Positions 1-64,000 of a stretch of 64,000 nucleotides of DNA are shown one piece after another (position 1 is the stretch's first letter; every line of letters starts with the position of its first letter). The DNA comes from Dyella subtropica (GTDB taxonomy: Bacteria; Pseudomonadota; Gammaproteobacteria; Xanthomonadales; Rhodanobacteraceae), in the NCBI RefSeq assembly GCF_026283965.1, contig NZ_JAPDPD010000004.1, positions 124,001 to 188,000 on the forward strand, read 5' to 3'. The notes below the pieces were generated by a model, which was given only the letters and a program-made list of their open reading frames with translations, was not told the origin of the DNA and made no database searches. The translations under genes and the position numbers were made by a program.

Positions 1-3000
1 AATGGACCGGTGCGATCGATGCCGGCTCACCATGGAAGGCGCAGGGCGTTTACCTGATCACCGGCGGCGCGGGCGGCCTGGGGCTGATCTTCGCCCGCGA
101 GATCGCTACCCACGCCAAGGGCGCAACGCTGATCCTGACTGGACGCTCGCCGTTGACGGAGGCCACCCAGGCCAAACTCAGCGAGCTGGAAGCGTTGGGC
201 GCGACGGCGCAATACCGCCAGCTCGACGTGGGCAATCGCGAGGCCGTGAGGCATGTGGTGCATGACGTCGCCGAAACCTTCGGCGGCTTGCACGGCATCA
301 TCCACAGCGCGGGTGTGTTGCGCGACAGCTTCATCATCAAGAAGACGCGCGAGGAACTGCACGAGGTGTTGCATGCCAAAGTGGCTGGCACGCTCCATCT
401 CGACGAAGCCAGCCGCGATCTGGCGCTCGACTGCTTCGTCTGCTTCGCATCCACATCGGGTGCGCTTGGCAATGTAGGTCAGGCCGACTATGCGGCAGCC
501 AATGCCTTCATGGATGCCTTCGCGCACCATCGTGCTGAGCTCGTGGCGCGAGGAGAGCGCCAGGGGCGCACGTTGTCGATCAATTGGCCGCTATGGGAAG
601 AGGGCGGCATGCAGGTCGATGCCGCTACGCGGCAGAGCATGACGCAGCAGACCGGGTTGATTCCATTGCGCACCGCCAGCGGCTGTGCGGCCTTGGTGCA
701 GGCCTTGTCGAGCGGCCTGTCGCAAGTGCTGGTGGCCGAAGGCGCGATACGCCGGTTCAAGTCCGCCCTGTCGGGTGTCGCGAAGCCCATCGCTGTGGCG
801 GCCAAGCCTGAAAGCTCGGCGCCGAGCGCGCTGTCTGACGAGTTGCAGGAAAAGGCCAAACGTTATTTCGTGCGGCTATTGTCGAGCACGCTCAAGCGGC
901 CGGCGCACAGCATCGATGCGCGCGCGCAGATGGAGGCCTACGGCATCGACTCCATCCTTGTGATGGACCTGACCCGAACCTTGGAGCAGGTGTTCGGCCC
1001 GCTTTCCAAGACGCTGTTATTCGAATACCAGACCATCGCCGCGCTGGCCGGCTATTTCTTGCAGCATCACCTCGCCCGCTTGAGCGAGGTGTTGGGTGAA
1101 ACGCTGCATGATGCCCCTGTAGCGACATCGTCGCGCGAGGAAGAGGCGCCGATCGTTGCCGCGACGACGACTCGCCGCCCGCGCTTCGGAGCGCGCGAAC
1201 CTGGCTTCCCGAACGTGATCGCGCCAACCAGGGACTTCGCGCACGCCAATCCGTCCACGACCACCAAGGATGTCGGCGAGATCGCGATCATCGGCGTAGC
1301 CGGGCGTTATCCGCAGGCGGCCAATCTGGAGCAATTCTGGGCCAATCTGAGCCAGGGCAAAGACAGCATCACCGAGATCCCGTCCGAACGCTGGGACTAC
1401 CACCTCTATTACGACGAAGACCGCAGTAAGCCCGGCAAGACCTATAGTCGGTGGGGCGGCTTCATCGACGGCGTCGACCTGTTCGATCCGCTGTTCTTCA
1501 ATATCTCGCCGCGTGAAGCGGAACTGATGGATCCGCAGGAGCGGCTGTTCCTGGAATGCGTGCATGCCACGCTGGAGGACGCGGGTTACACCAGGGAAAC
1601 CGTCACCCAACATGCCGGTGCGGGACAGGAAGGCAGCGTCGGCGTCTTCGTCGGTGTGATGTACGAGGAGTACCAGCTGTACGGCGCGCAGGAGCAGGCC
1701 AGGGGACGCAACCTGGCGATGCTCAACAGCGCTGCATCGGTCGCGAATCGCGTTTCGTACTTCTGCAATTTCAACGGCCCCAGCCTGGCGCTGGACACCA
1801 TGTGCTCGTCGTCGCTGACGGCGATTCACCTGGCCTGCCAGAGCCTGCAACGCGGCGGCTGCGCGGTGGCGATCGCGGGTGGGGTGAACGTATCGGTGCA
1901 CCCCAACAAGTACCTGATGCTCGCGCAAGGCAAGTTCATCTCCGGCAAAGGCCGCTGTGAGAGTTTCGGCGAAGGCGGCGAAGGTTATGTGCCCGGTGAA
2001 GGCGTGGGCGCGGTGCTGCTCAAGCCGCTGGCCCAGGCGAAGGCCGATGGCGATCACATCTACGGCGTGATCAAGGCCACTGCCATCAATCACGGCGGCA
2101 AGACCAACGGCTACACCGTGCCCAACCCGAACGCGCAGGCGAAGGTGATCGAGCAGGCGCTGCGCGAGGGCGGCATTGATGCGCGCGCCGTGAGTTACGT
2201 GGAAGCCCATGGTACGGGCACCAGCCTGGGTGATCCGATCGAGATCGCGGGGTTGTCCAAGGCGTTCCGAAACTGGACGCAGGACACGCAGTTCTGTGCG
2301 ATCGGTTCGGCCAAATCGAATATCGGGCACGGCGAAAGCGCGGCGGGCATTGCCGGTGTGACCAAGGTGCTGTTGCAGCTGAAGCATCGGCAACTGGCGC
2401 CGAGCCTGCATTCGAGCGTGCTGAATCCGAACATCGATTTTGGCGGCACGCCGTTCGTGGTGCAGCAGGAACTCGCTCCATGGCCGCGGCCGTGGGTGGA
2501 CAGCCGCGAATATCCAAGAATCGCCGGCATTTCGTCGTTCGGCGCGGGCGGCGCGAATGCGCACGTGGTGATCGAGGAATACGTCGCACCGGTTGTACCG
2601 GCAACGATGAGCGGCCCGGCGTTGATCGTGCTGTCGGCACGCCACGAAGACCGGCTGCGCGAACAAGTGCAGCGCTTGCTGGACGCCATCGCGTCGGACG
2701 GGACCATCGCACTGGCCGATCTGGCCTACACCCTGCAGGTCGGTCGCGAAGCGATGGAGGAGCGCCTTGCTCTGGTGGTGAACACGCTGGACGAGCTGCG
2801 CGAGAAGCTGAGCGCCTTTGTCGCTGGCGAAACGGCTGTCGACGACCTGTACCGCGGTCAGGTCAAACGCAACAAGGATGCGTTTGCCGCCTTGGCTGGC
2901 GATGACGACATCGGCGCCGCTGTCGAGGCGTGGATCGCCAAGGGCAAGTTCGGCAAGTTGCTCGACCTGTGGGTGAAGGGCCTCGCCTTCGACTGGCAGC

Positions 3001-6000
3001 GTTTGTATGGCGCTGAACGGCCGCGTCGTATCAGCCTGCCGACCTATCCGTTCGCCCGCGAGCGTTATTGGGTACAGACCGGGCCGACACAGCCAGCGAC
3101 TTCGTCCGGCACTGGCGCGGCCCTGCATCCGCTGCTGCATCGGAACACCTCGGACGTGACCGGGCTGCGTTTCAGCACGCGTTTGAGCGGCGACGAATTT
3201 TTCCTGGCTGATCACCTAGTGCAAGGCGCACGGATCCTGCCGGGCGTGGCGCAACTGGAAATGGCACGTTGCGCGGTCGGCGAGGCGATCGGCGCTGCGG
3301 GTCATATCGCGTTGAGCGATGTCGTGTGGGTGCGTCCGATCAAGGTGGGTGCCAAGGGGCTAGCGCTGGATATCGCGCTCTATCCGGAAGCAACCGGCGA
3401 CATCAGTTTCGAGATCTGCAGCGAAGACGAGAACGGTGAAGCTCTGGTGCATAGCCAGGGCGTGGCCTTGGTGGGTGCGACGGAAACGTCAGGCGCATCC
3501 ACGGCGCACGATCTGGCGGCGCTGCGCGAGCAGTGCGCGCAAGCGCATTGGAACGCCCAAGCGTGCTATGCGGCGTTCGAGCAGATGGGCTTGCACTATG
3601 GCCCGGGCTTCCAGGGCCTGCGCGAACTGTTCGTGGGATCACGGCAAGTCCTGGCGCGGATCACGCTGCCGGCCTCGGTGCAGGCCTCGCAAGATGACTA
3701 CGTACTGCATCCGAGTCTGCTGGACGCGGCGCTGCAAGCGACGCTGGGTCTGCAGATGGGTGCGGCGACGGAAGCCGGCGGGATGACGCTGATGCTGCCG
3801 TTTGCATTGGGCGCGCTGGAGGTACTGGCGCCATGCCCATCCGCCATGTGGGCCGTGGTGCGTCACAGCGCTGGTAGCAAGACGGGTGATGCGGTGCAAC
3901 GGCTCGACATCGACCTCTGCGATGAGCTCGGCGCTGTATGCGTACGCTTCAAGCAATTCAGCCTGAGGCCGGTGGTCGCCAGTGCTGAACATGGCGCACC
4001 GGTCAAGACGCTGCTGCTGCGTCCGACATGGGAGGCGCAACCTGTCGTGACGGCGACCGGTCGTGCGTTCGCGCGGCATCTGGTGGTGTTGTGTGGGCTT
4101 GATGCGGCCGATGCGGATCGCGTGCAGGCGCACATGCCGGGCGTGGTCTGCCTGGCCTTCGCCGTGAATCAAGATTTGGCGCAGCACTATGAATCGGTCG
4201 GCGGAGCCTTGCTTGAACAGATCCAGTCGCTCGGCAGCCAGCCGGGGCAGCACCTGATCCAGGTAGTGGTGCCGGATCAGGGCGCAGGCCGGACCATGGC
4301 GGGATTGGGCGGCATGCTGCGCACGGCGCAGTTGGAGAACCCGCGCATCGTTGGTCAGGTGATCAGTGTCGAACCCGCACAAGACGTGATGCAGGCGCTG
4401 CTGGACAACCGCGGCGGCGATGCGTCGCACGTGCGTTACGTCAACGGCGAACGTCAGGTCAGCGGCTGGGCCGAGCTGGCCGGCGCGGCCAACGCCGGCT
4501 CACCGTGGAAGGCACACGGCGTGTACCTGATCACGGGCGGCGCAGGTGGACTTGGCCTGATCTTCGCTCGCGAGATTGCGAGCCAGGCCAGGAACCCCGT
4601 GCTGATCCTCACGGGCCGCTCGGCGCTGAACGAAAGCATCCAGGCCCATATCCGCCAGCTGGAAGCCTTGGGCGCCGTGGTGCGCTACCACGCGATCGAC
4701 GTCACCGATGCCGCCGCGCTGACGCAACTGGTGCACAGCATTCCGGAAGAGTTTGAAAGTCTCGACGGCATCATCCACAGCGCTGGTGTGGTGCGCGACA
4801 GCTTCATCGTCAGGAAGACGCGGCAGCAATTGCATGAGGTGCTCAGCGCCAAAGTCACCGGCACGCTGAATCTCGATGAAGCCAGTCGCGACATGGTGCT
4901 CGACTGTTTCATCTGCTTCTCGTCCATCGCCGGTGCGATCGGCAATGTGGGTCAGGCGGATTACGCGACGGCGAATGCCTTCATGGATGCCTTTGCGCAT
5001 CATCGCGCCGAACGCGTGGCGCGCGGGGAACGCCACGGCCACACGCTGTCGATCAACTGGCCGCTGTGGGACGAGGGCGGCATGCAGGTGGATGCGGCCA
5101 CGCGCACGATGCTGAAGCAGCAGCTGGGCATGCAGCCTCTAGCCAGCGACAGCGGTCTACTGGCTTTGCGGCAAGCCCTGGCGAGCGGGTTGAACCAGCT
5201 GATGGTGGTGGCGGGTGATGCGGCCCGTATCCGCCAGGTGGTGTTGGGCAAGCCGCAGGAAAAGCTTGCGGTCATGCCGGCAGCGATCGATAGCCATGAC
5301 GGCAATGCGAAGGAGAGCGGGAGCGCTGCCGCTTTCTCGGAGCATCGCCTACAGGAGCGGGGCATACGGGGGCAGGTAAAGCGTGCGCTGGTAGGCATGG
5401 TGTCGTCGCTGATCAAGGTCAAGCCGGAGGATATCGACGGCGATACGGCCCTGAGCGAATACGGCTTCGATTCCATCTCGCTTACCGAATTCGGCAACGC
5501 GCTGAATCAGCAATACCGGCTCGAATTGAAGCCGACGATCTTCTTTGAATACCCGACGCTGGACGGTCTGGCCGACTATCTGGCGCGCGAACATCAGTCA
5601 GCGCTGACGCCGCGCTTTGCGTCGGCGAATAGCGCGGCATCTCCGGCACCGGCGACGGTGGTCGCGGTGCCGGCCACCGCTTCGGTGCATGAGCGCATCC
5701 GGTCCCGCCGGCACAGCCGTTTCAGCACGTCGGTGGCAGCGTCCGCTGCGAACCGGAACGCGGCGGTCGACGAACCGATCGCCATCATCGGCATGAGCGG
5801 TCAGTTCCCGCAGGCGCGGGACATCGAGACGTTCTGGCGCAACCTGGTCGAGGGCAAGGATTGCATCGGCGAGATTCCGCGCGAACGCTGGGATTGGCGT
5901 GCGTGGTACGGCGATCCGGCGAGGGAGCAGAACAAGACCAATATCAAGTGGGGCGGCTTCATCGATGGCGTCGATGAATTCGACCCGATGTTCTTCGGCA

Positions 6001-9000
6001 TCTCGCCCAAAGAAGCCGAGCTGATGGACCCGCAGCAGCGCCTGATGATGATCCACGTCTGGAAGGCGCTGGAAGATGCCGGTTACGCCGGCCCCGCATT
6101 GTCGGGCAGTGACACGGCCATCTATGTCGGCACCATGGCCAGCGGATACGGCCACTTGATCAGCCGCGCCAGGATGGCGATCGAAGGGTATTCCTCGACC
6201 GGGGCGGTCGCCTCGGTGGGGCCCAACCGGATGAGCTATTTCCTCAACTTCCACGGCCCGAGCGAGCCGGTGGAAACGGCGTGCTCCAGCTCGTTGATCG
6301 CTTTGCGTCGCGCGATGCTCGCGATCGCCCGGGGCGATTGCAGCATGGCCATCGCCGGTGGCGTGAACACCATCGTCAACCCGGAACTGCACGTCAGCTT
6401 CAACAAGGCCGGCATGCTAAGCGAGGACGGTCGCTGCAAGACCTTCTCCAGCGAAGCCAATGGCTACGTGCGCGGCGAAGGCGTCGCGATGCTGGTATTG
6501 AAGCGGTTGTCGGACGCCGAGCGCGACGGCGACCACATCTATGGTCTGGTGCGCGGCACGGCGGAGAACCATGGCGGTCGTGCCAACTCGCTGACCGCGC
6601 CCAATCCGAAGGCGCAGGCGGCGGTAGTTCGGCGGGCCTATCAGCAAGCCGGCATCGATCCGCGCAGCGTGACTTATATCGAAGCACACGGCACCGGCAC
6701 CCCACTCGGCGATCCGGTGGAGATCAACGGCCTGAAGGCAGCGTTCAAGGAGTTGTACGCGGCAAGCGGTGAGAGTGAGGTCGCAGCACCGCACTGCGGC
6801 CTGGGATCGGTCAAGACCAACATCGGCCACCTTGAATTGGCAGCCGGTGTGGCGGGCGTGATCAAGGTCCTGCTGCAGATGAAGCATCGGACGCTGGTGA
6901 AGAGCCTGCATAGCGACAGCCTCAATCCGTACATCGACCTGGATGACAGCCCGTTCTACGTAGTGCAGGAAGCACGCGAATGGAAGGCAGTACGCGATGC
7001 ACAAGGCCAGGTGCTGCCCCGCCGCGCTGGCGTGAGTTCGTTCGGTTTCGGTGGCGTGAATGCGCATGTGGTGCTGGAGGAATATCTCGCGCCAGCGTCC
7101 GTTCCTGTCGCAAACGGTCCGGTCGCGGTGGTGCTGTCGGCACGCAATGAGGAGCGGCTACGCGAACAGGCACAGCAACTGTTGGCGTTCCTTGACTCGC
7201 CGCAAGCGGAGTCGGAGATCGCGTTGGCCGATCTGGCTTACACGCTGCAGGTCGGACGCGAAGCGATGGAAGAGCGGCTGGGCTTGGTGGCCGGTTCGCA
7301 CACCGAGTTGCGCGACAAGCTGGCACGCTTCCTGTCCGGCGATGGTGGCGTGGACGAGCTCTATCGCGGCCAGGCCAAGCGCAACAAGGATGCGCTGGGA
7401 CCATGGTCGGCCGATGAGGACATGGCCCATACCGTGCGGAGCTGGGTCGGGAAGGGCAAGCTCAGCAAGCTGCTCGATATGTGGGTGAAGGGGTATGGCC
7501 TTGATTGGAGCGCGCTCTATGGCGCCCATAAACCCCGCCGCATCAGTTTGCCGACGTATGCCTTCGCCAGGGAACGCTATTGGGTGCCGGCCGGGGATGC
7601 CAACCTGCCGACGGCATCCAGTGTGGGTGCCCTGCTGCATCCCTTGGTGCAGCGCAATTCATCGAACTTGCTCGGCCCGCGCTTCAGCAGCCGCTTTGGC
7701 GGAGACGAGTTTTTCCTTGCCGACCACGTGGTGTTGGATAAGCGGGTATTGCCGGGCGTGGCCCAGCTCGAGATGGCGCGCTTTGCGGCAAGCGAGGCGA
7801 TGGATGGCGCCGGCCAGCTGCATCTGAAGGATGTGGTGTGGTCGCGCCCCGCGGTCGCCGGCAGTGAGGGGCTGGAGCTGCATGTTTCGCTGTATCCGGA
7901 AGACAGCGGCGACATCGGCTATGAGATTCACGCCGATCCTGTGGATGGCGAGATCGTTGTCTATGGACGAGGCGTGGTGACGGAGACCATCGACGACATC
8001 TCTCCGGCACCGCACGATCTCGAAGCACTGCGTCAGCAATGCACACAGGTACATCTGAGTGCAGCGCAATGCTACGCGGCGTTCCAAGCCCTGGGCTTGA
8101 ACTATGGCGATGGCTTCCAGGGTTTGAGCGAACTGTTCGTCGGCGAGAAGTTGGTGTTGGCACGGATCACGCTGCCTTCCGCCGTACAGGCGACGAAGGA
8201 TCGCTACGTGCTGCACCCCAGCCTGCTCGACGCGGCGCTGCAAGCGTCGATCGGTTTGCAGATGGGCGCAGGCGCTGGCGATCTGACGTTGATGCTGCCG
8301 TTTGCCATGGGATCCCTGGACGTATTGGCCCCGTGTACGACCAGCATGTGGGCAGTCGTTCGTCACAGTTCCGATCGCGCAAGCGGCGATGCCGTACACA
8401 CCGTTGATATCGATCTTTGCGATGAAAGCGGTGTGCCTTGCCTGCGCTTCAAGCAGCTTGGTCTGAGGGTGCTGGCGACACCGCCGACCGGAGGCCTGGT
8501 CCGCGATGCGAAACATGAAGAAGCGACGAGCCATGGAAAGGACCGCTTGGTGAATGACTCCACTCCACTGCCGCTGGTAGAAACAACTGCTGTGCGAACC
8601 GTGGAGAACGTCTCGGACGATATCCAGGAAAGGTCTACCCGCTATTTCGTGCGTTTCCTTTCGGCAACGCTGAAGCTGCCGACCCACCGGATCGATCCGC
8701 GGGCGCAGATGGAAACCTATGGCATCGATTCCCTCCTGGTATTGGATCTGACACGCGCCCTGGAAAAGCAGTTTGGCCCGTTGCCGAAAACGCTGTTCTT
8801 CGAATACCAGACGATTGCCGCGTTGAGCGGATACTTTGTGCAGCATCACCCTGCTGCCATGGCGGCGCTGTTTGGTGAAAGCCGCGCAGCCGCGGCCGTC
8901 GTGTCGGTGCCTTCGGCAACCAAGCTTGATAAGCCGGCTTCCGCGCCGATGAGCCGCCGCTCGCGTTACGGGGCGCGCGGCCGGATCGGCAAGGATGCCG

Positions 9001-12000
9001 GCCGCGACGTCGGCGAGATCGCGATCATCGGTGTGGCTGGGCGTTATCCGCAGGCGGCTAACCTCGAGCAGTTCTGGGCCAACCTGAGCCAGGGCAGGGA
9101 CAGCATCACCGAGATTCCGGTCGAGCGTTGGGACCACACGCGCTACTACGACGAAGACCGCAACGCGCTAGGCAAGACGTACGGCAAGTGGGGTGGCTTC
9201 ATCGACGGCGTCGACTTGTTCGATCCGCTGTTCTTCAACATCTCGCCGCGCGAAGCGGAGCTGATGGATCCGCAGGAGCGGCTGTTCCTGGAGTGCGTAC
9301 ATGCCACGCTGGAAGATGCCGGCTACACCCGGGACAACGTGAGCCAGGACGGCGAGGTCGGCGTGTTCGTCGGCGTGATGTATGAGGAGTACCAACTCTA
9401 CGGTGCGCAGGAGCAGGCACGCGGACGGCCGATCGCGGTATCCGGTCACCCGGCATCGATCGCCAACCGGATTTCGTACTTCTGCAATTTCAACGGTCCG
9501 AGCATGGCGCTGGACACCATGTGTTCGTCGTCGCTGACGGCGATTCACCTCGCTTGCCAGGGTATCCAGCGCGGCGATTGCGCGGTGGCCGTGGCGGGTG
9601 GCGTGAACGTCTCGATCCACCCGAACAAGTACCTCACGTTGGCCCAGGGCCGCTTCATCTCGGGCAAGGGCCGCTGCGAGAGCTTCGGGGAGGGCGGTGA
9701 AGGCTACGTGCCTGGCGAGGGCGTGGGCGCGGTGCTGTTGAAACCGCTGGCCCAGGCCAAGGCCGATGGCGACCATATCTACGGCGTGATCCGGGCCACC
9801 GCGGTCAACCACGGCGGCAAGACCAACGGCTACACCGTGCCGAACCCGAACGCGCAGGCGAAGGTGATCGAGCGGGCCTTGCGTGAAGGCGGGATCGATG
9901 CGCGGGCAATGAGCTACATCGAGGCGCATGGTACGGGCACCAGCCTGGGCGATCCGATCGAGATCGCGGGGCTGTCCAAGGCGTTTGGTCAGTGGACACA
10001 AGATAAGCAGTTCTGCGCCATCGGCTCGGCCAAATCGAACATCGGGCATTGTGAAAGCGCAGCAGGCATCGCTGGTGTGACCAAGGTGCTGCTGCAGCTG
10101 AAGCACCGGCAACTGGCACCGAGCCTGCACTCGGCCGTGCTGAATCCGAACATCGATTTCGAGGCCACGCCGTTCGTGGTGCAGCAGGAACTCGCTCCGT
10201 GGCCGCGGCCCCTGTTGGACGCGGGTGACGAGATGCGGGAAGTCCCGCGGATCGCGGGCATTTCGTCGTTCGGTGCAGGCGGCGCGAATGCGCATGTGGT
10301 GATCGAGGAATACGTTGCACCCGTCGCATCGCAAGCTGGAAGCGGCCCGGCGCTGATCGTGCTGTCGGCGCGCCAGGAAGACCGGCTGCGCGAACAAGTG
10401 CAGCAGTTGCTGGAAGCCATCACATCGGGCGCAGACATCGTATTGGCCGACCTGGCCTACACGCTGCAGGTCGGTCGCGAAGCGATGGAAGAGCGTCTCG
10501 CCCTGGTGGTGAATTCGCTGGACGAACTGCGCGAGAAGTTGAGCGCCTATCTGGCGGGTGATACGTCGATCGACGAGCTGTATCGCGGTCAGGTGAAGCG
10601 CCATAAGGATACGTTGTCCGCCTTGGATGGCGACGACGACATGGGCGCCATCGCCGAGGCGTGGGTGTCCAAAGGCAAGTTCGGCAAGCTGCTCGACCTG
10701 TGGGTGAAGGGGCTGGCCTTCGACTGGCGGCGTTTGTATGGCGCCGACCTCCCGCGCCGAATCAGCCTGCCCACCTATCCGTTTGCCCGCGAACGCTATT
10801 GGATAGAGGTTTCCGCCTCGCCATCGACGGACGTGGCGACAGCGGGCGGGCTGTTGCATCCGCTACTGCATCGCAATACATCGAGCTTTTCGGTGCAGCG
10901 TTTCAGCAGTCATTTCAGCGGCGAAGAATTCTTCCTGGCCGATCACGTGGTGCAAGGCACACGCATCCTGCCGGGTGTGGCGCAACTGGAAATGGCCCGC
11001 TACGCGGCCAGCATAGCGATCGAAGAGACATGCGCGCTGCGCTTGAGCGACGTCGCCTGGCTGCGGCCCGTGACGGTTGGCGCGCTTGGGCTCGATCTGC
11101 ATATCGCACTGATGCCGCAGGACGGCGGCGACATCCGCTTCGAGCTATATCGCGACACCGAAGACGGCGACACCGTGACCTATAGCCAGGGCTCGGTGAT
11201 GGTCGTGGCGGATGCCAACGCGGAGGTGGTGGCAACACACGATCTCGCCGTCTTGCGTGAGCAGTGCACCGCTGCGTCTATGAGTGCGGCGCAATGCTAT
11301 GCCGCGTTCAAGCAAATGGGCTTGCACTACGGCCCAGGCTTCCAGGGCCTGAGCGAACTGTTCGTGGGGCCGCAGCAGGTCCTGGCGCGCATCACACTCC
11401 CGGCGTCGGCGCCGGATGGGTACGAGCTGCATCCCAGTCTGCTGGATGCGGCGCTGCAAGCCGCAATCGGCTTGGTGCACCCGGCTGATGATGCGAGCGA
11501 ACCGACCTTGTGGCTGCCCGTCGCGCTGGAATCGCTTGAAGTGCTGGCACCTTGCGTCGCCGACATGTGGGCGGTGGTGCGTCCCAGCGCAGGCCATGTC
11601 ATGGGCGATGCATCGCCCAAGGCATGGCCTGTCCTGGATGTCGACCTCTGCGACGAGGCGGGGATGGTATGCGTTCGCTTCAGCCAACTTGAGCTGCGGG
11701 CATCGACGATCACTGTTGAGCCCGACACGGCTTTGCAGACGCTGCTGACGACGCCTGTATGGGAAGCTCGGTCCGCCGCCAAGCGTATCGAGAACCCTGC
11801 GTTCGCGCGGCACCTGGTGATGTTGTGCGGCCTCGATGCGGTGGACACGGATCGCGTGCAGGCGGATCTGCCGGGTGCGATGTTCCTGACCTTCGCCGCA
11901 GATCAGGATCTGGCGCAAGGCTATGCATCGGCGGCGGCGGCGCTGCTGGAACAGATTCAGGCGCTGAGCAGCCAGCCGGGTCAGCACTTGATCCAGGTGA

Positions 12001-15000
12001 TGGTGCCAAGCCACGGCGTAGATCAAACCTTCGTGGGATTGGGCGGCATGCTGCGCACGGCGCAGCTGGAGAATCCGCGCATCGTCGGCCAGACCATCGG
12101 CATCGAGCCTGGACAGGATGTGGTACAGGCGCTGCTGGAAAATCGCGGCGGCGATGCATCGCAGGTGCGCTATGTCCACGGCGTGCGCCAAGTCGTCAGC
12201 TGGGCCGAATTGGCCGGCGCGTCCGACGCGGACTCGCCGTGGAAGGCGAACGGTGTGTATCTGATTACCGGCGGCGCGGGTGGCCTGGGTCTGATCTTCG
12301 CTCGCGAGATCGCTACTCATGCCAAAGGTGCAACGCTGGTCCTGACTGGTCGCTCGCAACCGACAGAAGCGACGCAGGCCAAACTCCGCGAGCTGGAAGC
12401 ACTGGGCGCGTCGGCGCAATACCGCCAGCTCGACGTGGGCGATCGCGAAGCCGTGATGAACCTGGTGCACGACATCGCCGCAACATGCGGCGGCCTGCAC
12501 GGCATTATTCATAGCGCAGGTGTGCTGCGCGACAGCTTCATCATCAAGAAGACGCGCGAGGAATTGCACGAGGTGCTGCGTGCCAAAGTGGCCGGCACCT
12601 TACATCTCGACGAAGCCAGTCGCGAGCTGGCCCTCGACTGCTTTATCTGCTTCTCGTCCGTCTCGGGCGCACGCGGCAACGTGGGCCAGGCAGACTATGC
12701 GGCAGCGAACGCGTTCATGGATGCCTTCGCGCATTACCGTGGTGACTTGGCGACCCAGGGCCTGCGTCACGGCCGCACGCTGTCAGTGAACTGGCCGTTG
12801 TGGGAAGAGGGCGGCATGCAAGTCGATGCCGCGACGCGCCAGTACCTGCTGCAGGAAACCGGCATGACGCCGTTGCGCCGCGCTAGCGGCTGTGTGGCCT
12901 TGGTACAGGCCTTGTCCAGCGGCCGGCCGCAGGTGCTGGTCGCCGAAGGCCGGCTGGAGCAGTTGAAAGCAACGCTGCTGAAGGATTCGGCAGTACAGCC
13001 GCCCCCCGTGGTGATCGAGGCGCATCGCGCAGAGCCGATAGCTGAAGACTTGCGTGAAAAGACCATACGTCACCTGGCCCGCCTGCTGTCGGCCACGCTC
13101 AAACTGCCCGCGCAAAAGATCGATGCGTCAGCGCGGCTAGAGGCTTATGGCATCGACTCCGTCATGGTGATGGACCTGACCCAGAAGCTGGAAAAGTCCT
13201 TCGGTTCTTTACCCAAGACGCTGTTCTTCGAATACCAGACCATGGCGGCACTGGCCGATTATTTCCTGCAAAGCCATCGCGCTGTGCTGGTGGAGTTGCT
13301 TGGTGAACAAACCGCCATCGCTGCGTCTGCGACCGTAGCAAAGCCTGGTCGCAGCCTGGCAGCCGCACCGACCGTCCCGCGCCGTTCGCGTTTCGACCTG
13401 CGCAGCGCGCCTGTCGGCATCGCTGATACTGCCAACATCGGCATCGCCATCATCGGCATCGCCGGGCGCTATCCGCAGGCCCGCAACCTCGAAGAGTTCT
13501 GGGCCAATCTGAGCCAGGGCCGGGACAGCATCACCGAGATCCCGGCCGACCGCTGGGATCACGCTCTCTACTTCGATGCGGACCGCAACGCGCCGGGCAA
13601 GACGTACGGCAAGTGGGGTGGCTTCATCGACGGCGTCGATCGCTTCGACGCGCGCTTCTTCAACATCTCGCCGCGCGAGGCGGAGCTGATGGACCCGCAG
13701 GAGCGCCTGTTCCTCGAATGCGTGCACGCCACGCTGGAAGACGCGGGCTACACGCGCGAGAACGTCGCCGAGGACGGCGACGTGGGCGTCTTCGCTGGCG
13801 TGATGTACGAGGAATACCAGCTCTACGGCGCACAGGAACAGGCGCGCGGCCGTTTCGTCGCCGCGCCGGGAAGCCCGGCGTCGATCGCCAACCGGATCTC
13901 GTATTTCTGCGACTTCAACGGCCCGAGCATGGCGCTGGACACCATGTGCTCGTCGTCGCTGACGGCCATCCACTTGGCGTGCGAGAGCCTGGCGCGCGGC
14001 GGTTGCTCCGTGGCCATCGCCGGTGGCGTGAACGTTTCCGTGCATCCGAACAAATACCTCGTCCTCGCCCAGGGCAAGTTCATTTCCGCCAAGGGCCGCT
14101 GCGAGAGCTTCGGCGAGGGCGGCGAAGGCTACGTGCCGGGCGAGGGTGTGGGCGCGGTGCTGTTGAAACCGCTGGCCCAGGCGAAGGCCGACGGTGACAA
14201 CATCTACGGCGTGATTCGTGCCACCGCGGTCAATCACGGCGGCAAGACCAACGGCTATACGGTGCCGAACCCGAACGCGCAGGCGAAGGTGATCGAGCGT
14301 GCCTTGCGCGCGGGTGGCATCGATGCCCGTCACGTCAGCTACATCGAGGCGCACGGCACGGGCACGAGCCTGGGCGATCCCATCGAGATCGCGGGGCTTT
14401 CCAAGGCGTTCCGTCACTGGACGCAGGACACGGGCTACTGCGCGATCGGTTCAGCGAAGTCGAATATCGGCCATGCCGAAAGCGCGGCAGGCATCGCCGG
14501 GCTGACCAAGGTGCTGCTGCAATTGAAGCACCGGCAACTGGCACCGAGCCTGCACTCGGCCGTGCTGAATCCGAACATCGATTTCGAGGCCACGCCGTTC
14601 GTGGTGCAACAGGAACTCGCACCGTGGTCGCGGCCGGTGATCGACGGTCGCGAGCAGCCGCGCATCGCGGGCATCTCGTCCTTCGGCGCGGGCGGCGCGA
14701 ACGCCCATATTGTGGTCGAGGAATACGTATCGTCCGCCACGGTGCGGCCGTCGGCCGGTCCGGCGATGGTGCCGCTCTCGGCCCGCGACGAAGAACGCCT
14801 GCGCGAGAGGGCGCGCGAACTACTCGCCTGCCTCGCGACGCCGGGCATCGAACTGGCGGACCTGGCGTACACGTTGCAGATTGGCCGCGAGGCGATGGAC
14901 GAACGGCTCGCGCTGCTCGTGCATTCGCTCGACGAACTGCGCGACGGGCTGACGGCGTACCTCGCCGGTGAGACCGCCATCGAAGGTCTATACCTCGGGC

Positions 15001-18000
15001 AGGCGCGGCGCGGTGCCGGCGCGTTCGCCGCGCTGGCGGGCGACGACGACATGGCGGGCACGGTGGCGACCTGGTTTGCCCGGGGCAAATACGACCGTCT
15101 GCTCGACCTGTGGACGAAGGGGCTGCACGTCGATTGGCGACGCCTTCACGGCGACGGCGAACACCTGCGCCGCATCAGCCTGCCGACCTATCCGTTCGCA
15201 CGCGAGCGCCATTGGTTCCCCGTGGGCGCGGCGCAGCTTCCGTCGCGCGTCGAGTCCGTGAGCTTGTCGGAGACAACACCTGCTGCCCCGATCGAGACGC
15301 TGATGTTCCGGCCCGCGTGGACGACACGTCCGTTCACCGCCGACGAGCGTGCGGGCGAGAGCTATGCCTCACGTCTCGTGCTGTTGTGCGGTGTGGAAGA
15401 CGGACAGGCGGCGCGCATCCGGGAGCAGTTCCCGGAGGCGACCTGCCTTGTGGTGTCTGCCGGAGCGGACCTTGCCGTGTCGTTCGAATCGGCGGCGGCG
15501 ACGTTGCTGGAGAGGCTCCAGGCATTGGCCGTCCAAACGGGTCGGCACCTGGTCCAGGTGGTCGTGCCGCGCGAAGGCGAGTGGCAGGCGATGGCGGGGC
15601 TGGATGGCATGCTGCGCACCGCGCGACTGGAAAGTTCGCGCCTCGTCGGCCAGTTGATCGCCATCGATACCGGGCAGGACGTGGTCCGCGCGCTGCTGGA
15701 TGACGGCGAAGCGCAGCGCGTGCGCCACGTGCACGGTGAGCGGCAAGTTGGCCATTGGGTTGAAGTACAAGTTGAGGCGCGGCCAGCGACGCAAATCGCC
15801 TCGCCATGGAAGGACCACGGCGTCTACCTGATCACCGGCGGTGCCGGCGGGTTGGGCCTGATCTTCGCTCACGCGATCGCCGGTGAGGTACGCAACCCGG
15901 TGCTGGTGCTGACCGGCCGTTCGGCGATGAACGAAACCGTCAAGGGACACGTGCGCCAGCTCGAGGCACGGGGCGCCGTGGTGCGCTACCACGCGGTGGA
16001 TGTCGCCGATGCCGATGCCGTCGCCGCACTGGTGCGTGGCATCCCGGAAGAATTCGAAAGCCTCGACGGCATCGTCCACAGCGCCGGTGTGGTGCGCGAC
16101 AGCTTCCTCGTCGCCAAGACGCGGGGCGAACTGCGCGAGGTGCTTCGCGCCAAGGTGGCGGGCACGCTGAACCTCGACCGGGCCAGCCACGACATGGCGC
16201 TGGACGCCTTCATCTGCTTCTCGTCCATCGCCGCCGTCATGGGTAGCGTAGGGCAGGCCGACTACGCGTCGGCGAACGCGTTCATGGATGCCTTCGTGCT
16301 TGAGCGCGCCGAGCGGGTGGCCCGCGGGGAACGCCGCGGGCGCACGCTGTCGATCGACTGGCCGCTATGGGCGGAGGGCGGCATGCAGGTGGATGCCGCC
16401 ACGCAGACGATGATGCGCCAGCACCTGGGCATGCATCCGCTGTCCACCGAAGAGGGTGTGCAAGCCTTGCGCGACGCATGGGCGAGCGACGCCAGCCAGC
16501 TGCTGGTCGTATCCGGTGAAGCGGAGCGCATCCGCGAGGCTGTGCTGGGTACGGTCTCGCAGGTGGCCGTAAAAGTGCCGAGCGCTGCGACGGAGGACGA
16601 AGACATCGCGACGGAAGCATCGTCGCGCGAAGCGGTATGGAGCTCGCTGGCAGTCCTCGTGTCGTCGCTGATCAAGGTGAAGCCGGAAGACCTCGATGGC
16701 GAGACGACCTTCAGCGAATACGGCTTCGATTCCGTCTCGCTGACCGAGTTCGGCAACGCCTTGAACCAGCATTACCGGCTCAGGCTGACGCCGACGGTGT
16801 TCTTCGAACATCCCACGCTGGATGGTCTGACCGATCACCTCGTGCGCGAGCACGGTGTCGCGCTCGCGCCGACGCCGGTGCGGACTCGTGTCGCGGCGAA
16901 CGCTGCCGTTGCGTCGGTGAGTGCACCCGTGGCAACGCCTGCGCCGGCCGTCGACGAGTCCATCCTCGACAAACCCGGCGCCAACAAACCCAGCGCCGAC
17001 GAGTCCGTTGCCGACGAGCCCATTGCGATCGTCGGCATGAGTGGCCGCTTCCCTCACGCGGCGGACATCGACGCGTTCTGGAACAACCTGCTCGACGGCC
17101 GCGACTGCATCGACGAGATCCCGCCCGGCCGCTGGGACTGGCGCAGCATCCATGGCGACCCCGGCCGCGAAACGCACCGGACCAACATCATCTGGGGCGG
17201 TTTCATCGACGGCGTCGACGAGTTCGATCCGATGTTCTTCGGCATCTCGCCGAAGGAAGCCGAGCTGATGGATCCGCAGCAGCGGCTGGCGATGATCCAC
17301 GTCTGGAAGGCGCTGGAAGATGCCGGCTACGCCGGTACCGCGCTGGCGGGCAGCGATACGGCCATCTATGTCGGCACGGGCGCCACGGGCTACGGCAGGC
17401 TGGTCGATCGCGCGGGGCTGGGTGGCGAAGCCTATGCCTCGACCGGCGGTGTGCCGTCGGTCGGACCCAACCGGATCAGCTTCCTGTTCGACTGGCATGG
17501 TCCGAGCGAGCCGGTGGAAACGGCATGCTCCAGTTCGCTGATTGCGCTCGCACGCGGTGTCGCCGCCATCCGTCGCGGACATGCGTCCGTCGCGGTCGTC
17601 GGCGGCGTGAACACCATCGTTACGCCGGAAGCGCATATCAGCTTCAGCAAGGCAGGCATGCTGAGTGCGGACGGCCGCTGCAAGACCTTCTCCGCCGAGG
17701 CCGACGGCTACGTGCGCGGCGAAGGCGTGGCGATGCTCGTGCTGAAGAAGCTCTCCGACGCCGAGCGCGACGGCGACCACATCCATGGCCTCGTGCGCGG
17801 CGTCGCGGAAAACCACGGCGGCCACGCCAATTCGCTGACGGCGCCGAATCCCACGGCGCAGGCCGAGGTGATTCGCAAGGCGCACCGGCAGGCCGGCATC
17901 GATCCGCGCTCGGTGACCTACATCGAGGCGCATGGCACCGGCACGCGACTGGGCGACCCGGTCGAGGTGCAGGGCCTGAAGGCGGCGTTCGGCGACGAGG

Positions 18001-21000
18001 CGGTCGCCGCGCCGTACTGTGGGTTGGGTTCGGTGAAGACCAACATCGGCCACCTCGAACTCGCGGCCGGTGTTGCCGGGGTGGTCAAGGTGCTGTTGCA
18101 GATGAAGCACCGCACCCTGGTCAAGAGCCTGCACAGCGATCGTCTCAATCCGTATCTCGAACTCGACGGTAGTCCTTTCTACGTGGTGCGCGAGGCACGG
18201 GACTGGACATCGCTGCGCGATGCGCAAGGTCAGGCGCTGCCGCGTCGTGCGGGTGTGAGTTCGTTCGGCTTCGGTGGCGTGAATGCGCACGTGCTGCTCG
18301 AGGAATACATCGCGCCCGCAGCGACGAAGTCACCCATCGATGGACCGGTGCCGGTGCTCCTCTCGGCGCGCGACGAAGAACGGCTGCGCGAGCAAGTGCG
18401 CCTGCTGCTGGATTTCGTCACGAGCGCCGACGTCGACCTGGCGGACCTCGCGTACACCTTGCAGGTGGGACGCGCGGCGATGGAGACGCGGCTCGCGCTG
18501 GTGGTGTCGTCGATGGACGAGTTGCGCGACAGGTTGCGCTCGATCGCGTCGGGCGACGGAAAGGAAGGGCGTGTTCATCGCGGCGTGGCATCGCGCGGGC
18601 GCAAGGATGCGCAGCACGATGCGCGGACGGTCGCCGCCTGGGTCGAGGCTCGCGATTTCGACAAGCTCCTCGATGCATGGGTGAAAGGCTTGGCGCTCGA
18701 CTGGCGCGCTCTGCACGGAACGCGTACACCGCGCCGCGTCAGCTTGCCCACGTACCCGTTCGCGCGTGGCCGTTACTGGGTGCAGGACGGGACGGCGCCG
18801 ATCAGTAGCGAGCCGGCGGAGCCCGCCGTGAGCGGCCGCGAATGGCTACTGCTGCCGACCTGGGAGGTCGTCGAACCGAAGCTCGCGTCGCCTGCATCTG
18901 GCGGACGCAGCTTGATCATCGGCGGCTCATCCACGCAACGGGCCGCGCTGCGCGCAGTCTTACCGGATGCGACGGCACTCGAATGGCCTGCGCTGGCCGA
19001 TGTCGCGGCGATCGAGTACCGCTTGCGTGCATCTGGTTCCTTCGACCGGCTGATCTGGCTGGTGGATGCCGACGAGGCGAGCGCAGCCGATGACGACGAG
19101 TCGCTGGTCGCCGCGCAGGAGCGCGGCGTCATTGCCGGCTTCCGCCTCGTCAAGGCTCTGGTTGCGCTTGGCTTCGACCAGCGTGCGCTCGATTGGACCA
19201 TCGTGACTGTGCAGGCGCAGGCCGTGCACGGCTCCGACGCCAACGCGCCGCGGCATGCCGCCGTGCACGGTTTCGCGGGAGCGGTGGCGAAGGAGTTCGC
19301 ACACTGGCGCCTGCGCCTGCTCGACATGGCGCGCGAAGGCGCGTGGCCTGTCGACATCATGAGCCGTTTGATTGACGACCACCGTGGCGCCACGCTGGCG
19401 TGGCGTGGCGGCCAGTGGTTCAGGCAGGTCCTGTCGCCCGTGGATGCGGCCTCCGTCGAGCAGGGCGCATCGCCGTATCGCGAGGGCGGCGTCTACGTCG
19501 TCGTGGGCGGTGCGGGCGGAATCGGCCAGGCCTGGAGCGAACACATGATTCGCACCTACCGCGCGCGGATTGTGTGGATCGGGCGCCGGCCCGAAGACGA
19601 CGCCATCGCGCAGGCGCGGACTCGGCTGGGCGCGTTTGGGCCGATGCCGCTCTACGTCGCGGCTGATGCTTCCGACCAGTCGGCGCTGGAGCGCGCTCGC
19701 GAGGACGTGCTCGCACGCCACGGGATGATCCATGGTGTCGTGCACGCGGCGATCGACCTGCTCGACAAAAGCGTTGCCCAGATGGACGAGGAACGTCTGC
19801 GCGCGGGACTGTCGGCGAAGGTCGACGCGAGCGTGAGGATCGGTCAGGTGTTCGGCGCGTTGTCTCTGGATTTCATGCTGTTCTTCTCGTCGCTGGCTGG
19901 TTTCGTCCGCGCGGCGGGGCAGGGCAATTACGCGGCGGGCTGCACCTTCAAGGACGCGTACGCCCTGCATCTGGCCGCTCGCCTGCCGTATCCCGTGAAG
20001 GTCATGAACTGGGGCTACTGGGGCAGCATCGGCGTGGTCGCTTCCGGCGACTACCGCGAGCGCATGGCGCGGCAGGGCATCGGCTCGATCGAGCCCGCGG
20101 AGGGCATGCGTGCGCTCGACCGGCTGCTGCGTTCGCCCATGCCCCAGCTCGGTTTCATGAAGGCGACGCGGGAGGATGTCCGGGGCGGCATGTTCGACCT
20201 GGTCGGCGACGTGCGGGTGCGCCTGCATCCGGCCCGCTTCGACTCGCTGGCGAAGACGCTCGCACAAGGCGTCGCGGCGGTCTTCCCGGGCGACTCCGCA
20301 CAGTTTGCCGCGGAGGGCAGGGAGATCGACCGCCTGGCGCTCGCGATCCTGCGCGGCGAGTTGCAGGCGCTGGGGTTAATGAGCACGTCGTTAATGGGTT
20401 CGTCGTTGATGGACTCAGCACTGACTGAGCACCCGCGGTATGCGCGCTGGCTGCGCCACAGCCTGCGCTGGATCGCGGAAGCTGCACCTGGCGCTGCCGC
20501 GCCGTCACTCGATCACGCATGGGCGGCATGGAACGAGCGCAAGACGGCCTGGCTGGGCGCGGGCAATGTGCGCCAAGCCCAGGTGACGCTGGTGGACACG
20601 ATGCTCCGCGCGCTGCCCGCGATCCTGCAGGGCAAGGTCGAGGCCACGGCGGTGATGTTCCCGGACTCATCCATGCGGCTCGTCGAGGGCGTGTACCAGG
20701 GCAATGCCGTGGCCGATCACTTCAACGACGTGCTGTGCGACGCCGTCTGCGCTTTCGTCGCGGCACGCGTCGCGCGCGATCCGGCGGCACGGCTCCGCAT
20801 CGTCGAGATCGGCGCCGGCACCGGCGGTACCAGCGCGAGGGTGCTTGCACGGCTCGCGCCTTACGCGGAGCACATCGGGGAATACGGCTACACCGACCTG
20901 TCGCGTGCGTTCCTGCTGCACGCCAAAGGCAAGTATGGCCCGCACTATCCGTACCTCTCGTACCGGCTGCTCGACATCGGCAGCCCGCTGGAAGGGCAGG

Positions 21001-24000
21001 ACATCGACGCCGGGGCTTACGACCTCGTCATCGCCACCAATGTGCTGCACGCCACCAAGGACATCCGCGAGAGCCTGCGCAACGCCAAGGCCCTGCTCGG
21101 CGCGAACGGCCTGCTCATGCTCAACGAACTCGCCAGCTGCGAGCTGTGGTCGCACCTGACGTTCGGCTTGCTCGACGGATGGTGGCTGTACGAGGACGAG
21201 GCGCTGCGCATACCGGGCTGCCCGAGCCTGTCGCCGGCACGCTGGGACGCCGTGTTGCGCGAGGAAGGCTATCGCCACGTGCATTTCCCGGCCGAGCCGG
21301 CACACGGCCTGGGTCAGCAGGTGATCGTCGCCGAGAGTGACGGCGTGACCCTGCAGAAGCCGGTCGTGAAGGCGAGTGCGAAGGCGAGCGTGCCTGCCCG
21401 CGTGGATGTCGCCACTGTCTCGCGTCCCGTCGAAGCCGCCGCGGCGCCATCGCGTTCGAACTCCGACGCAGCAGCGTCGTTGCGCGAGCGTTGCCGTTCG
21501 CGGATCGCGAAGCTGGTCGGCAAAGCGTTGAAGATGCCGGTGAGCGAGATCGACACCGCCGCAGGGTTGGACCGTTACGGTATGGACTCGATCCTCGTGC
21601 TGGAACTGACCAACGCCCTGCGTGCGGCGTTCGAAGGCATCGGCATGGAGGACAAGGTCTCCTCGACGCTGTTCTTCGAACACCCGACGATCGACGCGCT
21701 GGTCGACCACTTCGTCGCGACCGAACCGGCGGCGATGGCGCGCTGGACGGGGACGGATGCAGGCGTCACGCATCAGGCTCGCCGGCATCCGATGCTGCAC
21801 CGTGACACGTCCGACGCATCGGCACGTCGCTTCGGCAGTCATTTCGACGGCGCGGAGTTCTTCCTCGCCGACCATCGCGTGCAGGGACGCCGCGTGCTGC
21901 CTGGCGTGGCGCAATTGGAGATAGCGCGCGTGGCCGTCCAGCGGGCGACGCCCGATTCGGCACGCGTTCGCCTTGGGCAGATCGTGTGGGCCCGGCCGGC
22001 GTTCGCGGACGAGACTGGACTGTCGCTCAACGTGACTCTGGAACCGGAGCAGGACGGCGCATTCCGCTTCGCCTTGCATGGCGACGACGGAACCGTCTAC
22101 AGCCAGGGCATCGCATCGTCGGACGCGACCCTGGCAGAACCGGCAGGCCGTCACGACCTCGCCTCGCTGCGCGCCCGGTGCACCGTGGCGCACGTCGGCC
22201 ACGAGCGCTGTTACGCGGTGTTCGAGCGCAAGGGCCTGCAATACGGGCCGGCCTTCCGCGGCGTGGACGAGCTGTTCGTGGGCGAGGGCGAGGTGCTGGC
22301 GAGGATCTCGCTGCCGGCATCGGTCGCCTCGTCGCTGCACGACTACGTGCTGCATCCCAGCCTGTTGGATGCCGCCTTGCAGGCATCGCTGGGCTTGCAG
22401 CTCGCGGCACGGGGCGAGGACGGCATCGCGCTGGCCCTGCCGTTCGCGCTCGACGCCGTGCAGGCGTTCGCGCCGTGCACGGCCGAGATGTGGGCCTACG
22501 TCCGCCATGCCGAAGGCACACCGGCCAGCGGCGGCATCAGCAAGCTCGATATCGATCTCTGCGACGCCGACGGTGCCGTCCGCGTTCGCCTGCAAAAGCT
22601 CAGCCTGCGCACCCTTGAACCGAAGCCATCACCTCAGCCGTCAACCACGCCATCACCGAAGCCGTCACGTGAAACGAACAAGGACAGGAACACTCACGAC
22701 ATGAACGATTCCATCGGCATCACCTCTCACCACAGCCACGCCACCGGCACGCTGCCTGCCACCGCCGTCCTGCACGAGAAGAGCATCCTGCAACTCAGGA
22801 AGCTGATCAGCCGGCGCCTGTCGCTGCCGCTGGACGCCATCGGTGCTGGTGTCGGTTTCGACGAGTACGGCATGGACTCGATCGTGGTCATGGAACTCAC
22901 CAGCGCCTTGCGCGAGGTGTTTGGCGAGGAGCGCATCAGCGCGACGCTGTTCTTCGAACATAGCGACATCGAAGGCCTGGTCGATCACCTCATGCAGGCC
23001 GATCCCGTGGCGCTGTCCCGCTGGACGGGCCTCGATGCCATGCCGCCCGCGGTCCACGAGACGCCGCCTGCCGCGCCGGTCTACGCGAACGGCACAGAGG
23101 CGCGGGAGGTGCTGCCGGTAGAAGCCACGATCCCCAGCGTTCCCGCTGTGGCCGCGCCGTTCGACGTGGCGATCGTGGGCATGTCGGGCCGGTACCCGGG
23201 CGCGAACGACATCCACCAGTTCTGGGAGAACCTCGCCGCCGGACGCCACAGCGTGACGGAAGTGCCGCCGGAGCGCTGGGAGCACGGCCGGTTCTTCGAC
23301 GAGCGCAAGGGCCAGGCCGGCAAGACGTACACGCGCTGGGCCGGGCTGCTCGACGACGTGCAGGGTTTCGATCGCCTGTTCTTCAATATCGCGCCAGGCG
23401 AGGCACGCTTGATGAGCCCGCAGGAGCGGTTGTTCATGCAGGAGGTGCACGCGGGCATCGAGGACGCGGGCTACACCGCCGCGAACCTCAGCACGGGCCG
23501 CAAGGTCGGTGTCTTCGTTGGCGTCACCAACGAGCACTACGCCACCGGCGCGCGCTTCTGGTCCATCGCCAATCGCATCTCGCACCTGTGCAACTTCCAG
23601 GGCCCGAGCCTGGCGATCGACACCGCGTGCTCGTCGTCGCTGACCGCGATCCACCTTGCGATCGAGAGCCTGCGCAGTGGCGACAGCGAGGTCGCGATCG
23701 CGGGCGGCGTGAACTTGATCGTCGCGCCCACACAGCTCATCGACCTCGCCTCGATGACGATGCTTTCCTCCGACGACAAGTGCAAATCGTTCGCCGCCGG
23801 TGCTGACGGTTTCGTCGATGCCGAGGCCGTGGGCGCTTTCGTGCTCAAGCCGCTGCATCGCGCGATGGCGGATGGCGACCACGTCTACGGCGTGATCAAG
23901 GGCAGCGCGATCAACTCGGGCGGCAAGACCAACGCCTACCTCGTGCCGAACCCGAACATGCAGGCGCAGCTGGTCATCGACGCCCTGCGCCATGCCGGCG

Positions 24001-27000
24001 TCGACGCGCGCAGCGTGAGCTACGTGGAAGCGCAGGGCACCGGCAGCCACCTGGGCGACCCCATCGAGGTGGCCGGTCTGGCGAAGGCGTTCCGCCAGTG
24101 GACGCAGGACAAGCAGTTCTGTGCGATCGGCTCGGCCAAGTCGAACGTGGGCCACAGCGAGAGCGCGAGCGGCTTCGTCGCGGTCAGCAAGGTGCTGATG
24201 CAGATGAAGCACGGGATGCTGGCGCCGAGCCTGCACGCCGCCACGCCCAACCCGGAAATCCGCTTCGCCGATACGCCGTTCTTCGTGCAGCAGACCCTGG
24301 CCCCGTGGCCGCGTCCGCAGCTCGACGTCGACGGCCGCCGCCGCGAGTTCCCGCGGCGGGCGGGCATCTCATCGTTCGGCGCGGGCGGGGCGAATGCCCA
24401 CCTGGTGATCGAGGAATATGTCGCGCCAGCGGCGTCGGGCCGCGAAGGCCTGCTGGCCGGTCCCGCCATGATCGTGCTCTCGGCCCGCGATTCCGAACGC
24501 CTCAAGGCGCGGGCCGAACGATTGCTGGCGGCACTCGCCCCCGAACGCCGCGCCGCTGATCTGACGCTGGCCGACGTCGCGTACACCTTGCAAGTGGGCC
24601 GCGAGGCGATGGAGGAGCGGCTCGCTCTACTCGTGGAATCGCTCGACGAGCTGTGCGCGAAGCTGGCGGCGTTCGTCGTGGGCAGCAAGGACGTCGATGA
24701 CCTCTACACGGGCCAGGCGAAACGCAGCGCCTTCTCTATGCTCGCCGACGACGAGGACATGCAGACCGTCGTGCAGGCGTGGGTCGCCAAGGGCAAGTAC
24801 GGCAAGTTGCTGGACCTGTGGGTGAGGGGCTTCTCGTTCGACTGGAACACTCTCTACGGAAGCGGGCTCTACGCGGGCACGATGCATCCCCGCCGCGTCA
24901 GCCTGCCCACGTATCCGTTCGCGCGCGAGCGTTGCTGGACGGATGTCCGCTACCCGGACGCCGCCGATGCGTTGCCTGCCATGGGCGCCGTGCGAACGGA
25001 CGTCCCGCTTGCTGTTACCGCGGCGCGCACGGCCGATCCCGTGCAGACGATGATGCGCATCTGGTGCGAGTTGCTGGGCCGCCCGTCGGTGGCCATCGAC
25101 GACGATTTCTTCGAACTCGGTGGTCATTCCCTGCTGGCGACGCAGCTGGCCGCGCGCATTCGCGATGAGTTCGGGGTAGACGTGCTGGTGAGCACGATCC
25201 TGGAAGCGCCCACCCTGGGCGCACTCATCCAGCGCCTCTCCATGTTCGTGCCGACGCCCGATGGAGTGGATGTCCCGCAAGCAGTGGCGACGACGGCGGA
25301 TGCGTCGGTGGACGCGTCGTTCCCGCTGTCGTTCGCGCAGCAGCGGCTGTGGTTCCTCGACCAGTTGGAAGGGCACAGCCCCACGTACAACATTCCCGCC
25401 GCGGTTCGCCTGAAAGGCCGGCTGGGCGCCGACGCGTTGGAGGGCGCCCTCAATGACGTCGTCGCCCGCCACGACGCCTTGCGTGCCCGCTTTGGAAGCG
25501 TGGACGGCACGCCGGTGCAGCACATCGCCCCGCGTCTGGACCTGGCGCTCATGCTGCACGATCTGCGTGGCCTCGCGCCGAAGGAGCGCGAGGTGAAGAT
25601 GCGTTGGCTGATGCTCGACGAGGCCCGCACGCCCTTCGATCTGCAAGGCGGTCCGCTCGTTCGCGGCAGCCTGTTGCGGCTGGCCGACGAAGAACACCTG
25701 CTGCTGTTGACCATGCATCACATCGTCTCCGACGGCTGGTCCATGGGCATTCTCGTGCGCGAGCTCGGCGCCTTGTACGCCCATCGCAGTTTCGGCGGCG
25801 AGGCGTCGCTGCCGGAGCTGCCGATGCGTTACGTCGACTTCGCCCGCTGGCAGCGCGAATGGCTGAGCGGCGAGGTGCTGGAACGGCAATTGGGCTATTG
25901 GAAGAAACAACTGGCCGGTAGCCCGACGCTGCTGACCTTGCCGACCGATCGCCCACGCCCGCCCACCCAGGGCCAGGACGGCGCCGCACTGGCCTACGCC
26001 CTCCCGGCCGGCCTCAGCGCGAAGCTGCAGACGCTGAGCCGGAAGTCGCAGGGCACCTTGTTCATGACCCTCTGCGCCGCCTTCAATGTGTTGCTGGCCC
26101 GTTATTCCGGCCAGACCGACATCTGCATCGGCACGCCGATCGCCAACCGCAATCGCAGCGAGATCGAGGGCCTGATCGGCCTCTTCGTGAACACCCTGGC
26201 GCTGCGCACCCAGGTGGACCTGAGCGCCGGGTTCACCGACCTGCTCAAGCAGGTACGCGCCACCACGCTCGACGCCTATGCGCACCAGGACGTGCAGTTC
26301 GAACAACTCGTGGGTGCGGTGCAGCCCGAGCGCCACACCAGCTACTCGCCGTTGTTCCAGGTGATGCTGGTGTTGCAGAACACGCCGCTCGACCTGGCGT
26401 TGCCAGGGCTGGAGCTGGAGCTGGTGCCGCACGAGACCGTGACCGCCAAGTTCGACATCACCCTGACCCTGGCCGAAAGTCCACAGGGCCTGCACGGCAG
26501 CTTCGAGTACAACACCGACCTCTTCGACCGCGCGACGATCGAGCGGATGGGCGGCCACTTCACCCATCTCCTGCAGGCGATCGTGGCCGAGCCGGAGCGG
26601 CCCGTGGGCGAGTTGTCCATGGTCGGCGAGGCCGAGCGCCAACACCTCGTCTACGGCTTCAACGACACCACGAAGGTCTATCCGCTAGTGGGGCCGGACA
26701 CCCACACGCTGCACCAGCTGTTCGAGGTGCAGGTGGCGCGCGGCCCGAACCACACCGCGGTGGTGTATGAAGGCGCGTCGCTGACCTATGCTGAGCTCAA
26801 TGCCCGGGCGAACCGCCTGGCGCGCCACCTGCGCCGTCTCGGCGTGGGACCCGACGTGCTCGTCGGCCTGTGCACCGAGCGCTCGATCGAGATGATCGTG
26901 GGCTTGTACGCGATCGTGAAGGCCGGTGGCGCCTACGTGCCGCTCGATCCGACCTATCCAGCCGACCGCCTGGCGACCATCGTGGACGACGCGGCCCCCG

Positions 27001-29315
27001 CCGCGATCCTCACCCAGCGGCACCTGCGGCAGGCAGCGCCGTCGGTGCCCGGCGTGCCGGTGGTCTGCATCGACGGCGACACCGATACGTGGGCCGGCGA
27101 AGACGCTAGCAATCTCGCGAACACCACGCAGCCGGGCCACCTGGCTTACGTGATCTACACGTCGGGTTCCACCGGCAAGCCGAAGGGCGTCGGCGTCGAC
27201 CACCGCGGCATCGTCAACCGCCTGCAATGGATGCAGGAGGCCTACCCACTGACCGCCGCCGACCGCGTGCTGCAGAAGACGCCCTTCAGCTTCGACGTTT
27301 CGGTGTGGGAGTTCTTCTGGCCGCTGCTGGAAGGCGCCACGCTCGTCGTCGCCAAGCCCGGCGGCCATCAGGACGTGGCCTACCTGGCCGGCCTCATCGA
27401 CGCCGAAGGCATCACCACCACGCACTTCGTGCCGCCGATGCTCGACGTGTTCCTCAACGAGGTGGAGCCCGGCAGCGGGCGCTCGCTGCGCCAGGTGATG
27501 TGCAGCGGGCAGGCGCTGCCGATGGAACTGCAACAGCGCTTCTTCGCCACGTGGGACCACGTGGAACTGCACAACCTGTACGGCCCGACGGAAGCTTCGG
27601 TCGACGTCACCTACTGGCCATGCAGCAAGCACAGCCCGCTGAATTGCGTGCCGATCGGCAAGCCCATCGCCAACATCCAGATCCATATCCTCGACGACTT
27701 TCTTAACCCGGTGCCGATGGGCGTGGTGGGCCACCTGTACATCGCGGGCATCGGCCTGGCGCGCGGTTACGTCAACCGCCCGGACCTGACCGCGCAGACC
27801 TTCATCCCCAATCCGTTCAGTGCGACGCCAGGCGTGCGCATGTACCGGTCGGGCGACCTTGCGCGCTACCTGCCGGACGGCACTATCGAATACCTCGGCC
27901 GCAGCGACCACCAGGTGAAGATCCGCGGCCTGCGCATCGAGCTCGGCGAGATCGAGTCGACGCTGGCGGCGATGGACGCCGTGCGCGATGTGGTGGTGCT
28001 GGCACGGCCGGACGAACGTGGCATACCGCGCCTGGTGGCCTACCTGGTGGCACACGATGGCCAGGCGCTGCCGGACGCGGCCTCGCTGCGACGGACCCTG
28101 GCGCAGACGCTGCCCGACTACATGGTGCCGGAATACTTCGTGCCCCTGGCGGTGATGCCACTCACCTCCAATGGCAAGGTCGACCGCAAGGCGCTGCCCG
28201 CGCCGGAGATGGCGCACGACGAAGCCGAGCACGTCGCGCCGCGCACGGCGACCGAGAAGGCGATCGCGGCGGTGTGGTCGGAGCTGCTGAAGGTGGAGAG
28301 CGTTGGCATCACCGACGATTTCTTCGAACTGGGCGGTCACTCCCTGCTGGCGACGCAGCTCGTATCACAATTGCGCAAGCGCCAGGTCGCCGACATCGAG
28401 CTGCGCGACTTGTTCTCGCATGCCACGCTGGGCGCGCTGGCAGCGTTTGTCGATACGAGGAAGCAGGGCGGTGCGCACCCGAACCTGGTGCCCATCCGTG
28501 AGAAGGGATCGGCCGCGCCGCTGTTCCTGATTCATCCGATCGGCGGTGGCGTGCAGTACGCCTTCGACTTGTCGCAACACCTGGATGCCGACCAGCCCGT
28601 GTATGGCCTGGCGGTAGGCGAAACGCTGCAGGCGAGCATCGACAGCATGGCGTCGACCTATCTGGACGCCATCCGCGAAGTGCGTCCGTCCGGTCCGTAC
28701 CTGCTGGCCGGCTGGTCGCTGGGCGGCATGGTCGCCTACGAGATTGCTCACCGACTGCTGGCGGCGGGCGAGGATGTGCAGTTCGTAGGCATGATCGATA
28801 CCAGCGGCCCGTCGATGCGCGCGAAGCAGCGCGACGAACATCCGATCAAGCACGATGGGTGCCGGGCGCTGCTGAACTGGCTGCTCGACCTGAACCTTGC
28901 CGGTGATTGGCGCCGCCATCCCGCGTATCCCGAACTGATGGCGCGGGCTCAGCGCGGCGACCTCGACGGCATGATCGCGCTATGCATGGGCGCAGGGCTG
29001 GTGCCGCCCGGACTGGATACGGACGAGGTGAAGCGCACCGTGGCCCTGTACGAAGCCTGCGGCCGCGCAGCCGACGACTATCGGCCGCCCGCGGCGCAGT
29101 TGCCGGTGACGTACTTCGCGGCGGACCGCCGCGAAGGCGAGGACGTCGCGCTGGGTTGGCGCGAGTTGCTGGGCCGGCATCTGGAGGTATCGAGGATCGG
29201 CGGTTCGCATCTGTCGATCGTCAAGTCGCCGCTGGTCGAAAAGCTCGCGCGCGACATCTCGGAGCGGATCGGGCGCTATGCGCCGCGCCTCTCCTTCACC
29301 GCCACCAACCCCTGA
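1..29315 (+). CDS. Hybrid trans-AT polyketide synthase / NRPS, 5'-truncated by window edge
   Basis: A single open frame enters from outside the window (first complete codon at 3) and ends with TGA at 29313-29315, at least 9,770 residues. The frame already encodes a ketoreductase Rossmann loop around 60-75, so the TTG at 153 is not the true start. Domains by motif: 6 KS (active Cys codons at 1803, 6282, 9522, 13947, 17526, 23628), 4 DH, 5 KR, 1 C-methyltransferase, 7 ACP, 2 PCP, one condensation, one adenylation and one terminal thioesterase domain. No AT domain with a GHSxG motif is present between any KS and the next domain. Each KS is instead followed by a short linker ending in PTYPFARERYW-like sequence, typical of trans-AT synthases (known for the family), so a free-standing AT must be supplied from elsewhere. 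The protein is a cytoplasmic megasynthase activated by phosphopantetheinylation. Its product is not identifiable from sequence alone. Confidence 0.97.
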   Translation, partial: WTGAIDAGSPWKAQGVYLITGGAGGLGLIFAREIATHAKGATLILTGRSPLTEATQAKLSELEALGATAQYRQLDVGNREAVRHVVHDVAETFGGLHGIIHSAGVLRDSFIIKKTREELHEVLHAKVAGTLHLDEASRDLALDCFVCFASTSGALGNVGQADYAAANAFMDAFAHHRAELVARGERQGRTLSINWPLWEEGGMQVDAATRQSMTQQTGLIPLRTASGCAALVQALSSGLSQVLVAEGAIRRFKSALSGVAKPIAVAAKPESSAPSALSDELQEKAKRYFVRLLSSTLKRPAHSIDARAQMEAYGIDSILVMDLTRTLEQVFGPLSKTLLFEYQTIAALAGYFLQHHLARLSEVLGETLHDAPVATSSREEEAPIVAATTTRRPRFGAREPGFPNVIAPTRDFAHANPSTTTKDVGEIAIIGVAGRYPQAANLEQFWANLSQGKDSITEIPSERWDYHLYYDEDRSKPGKTYSRWGGFIDGVDLFDPLFFNISPREAELMDPQERLFLECVHATLEDAGYTRETVTQHAGAGQEGSVGVFVGVMYEEYQLYGAQEQARGRNLAMLNSAASVANRVSYFCNFNGPSLALDTMCSSSLTAIHLACQSLQRGGCAVAIAGGVNVSVHPNKYLMLAQGKFISGKGRCESFGEGGEGYVPGEGVGAVLLKPLAQAKADGDHIYGVIKATAINHGGKTNGYTVPNPNAQAKVIEQALREGGIDARAVSYVEAHGTGTSLGDPIEIAGLSKAFRNWTQDTQFCAIGSAKSNIGHGESAAGIAGVTKVLLQLKHRQLAPSLHSSVLNPNIDFGGTPFVVQQELAPWPRPWVDSREYPRIAGISSFGAGGANAHVVIEEYVAPVVPATMSGPALIVLSARHEDRLREQVQRLLDAIASDGTIALADLAYTLQVGREAMEERLALVVNTLDELREKLSAFVAGETAVDDLYRGQVKRNKDAFAALAGDDDIGAAVEAWIAKGKFGKLLDLWVKGLAFDWQRLYGAERPRRISLPTYPFARERYWVQTGPTQPATSSGTGAALHPLLHRNTSDVTGLRFSTRLSGDEFFLADHLVQGARILPGVAQLEMARCAVGEAIGAAGHIALSDVVWVRPIKVGAKGLALDIALYPEATGDISFEICSEDENGEALVHSQGVALVGATETSGASTAHDLAALREQCAQAHWNAQACYAAFEQMGLHYGPGFQGLRELFVGSRQVLARITLPASVQASQDDYVLHPSLLDAALQATLGLQMGAATEAGGMTLMLPFALGALEVLAPCPSAMWAVVRHSAGSKTGDAVQRLDIDLCDELGAVCVRFKQFSLRPVVASAEHGAPVKTLLLRPTWEAQPVVTATGRAFARHLVVLCGLDAADADRVQAHMPGVVCLAFAVNQDLAQHYESVGGALLEQIQSLGSQPGQHLIQVVVPDQGAGRTMAGLGGMLRTAQLENPRIVGQVISVEPAQDVMQALLDNRGGDASHVRYVNGERQVSGWAELAGAANAGSPWKAHGVYLITGGAGGLGLIFAREIASQARNPVLILTGRSALNESIQAHIRQLEALGAVVRYHAIDVTDAAALTQLVHSIPEEFESLDGIIHSAGVVRDSFIVRKTRQQLHEVLSAKVTGTLNLDEASRDMVLDCFICFSSIAGAIGNVGQADYATANAFMDAFAHHRAERVARGERHGHTLSINWPLWDEGGMQVDAATRTMLKQQLGMQPLASDSGLLALRQALASGLNQLMVVAGDAARIRQVVLGKPQEKLAVMPAAIDSHDGNAKESGSAAAFSEHRLQERGIRGQVKRALVGMVSSLIKVKPEDIDGDTALSEYGFDSISLTEFGNALNQQYRLELKPTIFFEYPTLDGLADYLAREHQSALTPRFASANSAASPAPATVVAVPATASVHERIRSRRHSRFSTSVAASAANRNAAVDEPIAIIGMSGQFPQARDIETFWRNLVEGKDCIGEIPRERWDWRAWYGDPAREQNKTNIKWGGFIDGVDEFDPMFFGISPKEAELMDPQQRLMMIHVWKALEDAGYAGPALSGSDTAIYVGTMASGYGHLISRARMAIEGYSSTGAVASVGPNRMSYFLNFHGPSEPVETACSSSLIALRRAMLAIARGDCSMAIAGGVNTIVNPELHVSFNKAGMLSEDGRCKTFSSEANGYVRGEGVAMLVLKRLSDAERDGDHIYGLVRGTAENHGGRANSLTAPNPKAQAAVVRRAYQQAGIDPRSVTYIEAHGTGTPLGDPVEINGLKAAFKELYAASGESEVAAPHCGLGSVKTNIGHLELAAGVAGVIKVLLQMKHRTLVKSLHSDSLNPYIDLDDSPFYVVQEAREWKAVRDAQGQVLPRRAGVSSFGFGGVNAHVVLEEYLAPASVPVANGPVAVVLSARNEERLREQAQQLLAFLDSPQAESEIALADLAYTLQVGREAMEERLGLVAGSHTELRDKLARFLSGDGGVDELYRGQAKRNKDALGPWSADEDMAHTVRSWVGKGKLSKLLDMWVKGYGLDWSALYGAHKPRRISLPTYAFARERYWVPAGDANLPTASSVGALLHPLVQRNSSNLLGPRFSSRFGGDEFFLADHVVLDKRVLPGVAQLEMARFAASEAMDGAGQLHLKDVVWSRPAVAGSEGLELHVSLYPEDSGDIGYEIHADPVDGEIVVYGRGVVTETIDDISPAPHDLEALRQQCTQVHLSAAQCYAAFQALGLNYGDGFQGLSELFVGEKLVLARITLPSAVQATKDRYVLHPSLLDAALQASIGLQMGAGAGDLTLMLPFAMGSLDVLAPCTTSMWAVVRHSSDRASGDAVHTVDIDLCDESGVPCLRFKQLGLRVLATPPTGGLVRDAKHEEATSHGKDRLVNDSTPLPLVETTAVRTVENVSDDIQERSTRYFVRFLSATLKLPTHRIDPRAQMETYGIDSLLVLDLTRALEKQFGPLPKTLFFEYQTIAALSGYFVQHHPAAMAALFGESRAAAAVVSVPSATKLDKPASAPMSRRSRYGARGRIGKDAGRDVGEIAIIGVAGRYPQAANLEQFWANLSQGRDSITEIPVERWDHTRYYDEDRNALGKTYGKWGGFIDGVDLFDPLFFNISPREAELMDPQERLFLECVHATLEDAGYTRDNVSQDGEVGVFVGVMYEEYQLYGAQEQARGRPIAVSGHPASIANRISYFCNFNGPSMALDTMCSSSLTAIHLACQGIQRGDCAVAVAGGVNVSIHPNKYLTLAQGRFISGKGRCESFGEGGEGYVPGEGVGAVLLKPLAQAKADGDHIYGVIRATAVNHGGKTNGYTVPNPNAQAKVIERALREGGIDARAMSYIEAHGTGTSLGDPIEIAGLSKAFGQWTQDKQFCAIGSAKSNIGHCESAAGIAGVTKVLLQLKHRQLAPSLHSAVLNPNIDFEATPFVVQQELAPWPRPLLDAGDEMREVPRIAGISSFGAGGANAHVVIEEYVAPVASQAGSGPALIVLSARQEDRLREQVQQLLEAITSGADIVLADLAYTLQVGREAMEERLALVVNSLDELREKLSAYLAGDTSIDELYRGQVKRHKDTLSALDGDDDMGAIAEAWVSKGKFGKLLDLWVKGLAFDWRRLYGADLPRRISLPTYPFARERYWIEVSASPSTDVATAGGLLHPLLHRNTSSFSVQRFSSHFSGEEFFLADHVVQGTRILPGVAQLEMARYAASIAIEETCALRLSDVAWLRPVTVGALGLDLHIALMPQDGGDIRFELYRDTEDGDTVTYSQGSVMVVADANAEVVATHDLAVLREQCTAASMSAAQCYAAFKQMGLHYGPGFQGLSELFVGPQQVLARITLPASAPDGYELHPSLLDAALQAAIGLVHPADDASEPTLWLPVALESLEVLAPCVADMWAVVRPSAGHVMGDASPKAWPVLDVDLCDEAGMVCVRFSQLELRASTITVEPDTALQTLLTTPVWEARSAAKRIENPAFARHLVMLCGLDAVDTDRVQADLPGAMFLTFAADQDLAQGYASAAAALLEQIQALSSQPGQHLIQVMVPSHGVDQTFVGLGGMLRTAQLENPRIVGQTIGIEPGQDVVQALLENRGGDASQVRYVHGVRQVVSWAELAGASDADSPWKANGVYLITGGAGGLGLIFAREIATHAKGATLVLTGRSQPTEATQAKLRELEALGASAQYRQLDVGDREAVMNLVHDIAATCGGLHGIIHSAGVLRDSFIIKKTREELHEVLRAKVAGTLHLDEASRELALDCFICFSSVSGARGNVGQADYAAANAFMDAFAHYRGDLATQGLRHGRTLSVNWPLWEEGGMQVDAATRQYLLQETGMTPLRRASGCVALVQALSSGRPQVLVAEGRLEQLKATLLKDSAVQPPPVVIEAHRAEPIAEDLREKTIRHLARLLSATLKLPAQKIDASARLEAYGIDSVMVMDLTQKLEKSFGSLPKTLFFEYQTMAALADYFLQSHRAVLVELLGEQTAIAASATVAKPGRSLAAAPTVPRRSRFDLRSAPVGIADTANIGIAIIGIAGRYPQARNLEEFWANLSQGRDSITEIPADRWDHALYFDADRNAPGKTYGKWGGFIDGVDRFDARFFNISPREAELMDPQERLFLECVHATLEDAGYTRENVAEDGDVGVFAGVMYEEYQLYGAQEQARGRFVAAPGSPASIANRISYFCDFNGPSMALDTMCSSSLTAIHLACESLARGGCSVAIAGGVNVSVHPNKYLVLAQGKFISAKGRCESFGEGGEGYVPGEGVGAVLLKPLAQAKADGDNIYGVIRATAVNHGGKTNGYTVPNPNAQAKVIERALRAGGIDARHVSYIEAHGTGTSLGDPIEIAGLSKAFRHWTQDTGYCAIGSAKSNIGHAESAAGIAGLTKVLLQLKHRQLAPSLHSAVLNPNIDFEATPFVVQQELAPWSRPVIDGREQPRIAGISSFGAGGANAHIVVEEYVSSATVRPSAGPAMVPLSARDEERLRERARELLACLATPGIELADLAYTLQIGREAMDERLALLVHSLDELRDGLTAYLAGETAIEGLYLGQARRGAGAFAALAGDDDMAGTVATWFARGKYDRLLDLWTKGLHVDWRRLHGDGEHLRRISLPTYPFARERHWFPVGAAQLPSRVESVSLSETTPAAPIETLMFRPAWTTRPFTADERAGESYASRLVLLCGVEDGQAARIREQFPEATCLVVSAGADLAVSFESAAATLLERLQALAVQTGRHLVQVVVPREGEWQAMAGLDGMLRTARLESSRLVGQLIAIDTGQDVVRALLDDGEAQRVRHVHGERQVGHWVEVQVEARPATQIASPWKDHGVYLITGGAGGLGLIFAHAIAGEVRNPVLVLTGRSAMNETVKGHVRQLEARGAVVRYHAVDVADADAVAALVRGIPEEFESLDGIVHSAGVVRDSFLVAKTRGELREVLRAKVAGTLNLDRASHDMALDAFICFSSIAAVMGSVGQADYASANAFMDAFVLERAERVARGERRGRTLSIDWPLWAEGGMQVDAATQTMMRQHLGMHPLSTEEGVQALRDAWASDASQLLVVSGEAERIREAVLGTVSQVAVKVPSAATEDEDIATEASSREAVWSSLAVLVSSLIKVKPEDLDGETTFSEYGFDSVSLTEFGNALNQHYRLRLTPTVFFEHPTLDGLTDHLVREHGVALAPTPVRTRVAANAAVASVSAPVATPAPAVDESILDKPGANKPSADESVADEPIAIVGMSGRFPHAADIDAFWNNLLDGRDCIDEIPPGRWDWRSIHGDPGRETHRTNIIWGGFIDGVDEFDPMFFGISPKEAELMDPQQRLAMIHVWKALEDAGYAGTALAGSDTAIYVGTGATGYGRLVDRAGLGGEAYASTGGVPSVGPNRISFLFDWHGPSEPVETACSSSLIALARGVAAIRRGHASVAVVGGVNTIVTPEAHISFSKAGMLSADGRCKTFSAEADGYVRGEGVAMLVLKKLSDAERDGDHIHGLVRGVAENHGGHANSLTAPNPTAQAEVIRKAHRQAGIDPRSVTYIEAHGTGTRLGDPVEVQGLKAAFGDEAVAAPYCGLGSVKTNIGHLELAAGVAGVVKVLLQMKHRTLVKSLHSDRLNPYLELDGSPFYVVREARDWTSLRDAQGQALPRRAGVSSFGFGGVNAHVLLEEYIAPAATKSPIDGPVPVLLSARDEERLREQVRLLLDFVTSADVDLADLAYTLQVGRAAMETRLALVVSSMDELRDRLRSIASGDGKEGRVHRGVASRGRKDAQHDARTVAAWVEARDFDKLLDAWVKGLALDWRALHGTRTPRRVSLPTYPFARGRYWVQDGTAPISSEPAEPAVSGREWLLLPTWEVVEPKLASPASGGRSLIIGGSSTQRAALRAVLPDATALEWPALADVAAIEYRLRASGSFDRLIWLVDADEASAADDDESLVAAQERGVIAGFRLVKALVALGFDQRALDWTIVTVQAQAVHGSDANAPRHAAVHGFAGAVAKEFAHWRLRLLDMAREGAWPVDIMSRLIDDHRGATLAWRGGQWFRQVLSPVDAASVEQGASPYREGGVYVVVGGAGGIGQAWSEHMIRTYRARIVWIGRRPEDDAIAQARTRLGAFGPMPLYVAADASDQSALERAREDVLARHGMIHGVVHAAIDLLDKSVAQMDEERLRAGLSAKVDASVRIGQVFGALSLDFMLFFSSLAGFVRAAGQGNYAAGCTFKDAYALHLAARLPYPVKVMNWGYWGSIGVVASGDYRERMARQGIGSIEPAEGMRALDRLLRSPMPQLGFMKATREDVRGGMFDLVGDVRVRLHPARFDSLAKTLAQGVAAVFPGDSAQFAAEGREIDRLALAILRGELQALGLMSTSLMGSSLMDSALTEHPRYARWLRHSLRWIAEAAPGAAAPSLDHAWAAWNERKTAWLGAGNVRQAQVTLVDTMLRALPAILQGKVEATAVMFPDSSMRLVEGVYQGNAVADHFNDVLCDAVCAFVAARVARDPAARLRIVEIGAGTGGTSARVLARLAPYAEHIGEYGYTDLSRAFLLHAKGKYGPHYPYLSYRLLDIGSPLEGQDIDAGAYDLVIATNVLHATKDIRESLRNAKALLGANGLLMLNELASCELWSHLTFGLLDGWWLYEDEALRIPGCPSLSPARWDAVLREEGYRHVHFPAEPAHGLGQQVIVAESDGVTLQKPVVKASAKASVPARVDVATVSRPVEAAAAPSRSNSDAAASLRERCRSRIAKLVGKALKMPVSEIDTAAGLDRYGMDSILVLELTNALRAAFEGIGMEDKVSSTLFFEHPTIDALVDHFVATEPAAMARWTGTDAGVTHQARRHPMLHRDTSDASARRFGSHFDGAEFFLADHRVQGRRVLPGVAQLEIARVAVQRATPDSARVRLGQIVWARPAFADETGLSLNVTLEPEQDGAFRFALHGDDGTVYSQGIASSDATLAEPAGRHDLASLRARCTVAHVGHERCYAVFERKGLQYGPAFRGVDELFVGEGEVLARISLPASVASSLHDYVLHPSLLDAALQASLGLQLAARGEDGIALALPFALDAVQAFAPCTAEMWAYVRHAEGTPASGGISKLDIDLCDADGAVRVRLQKLSLRTLEPKPSPQPSTTPSPKPSRETNKDRNTHDMNDSIGITSHHSHATGTLPATAVLHEKSILQLRKLISRRLSLPLDAIGAGVGFDEYGMDSIVVMELTSALREVFGEERISATLFFEHSDIEGLVDHLMQADPVALSRWTGLDAMPPAVHETPPAAPVYANGTEAREVLPVEATIPSVPAVAAPFDVAIVGMSGRYPGANDIHQFWENLAAGRHSVTEVPPERWEHGRFFDERKGQAGKTYTRWAGLLDDVQGFDRLFFNIAPGEARLMSPQERLFMQEVHAGIEDAGYTAANLSTGRKVGVFVGVTNEHYATGARFWSIANRISHLCNFQGPSLAIDTACSSSLTAIHLAIESLRSGDSEVAIAGGVNLIVAPTQLIDLASMTMLSSDDKCKSFAAGADGFVDAEAVGAFVLKPLHRAMADGDHVYGVIKGSAINSGGKTNAYLVPNPNMQAQLVIDALRHAGVDARSVSYVEAQGTGSHLGDPIEVAGLAKAFRQWTQDKQFCAIGSAKSNVGHSESASGFVAVSKVLMQMKHGMLAPSLHAATPNPEIRFADTPFFVQQTLAPWPRPQLDVDGRRREFPRRAGISSFGAGGANAHLVIEEYVAPAASGREGLLAGPAMIVLSARDSERLKARAERLLAALAPERRAADLTLADVAYTLQVGREAMEERLALLVESLDELCAKLAAFVVGSKDVDDLYTGQAKRSAFSMLADDEDMQTVVQAWVAKGKYGKLLDLWVRGFSFDWNTLYGSGLYAGTMHPRRVSLPTYPFARERCWTDVRYPDAADALPAMGAVRTDVPLAVTAARTADPVQTMMRIWCELLGRPSVAIDDDFFELGGHSLLATQLAARIRDEFGVDVLVSTILEAPTLGALIQRLSMFVPTPDGVDVPQAVATTADASVDASFPLSFAQQRLWFLDQLEGHSPTYNIPAAVRLKGRLGADALEGALNDVVARHDALRARFGSVDGTPVQHIAPRLDLALMLHDLRGLAPKEREVKMRWLMLDEARTPFDLQGGPLVRGSLLRLADEEHLLLLTMHHIVSDGWSMGILVRELGALYAHRSFGGEASLPELPMRYVDFARWQREWLSGEVLERQLGYWKKQLAGSPTLLTLPTDRPRPPTQGQDGAALAYALPAGLSAKLQTLSRKSQGTLFMTLCAAFNVLLARYSGQTDICIGTPIANRNRSEIEGLIGLFVNTLALRTQVDLSAGFTDLLKQVRATTLDAYAHQDVQFEQLVGAVQPERHTSYSPLFQVMLVLQNTPLDLALPGLELELVPHETVTAKFDITLTLAESPQGLHGSFEYNTDLFDRATIERMGGHFTHLLQAIVAEPERPVGELSMVGEAERQHLVYGFNDTTKVYPLVGPDTHTLHQLFEVQVARGPNHTAVVYEGASLTYAELNARANRLARHLRRLGVGPDVLVGLCTERSIEMIVGLYAIVKAGGAYVPLDPTYPADRLATIVDDAAPAAILTQRHLRQAAPSVPGVPVVCIDGDTDTWAGEDASNLANTTQPGHLAYVIYTSGSTGKPKGVGVDHRGIVNRLQWMQEAYPLTAADRVLQKTPFSFDVSVWEFFWPLLEGATLVVAKPGGHQDVAYLAGLIDAEGITTTHFVPPMLDVFLNEVEPGSGRSLRQVMCSGQALPMELQQRFFATWDHVELHNLYGPTEASVDVTYWPCSKHSPLNCVPIGKPIANIQIHILDDFLNPVPMGVVGHLYIAGIGLARGYVNRPDLTAQTFIPNPFSATPGVRMYRSGDLARYLPDGTIEYLGRSDHQVKIRGLRIELGEIESTLAAMDAVRDVVVLARPDERGIPRLVAYLVAHDGQALPDAASLRRTLAQTLPDYMVPEYFVPLAVMPLTSNGKVDRKALPAPEMAHDEAEHVAPRTATEKAIAAVWSELLKVESVGITDDFFELGGHSLLATQLVSQLRKRQVADIELRDLFSHATLGALAAFVDTRKQGGAHPNLVPIREKGSAAPLFLIHPIGGGVQYAFDLSQHLDADQPVYGLAVGETLQASIDSMASTYLDAIREVRPSGPYLLAGWSLGGMVAYEIAHRLLAAGEDVQFVGMIDTSGPSMRAKQRDEHPIKHDGCRALLNWLLDLNLAGDWRRHPAYPELMARAQRGDLDGMIALCMGAGLVPPGLDTDEVKRTVALYEACGRAADDYRPPAAQLPVTYFAADRREGEDVALGWRELLGRHLEVSRIGGSHLSIVKSPLVEKLARDISERIGRYAPRLSFTATNP
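3..1070 (+). other. PKS module 1 (partial): KR-ACP
   Basis: The catalytic half of a ketoreductase is present: the glycine-rich GGAGGLG loop near 62-82, a GVLRDS motif (the Asp is the one associated with B-type ketoreductases), and the Ser/Tyr/Asn catalytic set in FASTSG and DYAAAN around 445-500. The acyl carrier protein has its attachment serine in YGIDSI at 951-953. The KS of this module and the structural half of the KR lie upstream of the window. Expected output is a beta-hydroxy intermediate, or an alkene if a DH lies upstream. Confidence 0.9.
1275..5600 (+). other. PKS module 2: KS-ATd-DH-KR-ACP
   Basis: KS about 1275-2580, active Cys in DTMCSSS at 1803-1805, with both histidine motifs intact (EAHGTGT, KSNIGH). 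AT-docking linker about 2600-3085. DH about 3118-3980 with HLVQGARILP (the HxxxGxxxxP motif) near 3210 and DAALQ near 3720. KR about 4000-5260 with GGAGGLG and GVVRDS. ACP serine in YGFDSI at 5472-5474. Expected to add an alpha,beta-unsaturated two-carbon unit. Confidence 0.9.
5775..8850 (+). other. PKS module 3: KS-ATd-DH-ACP, no KR
   Basis: KS about 5775-7085 with active Cys in TACSSSLIAL at 6282-6284 and intact EAHGTGT and KTNIGH. Docking linker about 7110-7590. DH about 7630-8480, whose first motif reads HVVLDKRVLP: the conserved Gly of HxxxGxxxxP is Asp, and the YGPGF motif reads YGDGF, so dehydratase activity is uncertain. The DH runs directly into an ACP (serine at 8730-8732) with no ketoreductase. 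Either the beta-ketone is kept, a neighbouring KR acts in trans, or the DH acts on an upstream hydroxyl. Confidence 0.85.
9010..13270 (+). other. PKS module 4: KS-ATd-DH-KR-ACP
   Basis: KS about 9010-10315, active Cys in DTMCSSS at 9522-9524. Docking linker about 10340-10810. DH about 10850-11705 with an intact HVVQGTRILP motif and DAALQ. KR about 11735-12990 with GGAGGLG and GVLRDS. ACP serine at 13158-13160. Very similar to module 2 in its KS and to module 1 in its KR and ACP. Expected to install a double bond. Confidence 0.9.
13437..16850 (+). other. PKS module 5: KS-ATd-KR-ACP
   Basis: KS about 13437-14730, active Cys in DTMCSSS at 13947-13949. Docking linker about 14755-15220, ending PTYPFARERHW. 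KR about 15295-16555 with intact GGAGGLG, GVVRDS and DYASAN motifs. ACP serine at 16731-16733. No dehydratase, so a beta-hydroxyl is expected to remain unless it is removed in trans. Confidence 0.9.
17017..23010 (+). other. PKS module 6: KS-ATd-KR-cMT-ACP-DH-ACP
   Basis: KS about 17017-18310, active Cys in TACSSSLIAL at 17526-17528. Docking linker about 18345-18790. A divergent KR about 18840-20180 (GGAGGIG; NYAAGCTF, where the usual Asn four residues after Tyr is Cys, as in KRs that precede methyltransferases). C-methyltransferase about 20350-21340 with the SAM-binding motif EIGAGTGGTS near 20806-20835. ACP serine at 21588-21590. Then a DH about 21780-22610 placed after the ACP, with intact HRVQGRRVLP, and a further ACP with serine at 22878-22880. 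Expected to give an alpha-methylated and probably dehydrated unit. Confidence 0.85.
22681..22703 (+). other. Start-like element inside the PKS frame (possible gene-fusion scar)
   Basis: A Pro/Ser-rich linker after the trailing DH is followed by purine-rich AGGA-type sequence at 22681-22691 and an in-frame ATG at 22701-22703. From that point a complete ACP-KS0-PCP-C-A-PCP-TE protein could begin. It could be a relic of two once-separate genes or a live internal start. Spacing to the ATG is about 10 bases, so a functional RBS is only possible, not shown. Confidence 0.4.
23160..25240 (+). other. PKS module 7: non-elongating KS (KS0)-ATd-PCP
   Basis: KS about 23160-24425 keeps the active Cys (TACSSSLTAIH, 23628-23630) and the KSNVGH motif. 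The first catalytic histidine is replaced by Gln: EAQGTGS, Gln codon 24033-24035, where the five other KSs have EAHGTGT. Loss of this His abolishes decarboxylative elongation in known KS0 domains, which only transacylate. The docking linker is about 24465-24945. The carrier domain (FFELGGHSL, serine 25128-25130) is peptidyl-carrier-like and hands the chain to the condensation domain. Confidence 0.88.
25315..29312 (+). other. NRPS module 8: C-A(Ser)-PCP-TE
   Basis: Condensation domain about 25315-26650 with HHIVSDG near 25717. Adenylation domain about 26690-28195 with YTSGSTGKPKG. Its binding-pocket code, read by eye from FDVSVW, HFVPP, VMCSGQ and LYGPTEASVD, is D-V-W-H-M-S-L-V-D, close to the established serine code. 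PCP serine at 28341-28343. Terminal thioesterase about 28495-29300 with GWSLGG (Ser 28716-28718) and a late GGSHLS histidine motif. It adds serine to the polyketide and releases the product by hydrolysis or cyclisation. Confidence 0.87.
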
Positions 29316-29349
29316 TTGATCAGGTATGACCGCCCAAGAGGGGAGTGCC

Positions 29350-30837
29350 ATGAACGAAACGATTGCCTCGGACGAACTCGGTCTGGCCGCGGAAGCGCCG
29401 GCCGAGCTGCGTTACACGCGCCGCATCGACGACCTGCCTGGCCCGAAAGGCCAGCCCTTCGTCGGCAACGCGCTGCAACTCAGCGGCCGGCAGATGCACC
29501 AGAAGTTCACCGCCTGGGTACGCGAGTTCGGGCCGATGTTCCGGCTGCAGGTGTTCGGCCACACCATCGTGATCGTCTCCGACGCCGCCACCGCGCATGG
29601 CGTGATGCGCGAGCGCCCGGATGGGTTCCGGCGCAACGGCGGCTTGAAGCAGGTCATGAATGAGCTGCACATCGGCGGCGTGTTCACTGCCGAGGGCGCC
29701 GCCTGGCGCAAGCAGCGCAAGCTGGTGATGAGCGGGCTGAATGCCGAAGTGATCCGCAACTTCTTCCCGACCATGGTGGCCTTGACCGAACGGATGCTCG
29801 AACGCTGGAAGAAGGCGCTGGCCGAAGGCCGTGCCGTCGACCTGCGCCGCGACCTCAAGGCCATGGCGCTGGACACCATCGTCGGCATCGCCATGGGCCA
29901 CGACATCGACGCGGTGAACCAGGACGGCGACCCGTTGCAGCGCGATATCGACAACATGTTCCAGCGCCTGGGCAACCGCACCACCGCGGCGTTCCCGTAC
30001 TGGCGCTACTTCAAGTTACCGGTGGACCGCGCGGCCGAGCGCTCGTTCGCCGACATCGAGACGCGGGTGACGGAGTTCATCCACCACACGCGCGAGCGCA
30101 TGGAGCAGCAGCGGCACCTGCAACGCAAACCCGCCAACATGCTCGAGGCGATGATCGCGGCGAGCGAGGATCCGGAGTCCGAGTTCACCGACGAGGAACT
30201 GGTCGCCAACGCGATCCTCAGCGTGATCGGCGGCGAGGACACCACCGCCAACTCGATCGCGTGGATGCTCTGCCTGCTCGCGCAAAACCCCGTCGCCGCC
30301 GCCGCGCTGGCCACCGAAACGGACCAGGTGCTCGGTGACGCGCCGCTGCCGCGCGAGTGGGAGCAGATGAAGGCGTTCCCTTACCTGGAGGCGGCGCACA
30401 GCGAGACGCAGCGGCTGAAAGCGGTCGCGCCGTATCTCGGGCTCACGGCCAATGCCGATTGCGTCGTCGCCGATACCTTCATTCCGAAGAACACAGCCAT
30501 CATTGTGGCGACGGCAGGCGAGGGGCGCGACGAGGCGCAGTTCCCCGGGCACGAGCGGTTCCGGCCCGAACGCTGGATCGCTGAACTGCGCGACCCGGGA
30601 GAGGACGACCCCACCCGCAAGCTGTTCCCGTTCGGTGGCGGCGCACGGCTGTGCCCGGGTCGCTTCCTGGCGCTCACCGAGATCAAGGTCGTCGTCTCGA
30701 TGATCATGCGCAACTTCGAGTTGGAACCCGACCCCAAGGCCCCACCGGCGAAGGAACTGTTGAATTTCTTCATGGCGCCCAGCTCGGTGCCTGTGCGTCT
30801 GAAGCTGCGCGTGCCGCCGGCAGGGGAGGCCCGTTGA
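29350..30837 (+). CDS. Cytochrome P450 monooxygenase
   Basis: A 495-residue haem-thiolate monooxygenase, predicted to oxidise the polyketide product. Landmarks: an I-helix GGEDTTAN motif around residue 296, the ExxR motif ETQR at 352-355, and the haem loop FGGGARLCPGRF with the proximal cysteine at residue 435 (codon 30652-30654). The ATG at 29350 is preferred to the one at 29326 because GAGGGGA lies 5-11 bases upstream of it. No N-terminal membrane anchor is evident, so it is probably soluble and needs separate redox partners, none of which are in the window. It starts 34 bases after the PKS stop and its own stop overlaps the next gene's TTG start, so co-transcription is likely. Substrate and position of oxidation cannot be told from sequence. 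Confidence 0.93.
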   Translation: MNETIASDELGLAAEAPAELRYTRRIDDLPGPKGQPFVGNALQLSGRQMHQKFTAWVREFGPMFRLQVFGHTIVIVSDAATAHGVMRERPDGFRRNGGLKQVMNELHIGGVFTAEGAAWRKQRKLVMSGLNAEVIRNFFPTMVALTERMLERWKKALAEGRAVDLRRDLKAMALDTIVGIAMGHDIDAVNQDGDPLQRDIDNMFQRLGNRTTAAFPYWRYFKLPVDRAAERSFADIETRVTEFIHHTRERMEQQRHLQRKPANMLEAMIAASEDPESEFTDEELVANAILSVIGGEDTTANSIAWMLCLLAQNPVAAAALATETDQVLGDAPLPREWEQMKAFPYLEAAHSETQRLKAVAPYLGLTANADCVVADTFIPKNTAIIVATAGEGRDEAQFPGHERFRPERWIAELRDPGEDDPTRKLFPFGGGARLCPGRFLALTEIKVVVSMIMRNFELEPDPKAPPAKELLNFFMAPSSVPVRLKLRVPPAGEAR

Positions 30838-32225
30838 ACGCCGTCGCGTCCGCGTCCAACGTGCAGATCGCCAAGCGGATCCTGCACGTCTCGCTGCCCT
30901 TGATGGGTTCCATGATCGGCAACCTGATCATGATGCTGGTCGACCGGATCTGCCTGGCGAGGTATTCCAGCGACACGCTGGCGGCCTCCGGGCCCGCGGT
31001 CTACACGGCCATGGCGATCGTTGGCTTCTTCGTGGCGGTGGTCGGGTTCTCGCGATCCTGCGTGGCGCAGGCCTTCGGCCGCTCGGGTCATGCGAACGCT
31101 TCCTGGCAGGCCGCCATCGGCATCGTCGTCGGCGTCGTCTTCGCCGTACTGCTGCTGCTCATGGCGCCTCTTATGGCGTGGATTCCCGCGCTGAGCGACC
31201 GGCCGCTCGCGTTGACTCGGCTGGAGTCCCAGTTCCTCTACTGGTCGGCGTACTTCGGTGCCGCGATGACGTTCAACATGGCGTTGTCGTCGTACTTCAA
31301 CGGCATCGGCAAGACCCGCATCACCCTGGTCGCCGGGCTGGTCGGGCAAGCGGTAGGGATCTTCGCGACCATCGGCCTGGTGTTCGGGCGGTTCGGCCTG
31401 CCCGAACTCGGCATGCGCGGCTCGGCGCTGGGTACGCTGGCCGGCACGCTGGCGATCACGCTGATCTATGTGGGGTACATGCCCAACGGCGTCTGGGGCG
31501 ACGTCCGGCGGCTGGTGGCGACGCGCGGTATTCATCGTGGCGACGTGATGCCGAGGATCAGGAAAGGTGTGGCTCTGGGCGTGACGGCTGGCATCGGCAA
31601 TTTCGGCAATGCCGCCTTCATCTGGATCATCGCCGGGCTCGGGGCGATCGCGCTCGCCGCCAACAACGTCAACCTCACCGTGAGCTACATCGGCGTGATT
31701 CCGCTCCTTGGCTTAGGGATAGGCTGCAGCGTGCTGTGCGGGAATGCATTGGGCCAGGGCGCGTTCGACCAGGTGCCGAGGATCCTCCTCGTCACGCTCG
31801 GGATCGAACTGGCGTACGTGGCGGTCACCGCCTTCCTGCAGATCGTCACGCCCGGCGTGCTGCTCGATCCGTTCGGTCTCGCCGACAAGCCCGACGAGAT
31901 CCGCCGGGCAGCGGTCGCGACGTCGAAGGTGCTGTGGACGTATTCGCTGGCCTTCGCGTTCTCGATGACCGGACAGGCGGTGCTGGAGGCCTTCGGCCTC
32001 ACCCGGTTCCTGTTCGTCGTGCGCTTCGTCATGATGTGGGTGCTGAGCATCCCCACGATCTACCTGATGACCCTCGGTCACGTCGGCGACGCCGAATACC
32101 TTCCCGTGTGCTGGGTCGTCGGCTCGTCGTTCGAAGCAGGCATCGGCATCCTGTACTTCTGGCGGATCTGGCTCGCGGTGAGGCACCGGCAGAACGACAT
32201 CGTATTGGCGCACGCCGAAAGTTGA
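30834..32225 (+). CDS. MATE-family multidrug/metabolite exporter
   Basis: A 463-residue polytopic membrane protein with about twelve hydrophobic segments and the two-fold pseudo-repeat of MATE cation-coupled exporters. It opens with a LPLMGSMIGNL-type first helix followed by VDRICLARY, and contains GIGKTR and GNALGQG loop motifs. The start is TTG at 30834, preceded by GGGGAGG at 30823-30829, and the TTG overlaps the P450 stop (TTGA). An upstream ATG at 30651 in the same frame lies deep inside the P450 gene and has no RBS. From its place in the operon it probably exports the finished metabolite or gives self-resistance, in the inner membrane. Family assignment is strong; the substrate is inferred. 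Confidence 0.9.
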   Translation: MNAVASASNVQIAKRILHVSLPLMGSMIGNLIMMLVDRICLARYSSDTLAASGPAVYTAMAIVGFFVAVVGFSRSCVAQAFGRSGHANASWQAAIGIVVGVVFAVLLLLMAPLMAWIPALSDRPLALTRLESQFLYWSAYFGAAMTFNMALSSYFNGIGKTRITLVAGLVGQAVGIFATIGLVFGRFGLPELGMRGSALGTLAGTLAITLIYVGYMPNGVWGDVRRLVATRGIHRGDVMPRIRKGVALGVTAGIGNFGNAAFIWIIAGLGAIALAANNVNLTVSYIGVIPLLGLGIGCSVLCGNALGQGAFDQVPRILLVTLGIELAYVAVTAFLQIVTPGVLLDPFGLADKPDEIRRAAVATSKVLWTYSLAFAFSMTGQAVLEAFGLTRFLFVVRFVMMWVLSIPTIYLMTLGHVGDAEYLPVCWVVGSSFEAGIGILYFWRIWLAVRHRQNDIVLAHAES

Positions 32226-32292
32226 GGAGCGCAAAAGTGAAGGCAAGGGCAGGGCGTGTGACGAAGACTTGGTGTGGGCCATGGGAGCCAAT

Positions 32293-33063
32293 GTGAAACC
32301 ACCTGGCCGTTGGTTCAGGCGCTTCGGTGAAAGCACCCACGCCCGTCGCCGCCTGATTTGCTTCCATCATGCCGGCGGTGGGCCTTCCTTGTTTCGCGAG
32401 TGGCATCGGCATTGCCCACCGGATACAGAGGTGTGGGCTGTCGCGATGCCCGGACGGGAAGCTCGCTTCGGTGAGAAACCTATCGATCAATTGCACGTGC
32501 TTGCGGGCATGTTGATCGACGTGTTGCCACTGGATCTGCCTTTCGCATTCTTTGGCCACAGCCTGGGTGCGATGGTCAGCTTCGAGCTGGCTCGGCAGCT
32601 GCACGAGCGTGAGCTGGCCGTTCCACAGCACCTTTTTGTATCGGCATGTTCCGCACCGCACCTATGCCACAGAGGCACATCGCGCGCCCATCTGAGCGAT
32701 GCCGAATTGTTGCGGCTACTGGAAGGTTTCGGCGGCACGCCGAAGGAAGTTCTTGGGCATCCCGAATATCTTGAGATGGTGCTGTCGATACTGCGCGCGG
32801 ACTTCAATCTCATCGACGAATATCTCGTGCCGGACGACTGTGACGCCCGCTTTCCCATCACGGCGTATGCCGGCACCCGAGATGTCCACGTCAACCCAAT
32901 TAAGATACTGGCCTGGGATCGATGGGCGACACATGATTTTGTCTGCCACCAGTTCGACGGCGATCACTTCTACCTTACCGAACACCGCGAAGCGCTCATC
33001 AACGATATGTTCGGCAGATGGCGCAAGAGCGATGTATCGAAGGCCGCTGATGCTTGTGCGTGA
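32293..33063 (+). CDS. Type II thioesterase
   Basis: A 256-residue alpha/beta hydrolase of the GrsT/external thioesterase family, which removes mis-primed acyl groups from carrier proteins of PKS and NRPS lines. The motifs are FHHAGGG (oxyanion side) at about 24-30, the nucleophile elbow FGHSLGA with Ser90, GTRDVHV (acid) and FDGDHFYL (His). The chosen start is GTG at 32293, which has GGGAG five bases upstream; an ATG at 32281 in the same frame is the alternative. It follows the MATE gene by 67 bases and precedes the phosphopantetheinyl transferase by 9 bases. It is distinct from the integrated TE at the end of the PKS. Confidence 0.93.
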   Translation: MKPPGRWFRRFGESTHARRRLICFHHAGGGPSLFREWHRHCPPDTEVWAVAMPGREARFGEKPIDQLHVLAGMLIDVLPLDLPFAFFGHSLGAMVSFELARQLHERELAVPQHLFVSACSAPHLCHRGTSRAHLSDAELLRLLEGFGGTPKEVLGHPEYLEMVLSILRADFNLIDEYLVPDDCDARFPITAYAGTRDVHVNPIKILAWDRWATHDFVCHQFDGDHFYLTEHREALINDMFGRWRKSDVSKAADACA

Positions 33064-33072
33064 TCCGATGAG

Positions 33073-33846
33073 ATGGATATCCAGGCGATGAGCGAACTCG
33101 ACACCACTCAGGCGAGCTGCGCGACATTTGAGGTCTTCGCCGTCAACGCCGCGCGTACCGCACTGTGGAGGGACGCTCGCCAGGCCTGCGACAAGGCGTT
33201 GGCGCAAGGATTCGCCTTCGTGGCGATCCTGCGCGAGGCTGGCGCGTTCGCTGACGAAGAGCTGCTTGTCGACGAGGACCGTCAGCGCGCCAAGCGCTTT
33301 CGACAAACCCGCGATCGCGACAACTTCGTTCTGGGCCGCACGATGGTTCATCACCTCGTTCGCCCGAAGGGTGTCTCAGAGCCAAGCGCTTTCTCCCTTG
33401 GCCGCTATGGCAAACCGTTCCTCCCCGGTTGCCCCACCTACAATCTGTCCCACTCGGACCATTGGGTCGCTTGTGCGATCAGCCAAAGCGAACAAATCGG
33501 CATCGACGTCGAAACCTTCGAGCATCTGCAGGATTATCGCGACCTGTTGGCCACCATCACGCATCCGGTCGAACGCCGAAACATCGACCAGGAGATGGCA
33601 CCGGAAAAGCAGCTAGCACTGTTCAAGCGCTGCTGGACACGCAAGGAAGCCGTGCTGAAAGCGACCGGCAAGGGCCTGAGCGACGATCTGTGCGCCATCG
33701 ACGTCCGCTTGACCGAAAGCGAGCCGGTGCTCAGCTATCCAGCATCACTACGGCTGGTCGACCTGCTGGTGGACGATGATCGAGTGACCATCTCGTTGGC
33801 ACTGGATCCTTCCGTGCCTGGTGTCGTCGTCATGCTTGTACTGTGA
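33073..33846 (+). CDS. Sfp-type 4'-phosphopantetheinyl transferase
   Basis: A 257-residue enzyme that transfers phosphopantetheine from CoA to the serine of carrier proteins, and so should activate the nine or more carriers of the adjacent megasynthase. The family signatures are GIDVE at 143-147 (Mg-binding Asp/Glu) and WTRKEAVLKATGKGL starting at residue 188. The length fits two pseudo-repeat Sfp/EntD-like enzymes. ATG 33073 is chosen; a second in-frame ATG at 33088 is possible and neither has a strong RBS. The last 70 codons are repeated, diverged, at 39589-39800 on the far side of the fimbrial operon. Confidence 0.92.
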   Translation: MDIQAMSELDTTQASCATFEVFAVNAARTALWRDARQACDKALAQGFAFVAILREAGAFADEELLVDEDRQRAKRFRQTRDRDNFVLGRTMVHHLVRPKGVSEPSAFSLGRYGKPFLPGCPTYNLSHSDHWVACAISQSEQIGIDVETFEHLQDYRDLLATITHPVERRNIDQEMAPEKQLALFKRCWTRKEAVLKATGKGLSDDLCAIDVRLTESEPVLSYPASLRLVDLLVDDDRVTISLALDPSVPGVVVMLVL

Positions 33847-33847
33847 T
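33636..33847 (+). repeat. Direct repeat, left copy (3' end of PPTase gene)
   Basis: About 212 bases covering the end of the phosphopantetheinyl transferase gene recur at 39589-39800 in the same orientation, with 8 differences seen by eye. Similarity tails off gradually, not abruptly, just after the stop codon. The two copies bracket the fimbrial operon, about 5.95 kb apart. Confidence 0.9.
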
Positions 33848-34797
33848 ATCGGGAATCTAATGTTTAGCCGCACTCCAGCGGCGGAAACAGCATGTCCCGC
33901 GCCAAATGCAAACGCAACCAGGAAGTGCGCGCCTGTCGCAGGCCGAACTCGATGCGCGTATTGCAGAGCGCTCGGCGGAGGCCGAGCGGTTCCTTAGTGC
34001 GAACTGCGGATGGGGTGGGAGGTGCCAAGGCCGATCATGCGAGCGGCGGCCACGGCCAGAAACGCCCAAAAGGACCGGTTCCACCGGTGGCCATCCTTGA
34101 TGACGCAAACGGTCGCCCAGCGAACGGCTGACAGATATTCCGTCAAGACGCGCGGATAGGCAGCCGGCACGATCTGTTCAATGCTGTGGGCCTCCCCACC
34201 CACGTCGCCGAGCGCGAGGCAGTCATGGGCATGGCGATGGTCATGCTCGATGGTCCGTAGCCCGATACCCATGCCACGCGTCAAGGATTCTTTCGCGTGC
34301 AGTAACAGTCTTCGGAAAGAACGGTTTGTCGTCACGCAGCCAAGACGAGCGAAAGAATCTCGCGCATTCACGGTACGAGTTATTCACGACAAGAACTAAG
34401 GAGCGGCGTAAGGATGGCCGCATCACCTACAGAGGCCAACCACCCCAAGGTATCTCTGCGGTGATCATGGACGATTTGGGCGGCTAGAAGGGTTTACCTT
34501 CGAGCCTTTTTTTGGGCCCGCCTTCCTATCGAAACTCACACTGCGGTGATTTTTAGGACCAATACGATTTCACTCGAGTGCGACGATTCCTAAGGTGACT
34601 GTCAAAGCATACGTTCCGCTTGGATGGCTGGAACGTTACTAACGCAGGGACGCACCGCAGGCTCCAACGGTGTCTGCATTGCACGAAATTCTTGAGTCAA
34701 TGCCCTTGATCGCAGCCGCGGTACAGGGTGAGTGCGGCCAAAAGAATTTCCCATTCGTAACGTTCTCCATTAGGAGATCCACTAAGAGAGGAACACC
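33847..34797. other. Intergenic region upstream of fimbrial operon
   Basis: About 950 bases with no confident gene. It is clearly lower in GC than the flanks from about 34,480 on and contains T-runs and many short broken frames. It should hold the fimbrial promoter; I cannot place -35/-10 boxes with confidence. A purine-rich AGAGAGGA at 34785-34792 is the pilin ribosome-binding site. Confidence 0.6.
33994..34371 (-). CDS. Hypothetical protein, possibly a gene remnant
   Basis: A 125-codon open frame on the minus strand lies between the PPTase gene and the pilin gene. Its codons are mostly G/C-ending from about residue 33 onward, which is coding-like, while the first 30 codons are not. I recognise no family. 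The C-terminal third has a hydrophobic stretch (FWAFLAVAAARMIGLG). There is no convincing RBS. It may be a surviving piece of a gene broken when this region was rearranged, or chance. Confidence 0.25.
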   Translation of the reverse strand: MNARDSFARLGCVTTNRSFRRLLLHAKESLTRGMGIGLRTIEHDHRHAHDCLALGDVGGEAHSIEQIVPAAYPRVLTEYLSAVRWATVCVIKDGHRWNRSFWAFLAVAAARMIGLGTSHPIRSSH

Positions 34798-35472
34798 ATG
34801 AAAACTAAGCTTCTTGCTGCAGCCATTGCCGTCACCGGCCTAGTCGCACTAGCCCCGACTACCTACGCGCAGTCGATTGACGTCAAAGTTATCGGCACTA
34901 TCACCCCATCGGTGTGCACCCCGAGCATCGCCGGCGGTGGTGTGGTCGACTACGGCACCATTCCCGCTGCGACGTTGAACCAGACCGCCTTTAACGTGCT
35001 TCCTGAGAAGGGAGTGGCATTCACCATTACGTGTCCCGACGGCCCGGCTCATGTCGGCGTCACGGTTGTCGACAATGAGTCGTCGAGCATGGTTGCTGGC
35101 ATCACCGCGGCAATCGCCGCTGGCTTCACCGATGGTTACAACTATGGTCTCGGAACGGTTTCCGGCGCCAATGTGGGTGGTTACGTGATGCGTATGAAGC
35201 AGGGGTCGTTCACGGTCGACGGCACCGCCACTCCGACCATCAGTTCCAACGATAGTGGTACCACCTGGCTTTCCTCGACTAGCGGTGGCATGGGCCATTT
35301 TGCTGGTTCGATGGTCTCGTGGGGCACCACGCCGGCCGCGGGTCCGACGATGGGTGCGCTCTTCTCGGGCACCTTGGGTGTACAGGCGGTACTTAACAAA
35401 GGTTCCGCGCTTCCGCTGACGGCTGACGTACCGCTCGCCGGCTCGGCCACGATGACGCTGGTCTATCTGTAA
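34798..35472 (+). CDS. DUF1120-like fimbrial subunit (probable major pilin)
   Basis: A 224-residue exported protein, first gene of the chaperone-usher operon. It has a signal peptide with likely cleavage after TTYA (residue 24). The mature N-terminus has the pattern VIGTITPSVCTPSIAGGG..DYG with paired cysteines (CTP... and TCPDG), as in DUF1120 proteins encoded with chaperone-usher genes. The C-terminus ends in an alternating hydrophobic strand (SATMTLVYL), fitting a donor-strand-complemented subunit. Start fixed by AGAGAGGA five bases upstream. A strong hairpin follows its stop, as expected for a major subunit made in excess over the assembly proteins. Codons and GC are less extreme than in the biosynthetic genes. 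Confidence 0.85.
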   Translation: MKTKLLAAAIAVTGLVALAPTTYAQSIDVKVIGTITPSVCTPSIAGGGVVDYGTIPAATLNQTAFNVLPEKGVAFTITCPDGPAHVGVTVVDNESSSMVAGITAAIAAGFTDGYNYGLGTVSGANVGGYVMRMKQGSFTVDGTATPTISSNDSGTTWLSSTSGGMGHFAGSMVSWGTTPAAGPTMGALFSGTLGVQAVLNKGSALPLTADVPLAGSATMTLVYL

Positions 35473-35483
35473 TCAGCAAGTCC

Positions 35484-35511
35484 GGGCAGGGCCGTCGATT
35501 CGGCCCTGCCC
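35484..35511 (+). terminator. Strong hairpin between pilin and chaperone genes
   Basis: A perfect 10-base stem (35484-35493 with 35502-35511) and an 8-base loop begin 11 bases after the pilin stop. There is no T-run after it, so it is more likely a partial terminator or an mRNA 3'-end stabiliser that raises pilin expression over the downstream genes than a full intrinsic terminator. Confidence 0.7.
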
Positions 35512-35646
35512 ACCTCCTCTATTCGATCAAGCACGGGGCAACGGCGTCGCTGATGCCCGAGAGATCTACACGCCTAAAGCACCCCAACCACCCGACGAAT
35601 CGCTCGTCATCAACGCCAGGTTGGCTCCCACATCAGGAGAAAGACC

Positions 35647-36369
35647 ATGACGCCCAAGACCCAACGTTCGCTGGGAAGGATCCTTGCCATGGCGCTGTTC
35701 GCCCAGCTGGCTATGCCCGCCATGGCCGACGGCATGAAGCCGGAAACCAGTGTCATCGTACTCAATGAAGCCGATGGCGAAACCAGCATCAACATCCAGA
35801 ATACGGATGCCGGCCCCGCGCTGCTGTACTCATCGATCCACAACATTCCCGAGGACGACGAGCCGCTGGCCATGCTGACGCCGCCGGTGGTGCGCGTCGA
35901 GGGCGGCCAGACGCAGCTCGTGCGTTTTATCAATCAGTCGAAGGAACCGCTCAAGACCCAGCGTCTGAAGCGCGTGTTCTTCGAAGGCATTCCCCAGAAG
36001 GACGAATCGGGCGGCGCTCGCATCAACATCACAGTGCGCCAGGACATTCCACTGATCCTTCACCCCAAGGGCCTGCCGAAGAATCGGGAGCCGTGGAAGT
36101 TGCTGACGTGGTCTGTGGAAAGCAGCGATCTCGTGGTGCGCAATGACAGCGCGTACGTTGTGCGGTTGGCGCAAATGGTCAAGCTGCAACCGGCTGGGAC
36201 GGAAGTCAGCCTTCCGCGCACCTACGTGTTGCCCGGTGAGACCTTCAAGTTGCCATTGCCTGCCAACACCGCAAAAGCACATTCCGTACGGCTCTTTCCG
36301 GCCACCGTGTACGGCTATGCCGTGGACAGTTATGACGCGCCGTTGACGTCAGCTACCAACAGTTCTTGA
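35647..36369 (+). CDS. Periplasmic fimbrial chaperone (PapD-like)
   Basis: A 240-residue periplasmic chaperone of the PapD superfamily that caps pilin subunits and delivers them to the usher. Signal peptide with cleavage after AMA (residue 27). The first Ig-like domain has the typical strand sequences SVIVLNEADGETSINIQNTD and TPPVVRVEGGQTQLVRF, and the second domain ends near residue 230. RBS AGGAGA sits just upstream of the ATG. It follows the pilin hairpin and overlaps or abuts the usher gene. Assignment to the family is firm; subunit specificity is inferred from the operon. Confidence 0.92.
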   Translation: MTPKTQRSLGRILAMALFAQLAMPAMADGMKPETSVIVLNEADGETSINIQNTDAGPALLYSSIHNIPEDDEPLAMLTPPVVRVEGGQTQLVRFINQSKEPLKTQRLKRVFFEGIPQKDESGGARINITVRQDIPLILHPKGLPKNREPWKLLTWSVESSDLVVRNDSAYVVRLAQMVKLQPAGTEVSLPRTYVLPGETFKLPLPANTAKAHSVRLFPATVYGYAVDSYDAPLTSATNSS

Positions 36370-36410
36370 CGACGACACACGCCCGCCGCGGCCCCAGAGA
36401 GACCACGACG

Positions 36411-38936
36411 ATGCATCCGAACTCACCGCTTACCCATCCGAGAAGTACCGGACAATATATGTCCATTCGGAAATCCGCTCGTCCCGTGCTGCTTCGGCAG
36501 CCGCTGGCGGCGGCCATCTCATCGATGCTGCTAGCTCTGTGCTCCATGGAGGCGTCGGCGACGGATACCGAAAGCACCACCAAGACTCGCGCATCGTTTG
36601 ATACAAGGACACTCCAGGCGCGCGGTATCGATCCGAAGGTCGCCGAGTATTTCAGCGAGGCTCCCCGCTTTAGAGAGGGGACGCATACGGTCACCCTCAT
36701 CCTCAACGGGGCGAAGCTCGGACTTGTCGATGCGACCTTCGATGAAAACGGACAGCTTTGCTTCGATCGCGCTTTGCTGGAGAAAGCCAAGCTTCGCGAG
36801 ACGGCGCTAGTCAATCCTTCCTCGGCAAGCGATACGGCGAACGCATCGGGTTGCTACGACTTCGCTGCGACCTATCCAACCACCAAGGTCACGCTGAATC
36901 CGGCGCAGGATGAAGTGGCGCTGCTGGTTCCGACAGAGGCATTCCAACCGGGCGGCTACGACCTGGCCAACGCTGCCACCGGTGGCGCCGCGGGCTTGCT
37001 CAATTACGACCTGTTGGGACAGTCCACGAGGACGAGCGGCCAATCGAGCCGCTATCTGTACGCGTCGACGGAAGTGGGCGCGAATGCGGGCGACTGGATC
37101 ATGCGGAGCCGTCAGGTCTATACGTCCAATGATGACCGTTCGCGCTTCGAGCATGTTTACGCGTACGCCCAGCGCACTTTCACCAGCCACAAGGCCATCT
37201 TCCAGGCCGGACAGATCAACATTACCAGCCCACTGTTCACAGGAGCGCCGATTTCGGGTGTGCAGATCATCCCGGAAGGTGCGCTCGCCGCCCAGGGCAG
37301 TGGTCCGGTGGTGGAAGGCGTGGCGCAATCAGATGCGCGCGTCGACGTACGCCAGGCCGGCGCACTGATCTATTCGACGCGCGTGCCGGCCGGGCCGTTT
37401 GCGTTGAACGATATCCCCCTCCTCAACGGACGAACCGATCTGGAAGTAACGGTGGTCGAGGGCGACGGCGCGGAACGCAAGTTCATTGTGCCGATGGCAT
37501 CGCTCAACGCGTCGTCTCTGCCGCGTACCGGCTATTCCTTGGCGGCGGGCAAGGTCCGCAATATCTCGGGCATCGAAAGTACGCAGCCGGTGGTAGCCAC
37601 CGCTGCCGGAAGCTGGGTGGTAAGCAAGAGCACGGTCGCCTCAGGCGGTGTCATGGGCGGCAGGGGCTACCAGGCGCTCGGCCTGGGCGTGGATTCGAAG
37701 GTGGCGACGAGTACGATCGTTAGCGCGCGCAACACACTTTCCAATGCGTCGAAGGACAACGCCCGGGGTGTACAAACCAGTTTCGCCATCAACGCCAATC
37801 TAACCGGTTCGCTCAGCGCCGGTGCGTCTGCGACGTTTCAGACGAAGGGGTATCGTGACCTGCTCGATACCACCTATGGGGATTTCGGTGCATTCGGTTC
37901 GAGTCGTTATAAGAGCCAGTTCACCGGTACGCTCGGATGGTCCCATCCGACCTGGGGCGGACTCAATCTTTCCTATTCGTCGGTCCAGACCTTTAACGGA
38001 ACGACGACGGGGCGATTCGTGGGTTCATGGGGCAAAACGTTTCGACACGCCAGCGTGTCGGCCAGCCTGGAAACCGAGCTGGGCTCGTCGGGGCAGCACA
38101 CTACCCGTCACAACGGCAACGCGTTCTACGTCAACGTGAACATCCCGCTCGGTTCGCGCAACCTGAGGACCTACGTCAACCAACGCGATGATCGGCTGCG
38201 CACCGGCGCGACACTCAGCGAAAAGGTTAACGACACCATGAACTATCGTGTCGCGGCCGAGGGCGGCGACGGCGGCACGGACCTGACCGGCAACGTGGCG
38301 CTGACCCCGCGCTACACGCAGATCAATCTCGGCGCGGGCCACTATGGTTCGGGCAGCACGTCCTTCTTCGGGCAGTTTCGCGGTGGCGTAGCTCTCCACG
38401 ACGGCGGTGTCACTGCCTCGCCGTATCCGATTCAAGACACCTTCGGCGTGTTGTCCGTGGGCGATCTGTCGGGTGTCAAGGTCACGACGCCCTATGGGCC
38501 AGTGTGGACGGACCCCTGGGGCAAGGCGGTGATCCCGCAGCTGCCGGCGTACAAGAGCAGCCGCGTCGAAGTCATTACCAAAACGCTACCCCGCAATGTG
38601 GATATCAAGAACGGCTTCAAGACAATCGAAGCTGGACGCGGCTCGGTGATCGATGTGCAGTTCGACATCGTCAAGACCCGCCGAGTCCTGGTCACCGCCA
38701 TCGATGACCAAGGGCATCCGCTTGCTAAAGGCTCTTCGGTGATGGGGCCGGACAACACCTTCGTGACCACGGTCGTGGACGATGGCCAACTCTTCTTGGC
38801 CAATGCCATGAACAGCGAAGGCCTGAAGGTCTTCTTGCCCGATGGCAAGCAATGCGCACTGAACGTGACGCTTCCGGAGAAAGCCGATGAACATGCCTAC
38901 TATGAAAACGCGATCGCGTCGCGCCGGATCTTGTGA
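36411..38936 (+). CDS. Outer-membrane fimbrial usher
   Basis: An 841-residue usher, slightly long of 800, which forms the outer-membrane assembly pore for pili. It has a signal peptide (start ATG 36411 with GAGAG upstream; ATG 36459 is an alternative; an in-frame TTG at 36366 overlaps the chaperone stop). An N-terminal periplasmic domain with a Cys pair (QLCFDRAL, ASGCYDF) precedes the beta-barrel and plug (LLNYDLLGQS...SSRYLYASTEVG), and a C-terminal domain contains RVLVTAIDDQGHPLAKGSSV. TcfC/CS1-like ushers share this look, but I do not assign a subfamily firmly. Its stop lies 7 bases before the next gene. Confidence 0.92.
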   Translation: MHPNSPLTHPRSTGQYMSIRKSARPVLLRQPLAAAISSMLLALCSMEASATDTESTTKTRASFDTRTLQARGIDPKVAEYFSEAPRFREGTHTVTLILNGAKLGLVDATFDENGQLCFDRALLEKAKLRETALVNPSSASDTANASGCYDFAATYPTTKVTLNPAQDEVALLVPTEAFQPGGYDLANAATGGAAGLLNYDLLGQSTRTSGQSSRYLYASTEVGANAGDWIMRSRQVYTSNDDRSRFEHVYAYAQRTFTSHKAIFQAGQINITSPLFTGAPISGVQIIPEGALAAQGSGPVVEGVAQSDARVDVRQAGALIYSTRVPAGPFALNDIPLLNGRTDLEVTVVEGDGAERKFIVPMASLNASSLPRTGYSLAAGKVRNISGIESTQPVVATAAGSWVVSKSTVASGGVMGGRGYQALGLGVDSKVATSTIVSARNTLSNASKDNARGVQTSFAINANLTGSLSAGASATFQTKGYRDLLDTTYGDFGAFGSSRYKSQFTGTLGWSHPTWGGLNLSYSSVQTFNGTTTGRFVGSWGKTFRHASVSASLETELGSSGQHTTRHNGNAFYVNVNIPLGSRNLRTYVNQRDDRLRTGATLSEKVNDTMNYRVAAEGGDGGTDLTGNVALTPRYTQINLGAGHYGSGSTSFFGQFRGGVALHDGGVTASPYPIQDTFGVLSVGDLSGVKVTTPYGPVWTDPWGKAVIPQLPAYKSSRVEVITKTLPRNVDIKNGFKTIEAGRGSVIDVQFDIVKTRRVLVTAIDDQGHPLAKGSSVMGPDNTFVTTVVDDGQLFLANAMNSEGLKVFLPDGKQCALNVTLPEKADEHAYYENAIASRRIL

Positions 38937-38943
38937 GGACGCC

Positions 38944-39525
38944 ATGATGAACACTATTACGCGACGCTGGATAACACGCCTGTGGGCATTGGTCGTTGCG
39001 CTCGCGGCCCTGGGTGCAACGATGAACGCGCAGGCGGCGAGCTGCGAGATGCAACTCAGTGAGAACACTGTCGATTACGGTCAGTTGAACAGGGCGGAAC
39101 TCGAGGTATCGAGCGTGCCCAATAGCGATGTCTTATTGGGCAAGCGCCGGCTGACGCTCAATGTGATCTGTGAACAATCCACCGATATCGCGCTGCGTTT
39201 CAACGCGACGCCGGCGCAAGGCGGCGGCTATATGTTTGCCGACCAGGGTGACTTCACCGTACTCATGAGCAACGCGACGCTCGATGGCAACACTGTGGCG
39301 CTGGCGAAGACCGATGCCACCGGTCGATCGATACAGGGTGCAGCGGCGAATCAATACGTGGAGCCCGGCCGCGGCGTGGCTGCTGTTTCAGGCAGCACGC
39401 CGGCCCGTGGCAAGCATTTTGTCGTCGGGCTGGAGATCGAAGCGAGCATGCCGCACTCGGCCATGCGCGTTCGCGGCGAGACTCGCTGGGAAGGACTTGG
39501 TCAGCTCGAACTGATCTCACAGTGA
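38944..39525 (+). CDS. DUF1120-like minor fimbrial subunit
   Basis: A 193-residue exported protein, last gene of the operon. Start ATG 38944 (or 38947) has GAGGA at 38935-38939; the longer frame from 38887 lies inside the usher gene. Signal peptide with likely cleavage after AQA (residue about 31). The mature protein starts ASCEMQLSENTVDYGQL, resembling the first pilin's SVCTP...VDYG, and has a second Cys in VICEQS, so both subunits belong to one family. Likely a minor or tip subunit. No separate lectin-type adhesin is encoded here. Confidence 0.82.
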   Translation: MMNTITRRWITRLWALVVALAALGATMNAQAASCEMQLSENTVDYGQLNRAELEVSSVPNSDVLLGKRRLTLNVICEQSTDIALRFNATPAQGGGYMFADQGDFTVLMSNATLDGNTVALAKTDATGRSIQGAAANQYVEPGRGVAAVSGSTPARGKHFVVGLEIEASMPHSAMRVRGETRWEGLGQLELISQ

Positions 39526-39588
39526 ACAATGTCGACGGCATTGATGGGGGTGGGGCACCGCTCTTGCACAATGGAACCCGCCTGGCGA

Positions 39589-39800
39589 GACACGCAAGGA
39601 AGCCGTGCTGAAAGCGACCGGCAAGGGCCTGAGCGACGATCTGTGCGCCATTGACGTTCGCTTGGCCGAAAGCGAGCCGGTGCTCAGCTATCCAGCATCA
39701 CTACGACTGGTTGACCTACTGGTGGACGATGATCGAGTGACGATCTCGCTGGCACTGGATCCTTCCGTGCCTGGTGTCGTCGTCATGCTTGTACTGTGAT
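39589..39800 (+). pseudogene. Truncated second copy of the PPTase 3' end
   Basis: This segment matches the last 70 codons and stop of the phosphopantetheinyl transferase gene (33636-33847). It keeps the frame from RKEAVLKATGKGL to the TGA at 39797-39799 and lacks the first 190 codons, including the GIDVE metal site, so it cannot encode an enzyme. Of the 8 differences seen, 7 are synonymous and one changes Thr to Ala, a pattern of divergence under selection that suggests it came from an intact homologous gene. Loose similarity continues a few bases past the stop. Confidence 0.9.
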
Positions 39801-39824
39801 GCCCGGAGCCTGATGTGAGCATCG

Positions 39825-39993
39825 GTAGGAGCGCACCCTGTGCGCGAAACGCGCCCGATTGGGCGCGCGCTTGGAAAGCAGCCCCGCTTCGCAGGGCCTT
39901 CACTCGGGCCGTCCATGGCCCTCGCCCTGCGGGCGGCTTCGCCGTGCAAACCGGCAATCCTGCCAGTTTGTCGCGCACAGGGTGCGCTCCTAC
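39825..39993. repeat. REP-type inverted pair (REPIN-like)
   Basis: Two perfect 23-base inverted arms (39825-39847 and 39971-39993) start with GTAGGAGCGC and enclose 123 bases of GC-rich sequence with smaller internal palindromes. Arms of this kind are common intergenic REP elements in pseudomonads and xanthomonads. It sits just past the end of the thioredoxin-fold gene, where it may also act as a transcription-ending or mRNA-protecting structure. Confidence 0.8.
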
Positions 39994-40011
39994 GGTGACG
40001 CGTGCTGGGCG

Positions 40012-40566
40012 CTAGACCGCACACGCATCACCGCCACAACCAACTTCATCGCGCTCTTCGAGCGCATGTGGCTCCGCCGCCAAGGCCTTGAACGGACGCT
40101 CCACCAACGCCCCGACGATCGCTCCGAGCGCCATGTCGTCGATGCGGCCAAAGTGATTCAATTGAACGTGACCTTCCTGGTCGAGCAGCACAAGGCTGGG
40201 CGTACCACGCAAACCCCAGGCGGCCATCGTCTTGGGAACCGGACTGTGCGAATCGGCTTCGTCCACACCGATCGGGAACGCCAGGCGATACTCGTGGATG
40301 AAAGCTTCGAGCGCCTCCGGCCCCATCACTGCGTGATGCTCGAAAACGGTATGCAAGCCGATCACCGTCAACTGATCTTCGGGGAAGGCTTCGCGCAACC
40401 GCACGGCTTGCGGCAGGCCGTGCGTCACGCAGCCCGGGCACAGCATCTGGAAGGCGTGAATCGCCACGACCCGACCCCGCAAGGCGTCCAGCGCGATCGG
40501 CTTGGGCGTGTTGTACCAGCGGCTGACATGCAGCGTCGGCGTGACCGGGAGGGGAGCACGGTTCAT
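40012..40566 (-). CDS. Thioredoxin-fold (AhpC/TSA/TlpA-like) protein
   Basis: A 184-residue protein of the thioredoxin superfamily. After a short N-terminus it has GRVVAIHAFQMLCPGCVTHGLPQ, where the CPGC pair is in the CxxC redox position, then a VIGLHTVFEHH strand, and the cis-proline region GTPSLVLLDQEGHV. No signal peptide is evident when translation starts at the ATG at 40566; an earlier in-frame ATG at 40683 would add an unconvincing 39-residue tail. Probably a cytoplasmic thiol-disulfide oxidoreductase or peroxiredoxin-like protein; partner unknown. It stands alone, between the REP pair and the protoglobin gene. Confidence 0.8.
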   Translation of the reverse strand: MNRAPLPVTPTLHVSRWYNTPKPIALDALRGRVVAIHAFQMLCPGCVTHGLPQAVRLREAFPEDQLTVIGLHTVFEHHAVMGPEALEAFIHEYRLAFPIGVDEADSHSPVPKTMAAWGLRGTPSLVLLDQEGHVQLNHFGRIDDMALGAIVGALVERPFKALAAEPHALEERDEVGCGGDACAV

Positions 40567-40727
40567 GGTCAAGATTCCAAGGTGGTGGGGAATGAAATAA
40601 GCCGTGCGAAGCACACAAAAGCTGTTTTGAGTGCTTCGCACAGCACCTCTACTGGATTTCTCGCTCCTCAAGCCCGAGCACATCCATGTGCTCTCCCCGC
40701 GTACTGGCCTGCGCCGGAATGACGAGC

Positions 40728-40762
40728 AAAAAAACGCTTCTCCCGGCTAGGGATCAGAAGCG
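40728..40762 (-). terminator. Rho-independent terminator of the protoglobin gene
   Basis: Read on the minus strand, the stem CGCTTCT/AGAAGCG (40756-40762 with 40735-40741), with an inner TCCC/GGGA pairing, is followed directly by seven Ts (40734-40728). It overlaps the stop codon of the protoglobin gene. Confidence 0.85.
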
Positions 40763-41419
40763 CCCATCGCGCACGTAGGGGTAGCTCCACAGAATGCTTT
40801 GCATCAGAACGGCCTTCACCCATGCGTCATGCATCTTTTCGACGTCTTCCGGGGAGGCGCCCTTCTTGGCGAGGAAGGGCTTGAGCGTCGTCGTCACCGG
40901 GATCGTCAGCGCGGGGAGATAGCGGAAGTTCACCGAAGGCGTGCTGTCGGCCTTGTCGGTCTGGTTCTTCTTCGGTGTGGTGTGGCGCCGGCCGATCTCG
41001 TACTGATAGTCCAGCCAAGTCTGGTCGTAGTTCGCGTCTGCCGTGTCGAGAATCCATTGAGCGAAGCGCTTGCGCACGGCGCCCAAGTACGCCGCGTCCG
41101 GTTCGCCGGTCTTGTTGTTCTTGAAGTACACGACCAGTTCTGGCGTGGAGGCGACGAAGCCATACCAGACATCGAGGATGGCGTCGGTCTGGTCGGCGAG
41201 GATGGGTTTGCTCATGCGCAGATAACGCACGTCCTCATCGGTGAAGAGCAGCGTCTTCTCCAGCGACTTCAGGTCCTGCAGGGTATACGGCGCCTTGGCC
41301 AGCGAATGCTGCCCGTAGGTGTAGCCGGGGATCGAAGGCGCGCTCTGCGCACTGGCTTGCTGGGCCAGCAGCAAAGTGGAGGCAAGGGTGGCGGCACCGA
41401 CCCATCGTGAAAAGCTCAT
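40754..41419 (-). CDS. Exported protoglobin-domain protein
   Basis: A 221-residue protein. The start ATG at 41419 has an excellent CAGGAGAA upstream, and the N-terminus is a classical signal peptide ending QQASA|QS. The mature part matches the protoglobin family: a helical pattern LKSLEKTLLFTDEDVRYLRMS, then YEIGRRHTTPKKNQTDK, where the His is the expected proximal haem ligand. Known protoglobins and globin-coupled sensors are cytoplasmic, so the signal peptide is unusual and points to a periplasmic haem protein, perhaps binding O2, NO or CO. A 70-base gap and its own terminator indicate a single-gene unit. Confidence 0.8.
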   Translation of the reverse strand: MSFSRWVGAATLASTLLLAQQASAQSAPSIPGYTYGQHSLAKAPYTLQDLKSLEKTLLFTDEDVRYLRMSKPILADQTDAILDVWYGFVASTPELVVYFKNNKTGEPDAAYLGAVRKRFAQWILDTADANYDQTWLDYQYEIGRRHTTPKKNQTDKADSTPSVNFRYLPALTIPVTTTLKPFLAKKGASPEDVEKMHDAWVKAVLMQSILWSYPYVRDGRF

Positions 41420-41628
41420 GGTTTCTCCTGTTGATTGAGGAACAGGAGGAAAGTCTAGGCATCGATATGGTATGGATGGACTCAATTCATCCAAAAAACG
41501 TTGCCATTAGTCCATGAGAGCCCTTGCTATCGCATCTCTCTGTTTTCGTTTGATCACCTTCGCTGCTCGGCGGGGCGCTCGATAGTTCGCCTCTGCACTG
41601 AGCGGCTGCTTCGATTTTGAACGGGCTC

Positions 41629-42564
41629 TCAATCCCGATCCCGCTCGACCCAGCGCCGATAGGCACGATAATGATGGATAGCAAAGCCGCCAAACGATGG
41701 CTCGTCACGCAGCGCTTGTTCTACTTTTCGCACCTCCTGCTCAAACACTTTCGGCCCGACTTTGTCGAAGGTGACCTTGTCGATCTCGTTGGGCGACACT
41801 TCGAGTCCGATCATCACTTTCTTGCCAACGCGGTTTGAATAGGCGATCTCGCTGGCTGCATTTGAAAGGATGCCGTCGCTGCCTTCGGCCTTGTGGCGGT
41901 AGTCCATCAACGCGACGTAGTCGAACAAGTCGATGATGTGCTCGCTTGCCGGGCGTCGGACACCTTTCCATTCCAGTTCGATGCCGTCCAGCCAGAAAGG
42001 AATGGCTGGCCCCACCGCCAAGGTGGCGCCGTATTCGCGCTTGATCCGCATGAGCGCATCGCCCATGTCAATGAAGTCGGTGAGCAGGCGCTCGCGGCTT
42101 TTGTCATTCCATTCGTCGAGGAGGTGCGGCTCGATGTCCAGGTTGGCGCCATCGAAGCGTGCCATCTGCGGGGCGGCGACGTTGTACTTCACCACTCGGC
42201 GAAACATCGCCTCGGCCTTCTTGCGGTAGGCGGGCAGTACGTAGTTCTCGGTGTGCAGGTAAGCCGAGCCCAGTAGCGCGTACACTTTCAGGTGTTGCCC
42301 ATGCAGCCGCTCGATGAAGCCGCGGTATAGCTGCGGTTGCTCGACGAGAAGGTCGTGACCCTCGTAAGCGTCGGCGTACAGGTACACGCTGTCGATGTGC
42401 TTGGATTTGAGATAGGTCACTGCTTCTTCGGCAACGGCGGGATCCTTGACCATGGCGTAGGACTCGGTCTCCCAGATCCAGATGGCGCGGCTGAGGTTGC
42501 CGGTCGCGCTGATCGGCAACGCACACATCAGGAGCATCAGAAACAGGCCAGTGAGACGGATCAA
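41629..42564 (-). CDS. Exported TIM-barrel-like protein of exopolysaccharide operon
   Basis: A 311-residue protein with a signal peptide (IRLTGLFLMLLMCALPISA). It looks like a (beta/alpha)8 barrel: strand-end acidic residues occur in YLYADAYEG, FDGANLDIEPHLLDEW and YVALMDYRHKAEGSDG, the last two resembling glycoside-hydrolase active-site strands. I cannot name a CAZy family. The TTG start at 42564 overlaps the TGA of the preceding gene, with GGAAG upstream, so it is translationally coupled. As the last gene of the operon it may trim or hydrolyse the polymer in the periplasm, comparable in position to hydrolases of other synthase-dependent polysaccharide loci. Confidence 0.65.
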   Translation of the reverse strand: MIRLTGLFLMLLMCALPISATGNLSRAIWIWETESYAMVKDPAVAEEAVTYLKSKHIDSVYLYADAYEGHDLLVEQPQLYRGFIERLHGQHLKVYALLGSAYLHTENYVLPAYRKKAEAMFRRVVKYNVAAPQMARFDGANLDIEPHLLDEWNDKSRERLLTDFIDMGDALMRIKREYGATLAVGPAIPFWLDGIELEWKGVRRPASEHIIDLFDYVALMDYRHKAEGSDGILSNAASEIAYSNRVGKKVMIGLEVSPNEIDKVTFDKVGPKVFEQEVRKVEQALRDEPSFGGFAIHHYRAYRRWVERDRD

Positions 42565-44924
42565 GGCGGGCTTCCTATGGCGGCGGCATTCACCGTCAGG
42601 TGGTAGCGCCCCTGCCCAATGGCCTTGCCGGTCTGCGGGTCCGATGGGAACACCGATACATAGCAGCGACCGTTGCAGGCCTCGGACTGGCGCATGGTCA
42701 GCAGCACTTGCCGACGTCCGCCCGCTGGGAGTTGCAACGCGTGGCCGTCGACTTCCTGCAGCTCGCGGCCGTCATCGGCGGTCAACACGGCTAGCGGCAC
42801 GAACACGCGGCTCTGCCGTGCATCGCCGTTGCTGAAGATGGCTGTCAGTTGCACATCACTAGTACCAGCGGCCACATCGACCGATTCCATCGACAGTCCA
42901 CGCACGACCGATGCGATGCTGCTCAGTTCCACTTTCTGCGCGGTAGCTTGGTAAGCCACCAGCTTCGGCGTGGGGCCGTCCGGTGTCATCGCCTGCTGCT
43001 GCATGAAAATCGCATTGGCTTGGTTATAGCGCTGCAAGCGGTGGGCCACCCAGTCACGCACGGATAAATCGTCGGTGGGTGCCAGGTGTATGCCATCCTG
43101 CAATTCATAGACTTGCCCGTCACGCAACCACCAGCGCCCGGCCAAGTACTCCAGCGCGCTGGTCTTGGTCTGTTTCAATGGCAGCTGGTGGATGTTGCGG
43201 AAGCTGTCGGCCATGTCCAAGCCGGTACCTAACCAAGGCGTCCGCTCCGGTCGCTTCAGCCCATAGGTATGGGACAGCAGCGCCAACAGCGACGGCGTGA
43301 CATCCAGCTGGGAGGACACCGCACGGACGCGCCTGGGTTGCTTGAGTAGCGGCGAGAAGATGATCAGTGGCACGTGGTAGCGGTCCACGTGCTCGCCCAT
43401 CGGAATCTCTGGCAGGCGATGGTCGCCGGTGATCACGAAGATGGTGTTGGCGTACCACGGCGCCTGAGCCACCGATTCGAAGTAACGGCGCAGTTGGTCA
43501 TCGGTGTAGAGGATGGTGCTGTAGATGTCGGCATTGGCCCGATAGGCCGCCAGTTGCGAGTCGGGAATAAGCAGCTTGCGCAGGCGTTGTTCGAAATGTG
43601 TGCGGTATGCGTCTTGTCCAGGGAATTGGTAGTTGGTGTGCATGGAGATGGTCTGCATCGCCAGCACGAACGGAGCCTGCAACCGTGCGCTGTCGGCTTG
43701 TACCCGCGACACGAGCTCTTCGTCCGGGTAGCCCCAAGCGTCGAAAGGATTACGCGTGTAACCCGGGCCAAAGTTCGTCAAGTCCACCAGGTGCTGCAGC
43801 GACTGCAGCTGCAGGTAGCCACGCTCGTTGTCGAAGGTGGTATCGGTGCCGTTGTAGAACGCGCTGTGGTAGCCCTGCTGTTCCAACACGCTGAACAGCC
43901 CCGGATGTGGTGGCATGTGCTCGCCCAGTGCGGCGAATCCTTGCTTGGCGAACGGTGCCGAGCCAAACAGCGACGGCAACACGCCAAAGGTGCGACCCTG
44001 GTTGGCCAGAAAGTTGTCGAAGTACAGGCTTCGCGCAGCCAGCTCGTCGAGGAACGGGGTGAAGCTGCCCAGCGGTGCCTGCGGGCCGGAGAACGAGCGC
44101 CCCAACCCTTCGACCACAATCACTACCAAGTTGGGCGGGTGGCCGTCAGAGGTGGGCGAGAAGTACGGACCAAGCGCGTCCGGCGTCTGCTCCGGGTGCA
44201 AGAATGGGAACTGCGGGTCCAGTGGTGGCTCGTTGGCGGTGGCGGCGGCCTCACTCGTCGCTGCACTGGCGTCGCCCTTCGACCAGCGCCAGACATCGGC
44301 GCCGAACCATGCCAGCTTGTTGTAGGCCAGATCCCGTGCTGCATCGTCCTTCAGCGTGCCTGCACCCGTCGGCAACGGCACCAGCCAGACCAACAGGCTG
44401 GCGCACAGCAGCAACGTGGTCCACAACCTCGAGCCGCGCGCATTCCGACGTGCCCGCCAGCCCAAGCCAGCCCACAGCACCAGCAACGGTAGAACCAGAG
44501 CCGGCAGGCTGCGCGGATCGAGCGCCGCACCACCGGCCAGGGTGGTGCGGATTTCCGCCGCGCTGTAACCGAACAGGTCCGTACCCAGTGGCACGTGCGC
44601 CACCTGGTAGTACTGGTCAAGCAATGCCTGCGCGACGACGAGCACCGACCACAGCACCGCCAACGCCATGGCACGCAGCCAGGGCTTCTTCAAGGCCAGT
44701 AGCGGAAGTGACAACAGCCATAGTGCGGGTACTCCACGCAACAGTACCCACCATGCTTGCGCGAAGGCGACACCAGCGATCATCCACTTCTGGTGGCCGT
44801 CCCAAGTGGCGTTGGCGATGCCATTGATCACCGCGTCTGCCACCAGCACGAACTCCGCCAGCAGCAATGCCGGGAACGCGGCGGAGAAGCGCGAGTAGGC
44901 GTTGCCGTGATGTTCGACAGTCAT
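42561..44924 (-). CDS. LTA-synthase-like membrane sulfatase-fold transferase
   Basis: A 787-residue inner-membrane protein with about five N-terminal membrane helices (residues 15-200) and a large periplasmic alkaline-phosphatase/sulfatase-fold domain. Metal and catalytic landmarks of the LtaS/phosphoglycerol- or phosphoethanolamine-transferase group are visible: VVIVVEGLGRSF, the likely nucleophile Thr in NQGRTFGVLPS, MHTNYQFPG, and ITGDHRLPE. A beta-rich C-terminal domain of about 200 residues follows and is unusual for LtaS. Expected to transfer a phospho-alcohol group to the polysaccharide or another periplasmic glycan; the substituent is not determinable. Lies 13 bases after the porin gene in the same operon. 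Confidence 0.83.
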   Translation of the reverse strand: MTVEHHGNAYSRFSAAFPALLLAEFVLVADAVINGIANATWDGHQKWMIAGVAFAQAWWVLLRGVPALWLLSLPLLALKKPWLRAMALAVLWSVLVVAQALLDQYYQVAHVPLGTDLFGYSAAEIRTTLAGGAALDPRSLPALVLPLLVLWAGLGWRARRNARGSRLWTTLLLCASLLVWLVPLPTGAGTLKDDAARDLAYNKLAWFGADVWRWSKGDASAATSEAAATANEPPLDPQFPFLHPEQTPDALGPYFSPTSDGHPPNLVVIVVEGLGRSFSGPQAPLGSFTPFLDELAARSLYFDNFLANQGRTFGVLPSLFGSAPFAKQGFAALGEHMPPHPGLFSVLEQQGYHSAFYNGTDTTFDNERGYLQLQSLQHLVDLTNFGPGYTRNPFDAWGYPDEELVSRVQADSARLQAPFVLAMQTISMHTNYQFPGQDAYRTHFEQRLRKLLIPDSQLAAYRANADIYSTILYTDDQLRRYFESVAQAPWYANTIFVITGDHRLPEIPMGEHVDRYHVPLIIFSPLLKQPRRVRAVSSQLDVTPSLLALLSHTYGLKRPERTPWLGTGLDMADSFRNIHQLPLKQTKTSALEYLAGRWWLRDGQVYELQDGIHLAPTDDLSVRDWVAHRLQRYNQANAIFMQQQAMTPDGPTPKLVAYQATAQKVELSSIASVVRGLSMESVDVAAGTSDVQLTAIFSNGDARQSRVFVPLAVLTADDGRELQEVDGHALQLPAGGRRQVLLTMRQSEACNGRCYVSVFPSDPQTGKAIGQGRYHLTVNAAAIGSPP

Positions 44925-44937
44925 CGGTACGCCCCCC

Positions 44938-46239
44938 TCACCACCGTGAGTACAACGCTAGCCATAGTCGGCGCTCGTCGTAGCCACCGTCGTCGTTGGC
45001 ATAGCCCGCACCCAGTTTGAATCCCCAATGTGGCGAAAAGTAATGGGCCCAGGCAATGCCGATCGCCGCGTTGCTGTTGCGCACCACGGAGCCGAAGCGC
45101 GCTACGTCGGTGCTGCGACCGCTACTGATGCTCAGCTCCAGGTAATCGTCGGCATCACCCCGGTAATAGTTGCGGACCACCAAACGTTGACTCCAACTGC
45201 CGGAACCCACGCCAGGCACGTACTGCAGCTTGTAGCGCGCGTACCAGTTGCCAACGTAGCGACCCACGCCGATGCCGTAGAAATCGGTGTCGCTGGAGAA
45301 GTGCAGGTGGTCGATGCTGGCCGACAGCTCCCAGCCACGACCCACGCCCTGGAACGCCTCCATGCGCCATGCTTGCTGCGGCAATACACCATTGGAGGGA
45401 CCGTGCTGGTAGCGCACGTTGGCGTAAGCACGCGACCACAGGGGTACGTAACCGTCCAGCGCCCAGGCCGTGTTGCTGCTGCCGAAGTGATCCGCGCGCA
45501 GCAATTCCAGCGCGAGCGAGCCCCGGCTGAAATAGCGGCGCAGCGATAGATCGGCGTCGTTCCAGTCTTGCCGGCTGCCGCTGAAGCCCGTGTGGTCCCA
45601 GCTGGCGGTGGCGCCCCAGCGATAGCCGTCGACGGTAGTACTGTCGGGGCTGGTGATGCGCGGCAACAGGCTTTGCTGCAGGCTGGCTACCTCTCCGGCA
45701 TCCGCCCCCCGTGCTGCGGCAGCATCGAAATCGGTGCGAGCGGCGGCGAACTGCCCGGCATCACGCAGCGCACGGCCACGCGCGATGCGCGCTGCCGCAT
45801 CCTGCGGTGCCAGCTCCACCCAGTGGGAGTAGGCGTCAGCTGCCTGCTGTGGGTGATTGCTCCAACGATAGAGATCGCCCAGTGCCGACCAGGCATCGGC
45901 GTAACCCGGGTTGTTCTGCACTACCGTGCGCAAGTCGCCTTCGGCAGCGTCGTATTGTCCGTCCCAGGCATAGGTACGCCCGCGCGCCAGCAACAGGTCG
46001 CTGTTGCCTGGGTGCTCGGCCAGCAATGCCGTGTAGCGCTTGATGGCCAGTTGCCGCTGGCCGCTGGTGGCGAGTTCGCGTACCTGCTGCATCTGCGCCG
46101 TCAGTGCATCGGGGGCGACATCCTGTGCCATGAGGTAAGGCGGGCTCGCCGCCAATGCGAGCAGCAGCCAAGGTCGCAGCGTGCGAAAGGCGCGGGACGG
46201 ACTCCATGGCGCGGCACCGGATGAGCTGCTGCGTTTCAT
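44938..46239 (-). CDS. TPR and beta-barrel outer-membrane protein, YaiO family
   Basis: A 433-residue exported protein with cleavage likely after YLMA (residue 38). Residues about 45-200 form three to four tetratricopeptide repeats (QRQLAIKRYTALLAEHPGN, YADAWSALGDLYRW). The rest is an outer-membrane beta-barrel with alternating strands and a terminal aromatic residue (LWLALYSRW). This arrangement matches YaiO-type proteins and resembles the PgaA/AlgK-AlgE principle of a TPR adaptor plus pore for polysaccharide export. Start overlaps the glycosyltransferase stop by 4 bases (ATGA), so the two are translationally coupled. Confidence 0.87.
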   Translation of the reverse strand: MKRSSSSGAAPWSPSRAFRTLRPWLLLALAASPPYLMAQDVAPDALTAQMQQVRELATSGQRQLAIKRYTALLAEHPGNSDLLLARGRTYAWDGQYDAAEGDLRTVVQNNPGYADAWSALGDLYRWSNHPQQAADAYSHWVELAPQDAAARIARGRALRDAGQFAAARTDFDAAAARGADAGEVASLQQSLLPRITSPDSTTVDGYRWGATASWDHTGFSGSRQDWNDADLSLRRYFSRGSLALELLRADHFGSSNTAWALDGYVPLWSRAYANVRYQHGPSNGVLPQQAWRMEAFQGVGRGWELSASIDHLHFSSDTDFYGIGVGRYVGNWYARYKLQYVPGVGSGSWSQRLVVRNYYRGDADDYLELSISSGRSTDVARFGSVVRNSNAAIGIAWAHYFSPHWGFKLGAGYANDDGGYDERRLWLALYSRW

Positions 46240-47747
46240 GGGGAGCGGCTCCCGTCAGCAGTCTGCACGATGGGCACCGCCGCAGTCTCCGCCGGGGCGT
46301 GTTGCCACGAGCCATCACGATTGACATAGCCCCACCCGTGGCGCCTGCGGCGCTTGAGCAACCACGTCAAGGTGCCGTAGAAGCGCCAGCAGGCATTGAT
46401 CTGCCGATAGCCAAAGTTCTCCAGCACCGCAATCGCGAACAATCGAAGTTGCTGCGAGGGTCGTGCGTACAGACCGAAGGACAATTCCTCCAGCAGCATC
46501 GCGTTGACCGAAAGCAGGATGCCCATGCCCACCGCCGCCGCCAGGAAGACCAGGAACACTTTCAGCGACACCAGCCCAGTCAGGGCCAGCAGGATCATCG
46601 AGATGTAGCCGGTCACCTCAATCACCGGGCCAAGGAACTCGAACACCAGCATGAATGGAAACGCCACCCAGCCCGCTGCGCCGCCGCGACGGCTGAACAT
46701 CAGGCGGATGTTCGACCACAGGCTCTCGGCCAGGCCACGCTGCCAGCGCACGCGCTGGTTGCGCAGCGAAGCGATGTCCGTCGGTACTTCCGTCCAGCAC
46801 ACCGGGTCCGGCACGAATACGATGCGATAGTCGTGCTTCTCCTCGCGCAGGTTGCGGTGCAGCCGGATCACCAGATCCATGTCTTCACCCACCGTATCGG
46901 GGCGGTAGCCACCGATGGCGATCACTCGTTCCTTGTAGAACACGCCGAATGCGCCAGAGATGATCAGCAGCGCGTTCATTGGCGACCAGCCCATGCGTCC
47001 GAACAGGAACGCACGCAGGTACTCGATCACCTGAAAGCTTGGCAGCCAGCGATTGGGTAGACCTACCTTGGACAGCATGCCATCCCTGACCGTGCAGCCA
47101 TTGAGCACACGCACCACGCCGCCGCTGGCTGCGACTCGCCGGTCCTCCAGGAATGGGCGCACCACTCGCGAAAGGCTTTCCGTATGCAGAATGCAGTCAG
47201 CATCTACCACGCAGAACAATGGATAACGCACGCAGTTGATGCCGGCATTGATCGCATCGGACTTGCCGCCGTTGAGCTTGTCGACCATGCGCACGCGTGG
47301 GTACCGCGCCGAAGCGTAGACACCCTTGACGTGTTCGGTCTGCAGCCGGTCGCGATAGGCCTCGGGTACCCGCACCAGGCCAAACGCCTCAACCAGCGCT
47401 TCGCGCGTGCGGTCGCTGGAGCCATCGTTGACCACGACAATCTCGAACTCGGGATAGCTGGTCGTGAGTAGCGAGCGCACAGAGGACACTACCGACCTCT
47501 CCTCGTTGTGCGCGGGCAGCACGATGCTCACCGGCGGCTGGTACTGGCGCAAACCCGGCGGCAAGTAGTTGGCCCGGTATTCGCGCATATAGCGCACGAT
47601 CTGATACGCGGAGATGTAATTGAGGATCAGGTAGGCCAAATTGATCGCCATGAAGTAGATCATGAAGATCCATTGCATGGATGCCGCAATTTGTACCCAA
47701 GGCACGTGGTGCAGATAGGTCACGAACCCCGCCCAGTACGTGCTCAT
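46236..47747 (-). CDS. Processive family 2 glycosyltransferase (polysaccharide synthase)
   Basis: A 503-residue inner-membrane synthase of the hyaluronan/chitin/PgaC/YaiP type that polymerises and probably translocates a beta-glycan. An N-terminal helix (residues 25-47) is followed by the cytosolic GT-A domain with NDGSSD (107-112), NGGKSDAIN (159-167), the DAD metal site at 182-184, the GED catalytic base at 287-289 and QRVRW at 331-335, then three or four C-terminal membrane helices. The sugar donor cannot be read from sequence. It overlaps the HEAT gene by 4 bases upstream and the porin gene by 4 bases downstream. Confidence 0.92.
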   Translation of the reverse strand: MSTYWAGFVTYLHHVPWVQIAASMQWIFMIYFMAINLAYLILNYISAYQIVRYMREYRANYLPPGLRQYQPPVSIVLPAHNEERSVVSSVRSLLTTSYPEFEIVVVNDGSSDRTREALVEAFGLVRVPEAYRDRLQTEHVKGVYASARYPRVRMVDKLNGGKSDAINAGINCVRYPLFCVVDADCILHTESLSRVVRPFLEDRRVAASGGVVRVLNGCTVRDGMLSKVGLPNRWLPSFQVIEYLRAFLFGRMGWSPMNALLIISGAFGVFYKERVIAIGGYRPDTVGEDMDLVIRLHRNLREEKHDYRIVFVPDPVCWTEVPTDIASLRNQRVRWQRGLAESLWSNIRLMFSRRGGAAGWVAFPFMLVFEFLGPVIEVTGYISMILLALTGLVSLKVFLVFLAAAVGMGILLSVNAMLLEELSFGLYARPSQQLRLFAIAVLENFGYRQINACWRFYGTLTWLLKRRRRHGWGYVNRDGSWQHAPAETAAVPIVQTADGSRSP

Positions 47748-48805
47748 GCCAGCCCCCCCATCTCGTGCTCGGAAAGCACGTGGTCGATGATGTCGCGACC
47801 AAAAGCGTCAGTCTGCCGCTGCTGCATTTGGCGCAATGCTGCCGTACCCATTCCCGGAAGCGCCAACAGCGCTTGTGCGGCACGATAGCGAACCCACCAC
47901 ACCGTGTCGGCCAGCAAGGGCTCCAGGCGCTGGCCATCGGCCGCCTCGCCGATGCGACCCAGTGCCGCCGCCGCATGCATGCGCACATGCCAACGCGATG
48001 CGGCAAGGAAGCCGGCCACACGCTCGCGATCCTGTTTGTCGTTCACTAGTTGCAGGCAGACCGACGTTACGTGGTCATCGACAGAACTGTCGAGCAATTC
48101 CCTGATCACGCCCGCGGCGCGCACGGAATCGATGTCGGCCAGGAACCGCACCATTTTCGCCATGGTGCCGGCATTGGCACGCAGCACAACATCGCCGAGC
48201 TCGCGCGCTGCGCTGCCATCCTCGTTTCTGGCCAGGATGCGTGCCACGTTACCCGGCACCCAGTCCTCACGCTCCAGAATCATCGGCACAAATATCGCCA
48301 TCGCCCGGGGCGGGTCCACCTGTCCCAGTGCGTGCGCCGCGCACAGTGAAACGATGGGGCTGCGATCGCGAAGGAACGATGCCAGCTCGTCGAACACCTC
48401 TCGGTCGCGCAGGTATCCGAGTGCAATGATGGCCATCGCACGATGATGGTAGCTACCCCGCAGCATGCGCCGCGATGCCTCCACCAATCCCACGCGATGC
48501 CCCAGTGACGTCAGTCGTCGCGAGTCCGGTTCAGACAGTGATTCGTGGATCGTGTTCCAAGCTTCAACGAAACCAGTTGTTTCGCTTCGCTCCAAGCGGC
48601 GCACTTGCACATCCTTGCCTGCCAGCACGTGTTGCATCGCCTGTGACCAGTACAGCCGCGCGCGCTCATCACGCCGCTCACGCCTCTGCGCATGCGCTCG
48701 CAGAAAAACGATGACCGTCAACAGGCCGAAGGCAAACAGCAGAGTGAGTACCGCAACCCAGTACGCTACGTACAGGAGCGTTGCATCATTGGCGAGGCTT
48801 TCCAT
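47744..48805 (-). CDS. Membrane-anchored HEAT-repeat protein
   Basis: A 353-residue protein, first gene of the polysaccharide operon. The ATG at 48805 has GGGGGCAG upstream; the longer frame to 48952 lacks an RBS. One membrane helix (residues about 9-33, LLYVAYWVAVLTLLFAFGLL) is followed by about 290 residues of alpha-helical HEAT/PBS-lyase-type repeats (AIIALGYLRDREVFDEL, AAHALGQVDPPRAM, AAAALGRIGEAADG, AAQALLALPGMGTAAL). Such repeats bind partner proteins, so it may scaffold or regulate the synthase on the cytoplasmic face. The function is inferred from its context. Confidence 0.8.
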   Translation of the reverse strand: MESLANDATLLYVAYWVAVLTLLFAFGLLTVIVFLRAHAQRRERRDERARLYWSQAMQHVLAGKDVQVRRLERSETTGFVEAWNTIHESLSEPDSRRLTSLGHRVGLVEASRRMLRGSYHHRAMAIIALGYLRDREVFDELASFLRDRSPIVSLCAAHALGQVDPPRAMAIFVPMILEREDWVPGNVARILARNEDGSAARELGDVVLRANAGTMAKMVRFLADIDSVRAAGVIRELLDSSVDDHVTSVCLQLVNDKQDRERVAGFLAASRWHVRMHAAAALGRIGEAADGQRLEPLLADTVWWVRYRAAQALLALPGMGTAALRQMQQRQTDAFGRDIIDHVLSEHEMGGLA

Positions 48806-48873
48806 CGCTGCCCCCTGTTTACATGAACGATGCGCGGCTACCCATCCACGCCCCCTTCCAATCAAACGCAGCT

Positions 48874-49326
48874 TTAGACGTGCTTGGAGATCTCCACTTC
48901 GGGTCGAAAGCGGACCTCGGCCCCAACTGGATCGCAGTGACAGGCTACGCAAATATCCCGACGATCGATTCTGCAGCGCTTGGAACTTAGTTGCCGCTGG
49001 ACATGCACGACGTTGCCGTACCGCCGAGAAGTGATCGTGTTGCCAGCATTGCCGTCCGTGGATGTTGTATTGCCGTAACGCCGAGGTCTTGAGCTATAGC
49101 TATCGCTGTCATTTCGATACCTGACATTTCCGTACGTCTGATATGTGCCCGACGTACCCGCGGAGTCGTAGCGACAAACGGTGTTGCCATAACCCTGATA
49201 CCTCGACCAGGTTCTGCCCGGATCACTTTGATATCCAGCGTTTCTGTACTGCTAATAGATGGGCAGCTGTGTAGTGGCTGTGTAGCAGAAGGTCATCGGG
49301 AAGGAACCGATCAGCAAAGCTTTCAA
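48874..49326 (-). pseudogene. Decayed small secreted Tyr-Gly-Asn-repeat protein
   Basis: One minus-strand frame of 151 codons runs from TTG 49326 to TAA 48874-48876, broken only by a TAG at 49252-49254 (codon 25). It opens with KALLIGSFPM..., like the start of a signal peptide. After the stop the frame reads a low-complexity protein with spaced YGNT/YGNV units (GYGNTVCRY, TYGNVRY, RRYGNTT, RRYGNVV), rich in Ser, Thr, Arg and Tyr. The periodic units are hard to explain as chance. The 3' third is less convincing and may be out of the original frame. No homologue recalled with certainty. Confidence 0.4.
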
Positions 49327-49931
49327 GTCTTAGCCCCCATGATCATTGAGCGTGAAGCGCTCGATAGTATGGCCGGTAACCTCAACCTACCTAGGTAAAG
49401 CAACAAGTAGGCCTGTCACTCGCACCTAATATAATCAACTGGATAGCGTACATTTCTTAGGCTAATTCTCTGTTTTTTTGGCCACTATGTGACGCGATTT
49501 GGCAACGCACCGCCTTGGACGGTTGCCCATTCCCCAGGGGGGCGGATGTGACACCCTCCATTTTTGCGCACGGTGTTTCGAATGGAACGACCCGGCGCCC
49601 AAGGTCGACGCGCTGCGCACGTTGAAGGCCTGGTAGCAGGCTCTGCGAAAGACCAGTGATACCACCGTGATTCGCTGCGCAGCGCTACGTCAGCGAGAGG
49701 TTGTCCTTCATCCGCCAGACGGCATAGGGCAGGGGCATCCTGATAGTGCGCGAGGCGGACGGCTCCGATCTGACAAGTCTGGATTCGTACCAACGCCGAT
49801 GGAGGACAAGGCTTTCAGGTATCGCTCGGGGCCTGGGCAACCGAAGACGCCGACATCTGCGCTTTCCTGGATGCGCGATTGCCGGCGCCCTGAGTATTGG
49901 CGCAGCTCGTGGAAACCTGGGGCTCCTATCA

Positions 49932-49973
49932 GGGAGTTGAGAAAGGACTGTTCTGCCCCTTCTCAACTCTCCC
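49932..49973. repeat. Inverted repeat upstream of ABC exporter gene
   Basis: GAGTTGAGAA at 49934-49943 pairs with TTCTCAACTC at 49960-49969, with further GG/CC pairing on the loop side. A possible operator or transcription-stopping hairpin; there is no T-run after it. Confidence 0.5.
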
Positions 49974-50044
49974 GAGTCTGGGGCATGTCCGGACCCGGCG
50001 CCACGAATCAGGCACATGACGCGCCTGATTCATGGCAGGCCGTC

Positions 50045-50075
50045 CCCCAACTTTTGACATCGGCTGAAAGTGGGG
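50045..50075. repeat. Second imperfect hairpin upstream of ABC exporter gene
   Basis: CCCCAACTTT (50045-50054) can pair with AAAGTGGGG (50067-50075), nine pairs with one bulged base, about 140 bases before the GTG start of the exporter. Confidence 0.4.
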
Positions 50076-50217
50076 CGATTACCGGTTGACCCGTGATATT
50101 CAGGGCCGGCCAGGTACCGGCCGATGCCAAAAAGACTATATGCGTGAATCCACCGGTGTGAGAGAACGGCGGCAAATGCACTGAACCCGATCTTGTGCAC
50201 TCACTAGAAGTAGCGCC

Positions 50218-51864
50218 GTGGATCTGCTCAGATTGTTCGCCAGTTGCGCCCCGAGCAAGGTGTGCCTATCTCTGGTGCTCGGCGCGTTGGCGGGGGGCGT
50301 CTTCGCACTGCTGATACCCATCATCATGATCAGCCTGGGCCATGCCCATGAGTTCGTCCTGGTGGGTCACACTTGGTCCATCGGGACCTCCAGCTACACG
50401 CTGGAAGCCCTGTTCACGGGTGCCTGCGTGGTCATCCTGGTGTTCCGGTCCTTGTCGCAAATCATGCTCAGCGGGGTGGCACTGGATGCGACGGCGAGCC
50501 TGCGCGTAAAGACGTATCGCCGGATTTTGAGCGCCCCCATTGCGGAGCTCGAACGCATAGGCCCGTCCAAGTTGCTGGTGGCGATTACGACCGATGTAAA
50601 TCGGATTGTGGCCGGTGCCGCGCTGATTCCCACCATCCTGGTGGCGCTGGTGACGGTGGGCGGAATGCTTGCCTACGTCTATTTGCTGAGCCAGGTCGTC
50701 TTCTGGTTCGTGGTGAAGGCCATCGTGTTCGGCGTGGTCACGTATCAAGTTCCCATGCTGATAGGGAAGAAGTATTTCGAGAAGGCCCGCGACGATTCGA
50801 CGGGTCTGCAGGAGGCCATACGGGGCCTGATCTCCGGAACCAAGGAGCTGAAGCTCAACAGGGTGAGATCGGAACGCTATTTCGGGGAGATCCTGCTGGC
50901 CTTCGAGCAAGCCGTGTTGCGCAATACGAAACGCGCGAACACGATCGTTCTTTCCGCGGCCAATTACGGCGATCTTCTCAGCTTTCTTGTCATCGGCGTG
51001 ATCGCCTATGTGCTGATGAGCCATCACGCCGTGGGCAATGAGCAGCTGATTGGCTGCATCATGGCCTTGCTCTACATTTCCGGTCCGATCGGCCTGGTTC
51101 TCAATGCGATGCCTATCGTCGCCAATGCCAATGTGTCATTGCGTAACGTCAATCATTTGTTCGAAGCGATGCCGGTCGAACTGGCGGAGCAGACGTTTAC
51201 GCTGCTCCCGTCCTGGCGGCAGTTGCGGTACTCCGACATTACCTACCGGTATGAAGACGCGGGCCACCTGTTTCATCTGGGGCCGCTGGACTTCGAGGTC
51301 GAACGCGGGAAGATCACCTTTATCACCGGTGGCAACGGTTCGGGGAAATCCACCTTGGCCAAGATCATTTCCCTGCATTACCAGCCGCTCAGCGGGGATG
51401 TGCATTTCGGCGATCTCAAGATCGGTCCCGTTACGCTCAACCGGGCGCGGCAGCATATCTCGGCCATATTTACCGACTATTACCTGTTTGACCGGTTGCT
51501 CAGCAACGCAGGGTTTGTCGATCAGGCCATGATCAATGGCTATCTGACGAGATTGGGCATTGCCGGCAAGGCCGATGTCGAGCAGGGAAAGTTTTCCACG
51601 CTCTCCCTGTCGGACGGGCAGAGAAGGCGCCTGGCGCTGCTGGTGGCTTTTGTCGAAGATCGCGACGTCTATGTCTTCGACGAATGGGCGGCCGATCAGG
51701 ACCCTGGCTTCAAGGAAGTGTTCTACAAGGAAATTCTGTTGGAACTGAAACGGCGCGATAAAGCGGTGGTCGTCGTCACCCATGATGACAAGTACTTCCA
51801 CGTCGCGGACAAGGTCCTGATGATGGAAGAGGGGAAGTTGGTCAAGACTGTAAATCGGTCCTGA
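50218..51864 (+). CDS. Cyclic-peptide-type ABC exporter (permease-ATPase fusion)
   Basis: A 548-residue half-transporter with six membrane helices in the first 300 residues, then an ATPase domain: Walker A GGNGSGKST at about 371-379, signature LSDGQ at about 464-468, Walker B VYVFDEWAADQDP with the catalytic Glu near 488, and the H-loop VVTHDD. This matches the SyrD/PvdE/McjD-like group that exports siderophores and lipo- or cyclic peptides. GTG start at 50218 with a weak AGAAG upstream. It stands opposite the NRPS operon and should export its product or precursor across the inner membrane. Its last 23 bases overlap the end of the convergent racemase gene. Confidence 0.92.
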   Translation: MDLLRLFASCAPSKVCLSLVLGALAGGVFALLIPIIMISLGHAHEFVLVGHTWSIGTSSYTLEALFTGACVVILVFRSLSQIMLSGVALDATASLRVKTYRRILSAPIAELERIGPSKLLVAITTDVNRIVAGAALIPTILVALVTVGGMLAYVYLLSQVVFWFVVKAIVFGVVTYQVPMLIGKKYFEKARDDSTGLQEAIRGLISGTKELKLNRVRSERYFGEILLAFEQAVLRNTKRANTIVLSAANYGDLLSFLVIGVIAYVLMSHHAVGNEQLIGCIMALLYISGPIGLVLNAMPIVANANVSLRNVNHLFEAMPVELAEQTFTLLPSWRQLRYSDITYRYEDAGHLFHLGPLDFEVERGKITFITGGNGSGKSTLAKIISLHYQPLSGDVHFGDLKIGPVTLNRARQHISAIFTDYYLFDRLLSNAGFVDQAMINGYLTRLGIAGKADVEQGKFSTLSLSDGQRRRLALLVAFVEDRDVYVFDEWAADQDPGFKEVFYKEILLELKRRDKAVVVVTHDDKYFHVADKVLMMEEGKLVKTVNRS

Positions 51865-52780
51865 AACGGGCTTGCTGCAGCTCGCGCATCGCGCAGCTCA
51901 GCGGATCGATCAGGGGCCATGGCGGCGTGATGCCCGGCGCGTGCTGCAGAAGCAGCGGAATCTCCGTGCAGCCGCAAATCATTCCGTCCGCCTGCGGCGC
52001 CCACTGCGCCAGCGCTTTCAGCAGTGAGGGTAACTGGGTGGCGGCATAGTCCAGGTTCCCCGCCTTGACTCCGCGATAGACGATGTCCATCAGCAGGGCT
52101 TCCGCGTCTTCGGAGGGCGTCAGGCAGCGCACATTCCAGCGCGCCAGGCTGTGGCTATAGAGGCCGGTGGCGCGTGTTCCGAAGGTCGAGAGCACGATGA
52201 CGTCGGACATGTCACGGCAATGACGTGCCGCTGTGTCGACCAGATTGACCAGTCGCGTCTGCGCCGGAATGCGGATGTCCTTGAGAAAGTGGTGCGCGGT
52301 GTTGCACAGGACCACCAGCGTGGCCGTCTCCGGTTCGCCGGCGACCTGCCAGGCGAGATCCACCGCGGCGTTCAATGCGGTCACCACTTGCCGGCGCGTG
52401 GCCGCGGCATGTGGCTCTCCCGCCAGTTCGACGCGCACGGCAACGCTGCGATCGGGAACGGAGCAGGCTTGCACCAGGACGATCTTCCTGCTGGAACCGA
52501 AGCAGTCACAAGCCGCCGCGAAGCCGCGCAGGCCGACTTGCGGCCCCATGCCGCCAATGAGCAGCAGCGGTGGCGCGCTGACACGATGCGGCGACAGTAC
52601 GAAGACTTCGTCCGCGAAAGACTGATCTTTGCTATGCCTGCCAAGCAGTGATTGTGTCGCGGCGGCGGTCAACAGGGCTTTTTCGGCGTCCATGGCAGCA
52701 CGCCGTGCGGCTTCATGATCGTCGAATTGCCATGGATGCGTCTTGGGCGGGAGGTGCCGCTTCGCCTTGTGTGCTGTCAT
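51842..52780 (-). CDS. Aspartate/glutamate racemase family protein
   Basis: A 312-residue cofactor-independent racemase family enzyme. The two catalytic cysteines are in VLCNTAHHF and GMICGCTEIPLLL, and the N-terminal GGMGP loop is intact, the usual signature of Asp/Glu racemases. It is longer than the usual 230-250 residues because of about 70 extra N-terminal residues. ATG 52780 is chosen because longer frames would run into the MbtH gene. Last gene of the NRPS operon. It may supply a D-Asp or D-Glu type building block to the synthetase, which has no epimerisation domain in the visible part; this link is inference. Confidence 0.85.
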   Translation of the reverse strand: MTAHKAKRHLPPKTHPWQFDDHEAARRAAMDAEKALLTAAATQSLLGRHSKDQSFADEVFVLSPHRVSAPPLLLIGGMGPQVGLRGFAAACDCFGSSRKIVLVQACSVPDRSVAVRVELAGEPHAAATRRQVVTALNAAVDLAWQVAGEPETATLVVLCNTAHHFLKDIRIPAQTRLVNLVDTAARHCRDMSDVIVLSTFGTRATGLYSHSLARWNVRCLTPSEDAEALLMDIVYRGVKAGNLDYAATQLPSLLKALAQWAPQADGMICGCTEIPLLLQHAPGITPPWPLIDPLSCAMRELQQARFRTDLQS

Positions 52781-52827
52781 GTGTACACCCTGCGCTATTC
52801 GCAAGAACGGTGGTGCGAGGTATGACT

Positions 52828-53031
52828 TCAGCCTGGCGTCACCAGCGAGAGGGGACGCATATCGGTCCACACCTTTTCGATGTGGTCCAGACATTCCTGG
52901 CGCGTCCCCTGTTTTCCCGCAGGCGTCCAGCCCGGCGGCAGGGCTCGCTCGGTAAACCAGATGGAATAAAAGCCCTCGTGGTTGACGACGACAAGGTAAT
53001 GCTCGTTTTCTTCAATCAGGGAATCTGTCAC
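52828..53031 (-). CDS. MbtH-like NRPS accessory protein
   Basis: A 67-residue MbtH-family protein, which binds adenylation domains and is needed for folding or activity of many of them. The family core is seen: NEHYLVVVNHEGFYSIW, LPPGWTPAG, and ECLDHIEKVWTDMRPLSL. Start is GTG at 53031 with AAGGAG eight bases upstream. The longer frame to 53103 would overlap the AsnB gene tail spacing and has no RBS. Lies 83 bases after the AsnB stop, within the NRPS operon. Confidence 0.95.
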   Translation of the reverse strand: MTDSLIEENEHYLVVVNHEGFYSIWFTERALPPGWTPAGKQGTRQECLDHIEKVWTDMRPLSLVTPG

Positions 53032-53114
53032 GGGATGCTCCTTTCTGTAGGGAACCTCGAAAAACGATCCTCTTGATGATCTCCGAGCCGGCGAGTCCGG
53101 CACGGGTCCGTTGC

Positions 53115-54986
53115 TCAGCTGAAATCGGGCATGCCGAATTCGTCCAGGAACACGCCAAAACTCAACACCGTGAACAACACATCCGTCTCGAACGGCAGGT
53201 TCAGATGAAAGCCGTCCTCCAAATAACGTTTCTTGAGGGCTTCAATCGAGTGCGGGTTGAAGTATCCCTGGCGGGAAATGCGTGAGAACGACAGGATGTC
53301 CTCCACCCATTCCCGCGCGTGCCGCAGCAGATAGGGGCTGCCTGGGCCGTGGAAGCCGAATTTCTCGCGTTTGACGATGGCGTCCGGCACCTTTCCGTCG
53401 GCGACGCGTTTGATCAGGTATTTTTCCTGCCAGCCATTCAACTTGAGGTCCGGCGGCACCGTGACGGCGAATTTGACCAAGTCCAGATCGAGGAAGGGAA
53501 AGCGTGCTTCCACCGAATTGGCCATGGCCATGCGGTCGCCGTGATCCGATACGAGATGATCGACCAGGCGTAATTTGAAGTCCAAGTACGAGCGCTGGTG
53601 AATGGGGTGCCGGCCGGTCAGGCGATCGCGGTTGACGATCGGCCGTTCGAGGCAGTCGAACGCCTCGTATTGCGCGGACAATGCCGGCGCATAGAGCGCG
53701 GCCTTGATGTCGCGGAATGCGAGATGGTTGGTTTCGTAAACCATGAGCGGCGAACCCCACAAACGCTCGCGCAATTCGGCCTCCATTTCCGCTTCGAGGA
53801 AATCCTCCATCGCGGCAACCGGATGGCCGAAGCGATCGAACCGGTAACCGATGTAGCCGGCGAACAATTCATCGGCGCCTTCTCCACTCAACACCACCGG
53901 CACACCGGCCGCGCGCGCGGCCTCCGACAAGGCCAGCGAGCAGGTGTTGTAGCTTTCCTTCAGCGGGCATTCCGCGTGACGGATCATGGTCGAAAATCGC
54001 TGGACAATTTCCGGCCAATCGAAGTGGATGCCGTGGTGCTCGACGCCGACGTGCTGCGCGACGATGGCCTGATGCACGCTTTCGTCCATCTCGCGCCGTG
54101 GAAAAGTGATGGAAAACGCCCGGCGCTGCGTGCCCGGACTTGCTCTCGCGACGAGTGCGGCGATCAGGGAAGAGTCGAGGCCACCGCTCAGATAGAGACC
54201 GACGGGCACGTCGGATTGGAGCCGCCGTCGCACCGATGCATCCAGCAATGCGTCCAGCTGTTCGATCCACTCGGATTCGGATACGTGCGGTGTCGGCGTA
54301 TCGGCATGGGGGTAGATCAGATCCCAGTATTCCTCCACGCGAACCGTCCCGTCCGCGACGATGGCACGATGACCGTTCGGCAAACTGCGGATGCCGTCGA
54401 ACATGCTGGTTGGCGAAATCAGGCCGGGGAAGGTCAATATCTGATCGAGCCCGGTCGGGTCGACCCGTCGCTCGATAGCCGGATGTCGAAGAATCGCCTT
54501 GATTTCCGAGGCGAATACCAGGGTGCGATCGACCACCGTGTAGTAGAGCGGACAGATGCCGAAGGGATCGCGTGCCAGCACCAACCGACGTTGGCGGCGG
54601 TCGTAGATCGCGGCGGCGAACTGGCCATTGAGGCGATGAACGAAGTCGACGCCTTCTTCCTCGTACAAGTGCAGCAGAACTTCCACGTCACACTGGCTGC
54701 GGAAACAGTGGCCGCGCTTGCGCAAATCGGCGCGCAGTTCGGGCGCGTTATAGATTTCTCCATTGCAGACCAGGACGACACTGCCGTCCTCGTTGGTCAT
54801 CGGCTGTTGACCGCTGCGCAAGTCGACGATGGACAGGCGGCGAAAGCCCAGCCCCAGCGCGCCGTCCAGGAACTGGCCGTCGTCGTCCGGTCCACGATGG
54901 GCCAGCGCCGCGCACATCGCGTCGAGAATAGGGGCGACGGCGGGACGCTGCCCATCCAGATCCAGATAACCGGCTATGCCGCACAT
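53115..54986 (-). CDS. Glutamine-dependent asparagine synthase-like amidotransferase
   Basis: A 623-residue class-II amidotransferase. Cys2 (MCGIAGYLD) is the glutaminase nucleophile, with RGPDDDG and CNGEIYN completing the site; the synthase domain has the ATP-pyrophosphatase loop SGGLDSS at 267-273 and SGEGADELFAGY. Length fits AsnB family proteins. In NRPS loci such enzymes amidate carboxylates of the peptide or a precursor (known for the family), so here it may form an Asn/Gln-type side chain or a terminal amide. Placed between the glycosyltransferase (6-base gap) and MbtH genes, clearly one operon. Not a housekeeping asparagine synthetase by context. Confidence 0.9.
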   Translation of the reverse strand: MCGIAGYLDLDGQRPAVAPILDAMCAALAHRGPDDDGQFLDGALGLGFRRLSIVDLRSGQQPMTNEDGSVVLVCNGEIYNAPELRADLRKRGHCFRSQCDVEVLLHLYEEEGVDFVHRLNGQFAAAIYDRRQRRLVLARDPFGICPLYYTVVDRTLVFASEIKAILRHPAIERRVDPTGLDQILTFPGLISPTSMFDGIRSLPNGHRAIVADGTVRVEEYWDLIYPHADTPTPHVSESEWIEQLDALLDASVRRRLQSDVPVGLYLSGGLDSSLIAALVARASPGTQRRAFSITFPRREMDESVHQAIVAQHVGVEHHGIHFDWPEIVQRFSTMIRHAECPLKESYNTCSLALSEAARAAGVPVVLSGEGADELFAGYIGYRFDRFGHPVAAMEDFLEAEMEAELRERLWGSPLMVYETNHLAFRDIKAALYAPALSAQYEAFDCLERPIVNRDRLTGRHPIHQRSYLDFKLRLVDHLVSDHGDRMAMANSVEARFPFLDLDLVKFAVTVPPDLKLNGWQEKYLIKRVADGKVPDAIVKREKFGFHGPGSPYLLRHAREWVEDILSFSRISRQGYFNPHSIEALKKRYLEDGFHLNLPFETDVLFTVLSFGVFLDEFGMPDFS

Positions 54987-54992
54987 GGCCCG

Positions 54993-56330
54993 TCATTCCC
55001 CGGCAAGCGCTTCGAGCGCTGCAAATCCCGCTTCTGTATACGTCGGCTGGCGGATACGCGCCGACATCTCGGTGCAGCGAAGCGCGAATTCCGGCGCGGC
55101 GGCGGTCTCGATCAAGCGCCGGATATCGGCAGCGGTCGCTCGCCGCGGATCACCGAGTACACCTAGCCCGTGATAGACCATGCGCGCGGCGCAGCCGGGC
55201 TGGTCGAAGGCGATCGGCAGCAACACGCTCGGCACGCCGAAGTAGACGCATTCGTGCACGGAATTCGCGCCGGCGTGGGTGATCATCAGCGCGGCTCGCT
55301 GCAGGATCTGCAACTGCGGAACGCGCGACATCACGATGGCGCCAGCGGGATAGCCGGTGAGTTCGTCGGGATGGACATAGCTTCCGGTGGCCATCACCAA
55401 TTGCCATCCCGGCAACTCGGCCGCCGCATCGATCATGGCCTGCAGCAATTCACGATGTCTTTGCAGGGGCAGATAGAGCAAGGTGCCCAGGGAGCAATAG
55501 AGCAGCTTGCGCGTCGGATCAATGCGGTCCCATGGAAAGTCGCTTTCGGTGCGGTCGGGATTGATCGCGAAACCGATGCGATGCCTGCGGGGAGGAAGCG
55601 GTGCCGGGAAGTCCAACTCCTCTGCGCTCAGGAAGAATTCCGGAGCCACCGCCAGCGGCGCCAGAAAACTGCGCCAGCTCAGACGTCGCTGACCGGTGAG
55701 ACGAGCCAAGGGCGATAGAAAGCGCAGCATGTTGATGTCCAGGCCGAGCCAGGTGATGGCTGCGTGCCGTATACGCCCCACGATGTGGTGGCGGGCCCAG
55801 ATAAGGCGGACGTGCCATGCCCCTAGCGGGCTGTGAGTGGGAACATGGAGGCTCGATAGCGGCGGATTGACCGGATGCGGGTAATGGGAAAACAGCGAGG
55901 TGGCATAGGCCATGGGAATGCCGCGCCGCCGCGCGAGTAGCCCGATCAGGGCGAGATGGGGGACGTCGGGGCTGAGCAGCACCAGTTGGGGGGCGATGCG
56001 GTCCAGCGCTTCATCGACCTCACGATTGCGGCCGGCCAGCACATCCCCGATCAGCTTTTCGTATCGGCTGGTCCAACGGCGTCGTTCGCGCAACAAGGCA
56101 AACGGACCCAATTCGGCGAATTGCTTGCGCAAATTCACCAGGAATCCGGTCGGAAACATCTCCGCGAGCACCGGCTCAAACATCAGGCCCGCTTCCGCGA
56201 CGACCGGCGCGGCATCCGGAATACTGATGATCCAGACTTGATGCCCGCGTTCGCGCAGGCGACGGGCCAGCATCACTACCCCATTGATCGCACCCGGCAG
56301 CGGCCATCCGCACAGCGCTATCGTCGTCAT
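54993..56330 (-). CDS. UGT/MGT-type glycosyltransferase (GT1-like)
   Basis: A 445-residue GT-B glycosyltransferase. The C-terminal donor-binding domain shows the macrolide/UGT-type signature THAGANSVHECVYFGVPSVL followed by PIAFDQPGCAARM, and the N-terminal acceptor domain opens with a GAINGVVMLARRLRERGHQV beta-alpha unit. It is expected to transfer a sugar from a nucleotide donor to the peptide, in the cytoplasm. ATG overlaps the NRPS stop by 4 bases, so it is translationally coupled to the synthetase and a dedicated tailoring step is likely. No sugar-nucleotide biosynthesis genes are visible, so a common donor is likely. Confidence 0.88.
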   Translation of the reverse strand: MTTIALCGWPLPGAINGVVMLARRLRERGHQVWIISIPDAAPVVAEAGLMFEPVLAEMFPTGFLVNLRKQFAELGPFALLRERRRWTSRYEKLIGDVLAGRNREVDEALDRIAPQLVLLSPDVPHLALIGLLARRRGIPMAYATSLFSHYPHPVNPPLSSLHVPTHSPLGAWHVRLIWARHHIVGRIRHAAITWLGLDINMLRFLSPLARLTGQRRLSWRSFLAPLAVAPEFFLSAEELDFPAPLPPRRHRIGFAINPDRTESDFPWDRIDPTRKLLYCSLGTLLYLPLQRHRELLQAMIDAAAELPGWQLVMATGSYVHPDELTGYPAGAIVMSRVPQLQILQRAALMITHAGANSVHECVYFGVPSVLLPIAFDQPGCAARMVYHGLGVLGDPRRATAADIRRLIETAAAPEFALRCTEMSARIRQPTYTEAGFAALEALAGE

Positions 56331-59300
56331 ACCGCCCCCGTTCCCGTCGTGACGGTGGAATCCAAGGGCGAACTGCCCGGAACATCCAGCGCGGTCAGCA
56401 GCGCATCCACCAATTCCTGCACGTGAGGTTCGGTCAGCATGCTGAGGTGATCGCCTGAGATGTTTTGCACGTCCAGCGGACCGGTGACGAAAGCACCCCA
56501 GCCCAGCGCGTTGTCCATCAGCAGGGTCGGCGAGATGCGCCTGGCATCTTCGGCATGGAGGTCGCGCGCGCGAATCAGGGTCACCGGGCCGTCATGCGAC
56601 CGAGGCCGGTAATGCGCCGCCAGTTGTTCGCTGGCTTTTTGCGCCGCGAGCATGGCGGCAAGCAGGGAGCGGCCCGCTTCGGCGGGCACCACTTCCAATT
56701 GCGCCATGCGCTGCAGCAGTCGCTCCATGCCTTCTGCCGCGGGACAGCCATCCAGCACCGCGGTCATTTCGCCGAGCGCGCGGCCAAAATAGCGTTCCAA
56801 CGTGCGCGCCGTCGCGGCCAGCCACTCGGCATCGTCGGCAGGTGCCGGCACCGTCGTCGGCACGGCTTCGGCGACGGCCGTATCGGGCAGGATGGCGTCG
56901 ATCAGCACCAGGCGATCCACGCGCTCCCCGGCCGCGTGCAATTGCCGCGACATCTCGAAAGCCACCAGGCCGCCGAAGGAATGGCCGGCCAGCAAGTAGG
57001 GCCCCGTCGCTTGCACGCCACGGATAGCCGCGATGTGGCGCGCGGCCAGCTCCTCCACCGTTTTCGCGCTCGGGCTGAGGCCGTCCACTTCCGGTGCCTG
57101 TAAGCCGAACAGGGGCTGACGGGGGCCGATATGGTGGGCCAGGCTCAGGTAGCACAACACGTTGCCGACCGCCGGGTGCACGCAGAACAGCGGCCGTCGA
57201 CCGCCCTTGGGCTGCAGCGGCACCACGGGCGTGCGCGCCTGGACGTGGCGATGACGGATGTGGCCGGCGACGCGCGCGACGGTGCCGCCTTGCAGCAGGG
57301 TGGTCAATCGGAACGTGGGATCGAGTGTTTCGCGGATTCGCGCCGCCAGGCGCACCGCCTGGATCGAATGCCCGCCCAGGTCGTGGGAATAGTGGTCATG
57401 AACACCGATCGCCTGCTGCTCCAGCACTTCTTCCCAAAGTTGAGCAAGCGCCAGCTCCAGCCGGTCCCGTGGCTGGGTCGCGTCGGCGCGCGCGGCAGGT
57501 GTCAGTGCGGCAGCCAGGCTGGGCAGCATCTGGCGGTCGATCTTGCCGTTGGGTGTCATGGGGAAGACGTTCAGCAGGACCAACTCGGCCGGCACCATGT
57601 GTTCCGGAAGACGCTCCAACAGCCAGCGGCGCAAGGCCGATGGTGCCGGCCGGGTGTCATAGGGGCTGGTGAGGTAGGCGACCAGGGTGGGCTCGCCGGC
57701 CCCTTGCTTCATCGCCACCACACAACGCCCTACGGATGGGTGTGAGGCCAGAACGGCCTCGATCTCGCCCAGTTCGACGCGGTGGCCACGGATCTTGACC
57801 TGATGGTCGATGCGTCCCAGAAACTCCAGTTGATGGCCGGGCAACCAGCGCACCAGGTCGCCGGTCTTGTAGAGGCGCGCCCCCGACCGATCGGAAAAGG
57901 GATCAGGCAGGAACCGCTCCGCCGTGAGCGCAGGACGTCCCAGATAGCCACGGGCGACACCGGTGCCGCCGATGTGCAATTCACCCGGCACCAGCAGCGG
58001 CACCGGCTGCATGTGCCGATCAAGCACGTAAAGCTCGGTATTGAGGATGGGACGCCCCAGCGGCACCGGCCCCTGTGCCGCGTCGATCTCGTGCGTGGAC
58101 GACCAGATGGTGGTTTCCGTCGGCCCGTACATGTTGAACAGCCGCGCTCCCGCGGCGATCAGGTGATCGGCCAAGGCCCGGTCCAGTGCTTCGCCGCCAC
58201 ACAGCAGCGTGAGGTGGGGGTAGGCCTGCCAGCCGCTGTCCACCAGTCCGCGCCACAGCGACGGCGTCGCTTGCAAGACCGTAGTGCCCGCGTCGGCGAT
58301 CCGCGCCGCCAGCAGGCCCGGATCCTGCACGGTGGTGCGATCGGCCACGATCACCATCGCCCCCAGGGCGAGCGGCAGCAGCAATTCCAGGGCGGCGATG
58401 TCGAAGGTCACCGCCGTGGTGGCGAGCAACCGGTCCGACGCGCTCAGCCCGAGACGTTCGGTCATGGCCGCCACGAAGTTGGACAAGGCGCGATGGGTCA
58501 CCACCACGCCTTTCGGCCGCCCGGTGGAACCGGACGTGTAAATCACATAGGCCGCGGCATCCGGCGCCGTGGATGGGAGACCTTCCGGATTCGGCGCAGG
58601 CTCGTCCTCCAGCGCATCCATCCACAGAACGCGGTCTGCGGGAACCAGGGTGGTCGCTTCCAACCCGCGCAGGCTTCCGTGCGTCAGCAGCAGCGGCAGC
58701 CCCGCATCCTCGAGCATGTAGCGCAGGCGCTCCGCCGGATGATGCGGATCGAGCGGCAGATAAGCACCGCCGGCCTTGAACACGGCAAGCATGCCGACCA
58801 CCAGATCCACGGAGCGGGGCAGGCACAGCGCCACCAGCAGATCCCCCCGCGGACATCTGCTGCGCAGGTGCCACGCAAGGTGGTCGGCGCGCCGTTCCAG
58901 CTCGGCATAGCTGAGCGATGCCGTCCCATCGCTCACCGCGATGGCATCGGGGTGGAGCCGGGCTTGTTTCGCCACCTGCTCGTGTATGGGTTCCAGGATC
59001 GGCGGCGTCGAGTCCCCGCGACCGGCGGCCAGCTGCTGCGCGCGTTCATCCGCGGCCATCAAGCGGGTGTCCGCGTAGCGGCCCTGAGGATTTCCCGCCA
59101 GATCGGCCAGCGCGGCGGCGTAATAGTGGCTCAGCCGGTCGAGCTGCTCTGCGTCGGCGAAGAGGCCGCGATCGCAGAGCAGGACGAGCCGCACGGCGCC
59201 CGTTCGCGCATCCAGGCTGAAATTGGCGGTCAGCGGGAAATTGGTCTCCTCGAAAATGTGGCCATCCAGCACTTCGGCGTCGGCGGTGTCTCGCAAGTCG

Positions 59301-62300
59301 CGGTAGACGTGGTAATGGGTGAAGTTGAATACGGCTTCGAACAGCGCGGCGCCGCCGTGATCGCGCTGGATCAAGGCCAGCGGATAGCGGCGATGCGGCA
59401 GCAACTCCACTTCCGCCTCGAAGGCGCGCGTCGCCAGATCGGTCCAGCTCTCTGCGTCCAGGCGCAGCCGCAGGGGCAACGTGTTGAGAAACAGGCCGAG
59501 CAACCGCTCCCCATCGGCCTCCTCCAGGCGCGTATGCGCCACCAAGCCAGTGACGATATCCGTGGCATTGCCCAACAGGCCCAGCACGCAGGCGTGTGCG
59601 GCCAGCAGCACACTCTTGACCGGTATGCCCATGCTGCGCGCGGCCCGCTTCAGACCTTCAGAGACCTCGGGGGGGATCGCGACCTCCCGTTCCACGACGC
59701 CGCCGGATGTTTCTTCGGCGAACGGAGCGCGCGGTAGCTTCAAGAATTCGCAACCGAACAGGCGGTGGCGCCAGAAATCCCGGCTCGTGCGCTGCGCAAG
59801 GGTCTGCCGTTCAAGGGCGATGAACTGCCGGTAAGACAGGGTGGGAGCGGCCAAGGCCGGCAACGCCGTACCCTCGATGCGGGCGAAGTATTCCTGAAAC
59901 AGTTCGGTCAGGAAGCTCGCCACGCTCCAGCCGTCCAGGATGGCGTGATGGAAGCTGAGGGTGAACTGGAAGCGTGCCGGGTCCAGGCGCTGGATATGGA
60001 CGTCCAGCAGCGGCGCTCGACGCCAGTCGCGGACGTGCTGCTGCTTCGCCTCGACCAGGCGCGCCACCGCGGCATCGCAGGCTGCGGGCGAAAGCGTCGA
60101 AAGGTCTTCGATCGAAACGGGAATGGGCGCTCGACGGTGGACGAGTTGCAGCGGCTCGCTGAAGTTCGACAGGTCGAATGAAGTGCGCAACATGCCGTGC
60201 CGCCGTGCGATGGCGTCGAGCGCATCCCGCAGAAAACCGGCATCGAAAGGGGCGCGCAGCCGATAGCTGAAGACGTCGTGATAGGTGGCCCCACCGTCGC
60301 TCAGGTCGGAGTGATAGAGCATGCCCAACTGCAGCGTGGCCAGCGGAAAGGCGTCTTCGACATCCGCCGGCATGCGTGCGAGATCAGCGGAGCCAATCAG
60401 GGAGAACGCCGCACTGTCCAAGGCCGTCGCGATCGCCGGATCGCTGCCGTTGGCGAGTTCTCGCAGCAAGCCGTCGATGGTCTGCAAGCGGAAGAGCTGC
60501 TGCACGGAAATGGACAGCCCGCATTGCTGGGCCCGCCCGCAGACCTGGATGCTGCGGATGCTGTCGCCGCCTAGCACGAAGAAATTGTCGCGCGTACCCA
60601 CCTTTTCCAGCCCCAGCACATCGCACCAGATGGCAGCCAGCTCACGCTCGTGCTCGGTTCGCGGCGCCACGAAATCGGTGGTCATCTCCGGCCGCTCGGC
60701 GGGCGGAGGCGGCAGCGCCGCACGATCGATCTTGCCGTTGCGGGTCAGGGGCAGCGCTTCGAGCGTGACCACGGCGGCGGGAATCATGTAGTCGGGCAGG
60801 CGTTCGGTCAGGAAGCGCCGCAGGTCGTCCAGCAACACGATGCCATCCGGCCGGCGGGTGACGTAGGCGACCAGGCGCGGTTCGCCCGGCACGTCCTCGC
60901 GCAGCAGCACGACGGCTTCGCGCAGAGTGGGGTATTCCGACATCACCGCTTCGATTTCCGCCAATTCGATGCGGAAGCCGCGAATTTTCACCTGATGGTC
61001 GATGCGGCCGAGATATTCGATTTCGCCGTCGGCGCGGCGCCGCGCCAAGTCGCCGGATCGATAGAGACGCGCTCCCGCTGCGCCGGAGAACGGATCAGGC
61101 ACAAAGCGCGCGGCGGTCAGCGCTGGACGATTTAGATAGCCGCGAGCCACACCGGCGCCGCCGACGTACATTTCGCCGATCACGCCCGGCGGCACCGGCT
61201 CGCCATGAGGGTCGAGCACGTACAGGCACAGATCGCGCAGGGGCGCGCCGATCAGGCTGCCGGGGTCGGTCTCGGCGTCGGCCTGCGTGACCGGCCGGCA
61301 GGTGACATGGACGGTGGTCTCAGTGATGCCGTACATGTTGACCAGCCTGGGTTTGCTGTCGCCGTAGCGGCGAAACCAGCCGCGCAGCCGGCGAAAATCC
61401 AGGGCCTCGCCGCCGAAGATGACCAGCCGCAGCGCGGGCGGGCAGGGGGCGTCGGCGGTCTCGCAGGCACGCACCAGTTGCCAGAAAGCCGAAGGCGTCT
61501 GGTTCAGCACCGTCACTTCCTCGGTGACCAGCAGTTCCAGCAGCGCCTCGGGCGAGCGGGTCTGCCAGAACGGCACCACGATCAGTCGCCCGCCATGCAG
61601 CAGCGCGCCCCAGATTTCCCAGACCGAGAAATCGAAGGCATAGGAATGGAACAAGGTCCACACGTCACCCGGTGCAGGCGTGAAAGCCTGTTCCGTGGCC
61701 TGGAACAGGCGCACCACGTTCCGGTGTTCCACCGGGACGCCTTTGGGGCGTCCGGTGGAGCCGGAGGTGTAGATCACGTAAGCGGCGTGGCCGGGGCCTA
61801 CACCACTTTGCGGGCAGGTTTGGGGCTGTGCCGCGATGGCGACCGCATCGGCATCCAGGCACACCGACGGCGGGTGCGCGGCCGGCAGGCGGCCCAGCAG
61901 ATCATGCTGGGTCACAACGAGCCGGGCGCCGGTGTCGTCCAGCATGAAGCCGAGCCGTTCGGCCGGATAGGCGGTTTCCATGGGCACGTAGACGCCACCG
62001 GCCTTCAGCACGCCGAGGATGGCCACCACGACTTCGGGCGAACGATCGAAGAAAAGCGCGACACGGACTTCCGGACCGACGCCCTGGCTACGCAGATAGT
62101 TGGCCAGCCGGTTGGCCCGCAGCTCCAGTTCGAGATAGCTGATCCGCTGGCTGCGGAAACTCAGGGCGATGGCGTCGGGCGTTTCGGCGGCGCGTTGCGC
62201 GAACAGCTCGTGCAGACAACCGCCCAGGCGCCCACTGTCCTCCAACGGCGGCTGCGGCGACGGCAGCAAGGCCGCGCGCTCGTCCGGCGCAAGCATGGGT

Positions 62301-64000
62301 AAGGCCGACAGGCGGCGCAGCGGATCGGCGCTCGCGGCCACCAGCAACACGCGGTAGTGGCGCAGCAGGCGTTCTATGGTCTGCGCGTCGAACAGGTCGG
62401 TGGCGTAATCCACGTGGCCGGCCAAACCGCCTTCGCACTCATGCAGTTCGACCGTGAGGTCGAAGCGTGCCGCGTTCGGATCGAGGGGGTAATCGGAGAA
62501 AACCAGCCCGGGCAAGAGCAGCGGCGCCATCGGCGCGTTTTGCAGCACAAACATGACCTGAAACAACGGCTGCCTGCTGAGATCACGCTCCGGTTGTAGC
62601 AGGCGCACCACTTCGTCGAAGGGAAGGTCCTGGTGGGCGTAGGCGTCCAGGGCGGTCTGCCGCACGCGCGCCAGCAGTTCGGCAAAGCTGGGGTCCGCGG
62701 ATAGATCACTGCGCAGGACGAGGGTATTGGCAAAAAAGCCGACCGCGTCTTCCATCTCGGTCAACGGCCGGTTCGCTACAGGCGTGCCGATCGCTATGTC
62801 GTTTTGCCCGGTATAGCGGTGAAGCAAGGCCTTGAAGGCCGCCAGCAGCACCATGTACAGCGTCACCTTGTGGCGACGCGCCAGATCGTTCAATGCGACG
62901 CAGGTTGGCGCGTCGAGAGAGAAGGGCTGGCGCGCGCCGCGGAAGCTGGGCATCGCCGGTCGAGGCCGATCGGTGGGGATTTGCAGCGGTTCGATGCCGG
63001 CCAGCCGCGTGCGCCAGAAGTCCAGCAGGTTCGGCAAGACACTTTGGAGTTCGCGTCGTTGCCAGGCGGCGAAATCCAGGTAGTGGAAGGCCAGCGGCGG
63101 AAGGCTGGCCGCGGCGCCGCCGGTTTCCGCCGCGCGGTAGCCGGCCACCAGGTCGCGGCACAGCACGCCGACGGACCACGCATCCGAAACGAGGTGGTGC
63201 ATCACCAGCACGGCGACGTGTTCGGTTTCCGACAGACGCACCAGGGTGGCGCGCATCAGCGGCGGACTGGCCAGATCGAAAGGCTTGGCGCATTCCGTGG
63301 CGATCAACGCGGCCAGTTCCGCCTGCACCGTGTCCGCCGGCCGGTCCGCCAGGTCGATGCGCTGCAAGGCCAGGCTCGCGGCTGGCTGGATCAGCTGGTA
63401 AGCCTGCAGATCGTCCATCCGGAAGCCGGTGCGCAGCCCTTCCTGGCGGTGGAGCATGAGATTGAGGCCGGCTTCCAGGCTGTCGGCATTCAGCCGCCCC
63501 TCGATACGGACGGCCGCGGGCGTGTGGTAAGCGGTGGTGCCGGGTGTCAGCTGCTCAAGAAACCACAGCCTTTGCTGGGTGAACGACAAAGGCCACCGGC
63601 GGTCACGCGCCACCACTTCAAGCCGCTCGCGCGCATGCGACGAGGCGTTTGGGTCGAAGCGAGCGGTGTCGATCCACGCCGCCAGGGCAGCCAGGTTGCG
63701 GCTGTCGAACAAAGCGGCGACTGGAATATCCACCTCGAACGCGCCTTTCAATCGGGCAAGCATTTGCATGGCCAAAATCGAATGGCCGCCCAGGTCGAAG
63801 AAATGGTCGTTCACGCCGATCTGTTCCAGCCCCAAAAGCTGCGACCAGATATCGGCCAGGATTTGCTCGCTGGCCGTGCGTGGGGCTTCATAGGGCGGCC
63901 GTCCAAGCCGCCGCGCTTGCTCGGGTGCCGGCAAGGCCTTGCGGTCGACCTTGCCGGTGATGGTCCGGGGCAGCTCGGAAAGCGTGACGAAGGCGGCCGG
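56327..64000 (-). CDS. Non-ribosomal peptide synthetase, 5' end outside the window
   Basis: The minus-strand frame is open to the window edge; at least 2,557 residues are present. The residues before the internal TTG at 63934 read ...TGKVDRKA, the end of an adenylation domain, so the gene starts upstream. Visible order: (A end)-PCP-C-A-PCP-C-A-PCP-TE. Carrier serines at 63779-63781, 60560-60562 and 57365-57367; thioesterase nucleophile in GHSFGG at 56978-56980. By pocket residues read by eye the two complete A domains look specific for Thr and Gly. No epimerisation domain is seen. Cytoplasmic; the product is released by the TE as an acid or ring. Stop overlaps the glycosyltransferase start. 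Confidence 0.97.
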   Translation of the reverse strand, partial: PAAFVTLSELPRTITGKVDRKALPAPEQARRLGRPPYEAPRTASEQILADIWSQLLGLEQIGVNDHFFDLGGHSILAMQMLARLKGAFEVDIPVAALFDSRNLAALAAWIDTARFDPNASSHARERLEVVARDRRWPLSFTQQRLWFLEQLTPGTTAYHTPAAVRIEGRLNADSLEAGLNLMLHRQEGLRTGFRMDDLQAYQLIQPAASLALQRIDLADRPADTVQAELAALIATECAKPFDLASPPLMRATLVRLSETEHVAVLVMHHLVSDAWSVGVLCRDLVAGYRAAETGGAAASLPPLAFHYLDFAAWQRRELQSVLPNLLDFWRTRLAGIEPLQIPTDRPRPAMPSFRGARQPFSLDAPTCVALNDLARRHKVTLYMVLLAAFKALLHRYTGQNDIAIGTPVANRPLTEMEDAVGFFANTLVLRSDLSADPSFAELLARVRQTALDAYAHQDLPFDEVVRLLQPERDLSRQPLFQVMFVLQNAPMAPLLLPGLVFSDYPLDPNAARFDLTVELHECEGGLAGHVDYATDLFDAQTIERLLRHYRVLLVAASADPLRRLSALPMLAPDERAALLPSPQPPLEDSGRLGGCLHELFAQRAAETPDAIALSFRSQRISYLELELRANRLANYLRSQGVGPEVRVALFFDRSPEVVVAILGVLKAGGVYVPMETAYPAERLGFMLDDTGARLVVTQHDLLGRLPAAHPPSVCLDADAVAIAAQPQTCPQSGVGPGHAAYVIYTSGSTGRPKGVPVEHRNVVRLFQATEQAFTPAPGDVWTLFHSYAFDFSVWEIWGALLHGGRLIVVPFWQTRSPEALLELLVTEEVTVLNQTPSAFWQLVRACETADAPCPPALRLVIFGGEALDFRRLRGWFRRYGDSKPRLVNMYGITETTVHVTCRPVTQADAETDPGSLIGAPLRDLCLYVLDPHGEPVPPGVIGEMYVGGAGVARGYLNRPALTAARFVPDPFSGAAGARLYRSGDLARRRADGEIEYLGRIDHQVKIRGFRIELAEIEAVMSEYPTLREAVVLLREDVPGEPRLVAYVTRRPDGIVLLDDLRRFLTERLPDYMIPAAVVTLEALPLTRNGKIDRAALPPPPAERPEMTTDFVAPRTEHERELAAIWCDVLGLEKVGTRDNFFVLGGDSIRSIQVCGRAQQCGLSISVQQLFRLQTIDGLLRELANGSDPAIATALDSAAFSLIGSADLARMPADVEDAFPLATLQLGMLYHSDLSDGGATYHDVFSYRLRAPFDAGFLRDALDAIARRHGMLRTSFDLSNFSEPLQLVHRRAPIPVSIEDLSTLSPAACDAAVARLVEAKQQHVRDWRRAPLLDVHIQRLDPARFQFTLSFHHAILDGWSVASFLTELFQEYFARIEGTALPALAAPTLSYRQFIALERQTLAQRTSRDFWRHRLFGCEFLKLPRAPFAEETSGGVVEREVAIPPEVSEGLKRAARSMGIPVKSVLLAAHACVLGLLGNATDIVTGLVAHTRLEEADGERLLGLFLNTLPLRLRLDAESWTDLATRAFEAEVELLPHRRYPLALIQRDHGGAALFEAVFNFTHYHVYRDLRDTADAEVLDGHIFEETNFPLTANFSLDARTGAVRLVLLCDRGLFADAEQLDRLSHYYAAALADLAGNPQGRYADTRLMAADERAQQLAAGRGDSTPPILEPIHEQVAKQARLHPDAIAVSDGTASLSYAELERRADHLAWHLRSRCPRGDLLVALCLPRSVDLVVGMLAVFKAGGAYLPLDPHHPAERLRYMLEDAGLPLLLTHGSLRGLEATTLVPADRVLWMDALEDEPAPNPEGLPSTAPDAAAYVIYTSGSTGRPKGVVVTHRALSNFVAAMTERLGLSASDRLLATTAVTFDIAALELLLPLALGAMVIVADRTTVQDPGLLAARIADAGTTVLQATPSLWRGLVDSGWQAYPHLTLLCGGEALDRALADHLIAAGARLFNMYGPTETTIWSSTHEIDAAQGPVPLGRPILNTELYVLDRHMQPVPLLVPGELHIGGTGVARGYLGRPALTAERFLPDPFSDRSGARLYKTGDLVRWLPGHQLEFLGRIDHQVKIRGHRVELGEIEAVLASHPSVGRCVVAMKQGAGEPTLVAYLTSPYDTRPAPSALRRWLLERLPEHMVPAELVLLNVFPMTPNGKIDRQMLPSLAAALTPAARADATQPRDRLELALAQLWEEVLEQQAIGVHDHYSHDLGGHSIQAVRLAARIRETLDPTFRLTTLLQGGTVARVAGHIRHRHVQARTPVVPLQPKGGRRPLFCVHPAVGNVLCYLSLAHHIGPRQPLFGLQAPEVDGLSPSAKTVEELAARHIAAIRGVQATGPYLLAGHSFGGLVAFEMSRQLHAAGERVDRLVLIDAILPDTAVAEAVPTTVPAPADDAEWLAATARTLERYFGRALGEMTAVLDGCPAAEGMERLLQRMAQLEVVPAEAGRSLLAAMLAAQKASEQLAAHYRPRSHDGPVTLIRARDLHAEDARRISPTLLMDNALGWGAFVTGPLDVQNISGDHLSMLTEPHVQELVDALLTALDVPGSSPLDSTVTTGTGAV
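56400..57240 (-). other. NRPS terminal thioesterase domain
   Basis: An integrated type I thioesterase follows the last carrier: LFCVHPAVGN at its start, nucleophile GHSFGG (Ser at 56978-56980), and GDHLSML as the histidine motif near 56450. It releases the chain, by hydrolysis or macrocyclisation; which one cannot be told. Confidence 0.88.
57270..60390 (-). other. NRPS module: C-A(Gly predicted)-PCP
   Basis: Condensation domain about 59050-60390 of a different subtype (PLATLQLGMLYHS; FHHAILDG). Adenylation domain about 57525-59000; code from FDIAAL, LQATPS, LLCGGE and MYGPTETTIW is D-I-L-Q-L-G-M-I-W, close to known glycine codes. The carrier domain reads HDHYSHDLGGHSI (serine 57365-57367), one residue longer than the usual DxFFDLGGHS loop. 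Confidence 0.75.
60450..63600 (-). other. NRPS module: C-A(Thr predicted)-PCP
   Basis: Condensation domain about 62270-63600 with HHLVSDA (last Gly of HHxxxDG is Ala). Adenylation domain about 60715-62225 with YTSGSTGRPKG. Code read from FDFSVW, LNQTPS, VIFGGE and MYGITETTVH is D-F-W-N-I-G-M-V-H, the established threonine code. The following carrier domain has LGGDSI (serine 60560-60562), a variant often found before epimerisation or D-configured steps, but no E domain follows. Confidence 0.82.

Follow-up and report, generated by a model that had tools for sequence, protein, structure and literature searches.

A single-protein trans-AT polyketide-peptide assembly line with a serine terminus and a probable mosaic origin in a Dyella-related soil bacterium

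PksJ, PksL and RhiE belong to trans-acyltransferase (trans-AT) polyketide synthase (PKS) lines, and the disorazole (trans-AT PKS) and conglobatin lines both terminate in a serine module of the non-ribosomal peptide synthetase (NRPS) type followed by a thioesterase (TE). The exchange of parts between assembly lines has been studied as well, among others by Mabesoone and colleagues, who worked on exchange units (PMC11260071). The transPACT work (PMC7930024) described the exchange of module blocks between lines and noted that earlier studies had placed the joins behind the ketosynthases (KSs); its main text names no Dyella, Luteibacter or Rhodanobacter. The exchange-unit study identified a motif behind the KS, LPTYPFx5W, as the productive join site; fusing upstream of OocR KS12 gave no productive line, and productive truncated disorazol lines made at a site of the before-KS type are cited in the same paper (PMC11260071). 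In the solanimycin pathway a single serine module is said to act five times, and condensation (C) domains with an HHxxDDx motif were proposed as candidates for serine dehydration (PMC10204066).

The window analysed here, a stretch of 64,000 nucleotides, corresponds to C41:124001-188000 of the 46-contig, 4.95 Mb draft genome of a Dyella-related soil bacterium; positions below refer to the plus strand of the window unless C41 is named. An open frame extends to position 29315, as an earlier note on this DNA had stated, but the gene does not begin at position 1: its start lies 3,345 bases upstream of the window. With the upstream part extracted, the megasynthase gene spans C41:120655-153315 (window -3345 to 29315) and forms a single open frame of 10,886 amino acids. 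It encodes a trans-AT PKS-NRPS assembly line within one protein, a kind of assembly line that is already known.

Pfam searches with eight chunks covering the protein gave the order KS-DH-KR-ACP, KS-DH-KR-ACP, KS-DH-ACP and KS-DH-KR-ACP for modules 1-4, KS-KR-ACP and KS-KR-MT-ACP-DH-ACP for modules 5-6, and then KS0-PCP and C-A(Ser)-PCP-TE. The Acyl_transf_1 model had zero matches in all eight chunks, which bears out the earlier claim of PKS modules devoid of an AT. The 3,345 bases ahead of the window encode KS1 and DH1, and the first domains within it are the module 1 KR (45-602) and ACP1 (864-1055). Module 2 comprises KS2 (1278-2411), DH2 (3126-3986), KR2 (4518-5075) and ACP2 (5385-5582); module 3, which has no KR, KS3 (5772-6914), DH3 (7638-8477) and ACP3 (8655-8834); and module 4, KS4 (9015-10130), DH4 (10857-11708), KR4 (12252-12809) and ACP4 (13074-13262). 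Module 5 (KS5, 13443-14555; KR5, 15819-16376; ACP5, 16647-16841) has no DH. Module 6 consists of KS6 (17016-18137), KR6 (19488-20024), the only methyltransferase (MT) of the megasynthase (core at 20802-21116), ACP6a (21486-21674), DH6 (21786-22628), which sits between the two ACPs, and ACP6b (22791-22991). The line closes with KS7 (23166-24239), a PCP-type carrier (25050-25238, motif GGHS), a C domain (25320-26651), an adenylation (A) domain (26721-28178), a terminal PCP (28263-28454, the second PP-binding stretch, with a GGHSL motif at aa 10560) and a TE (28518-29264).

The active sites refine this picture. KS1-KS6 have the Cys-His-His triad (with DTMCSS around the cysteine in KS2, KS4 and KS5, and ETACSS in KS3 and KS6), whereas KS7 is Cys-Gln-His, the histidine of HGTGT being replaced by glutamine. 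The line therefore has six elongating modules followed by KS0-PCP, and not seven modules feeding a KS0, as the earlier note had it; the KSs number seven in all. The His and Asp motifs are kept in all five DHs, although DH3 (HVVLDKRVLP) has Asp at the usual Gly position; the possibility that DH3 and DH6 are enoyl-isomerases was rejected, since both retain the two motifs. All five KRs contain GGxGG[LI]G, and their Tyr motif was matched by pattern in three, while the remaining two show it in their translated sequence as YATAN and YASAN. The MT matched seven PDB sequences below 1e-8, best DisA (6cca), then AprA MT2 and CurJ. These three methyltransferases we take to methylate carbon, and the module 6 enzyme probably does so too. 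The C domain has the motif HHIVSDG and its top PDB matches are C domains, the TE has GWSLG, and the A-domain code is DVWHMSLVD, which equals the serine code at 8 of 9 residues, so that serine is the predicted substrate. Pfam and the GGHSL motif confirm the proposed C-A-PCP-TE end, and the code agrees with the serine proposed for it. The PDB comparison of KSs covered KS1, KS2, KS3 and KS7: the top sequences for KS2, KS3 and KS7 were, among others, 7zma and chains labelled AT-less, PksJ, PksL and RhiE (best single-KS chain for KS3, PksJ 4na1), and KS1 gave a weaker match, with cis-AT chains scoring not far below.

The free-standing AT gene that had been expected nearby lies directly upstream of the megasynthase (C41:116697-120443; 1,248 aa). 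Because it has two AT stretches and exceeds the cut-offs of the NCBIfam models FabD (354.8 bits; cut-off 260.9) and PfaD (619.1 bits; cut-off 449.25), we read it as AT-AT-ER. AT2, with a GHSLG motif, is predicted to be a FabD-type malonyl transferase, and AT1, with GASLG, is probably a proof-reading acyl hydrolase. On the 3' side of the megasynthase follow genes for a cytochrome P450 (29326-30837), a MATE exporter (30771-32225), a type II TE (32269-33063) and a 4'-phosphopantetheinyl transferase (PPTase; 33073-33846). No beta-branching gene was found among the neighbour genes scanned with Pfam. Fimbrial genes lie beyond the PPTase gene and were taken as unrelated.

These observations suggest the following course of assembly. 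The AT-AT-ER protein would supply malonyl units in trans, via AT2, and the six modules would build a mostly unsaturated chain in which module 5 leaves a hydroxyl and module 6 an alpha-methyl group. If the starter is acetyl, we would expect, from the domain content, that modules 1, 2 and 4 each give an olefin, module 3 an olefin or a ketone, module 5 the hydroxyl and module 6 an alpha-methylated olefin, before serine is added. Were a KR also to act on module 3 and the P450 step to be absent, the simplest guess at the formula would be C18H25NO5. The choice of starter is a guess, since the first domain is a KS lying 26-117 residues from the frame start (in 15 of 15 lines with a start, using profiles for eight domain types), which leaves no obvious loading module; module 3 has no KR, so its ketone either stays or is reduced by a KR acting from elsewhere. 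KS7, having lost the HGTGT histidine, would pass the chain unextended to the PCP-type carrier, from which the C domain would join it to serine, and the TE would release an N-acyl-serine or its lactone. The P450 may oxidise and the MATE protein export the product, while the type II TE would edit and the PPTase arm the carriers. Domains, active-site residues, gene order and conservation were computed directly; the starter, the product, the mode of release and what becomes of the ketone in module 3 we infer.

A search of the 233 genomes of the family, the host included, for the KS0-PCP stretch gave matches at 1e-200 in 19, of which 17 remained once G224 and G230 (55-57%, KS only) had been dropped. 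The AT-AT-ER query matched 17 of the 233 at 1e-150, or 16 without G227 (ER only), and all 16 lie within the set of 17. In an order-level sample (398 genomes) every one of the 14 matches at 1e-220 fell within the same family, and a class-level sample (369 genomes) yielded, besides the genome itself, only one match (57%, KS only). Three of the five other genomes of the same genus had no KS0-PCP match, which makes the distribution of the line patchy. The A-PCP-TE end, used as a query, found 13 loci, eight of them in Rhodanobacteraceae and the other five, at 40-49%, in unrelated bacteria; the eight belong to Dyella sp. OK004, Dyella sp. SG609, Dyella tabacisoli, Rhodanobacter sp. OK091 and A1T4, Pinirhizobacter soli, Luteibacter sp. 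dw_328 and L. rhizovicinus. A plasmid collection gave 1,491 records matching the KS0-PCP-C stretch, each of them below 60% identity, and no close relative.

We annotated 16 lines from 13 genomes, 15 of them including the start of the frame and one, G112, truncated at the end of its contig; G084, the C15/C18 line of G085, G171, G174 (pieces only) and G113 are outside these counts. The domain order of the window line is found identically in seven of the 16 (the window, G089, G188, G086, G145a, G114 and G119), spread over Dyella, Rhodanobacter, Pinirhizobacter and Luteibacter, and the G103 line has one NRPS module more. In G078, G100 and G112 a KS-DH-ACP module occupies the place of KS-KR-MT-ACP-DH-ACP and three or four NRPS modules follow, the G100 and G112 lines ending in four amino acids. 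Five of the 16 are short, with three amino acids after two or three elongating PKS modules; the host genome has a second line of this type on contig C13, with codes for Thr-Ala-Gln. The window line is thus no isolated case, but recurs as one member of a family found across several related genera. This qualifies the earlier suggestion of an undescribed metabolite family: no characterised pathway with the same order was found among the literature matches listed, curated cluster collections being outside the comparison, and judged by that literature the product family looks undescribed, but the order itself is a repeated one.

The collection also throws light on single parts of the line. Among 90 KSs, Cys-Gln-His occurs in all 14 that directly precede a PCP-type carrier and a C domain, and Cys-His-His in the other 76; the carrier behind the Cys-Gln-His KS has GG[HDQN]S in 14 of 14. 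Two lines, on contig C13 of G000 and contig C9 of G085, are devoid of KS0-PCP and lead from KS-DH-KR-ACP directly to the C domain. An adapter that is common at the PKS-NRPS boundary but absent from two lines fits a KS that adds no carbons, and KS7 is accordingly a predicted non-elongating KS0, as the earlier note had supposed. DH6 of the eight KR-MT lines and the DH of the KS-DH-ACP module in G078, G100 and G112 fall into a single clade of 11 (SH-aLRT 100, quick tree), as do the corresponding 11 KSs (98, quick tree); a KR-MT-ACP unit therefore either entered a KS-DH-ACP module or was lost from such a module. A second C domain, with the motif HHLIDDN, is present in seven of the 16 lines, always directly after a Thr (five) or Ser (two) module, and three other Ser modules with a downstream C domain are followed by HHIVSDG. 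By analogy with the HHxxDDx domains mentioned above, the products of these seven lines are predicted to contain dehydrobutyrine or dehydroalanine at position one; the window line has no HHLIDDN C domain.

The simplest reading of the comparisons is that the window line is a mosaic, in which AT-AT-ER and modules 1-4 come from another lineage than the block from KS5 through MATE: the former group with lines of the G100/G112/G085 type, the latter with the sister Dyella line G089. By RpoB, with G114, G103 and G119 set aside, G089 is the closest of the eight genomes validly compared (98.9% at the amino acid level), and yet aa 1-5590 of the line are only 66% identical to G089 and 74% to G100; for aa 5595-9540 the values are 86% and 67%. 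Scanned in segments of 200 aa, identity to G089 is 46-93% up to aa 5600 and 68-96% after it, and G100 surpasses G089 in 27 of the 28 segments up to that point but in none of the 27 beyond, five of which fall where G100 is without the KR-MT-ACP part. At the DNA level, identity to G089 rises from 74% to 92% between neighbouring 400-base pieces starting at 13201 and 13601, and in the protein alignment the change falls in the ACP4-KS5 linker or the IAII motif of KS5 (aa about 5540-5596). Identity scans, alignment and trees together place the putative crossover at 13272-13442, with KS5 as the first domain of the G089-like block and the MATE gene as its last.

In a tree of the front part (aa 1-5590) the window line joins G100 (99/99), and in a tree of the back part (from KS5 to just ahead of the C domain) it joins G089 and G188 (96/98). 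A grouping with G089, G188, G086 and G145a is rejected for the front (AU p 1.6e-5) and one with G100 for the back (AU p 3.3e-5), these p-values being post hoc, as the groups were named after the KS tree and the sliding identity had been seen. When the window line is removed, the other nine lines branch alike in both trees, as far as these are resolved, and the same two-part grouping appears in quick trees of the KS and DH domains. The flanking genes show a similar pattern: for AT-AT-ER the identity is 65% with G089 and 77% with G085, the P450 and MATE genes are 95% and 92% identical to G089, and, among the stretches compared, the type II TE was matched only in G112 (80%) and G100 (67%), the G089 stretch ending about 2.5 kb behind its MATE gene with no such match within it. 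The PPTase was matched, among the same stretches, only in G174 (78%), where it lies on the opposite side of the AT gene, and G171 (66%). The possibility that two similar lines were collapsed by the assembly was considered unlikely, because probes found no leftover halves: a KS0 probe hit 21 places in the genome (seven in this line, three in the complete C13 line and 11 in frames that also have an AT), and a front-part probe from G089 hit nine, all in the window line and the C13 line.

If the line had instead descended vertically with that of G089 and its front part had merely evolved faster, the identical domain order of the two would be expected, and so would the central KS segments, which are 85-96% identical to G089 in both parts. 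Two KS4 pieces of 400 bases to the left of the join (starting at 9201 and 9601) are likewise closest to sister-type lines (G086 and G188; 87% and 88%). However, faster evolution alone does not explain the switch of the best match from G100 to G089, the front tree joins the window line to G100 and rejects the sister group, the step in DNA identity is sharp, AT-AT-ER shifts in the same manner, and the type II TE and PPTase match other lineages; we therefore consider descent without recombination very improbable. Some conversion between KSs is likely. KS2, KS4 and KS5 are mutually 87-89% identical and, in some lines other than this one, the KSs of one line cluster together (quick KS tree), which, with the KS4 pieces, means that conversion could blur the breakpoint at the KS. 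Within the mosaic reading, it seems to us an evenly balanced proposition that the line is a functional natural hybrid, in which a line of the G100/G112 type received KS5 to MATE (about 19 kb) by one double crossover, the P450 and the exporter travelling along. The join does not lie after a KS at LPTYPFx5W; module 4 is KS-DH-KR-ACP in both G089 and G100 and would in either case hand KS5 a similar substrate, and a join before the KS would be tolerated as both sides present the same kind of intermediate.

Two other readings concern the product. In the manner of disorazole and conglobatin, the TE might join two acyl-serine chains to a macrodiolide, the serine becoming an oxazole, and both the shared end in a serine module with TE and the closeness of the MT to DisA among PDB sequences speak for it. 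The C domain is an ordinary one by motif and PDB matches, with no cyclisation domain present, which makes an oxazole unlikely; we regard this reading as improbable, a diolide without oxazole being possible. It is similarly doubtful that the serine module acts iteratively and places several serine-derived residues in the product, as proposed for solanimycin, which likewise has a single serine module together with a trans-AT PKS and a polyene acyl group, as well as a P450 and a MATE protein (PMC10204066). Here the TE follows directly after one module, the C domain has HHIVSDG and not the HHxxDDx described for solanimycin (PMC10204066), the P450, at 24.7 bits, falls far short of the 850-bit cut-off of the model for the solanimycin P450 (SolI), and the longer peptides of sister lines are made from separate modules. 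The explanation that we hold, with good confidence, to be the best overall is a trans-AT PKS-NRPS line with a KS0 hand-over, a serine terminus and a recombinant origin, in which a KS5-MATE block of the Dyella sp. OK004 type would have been joined to the AT-AT-ER and modules 1-4 of another lineage.

Together, the 16 annotated lines make up a natural series built on a common scaffold, with two to six elongating PKS modules in the complete lines, with or without the KS0-PCP adapter and the KR-MT-ACP insert, and with one to four amino acids. To this series the window line adds a mosaic with a well-placed join, which is the point of most interest. Such natural parts make the role of the KS0-PCP adapter at the PKS-NRPS boundary testable, as well as joins before a KS when both sides deliver the same intermediate. 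Any products that these Rhodanobacteraceae do make are probably new acyl-serines and acyl-peptides of the polyene type.

With bacillaene and other trans-AT lines (the PksJ, PksL and RhiE structures), the window line shares AT-less modules served by a free AT gene, and KSs of such lines are among the best PDB chains for its own; it differs in being a single gene, in its serine-TE terminus and in having no beta-branching gene in the scanned neighbourhood. The putative polyketide synthase of PDB 7zma/7zm9/7zmc gave the highest PDB score for KS2 and KS7, but its KS aligned to KS7 keeps the HGTGT histidine. The disorazole line offers the nearest MT, whereas its module order is different and the window line has an ordinary C domain and no cyclisation domain. 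Solanimycin of Dickeya solani shares the trans-AT polyene PKS, the serine NRPS module, the P450, the MATE protein and an AT with an acyl-hydrolase-like domain; as its description goes (PMC10204066), it is encoded by one PKS and three NRPS genes and has HHxxDDx C domains, whereas the window line is one gene with a TE after a single serine module. Natural trans-AT hybrids likewise reflect block exchange between related lines, and the joins reported for them lie behind the KS, in the second of the two studies at LPTYPFx5W (PMC7930024, PMC11260071), while the join seen here lies before KS5. If the hybrid origin is true, nature would offer in this line an exception to the rule that places productive joins behind the KS.

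The front parts (AT-less modules 1-4) of the lines of Dyella sp. OK004 (G089) and Rhodanobacter sp. OK091 (G188) share 90% identity, while these genomes, which belong to different genera, have an RpoB value of 95.4%. Within one genus, G089 and G086 reach 96.4% for RpoB and only 80% identity for their front parts, and transfer of the line between genera is therefore likely. The KS tree revealed that KSs derived from the same line group together (modules 2 and 4 in both G103 and G114; modules 2 and 5 in G119). This within-line clustering, which concerns KS2, KS4 and KS5 of several lines, is a sign of conversion between modules.

The genome of Dyella subtropica contains another single-ORF trans-AT PKS-NRPS (contig C13, 69358-94871). 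Its open frame (7,996 aa) carries three PKS modules, according to the domain annotation, as well as A domains with the codes Thr-Ala-Gln, and is devoid of the KS0-PCP. Since none of the 13 AT places detected in this genome is located on contig C13, the AT-AT-ER protein encoded directly upstream of the megasynthase may also serve this line.

Separate from the megasynthase is an NRPS/PKS cluster with cis AT (51842-64000, continuing to C41:206976; minus strand), which encodes a 5,807-aa hybrid, a 3,067-aa NRPS, an Asp/Glu racemase, an asparagine-synthase-like protein and a glycosyltransferase; it is adjoined by an ABC transporter gene (50218-51864, plus strand). Fimbrial-type genes (34798-39525, plus strand), encoding a DUF1120 protein, a chaperone and an usher, immediately follow the megasynthase cluster. 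On contig C6 (90885-119429), an open frame of 10,865 aa with seven AT places is a cis-AT PKS close in size to the megasynthase.

Seven sister lines (G000b, G071, G085b, G100, G100b, G112 and G145b) carry HHLIDDN in their second C domain, in every case directly behind a Thr or Ser module. The motif is similar to the HHxxDDx described for solanimycin (PMC10204066) and suggests dehydrobutyrine or dehydroalanine in the products of these lines.
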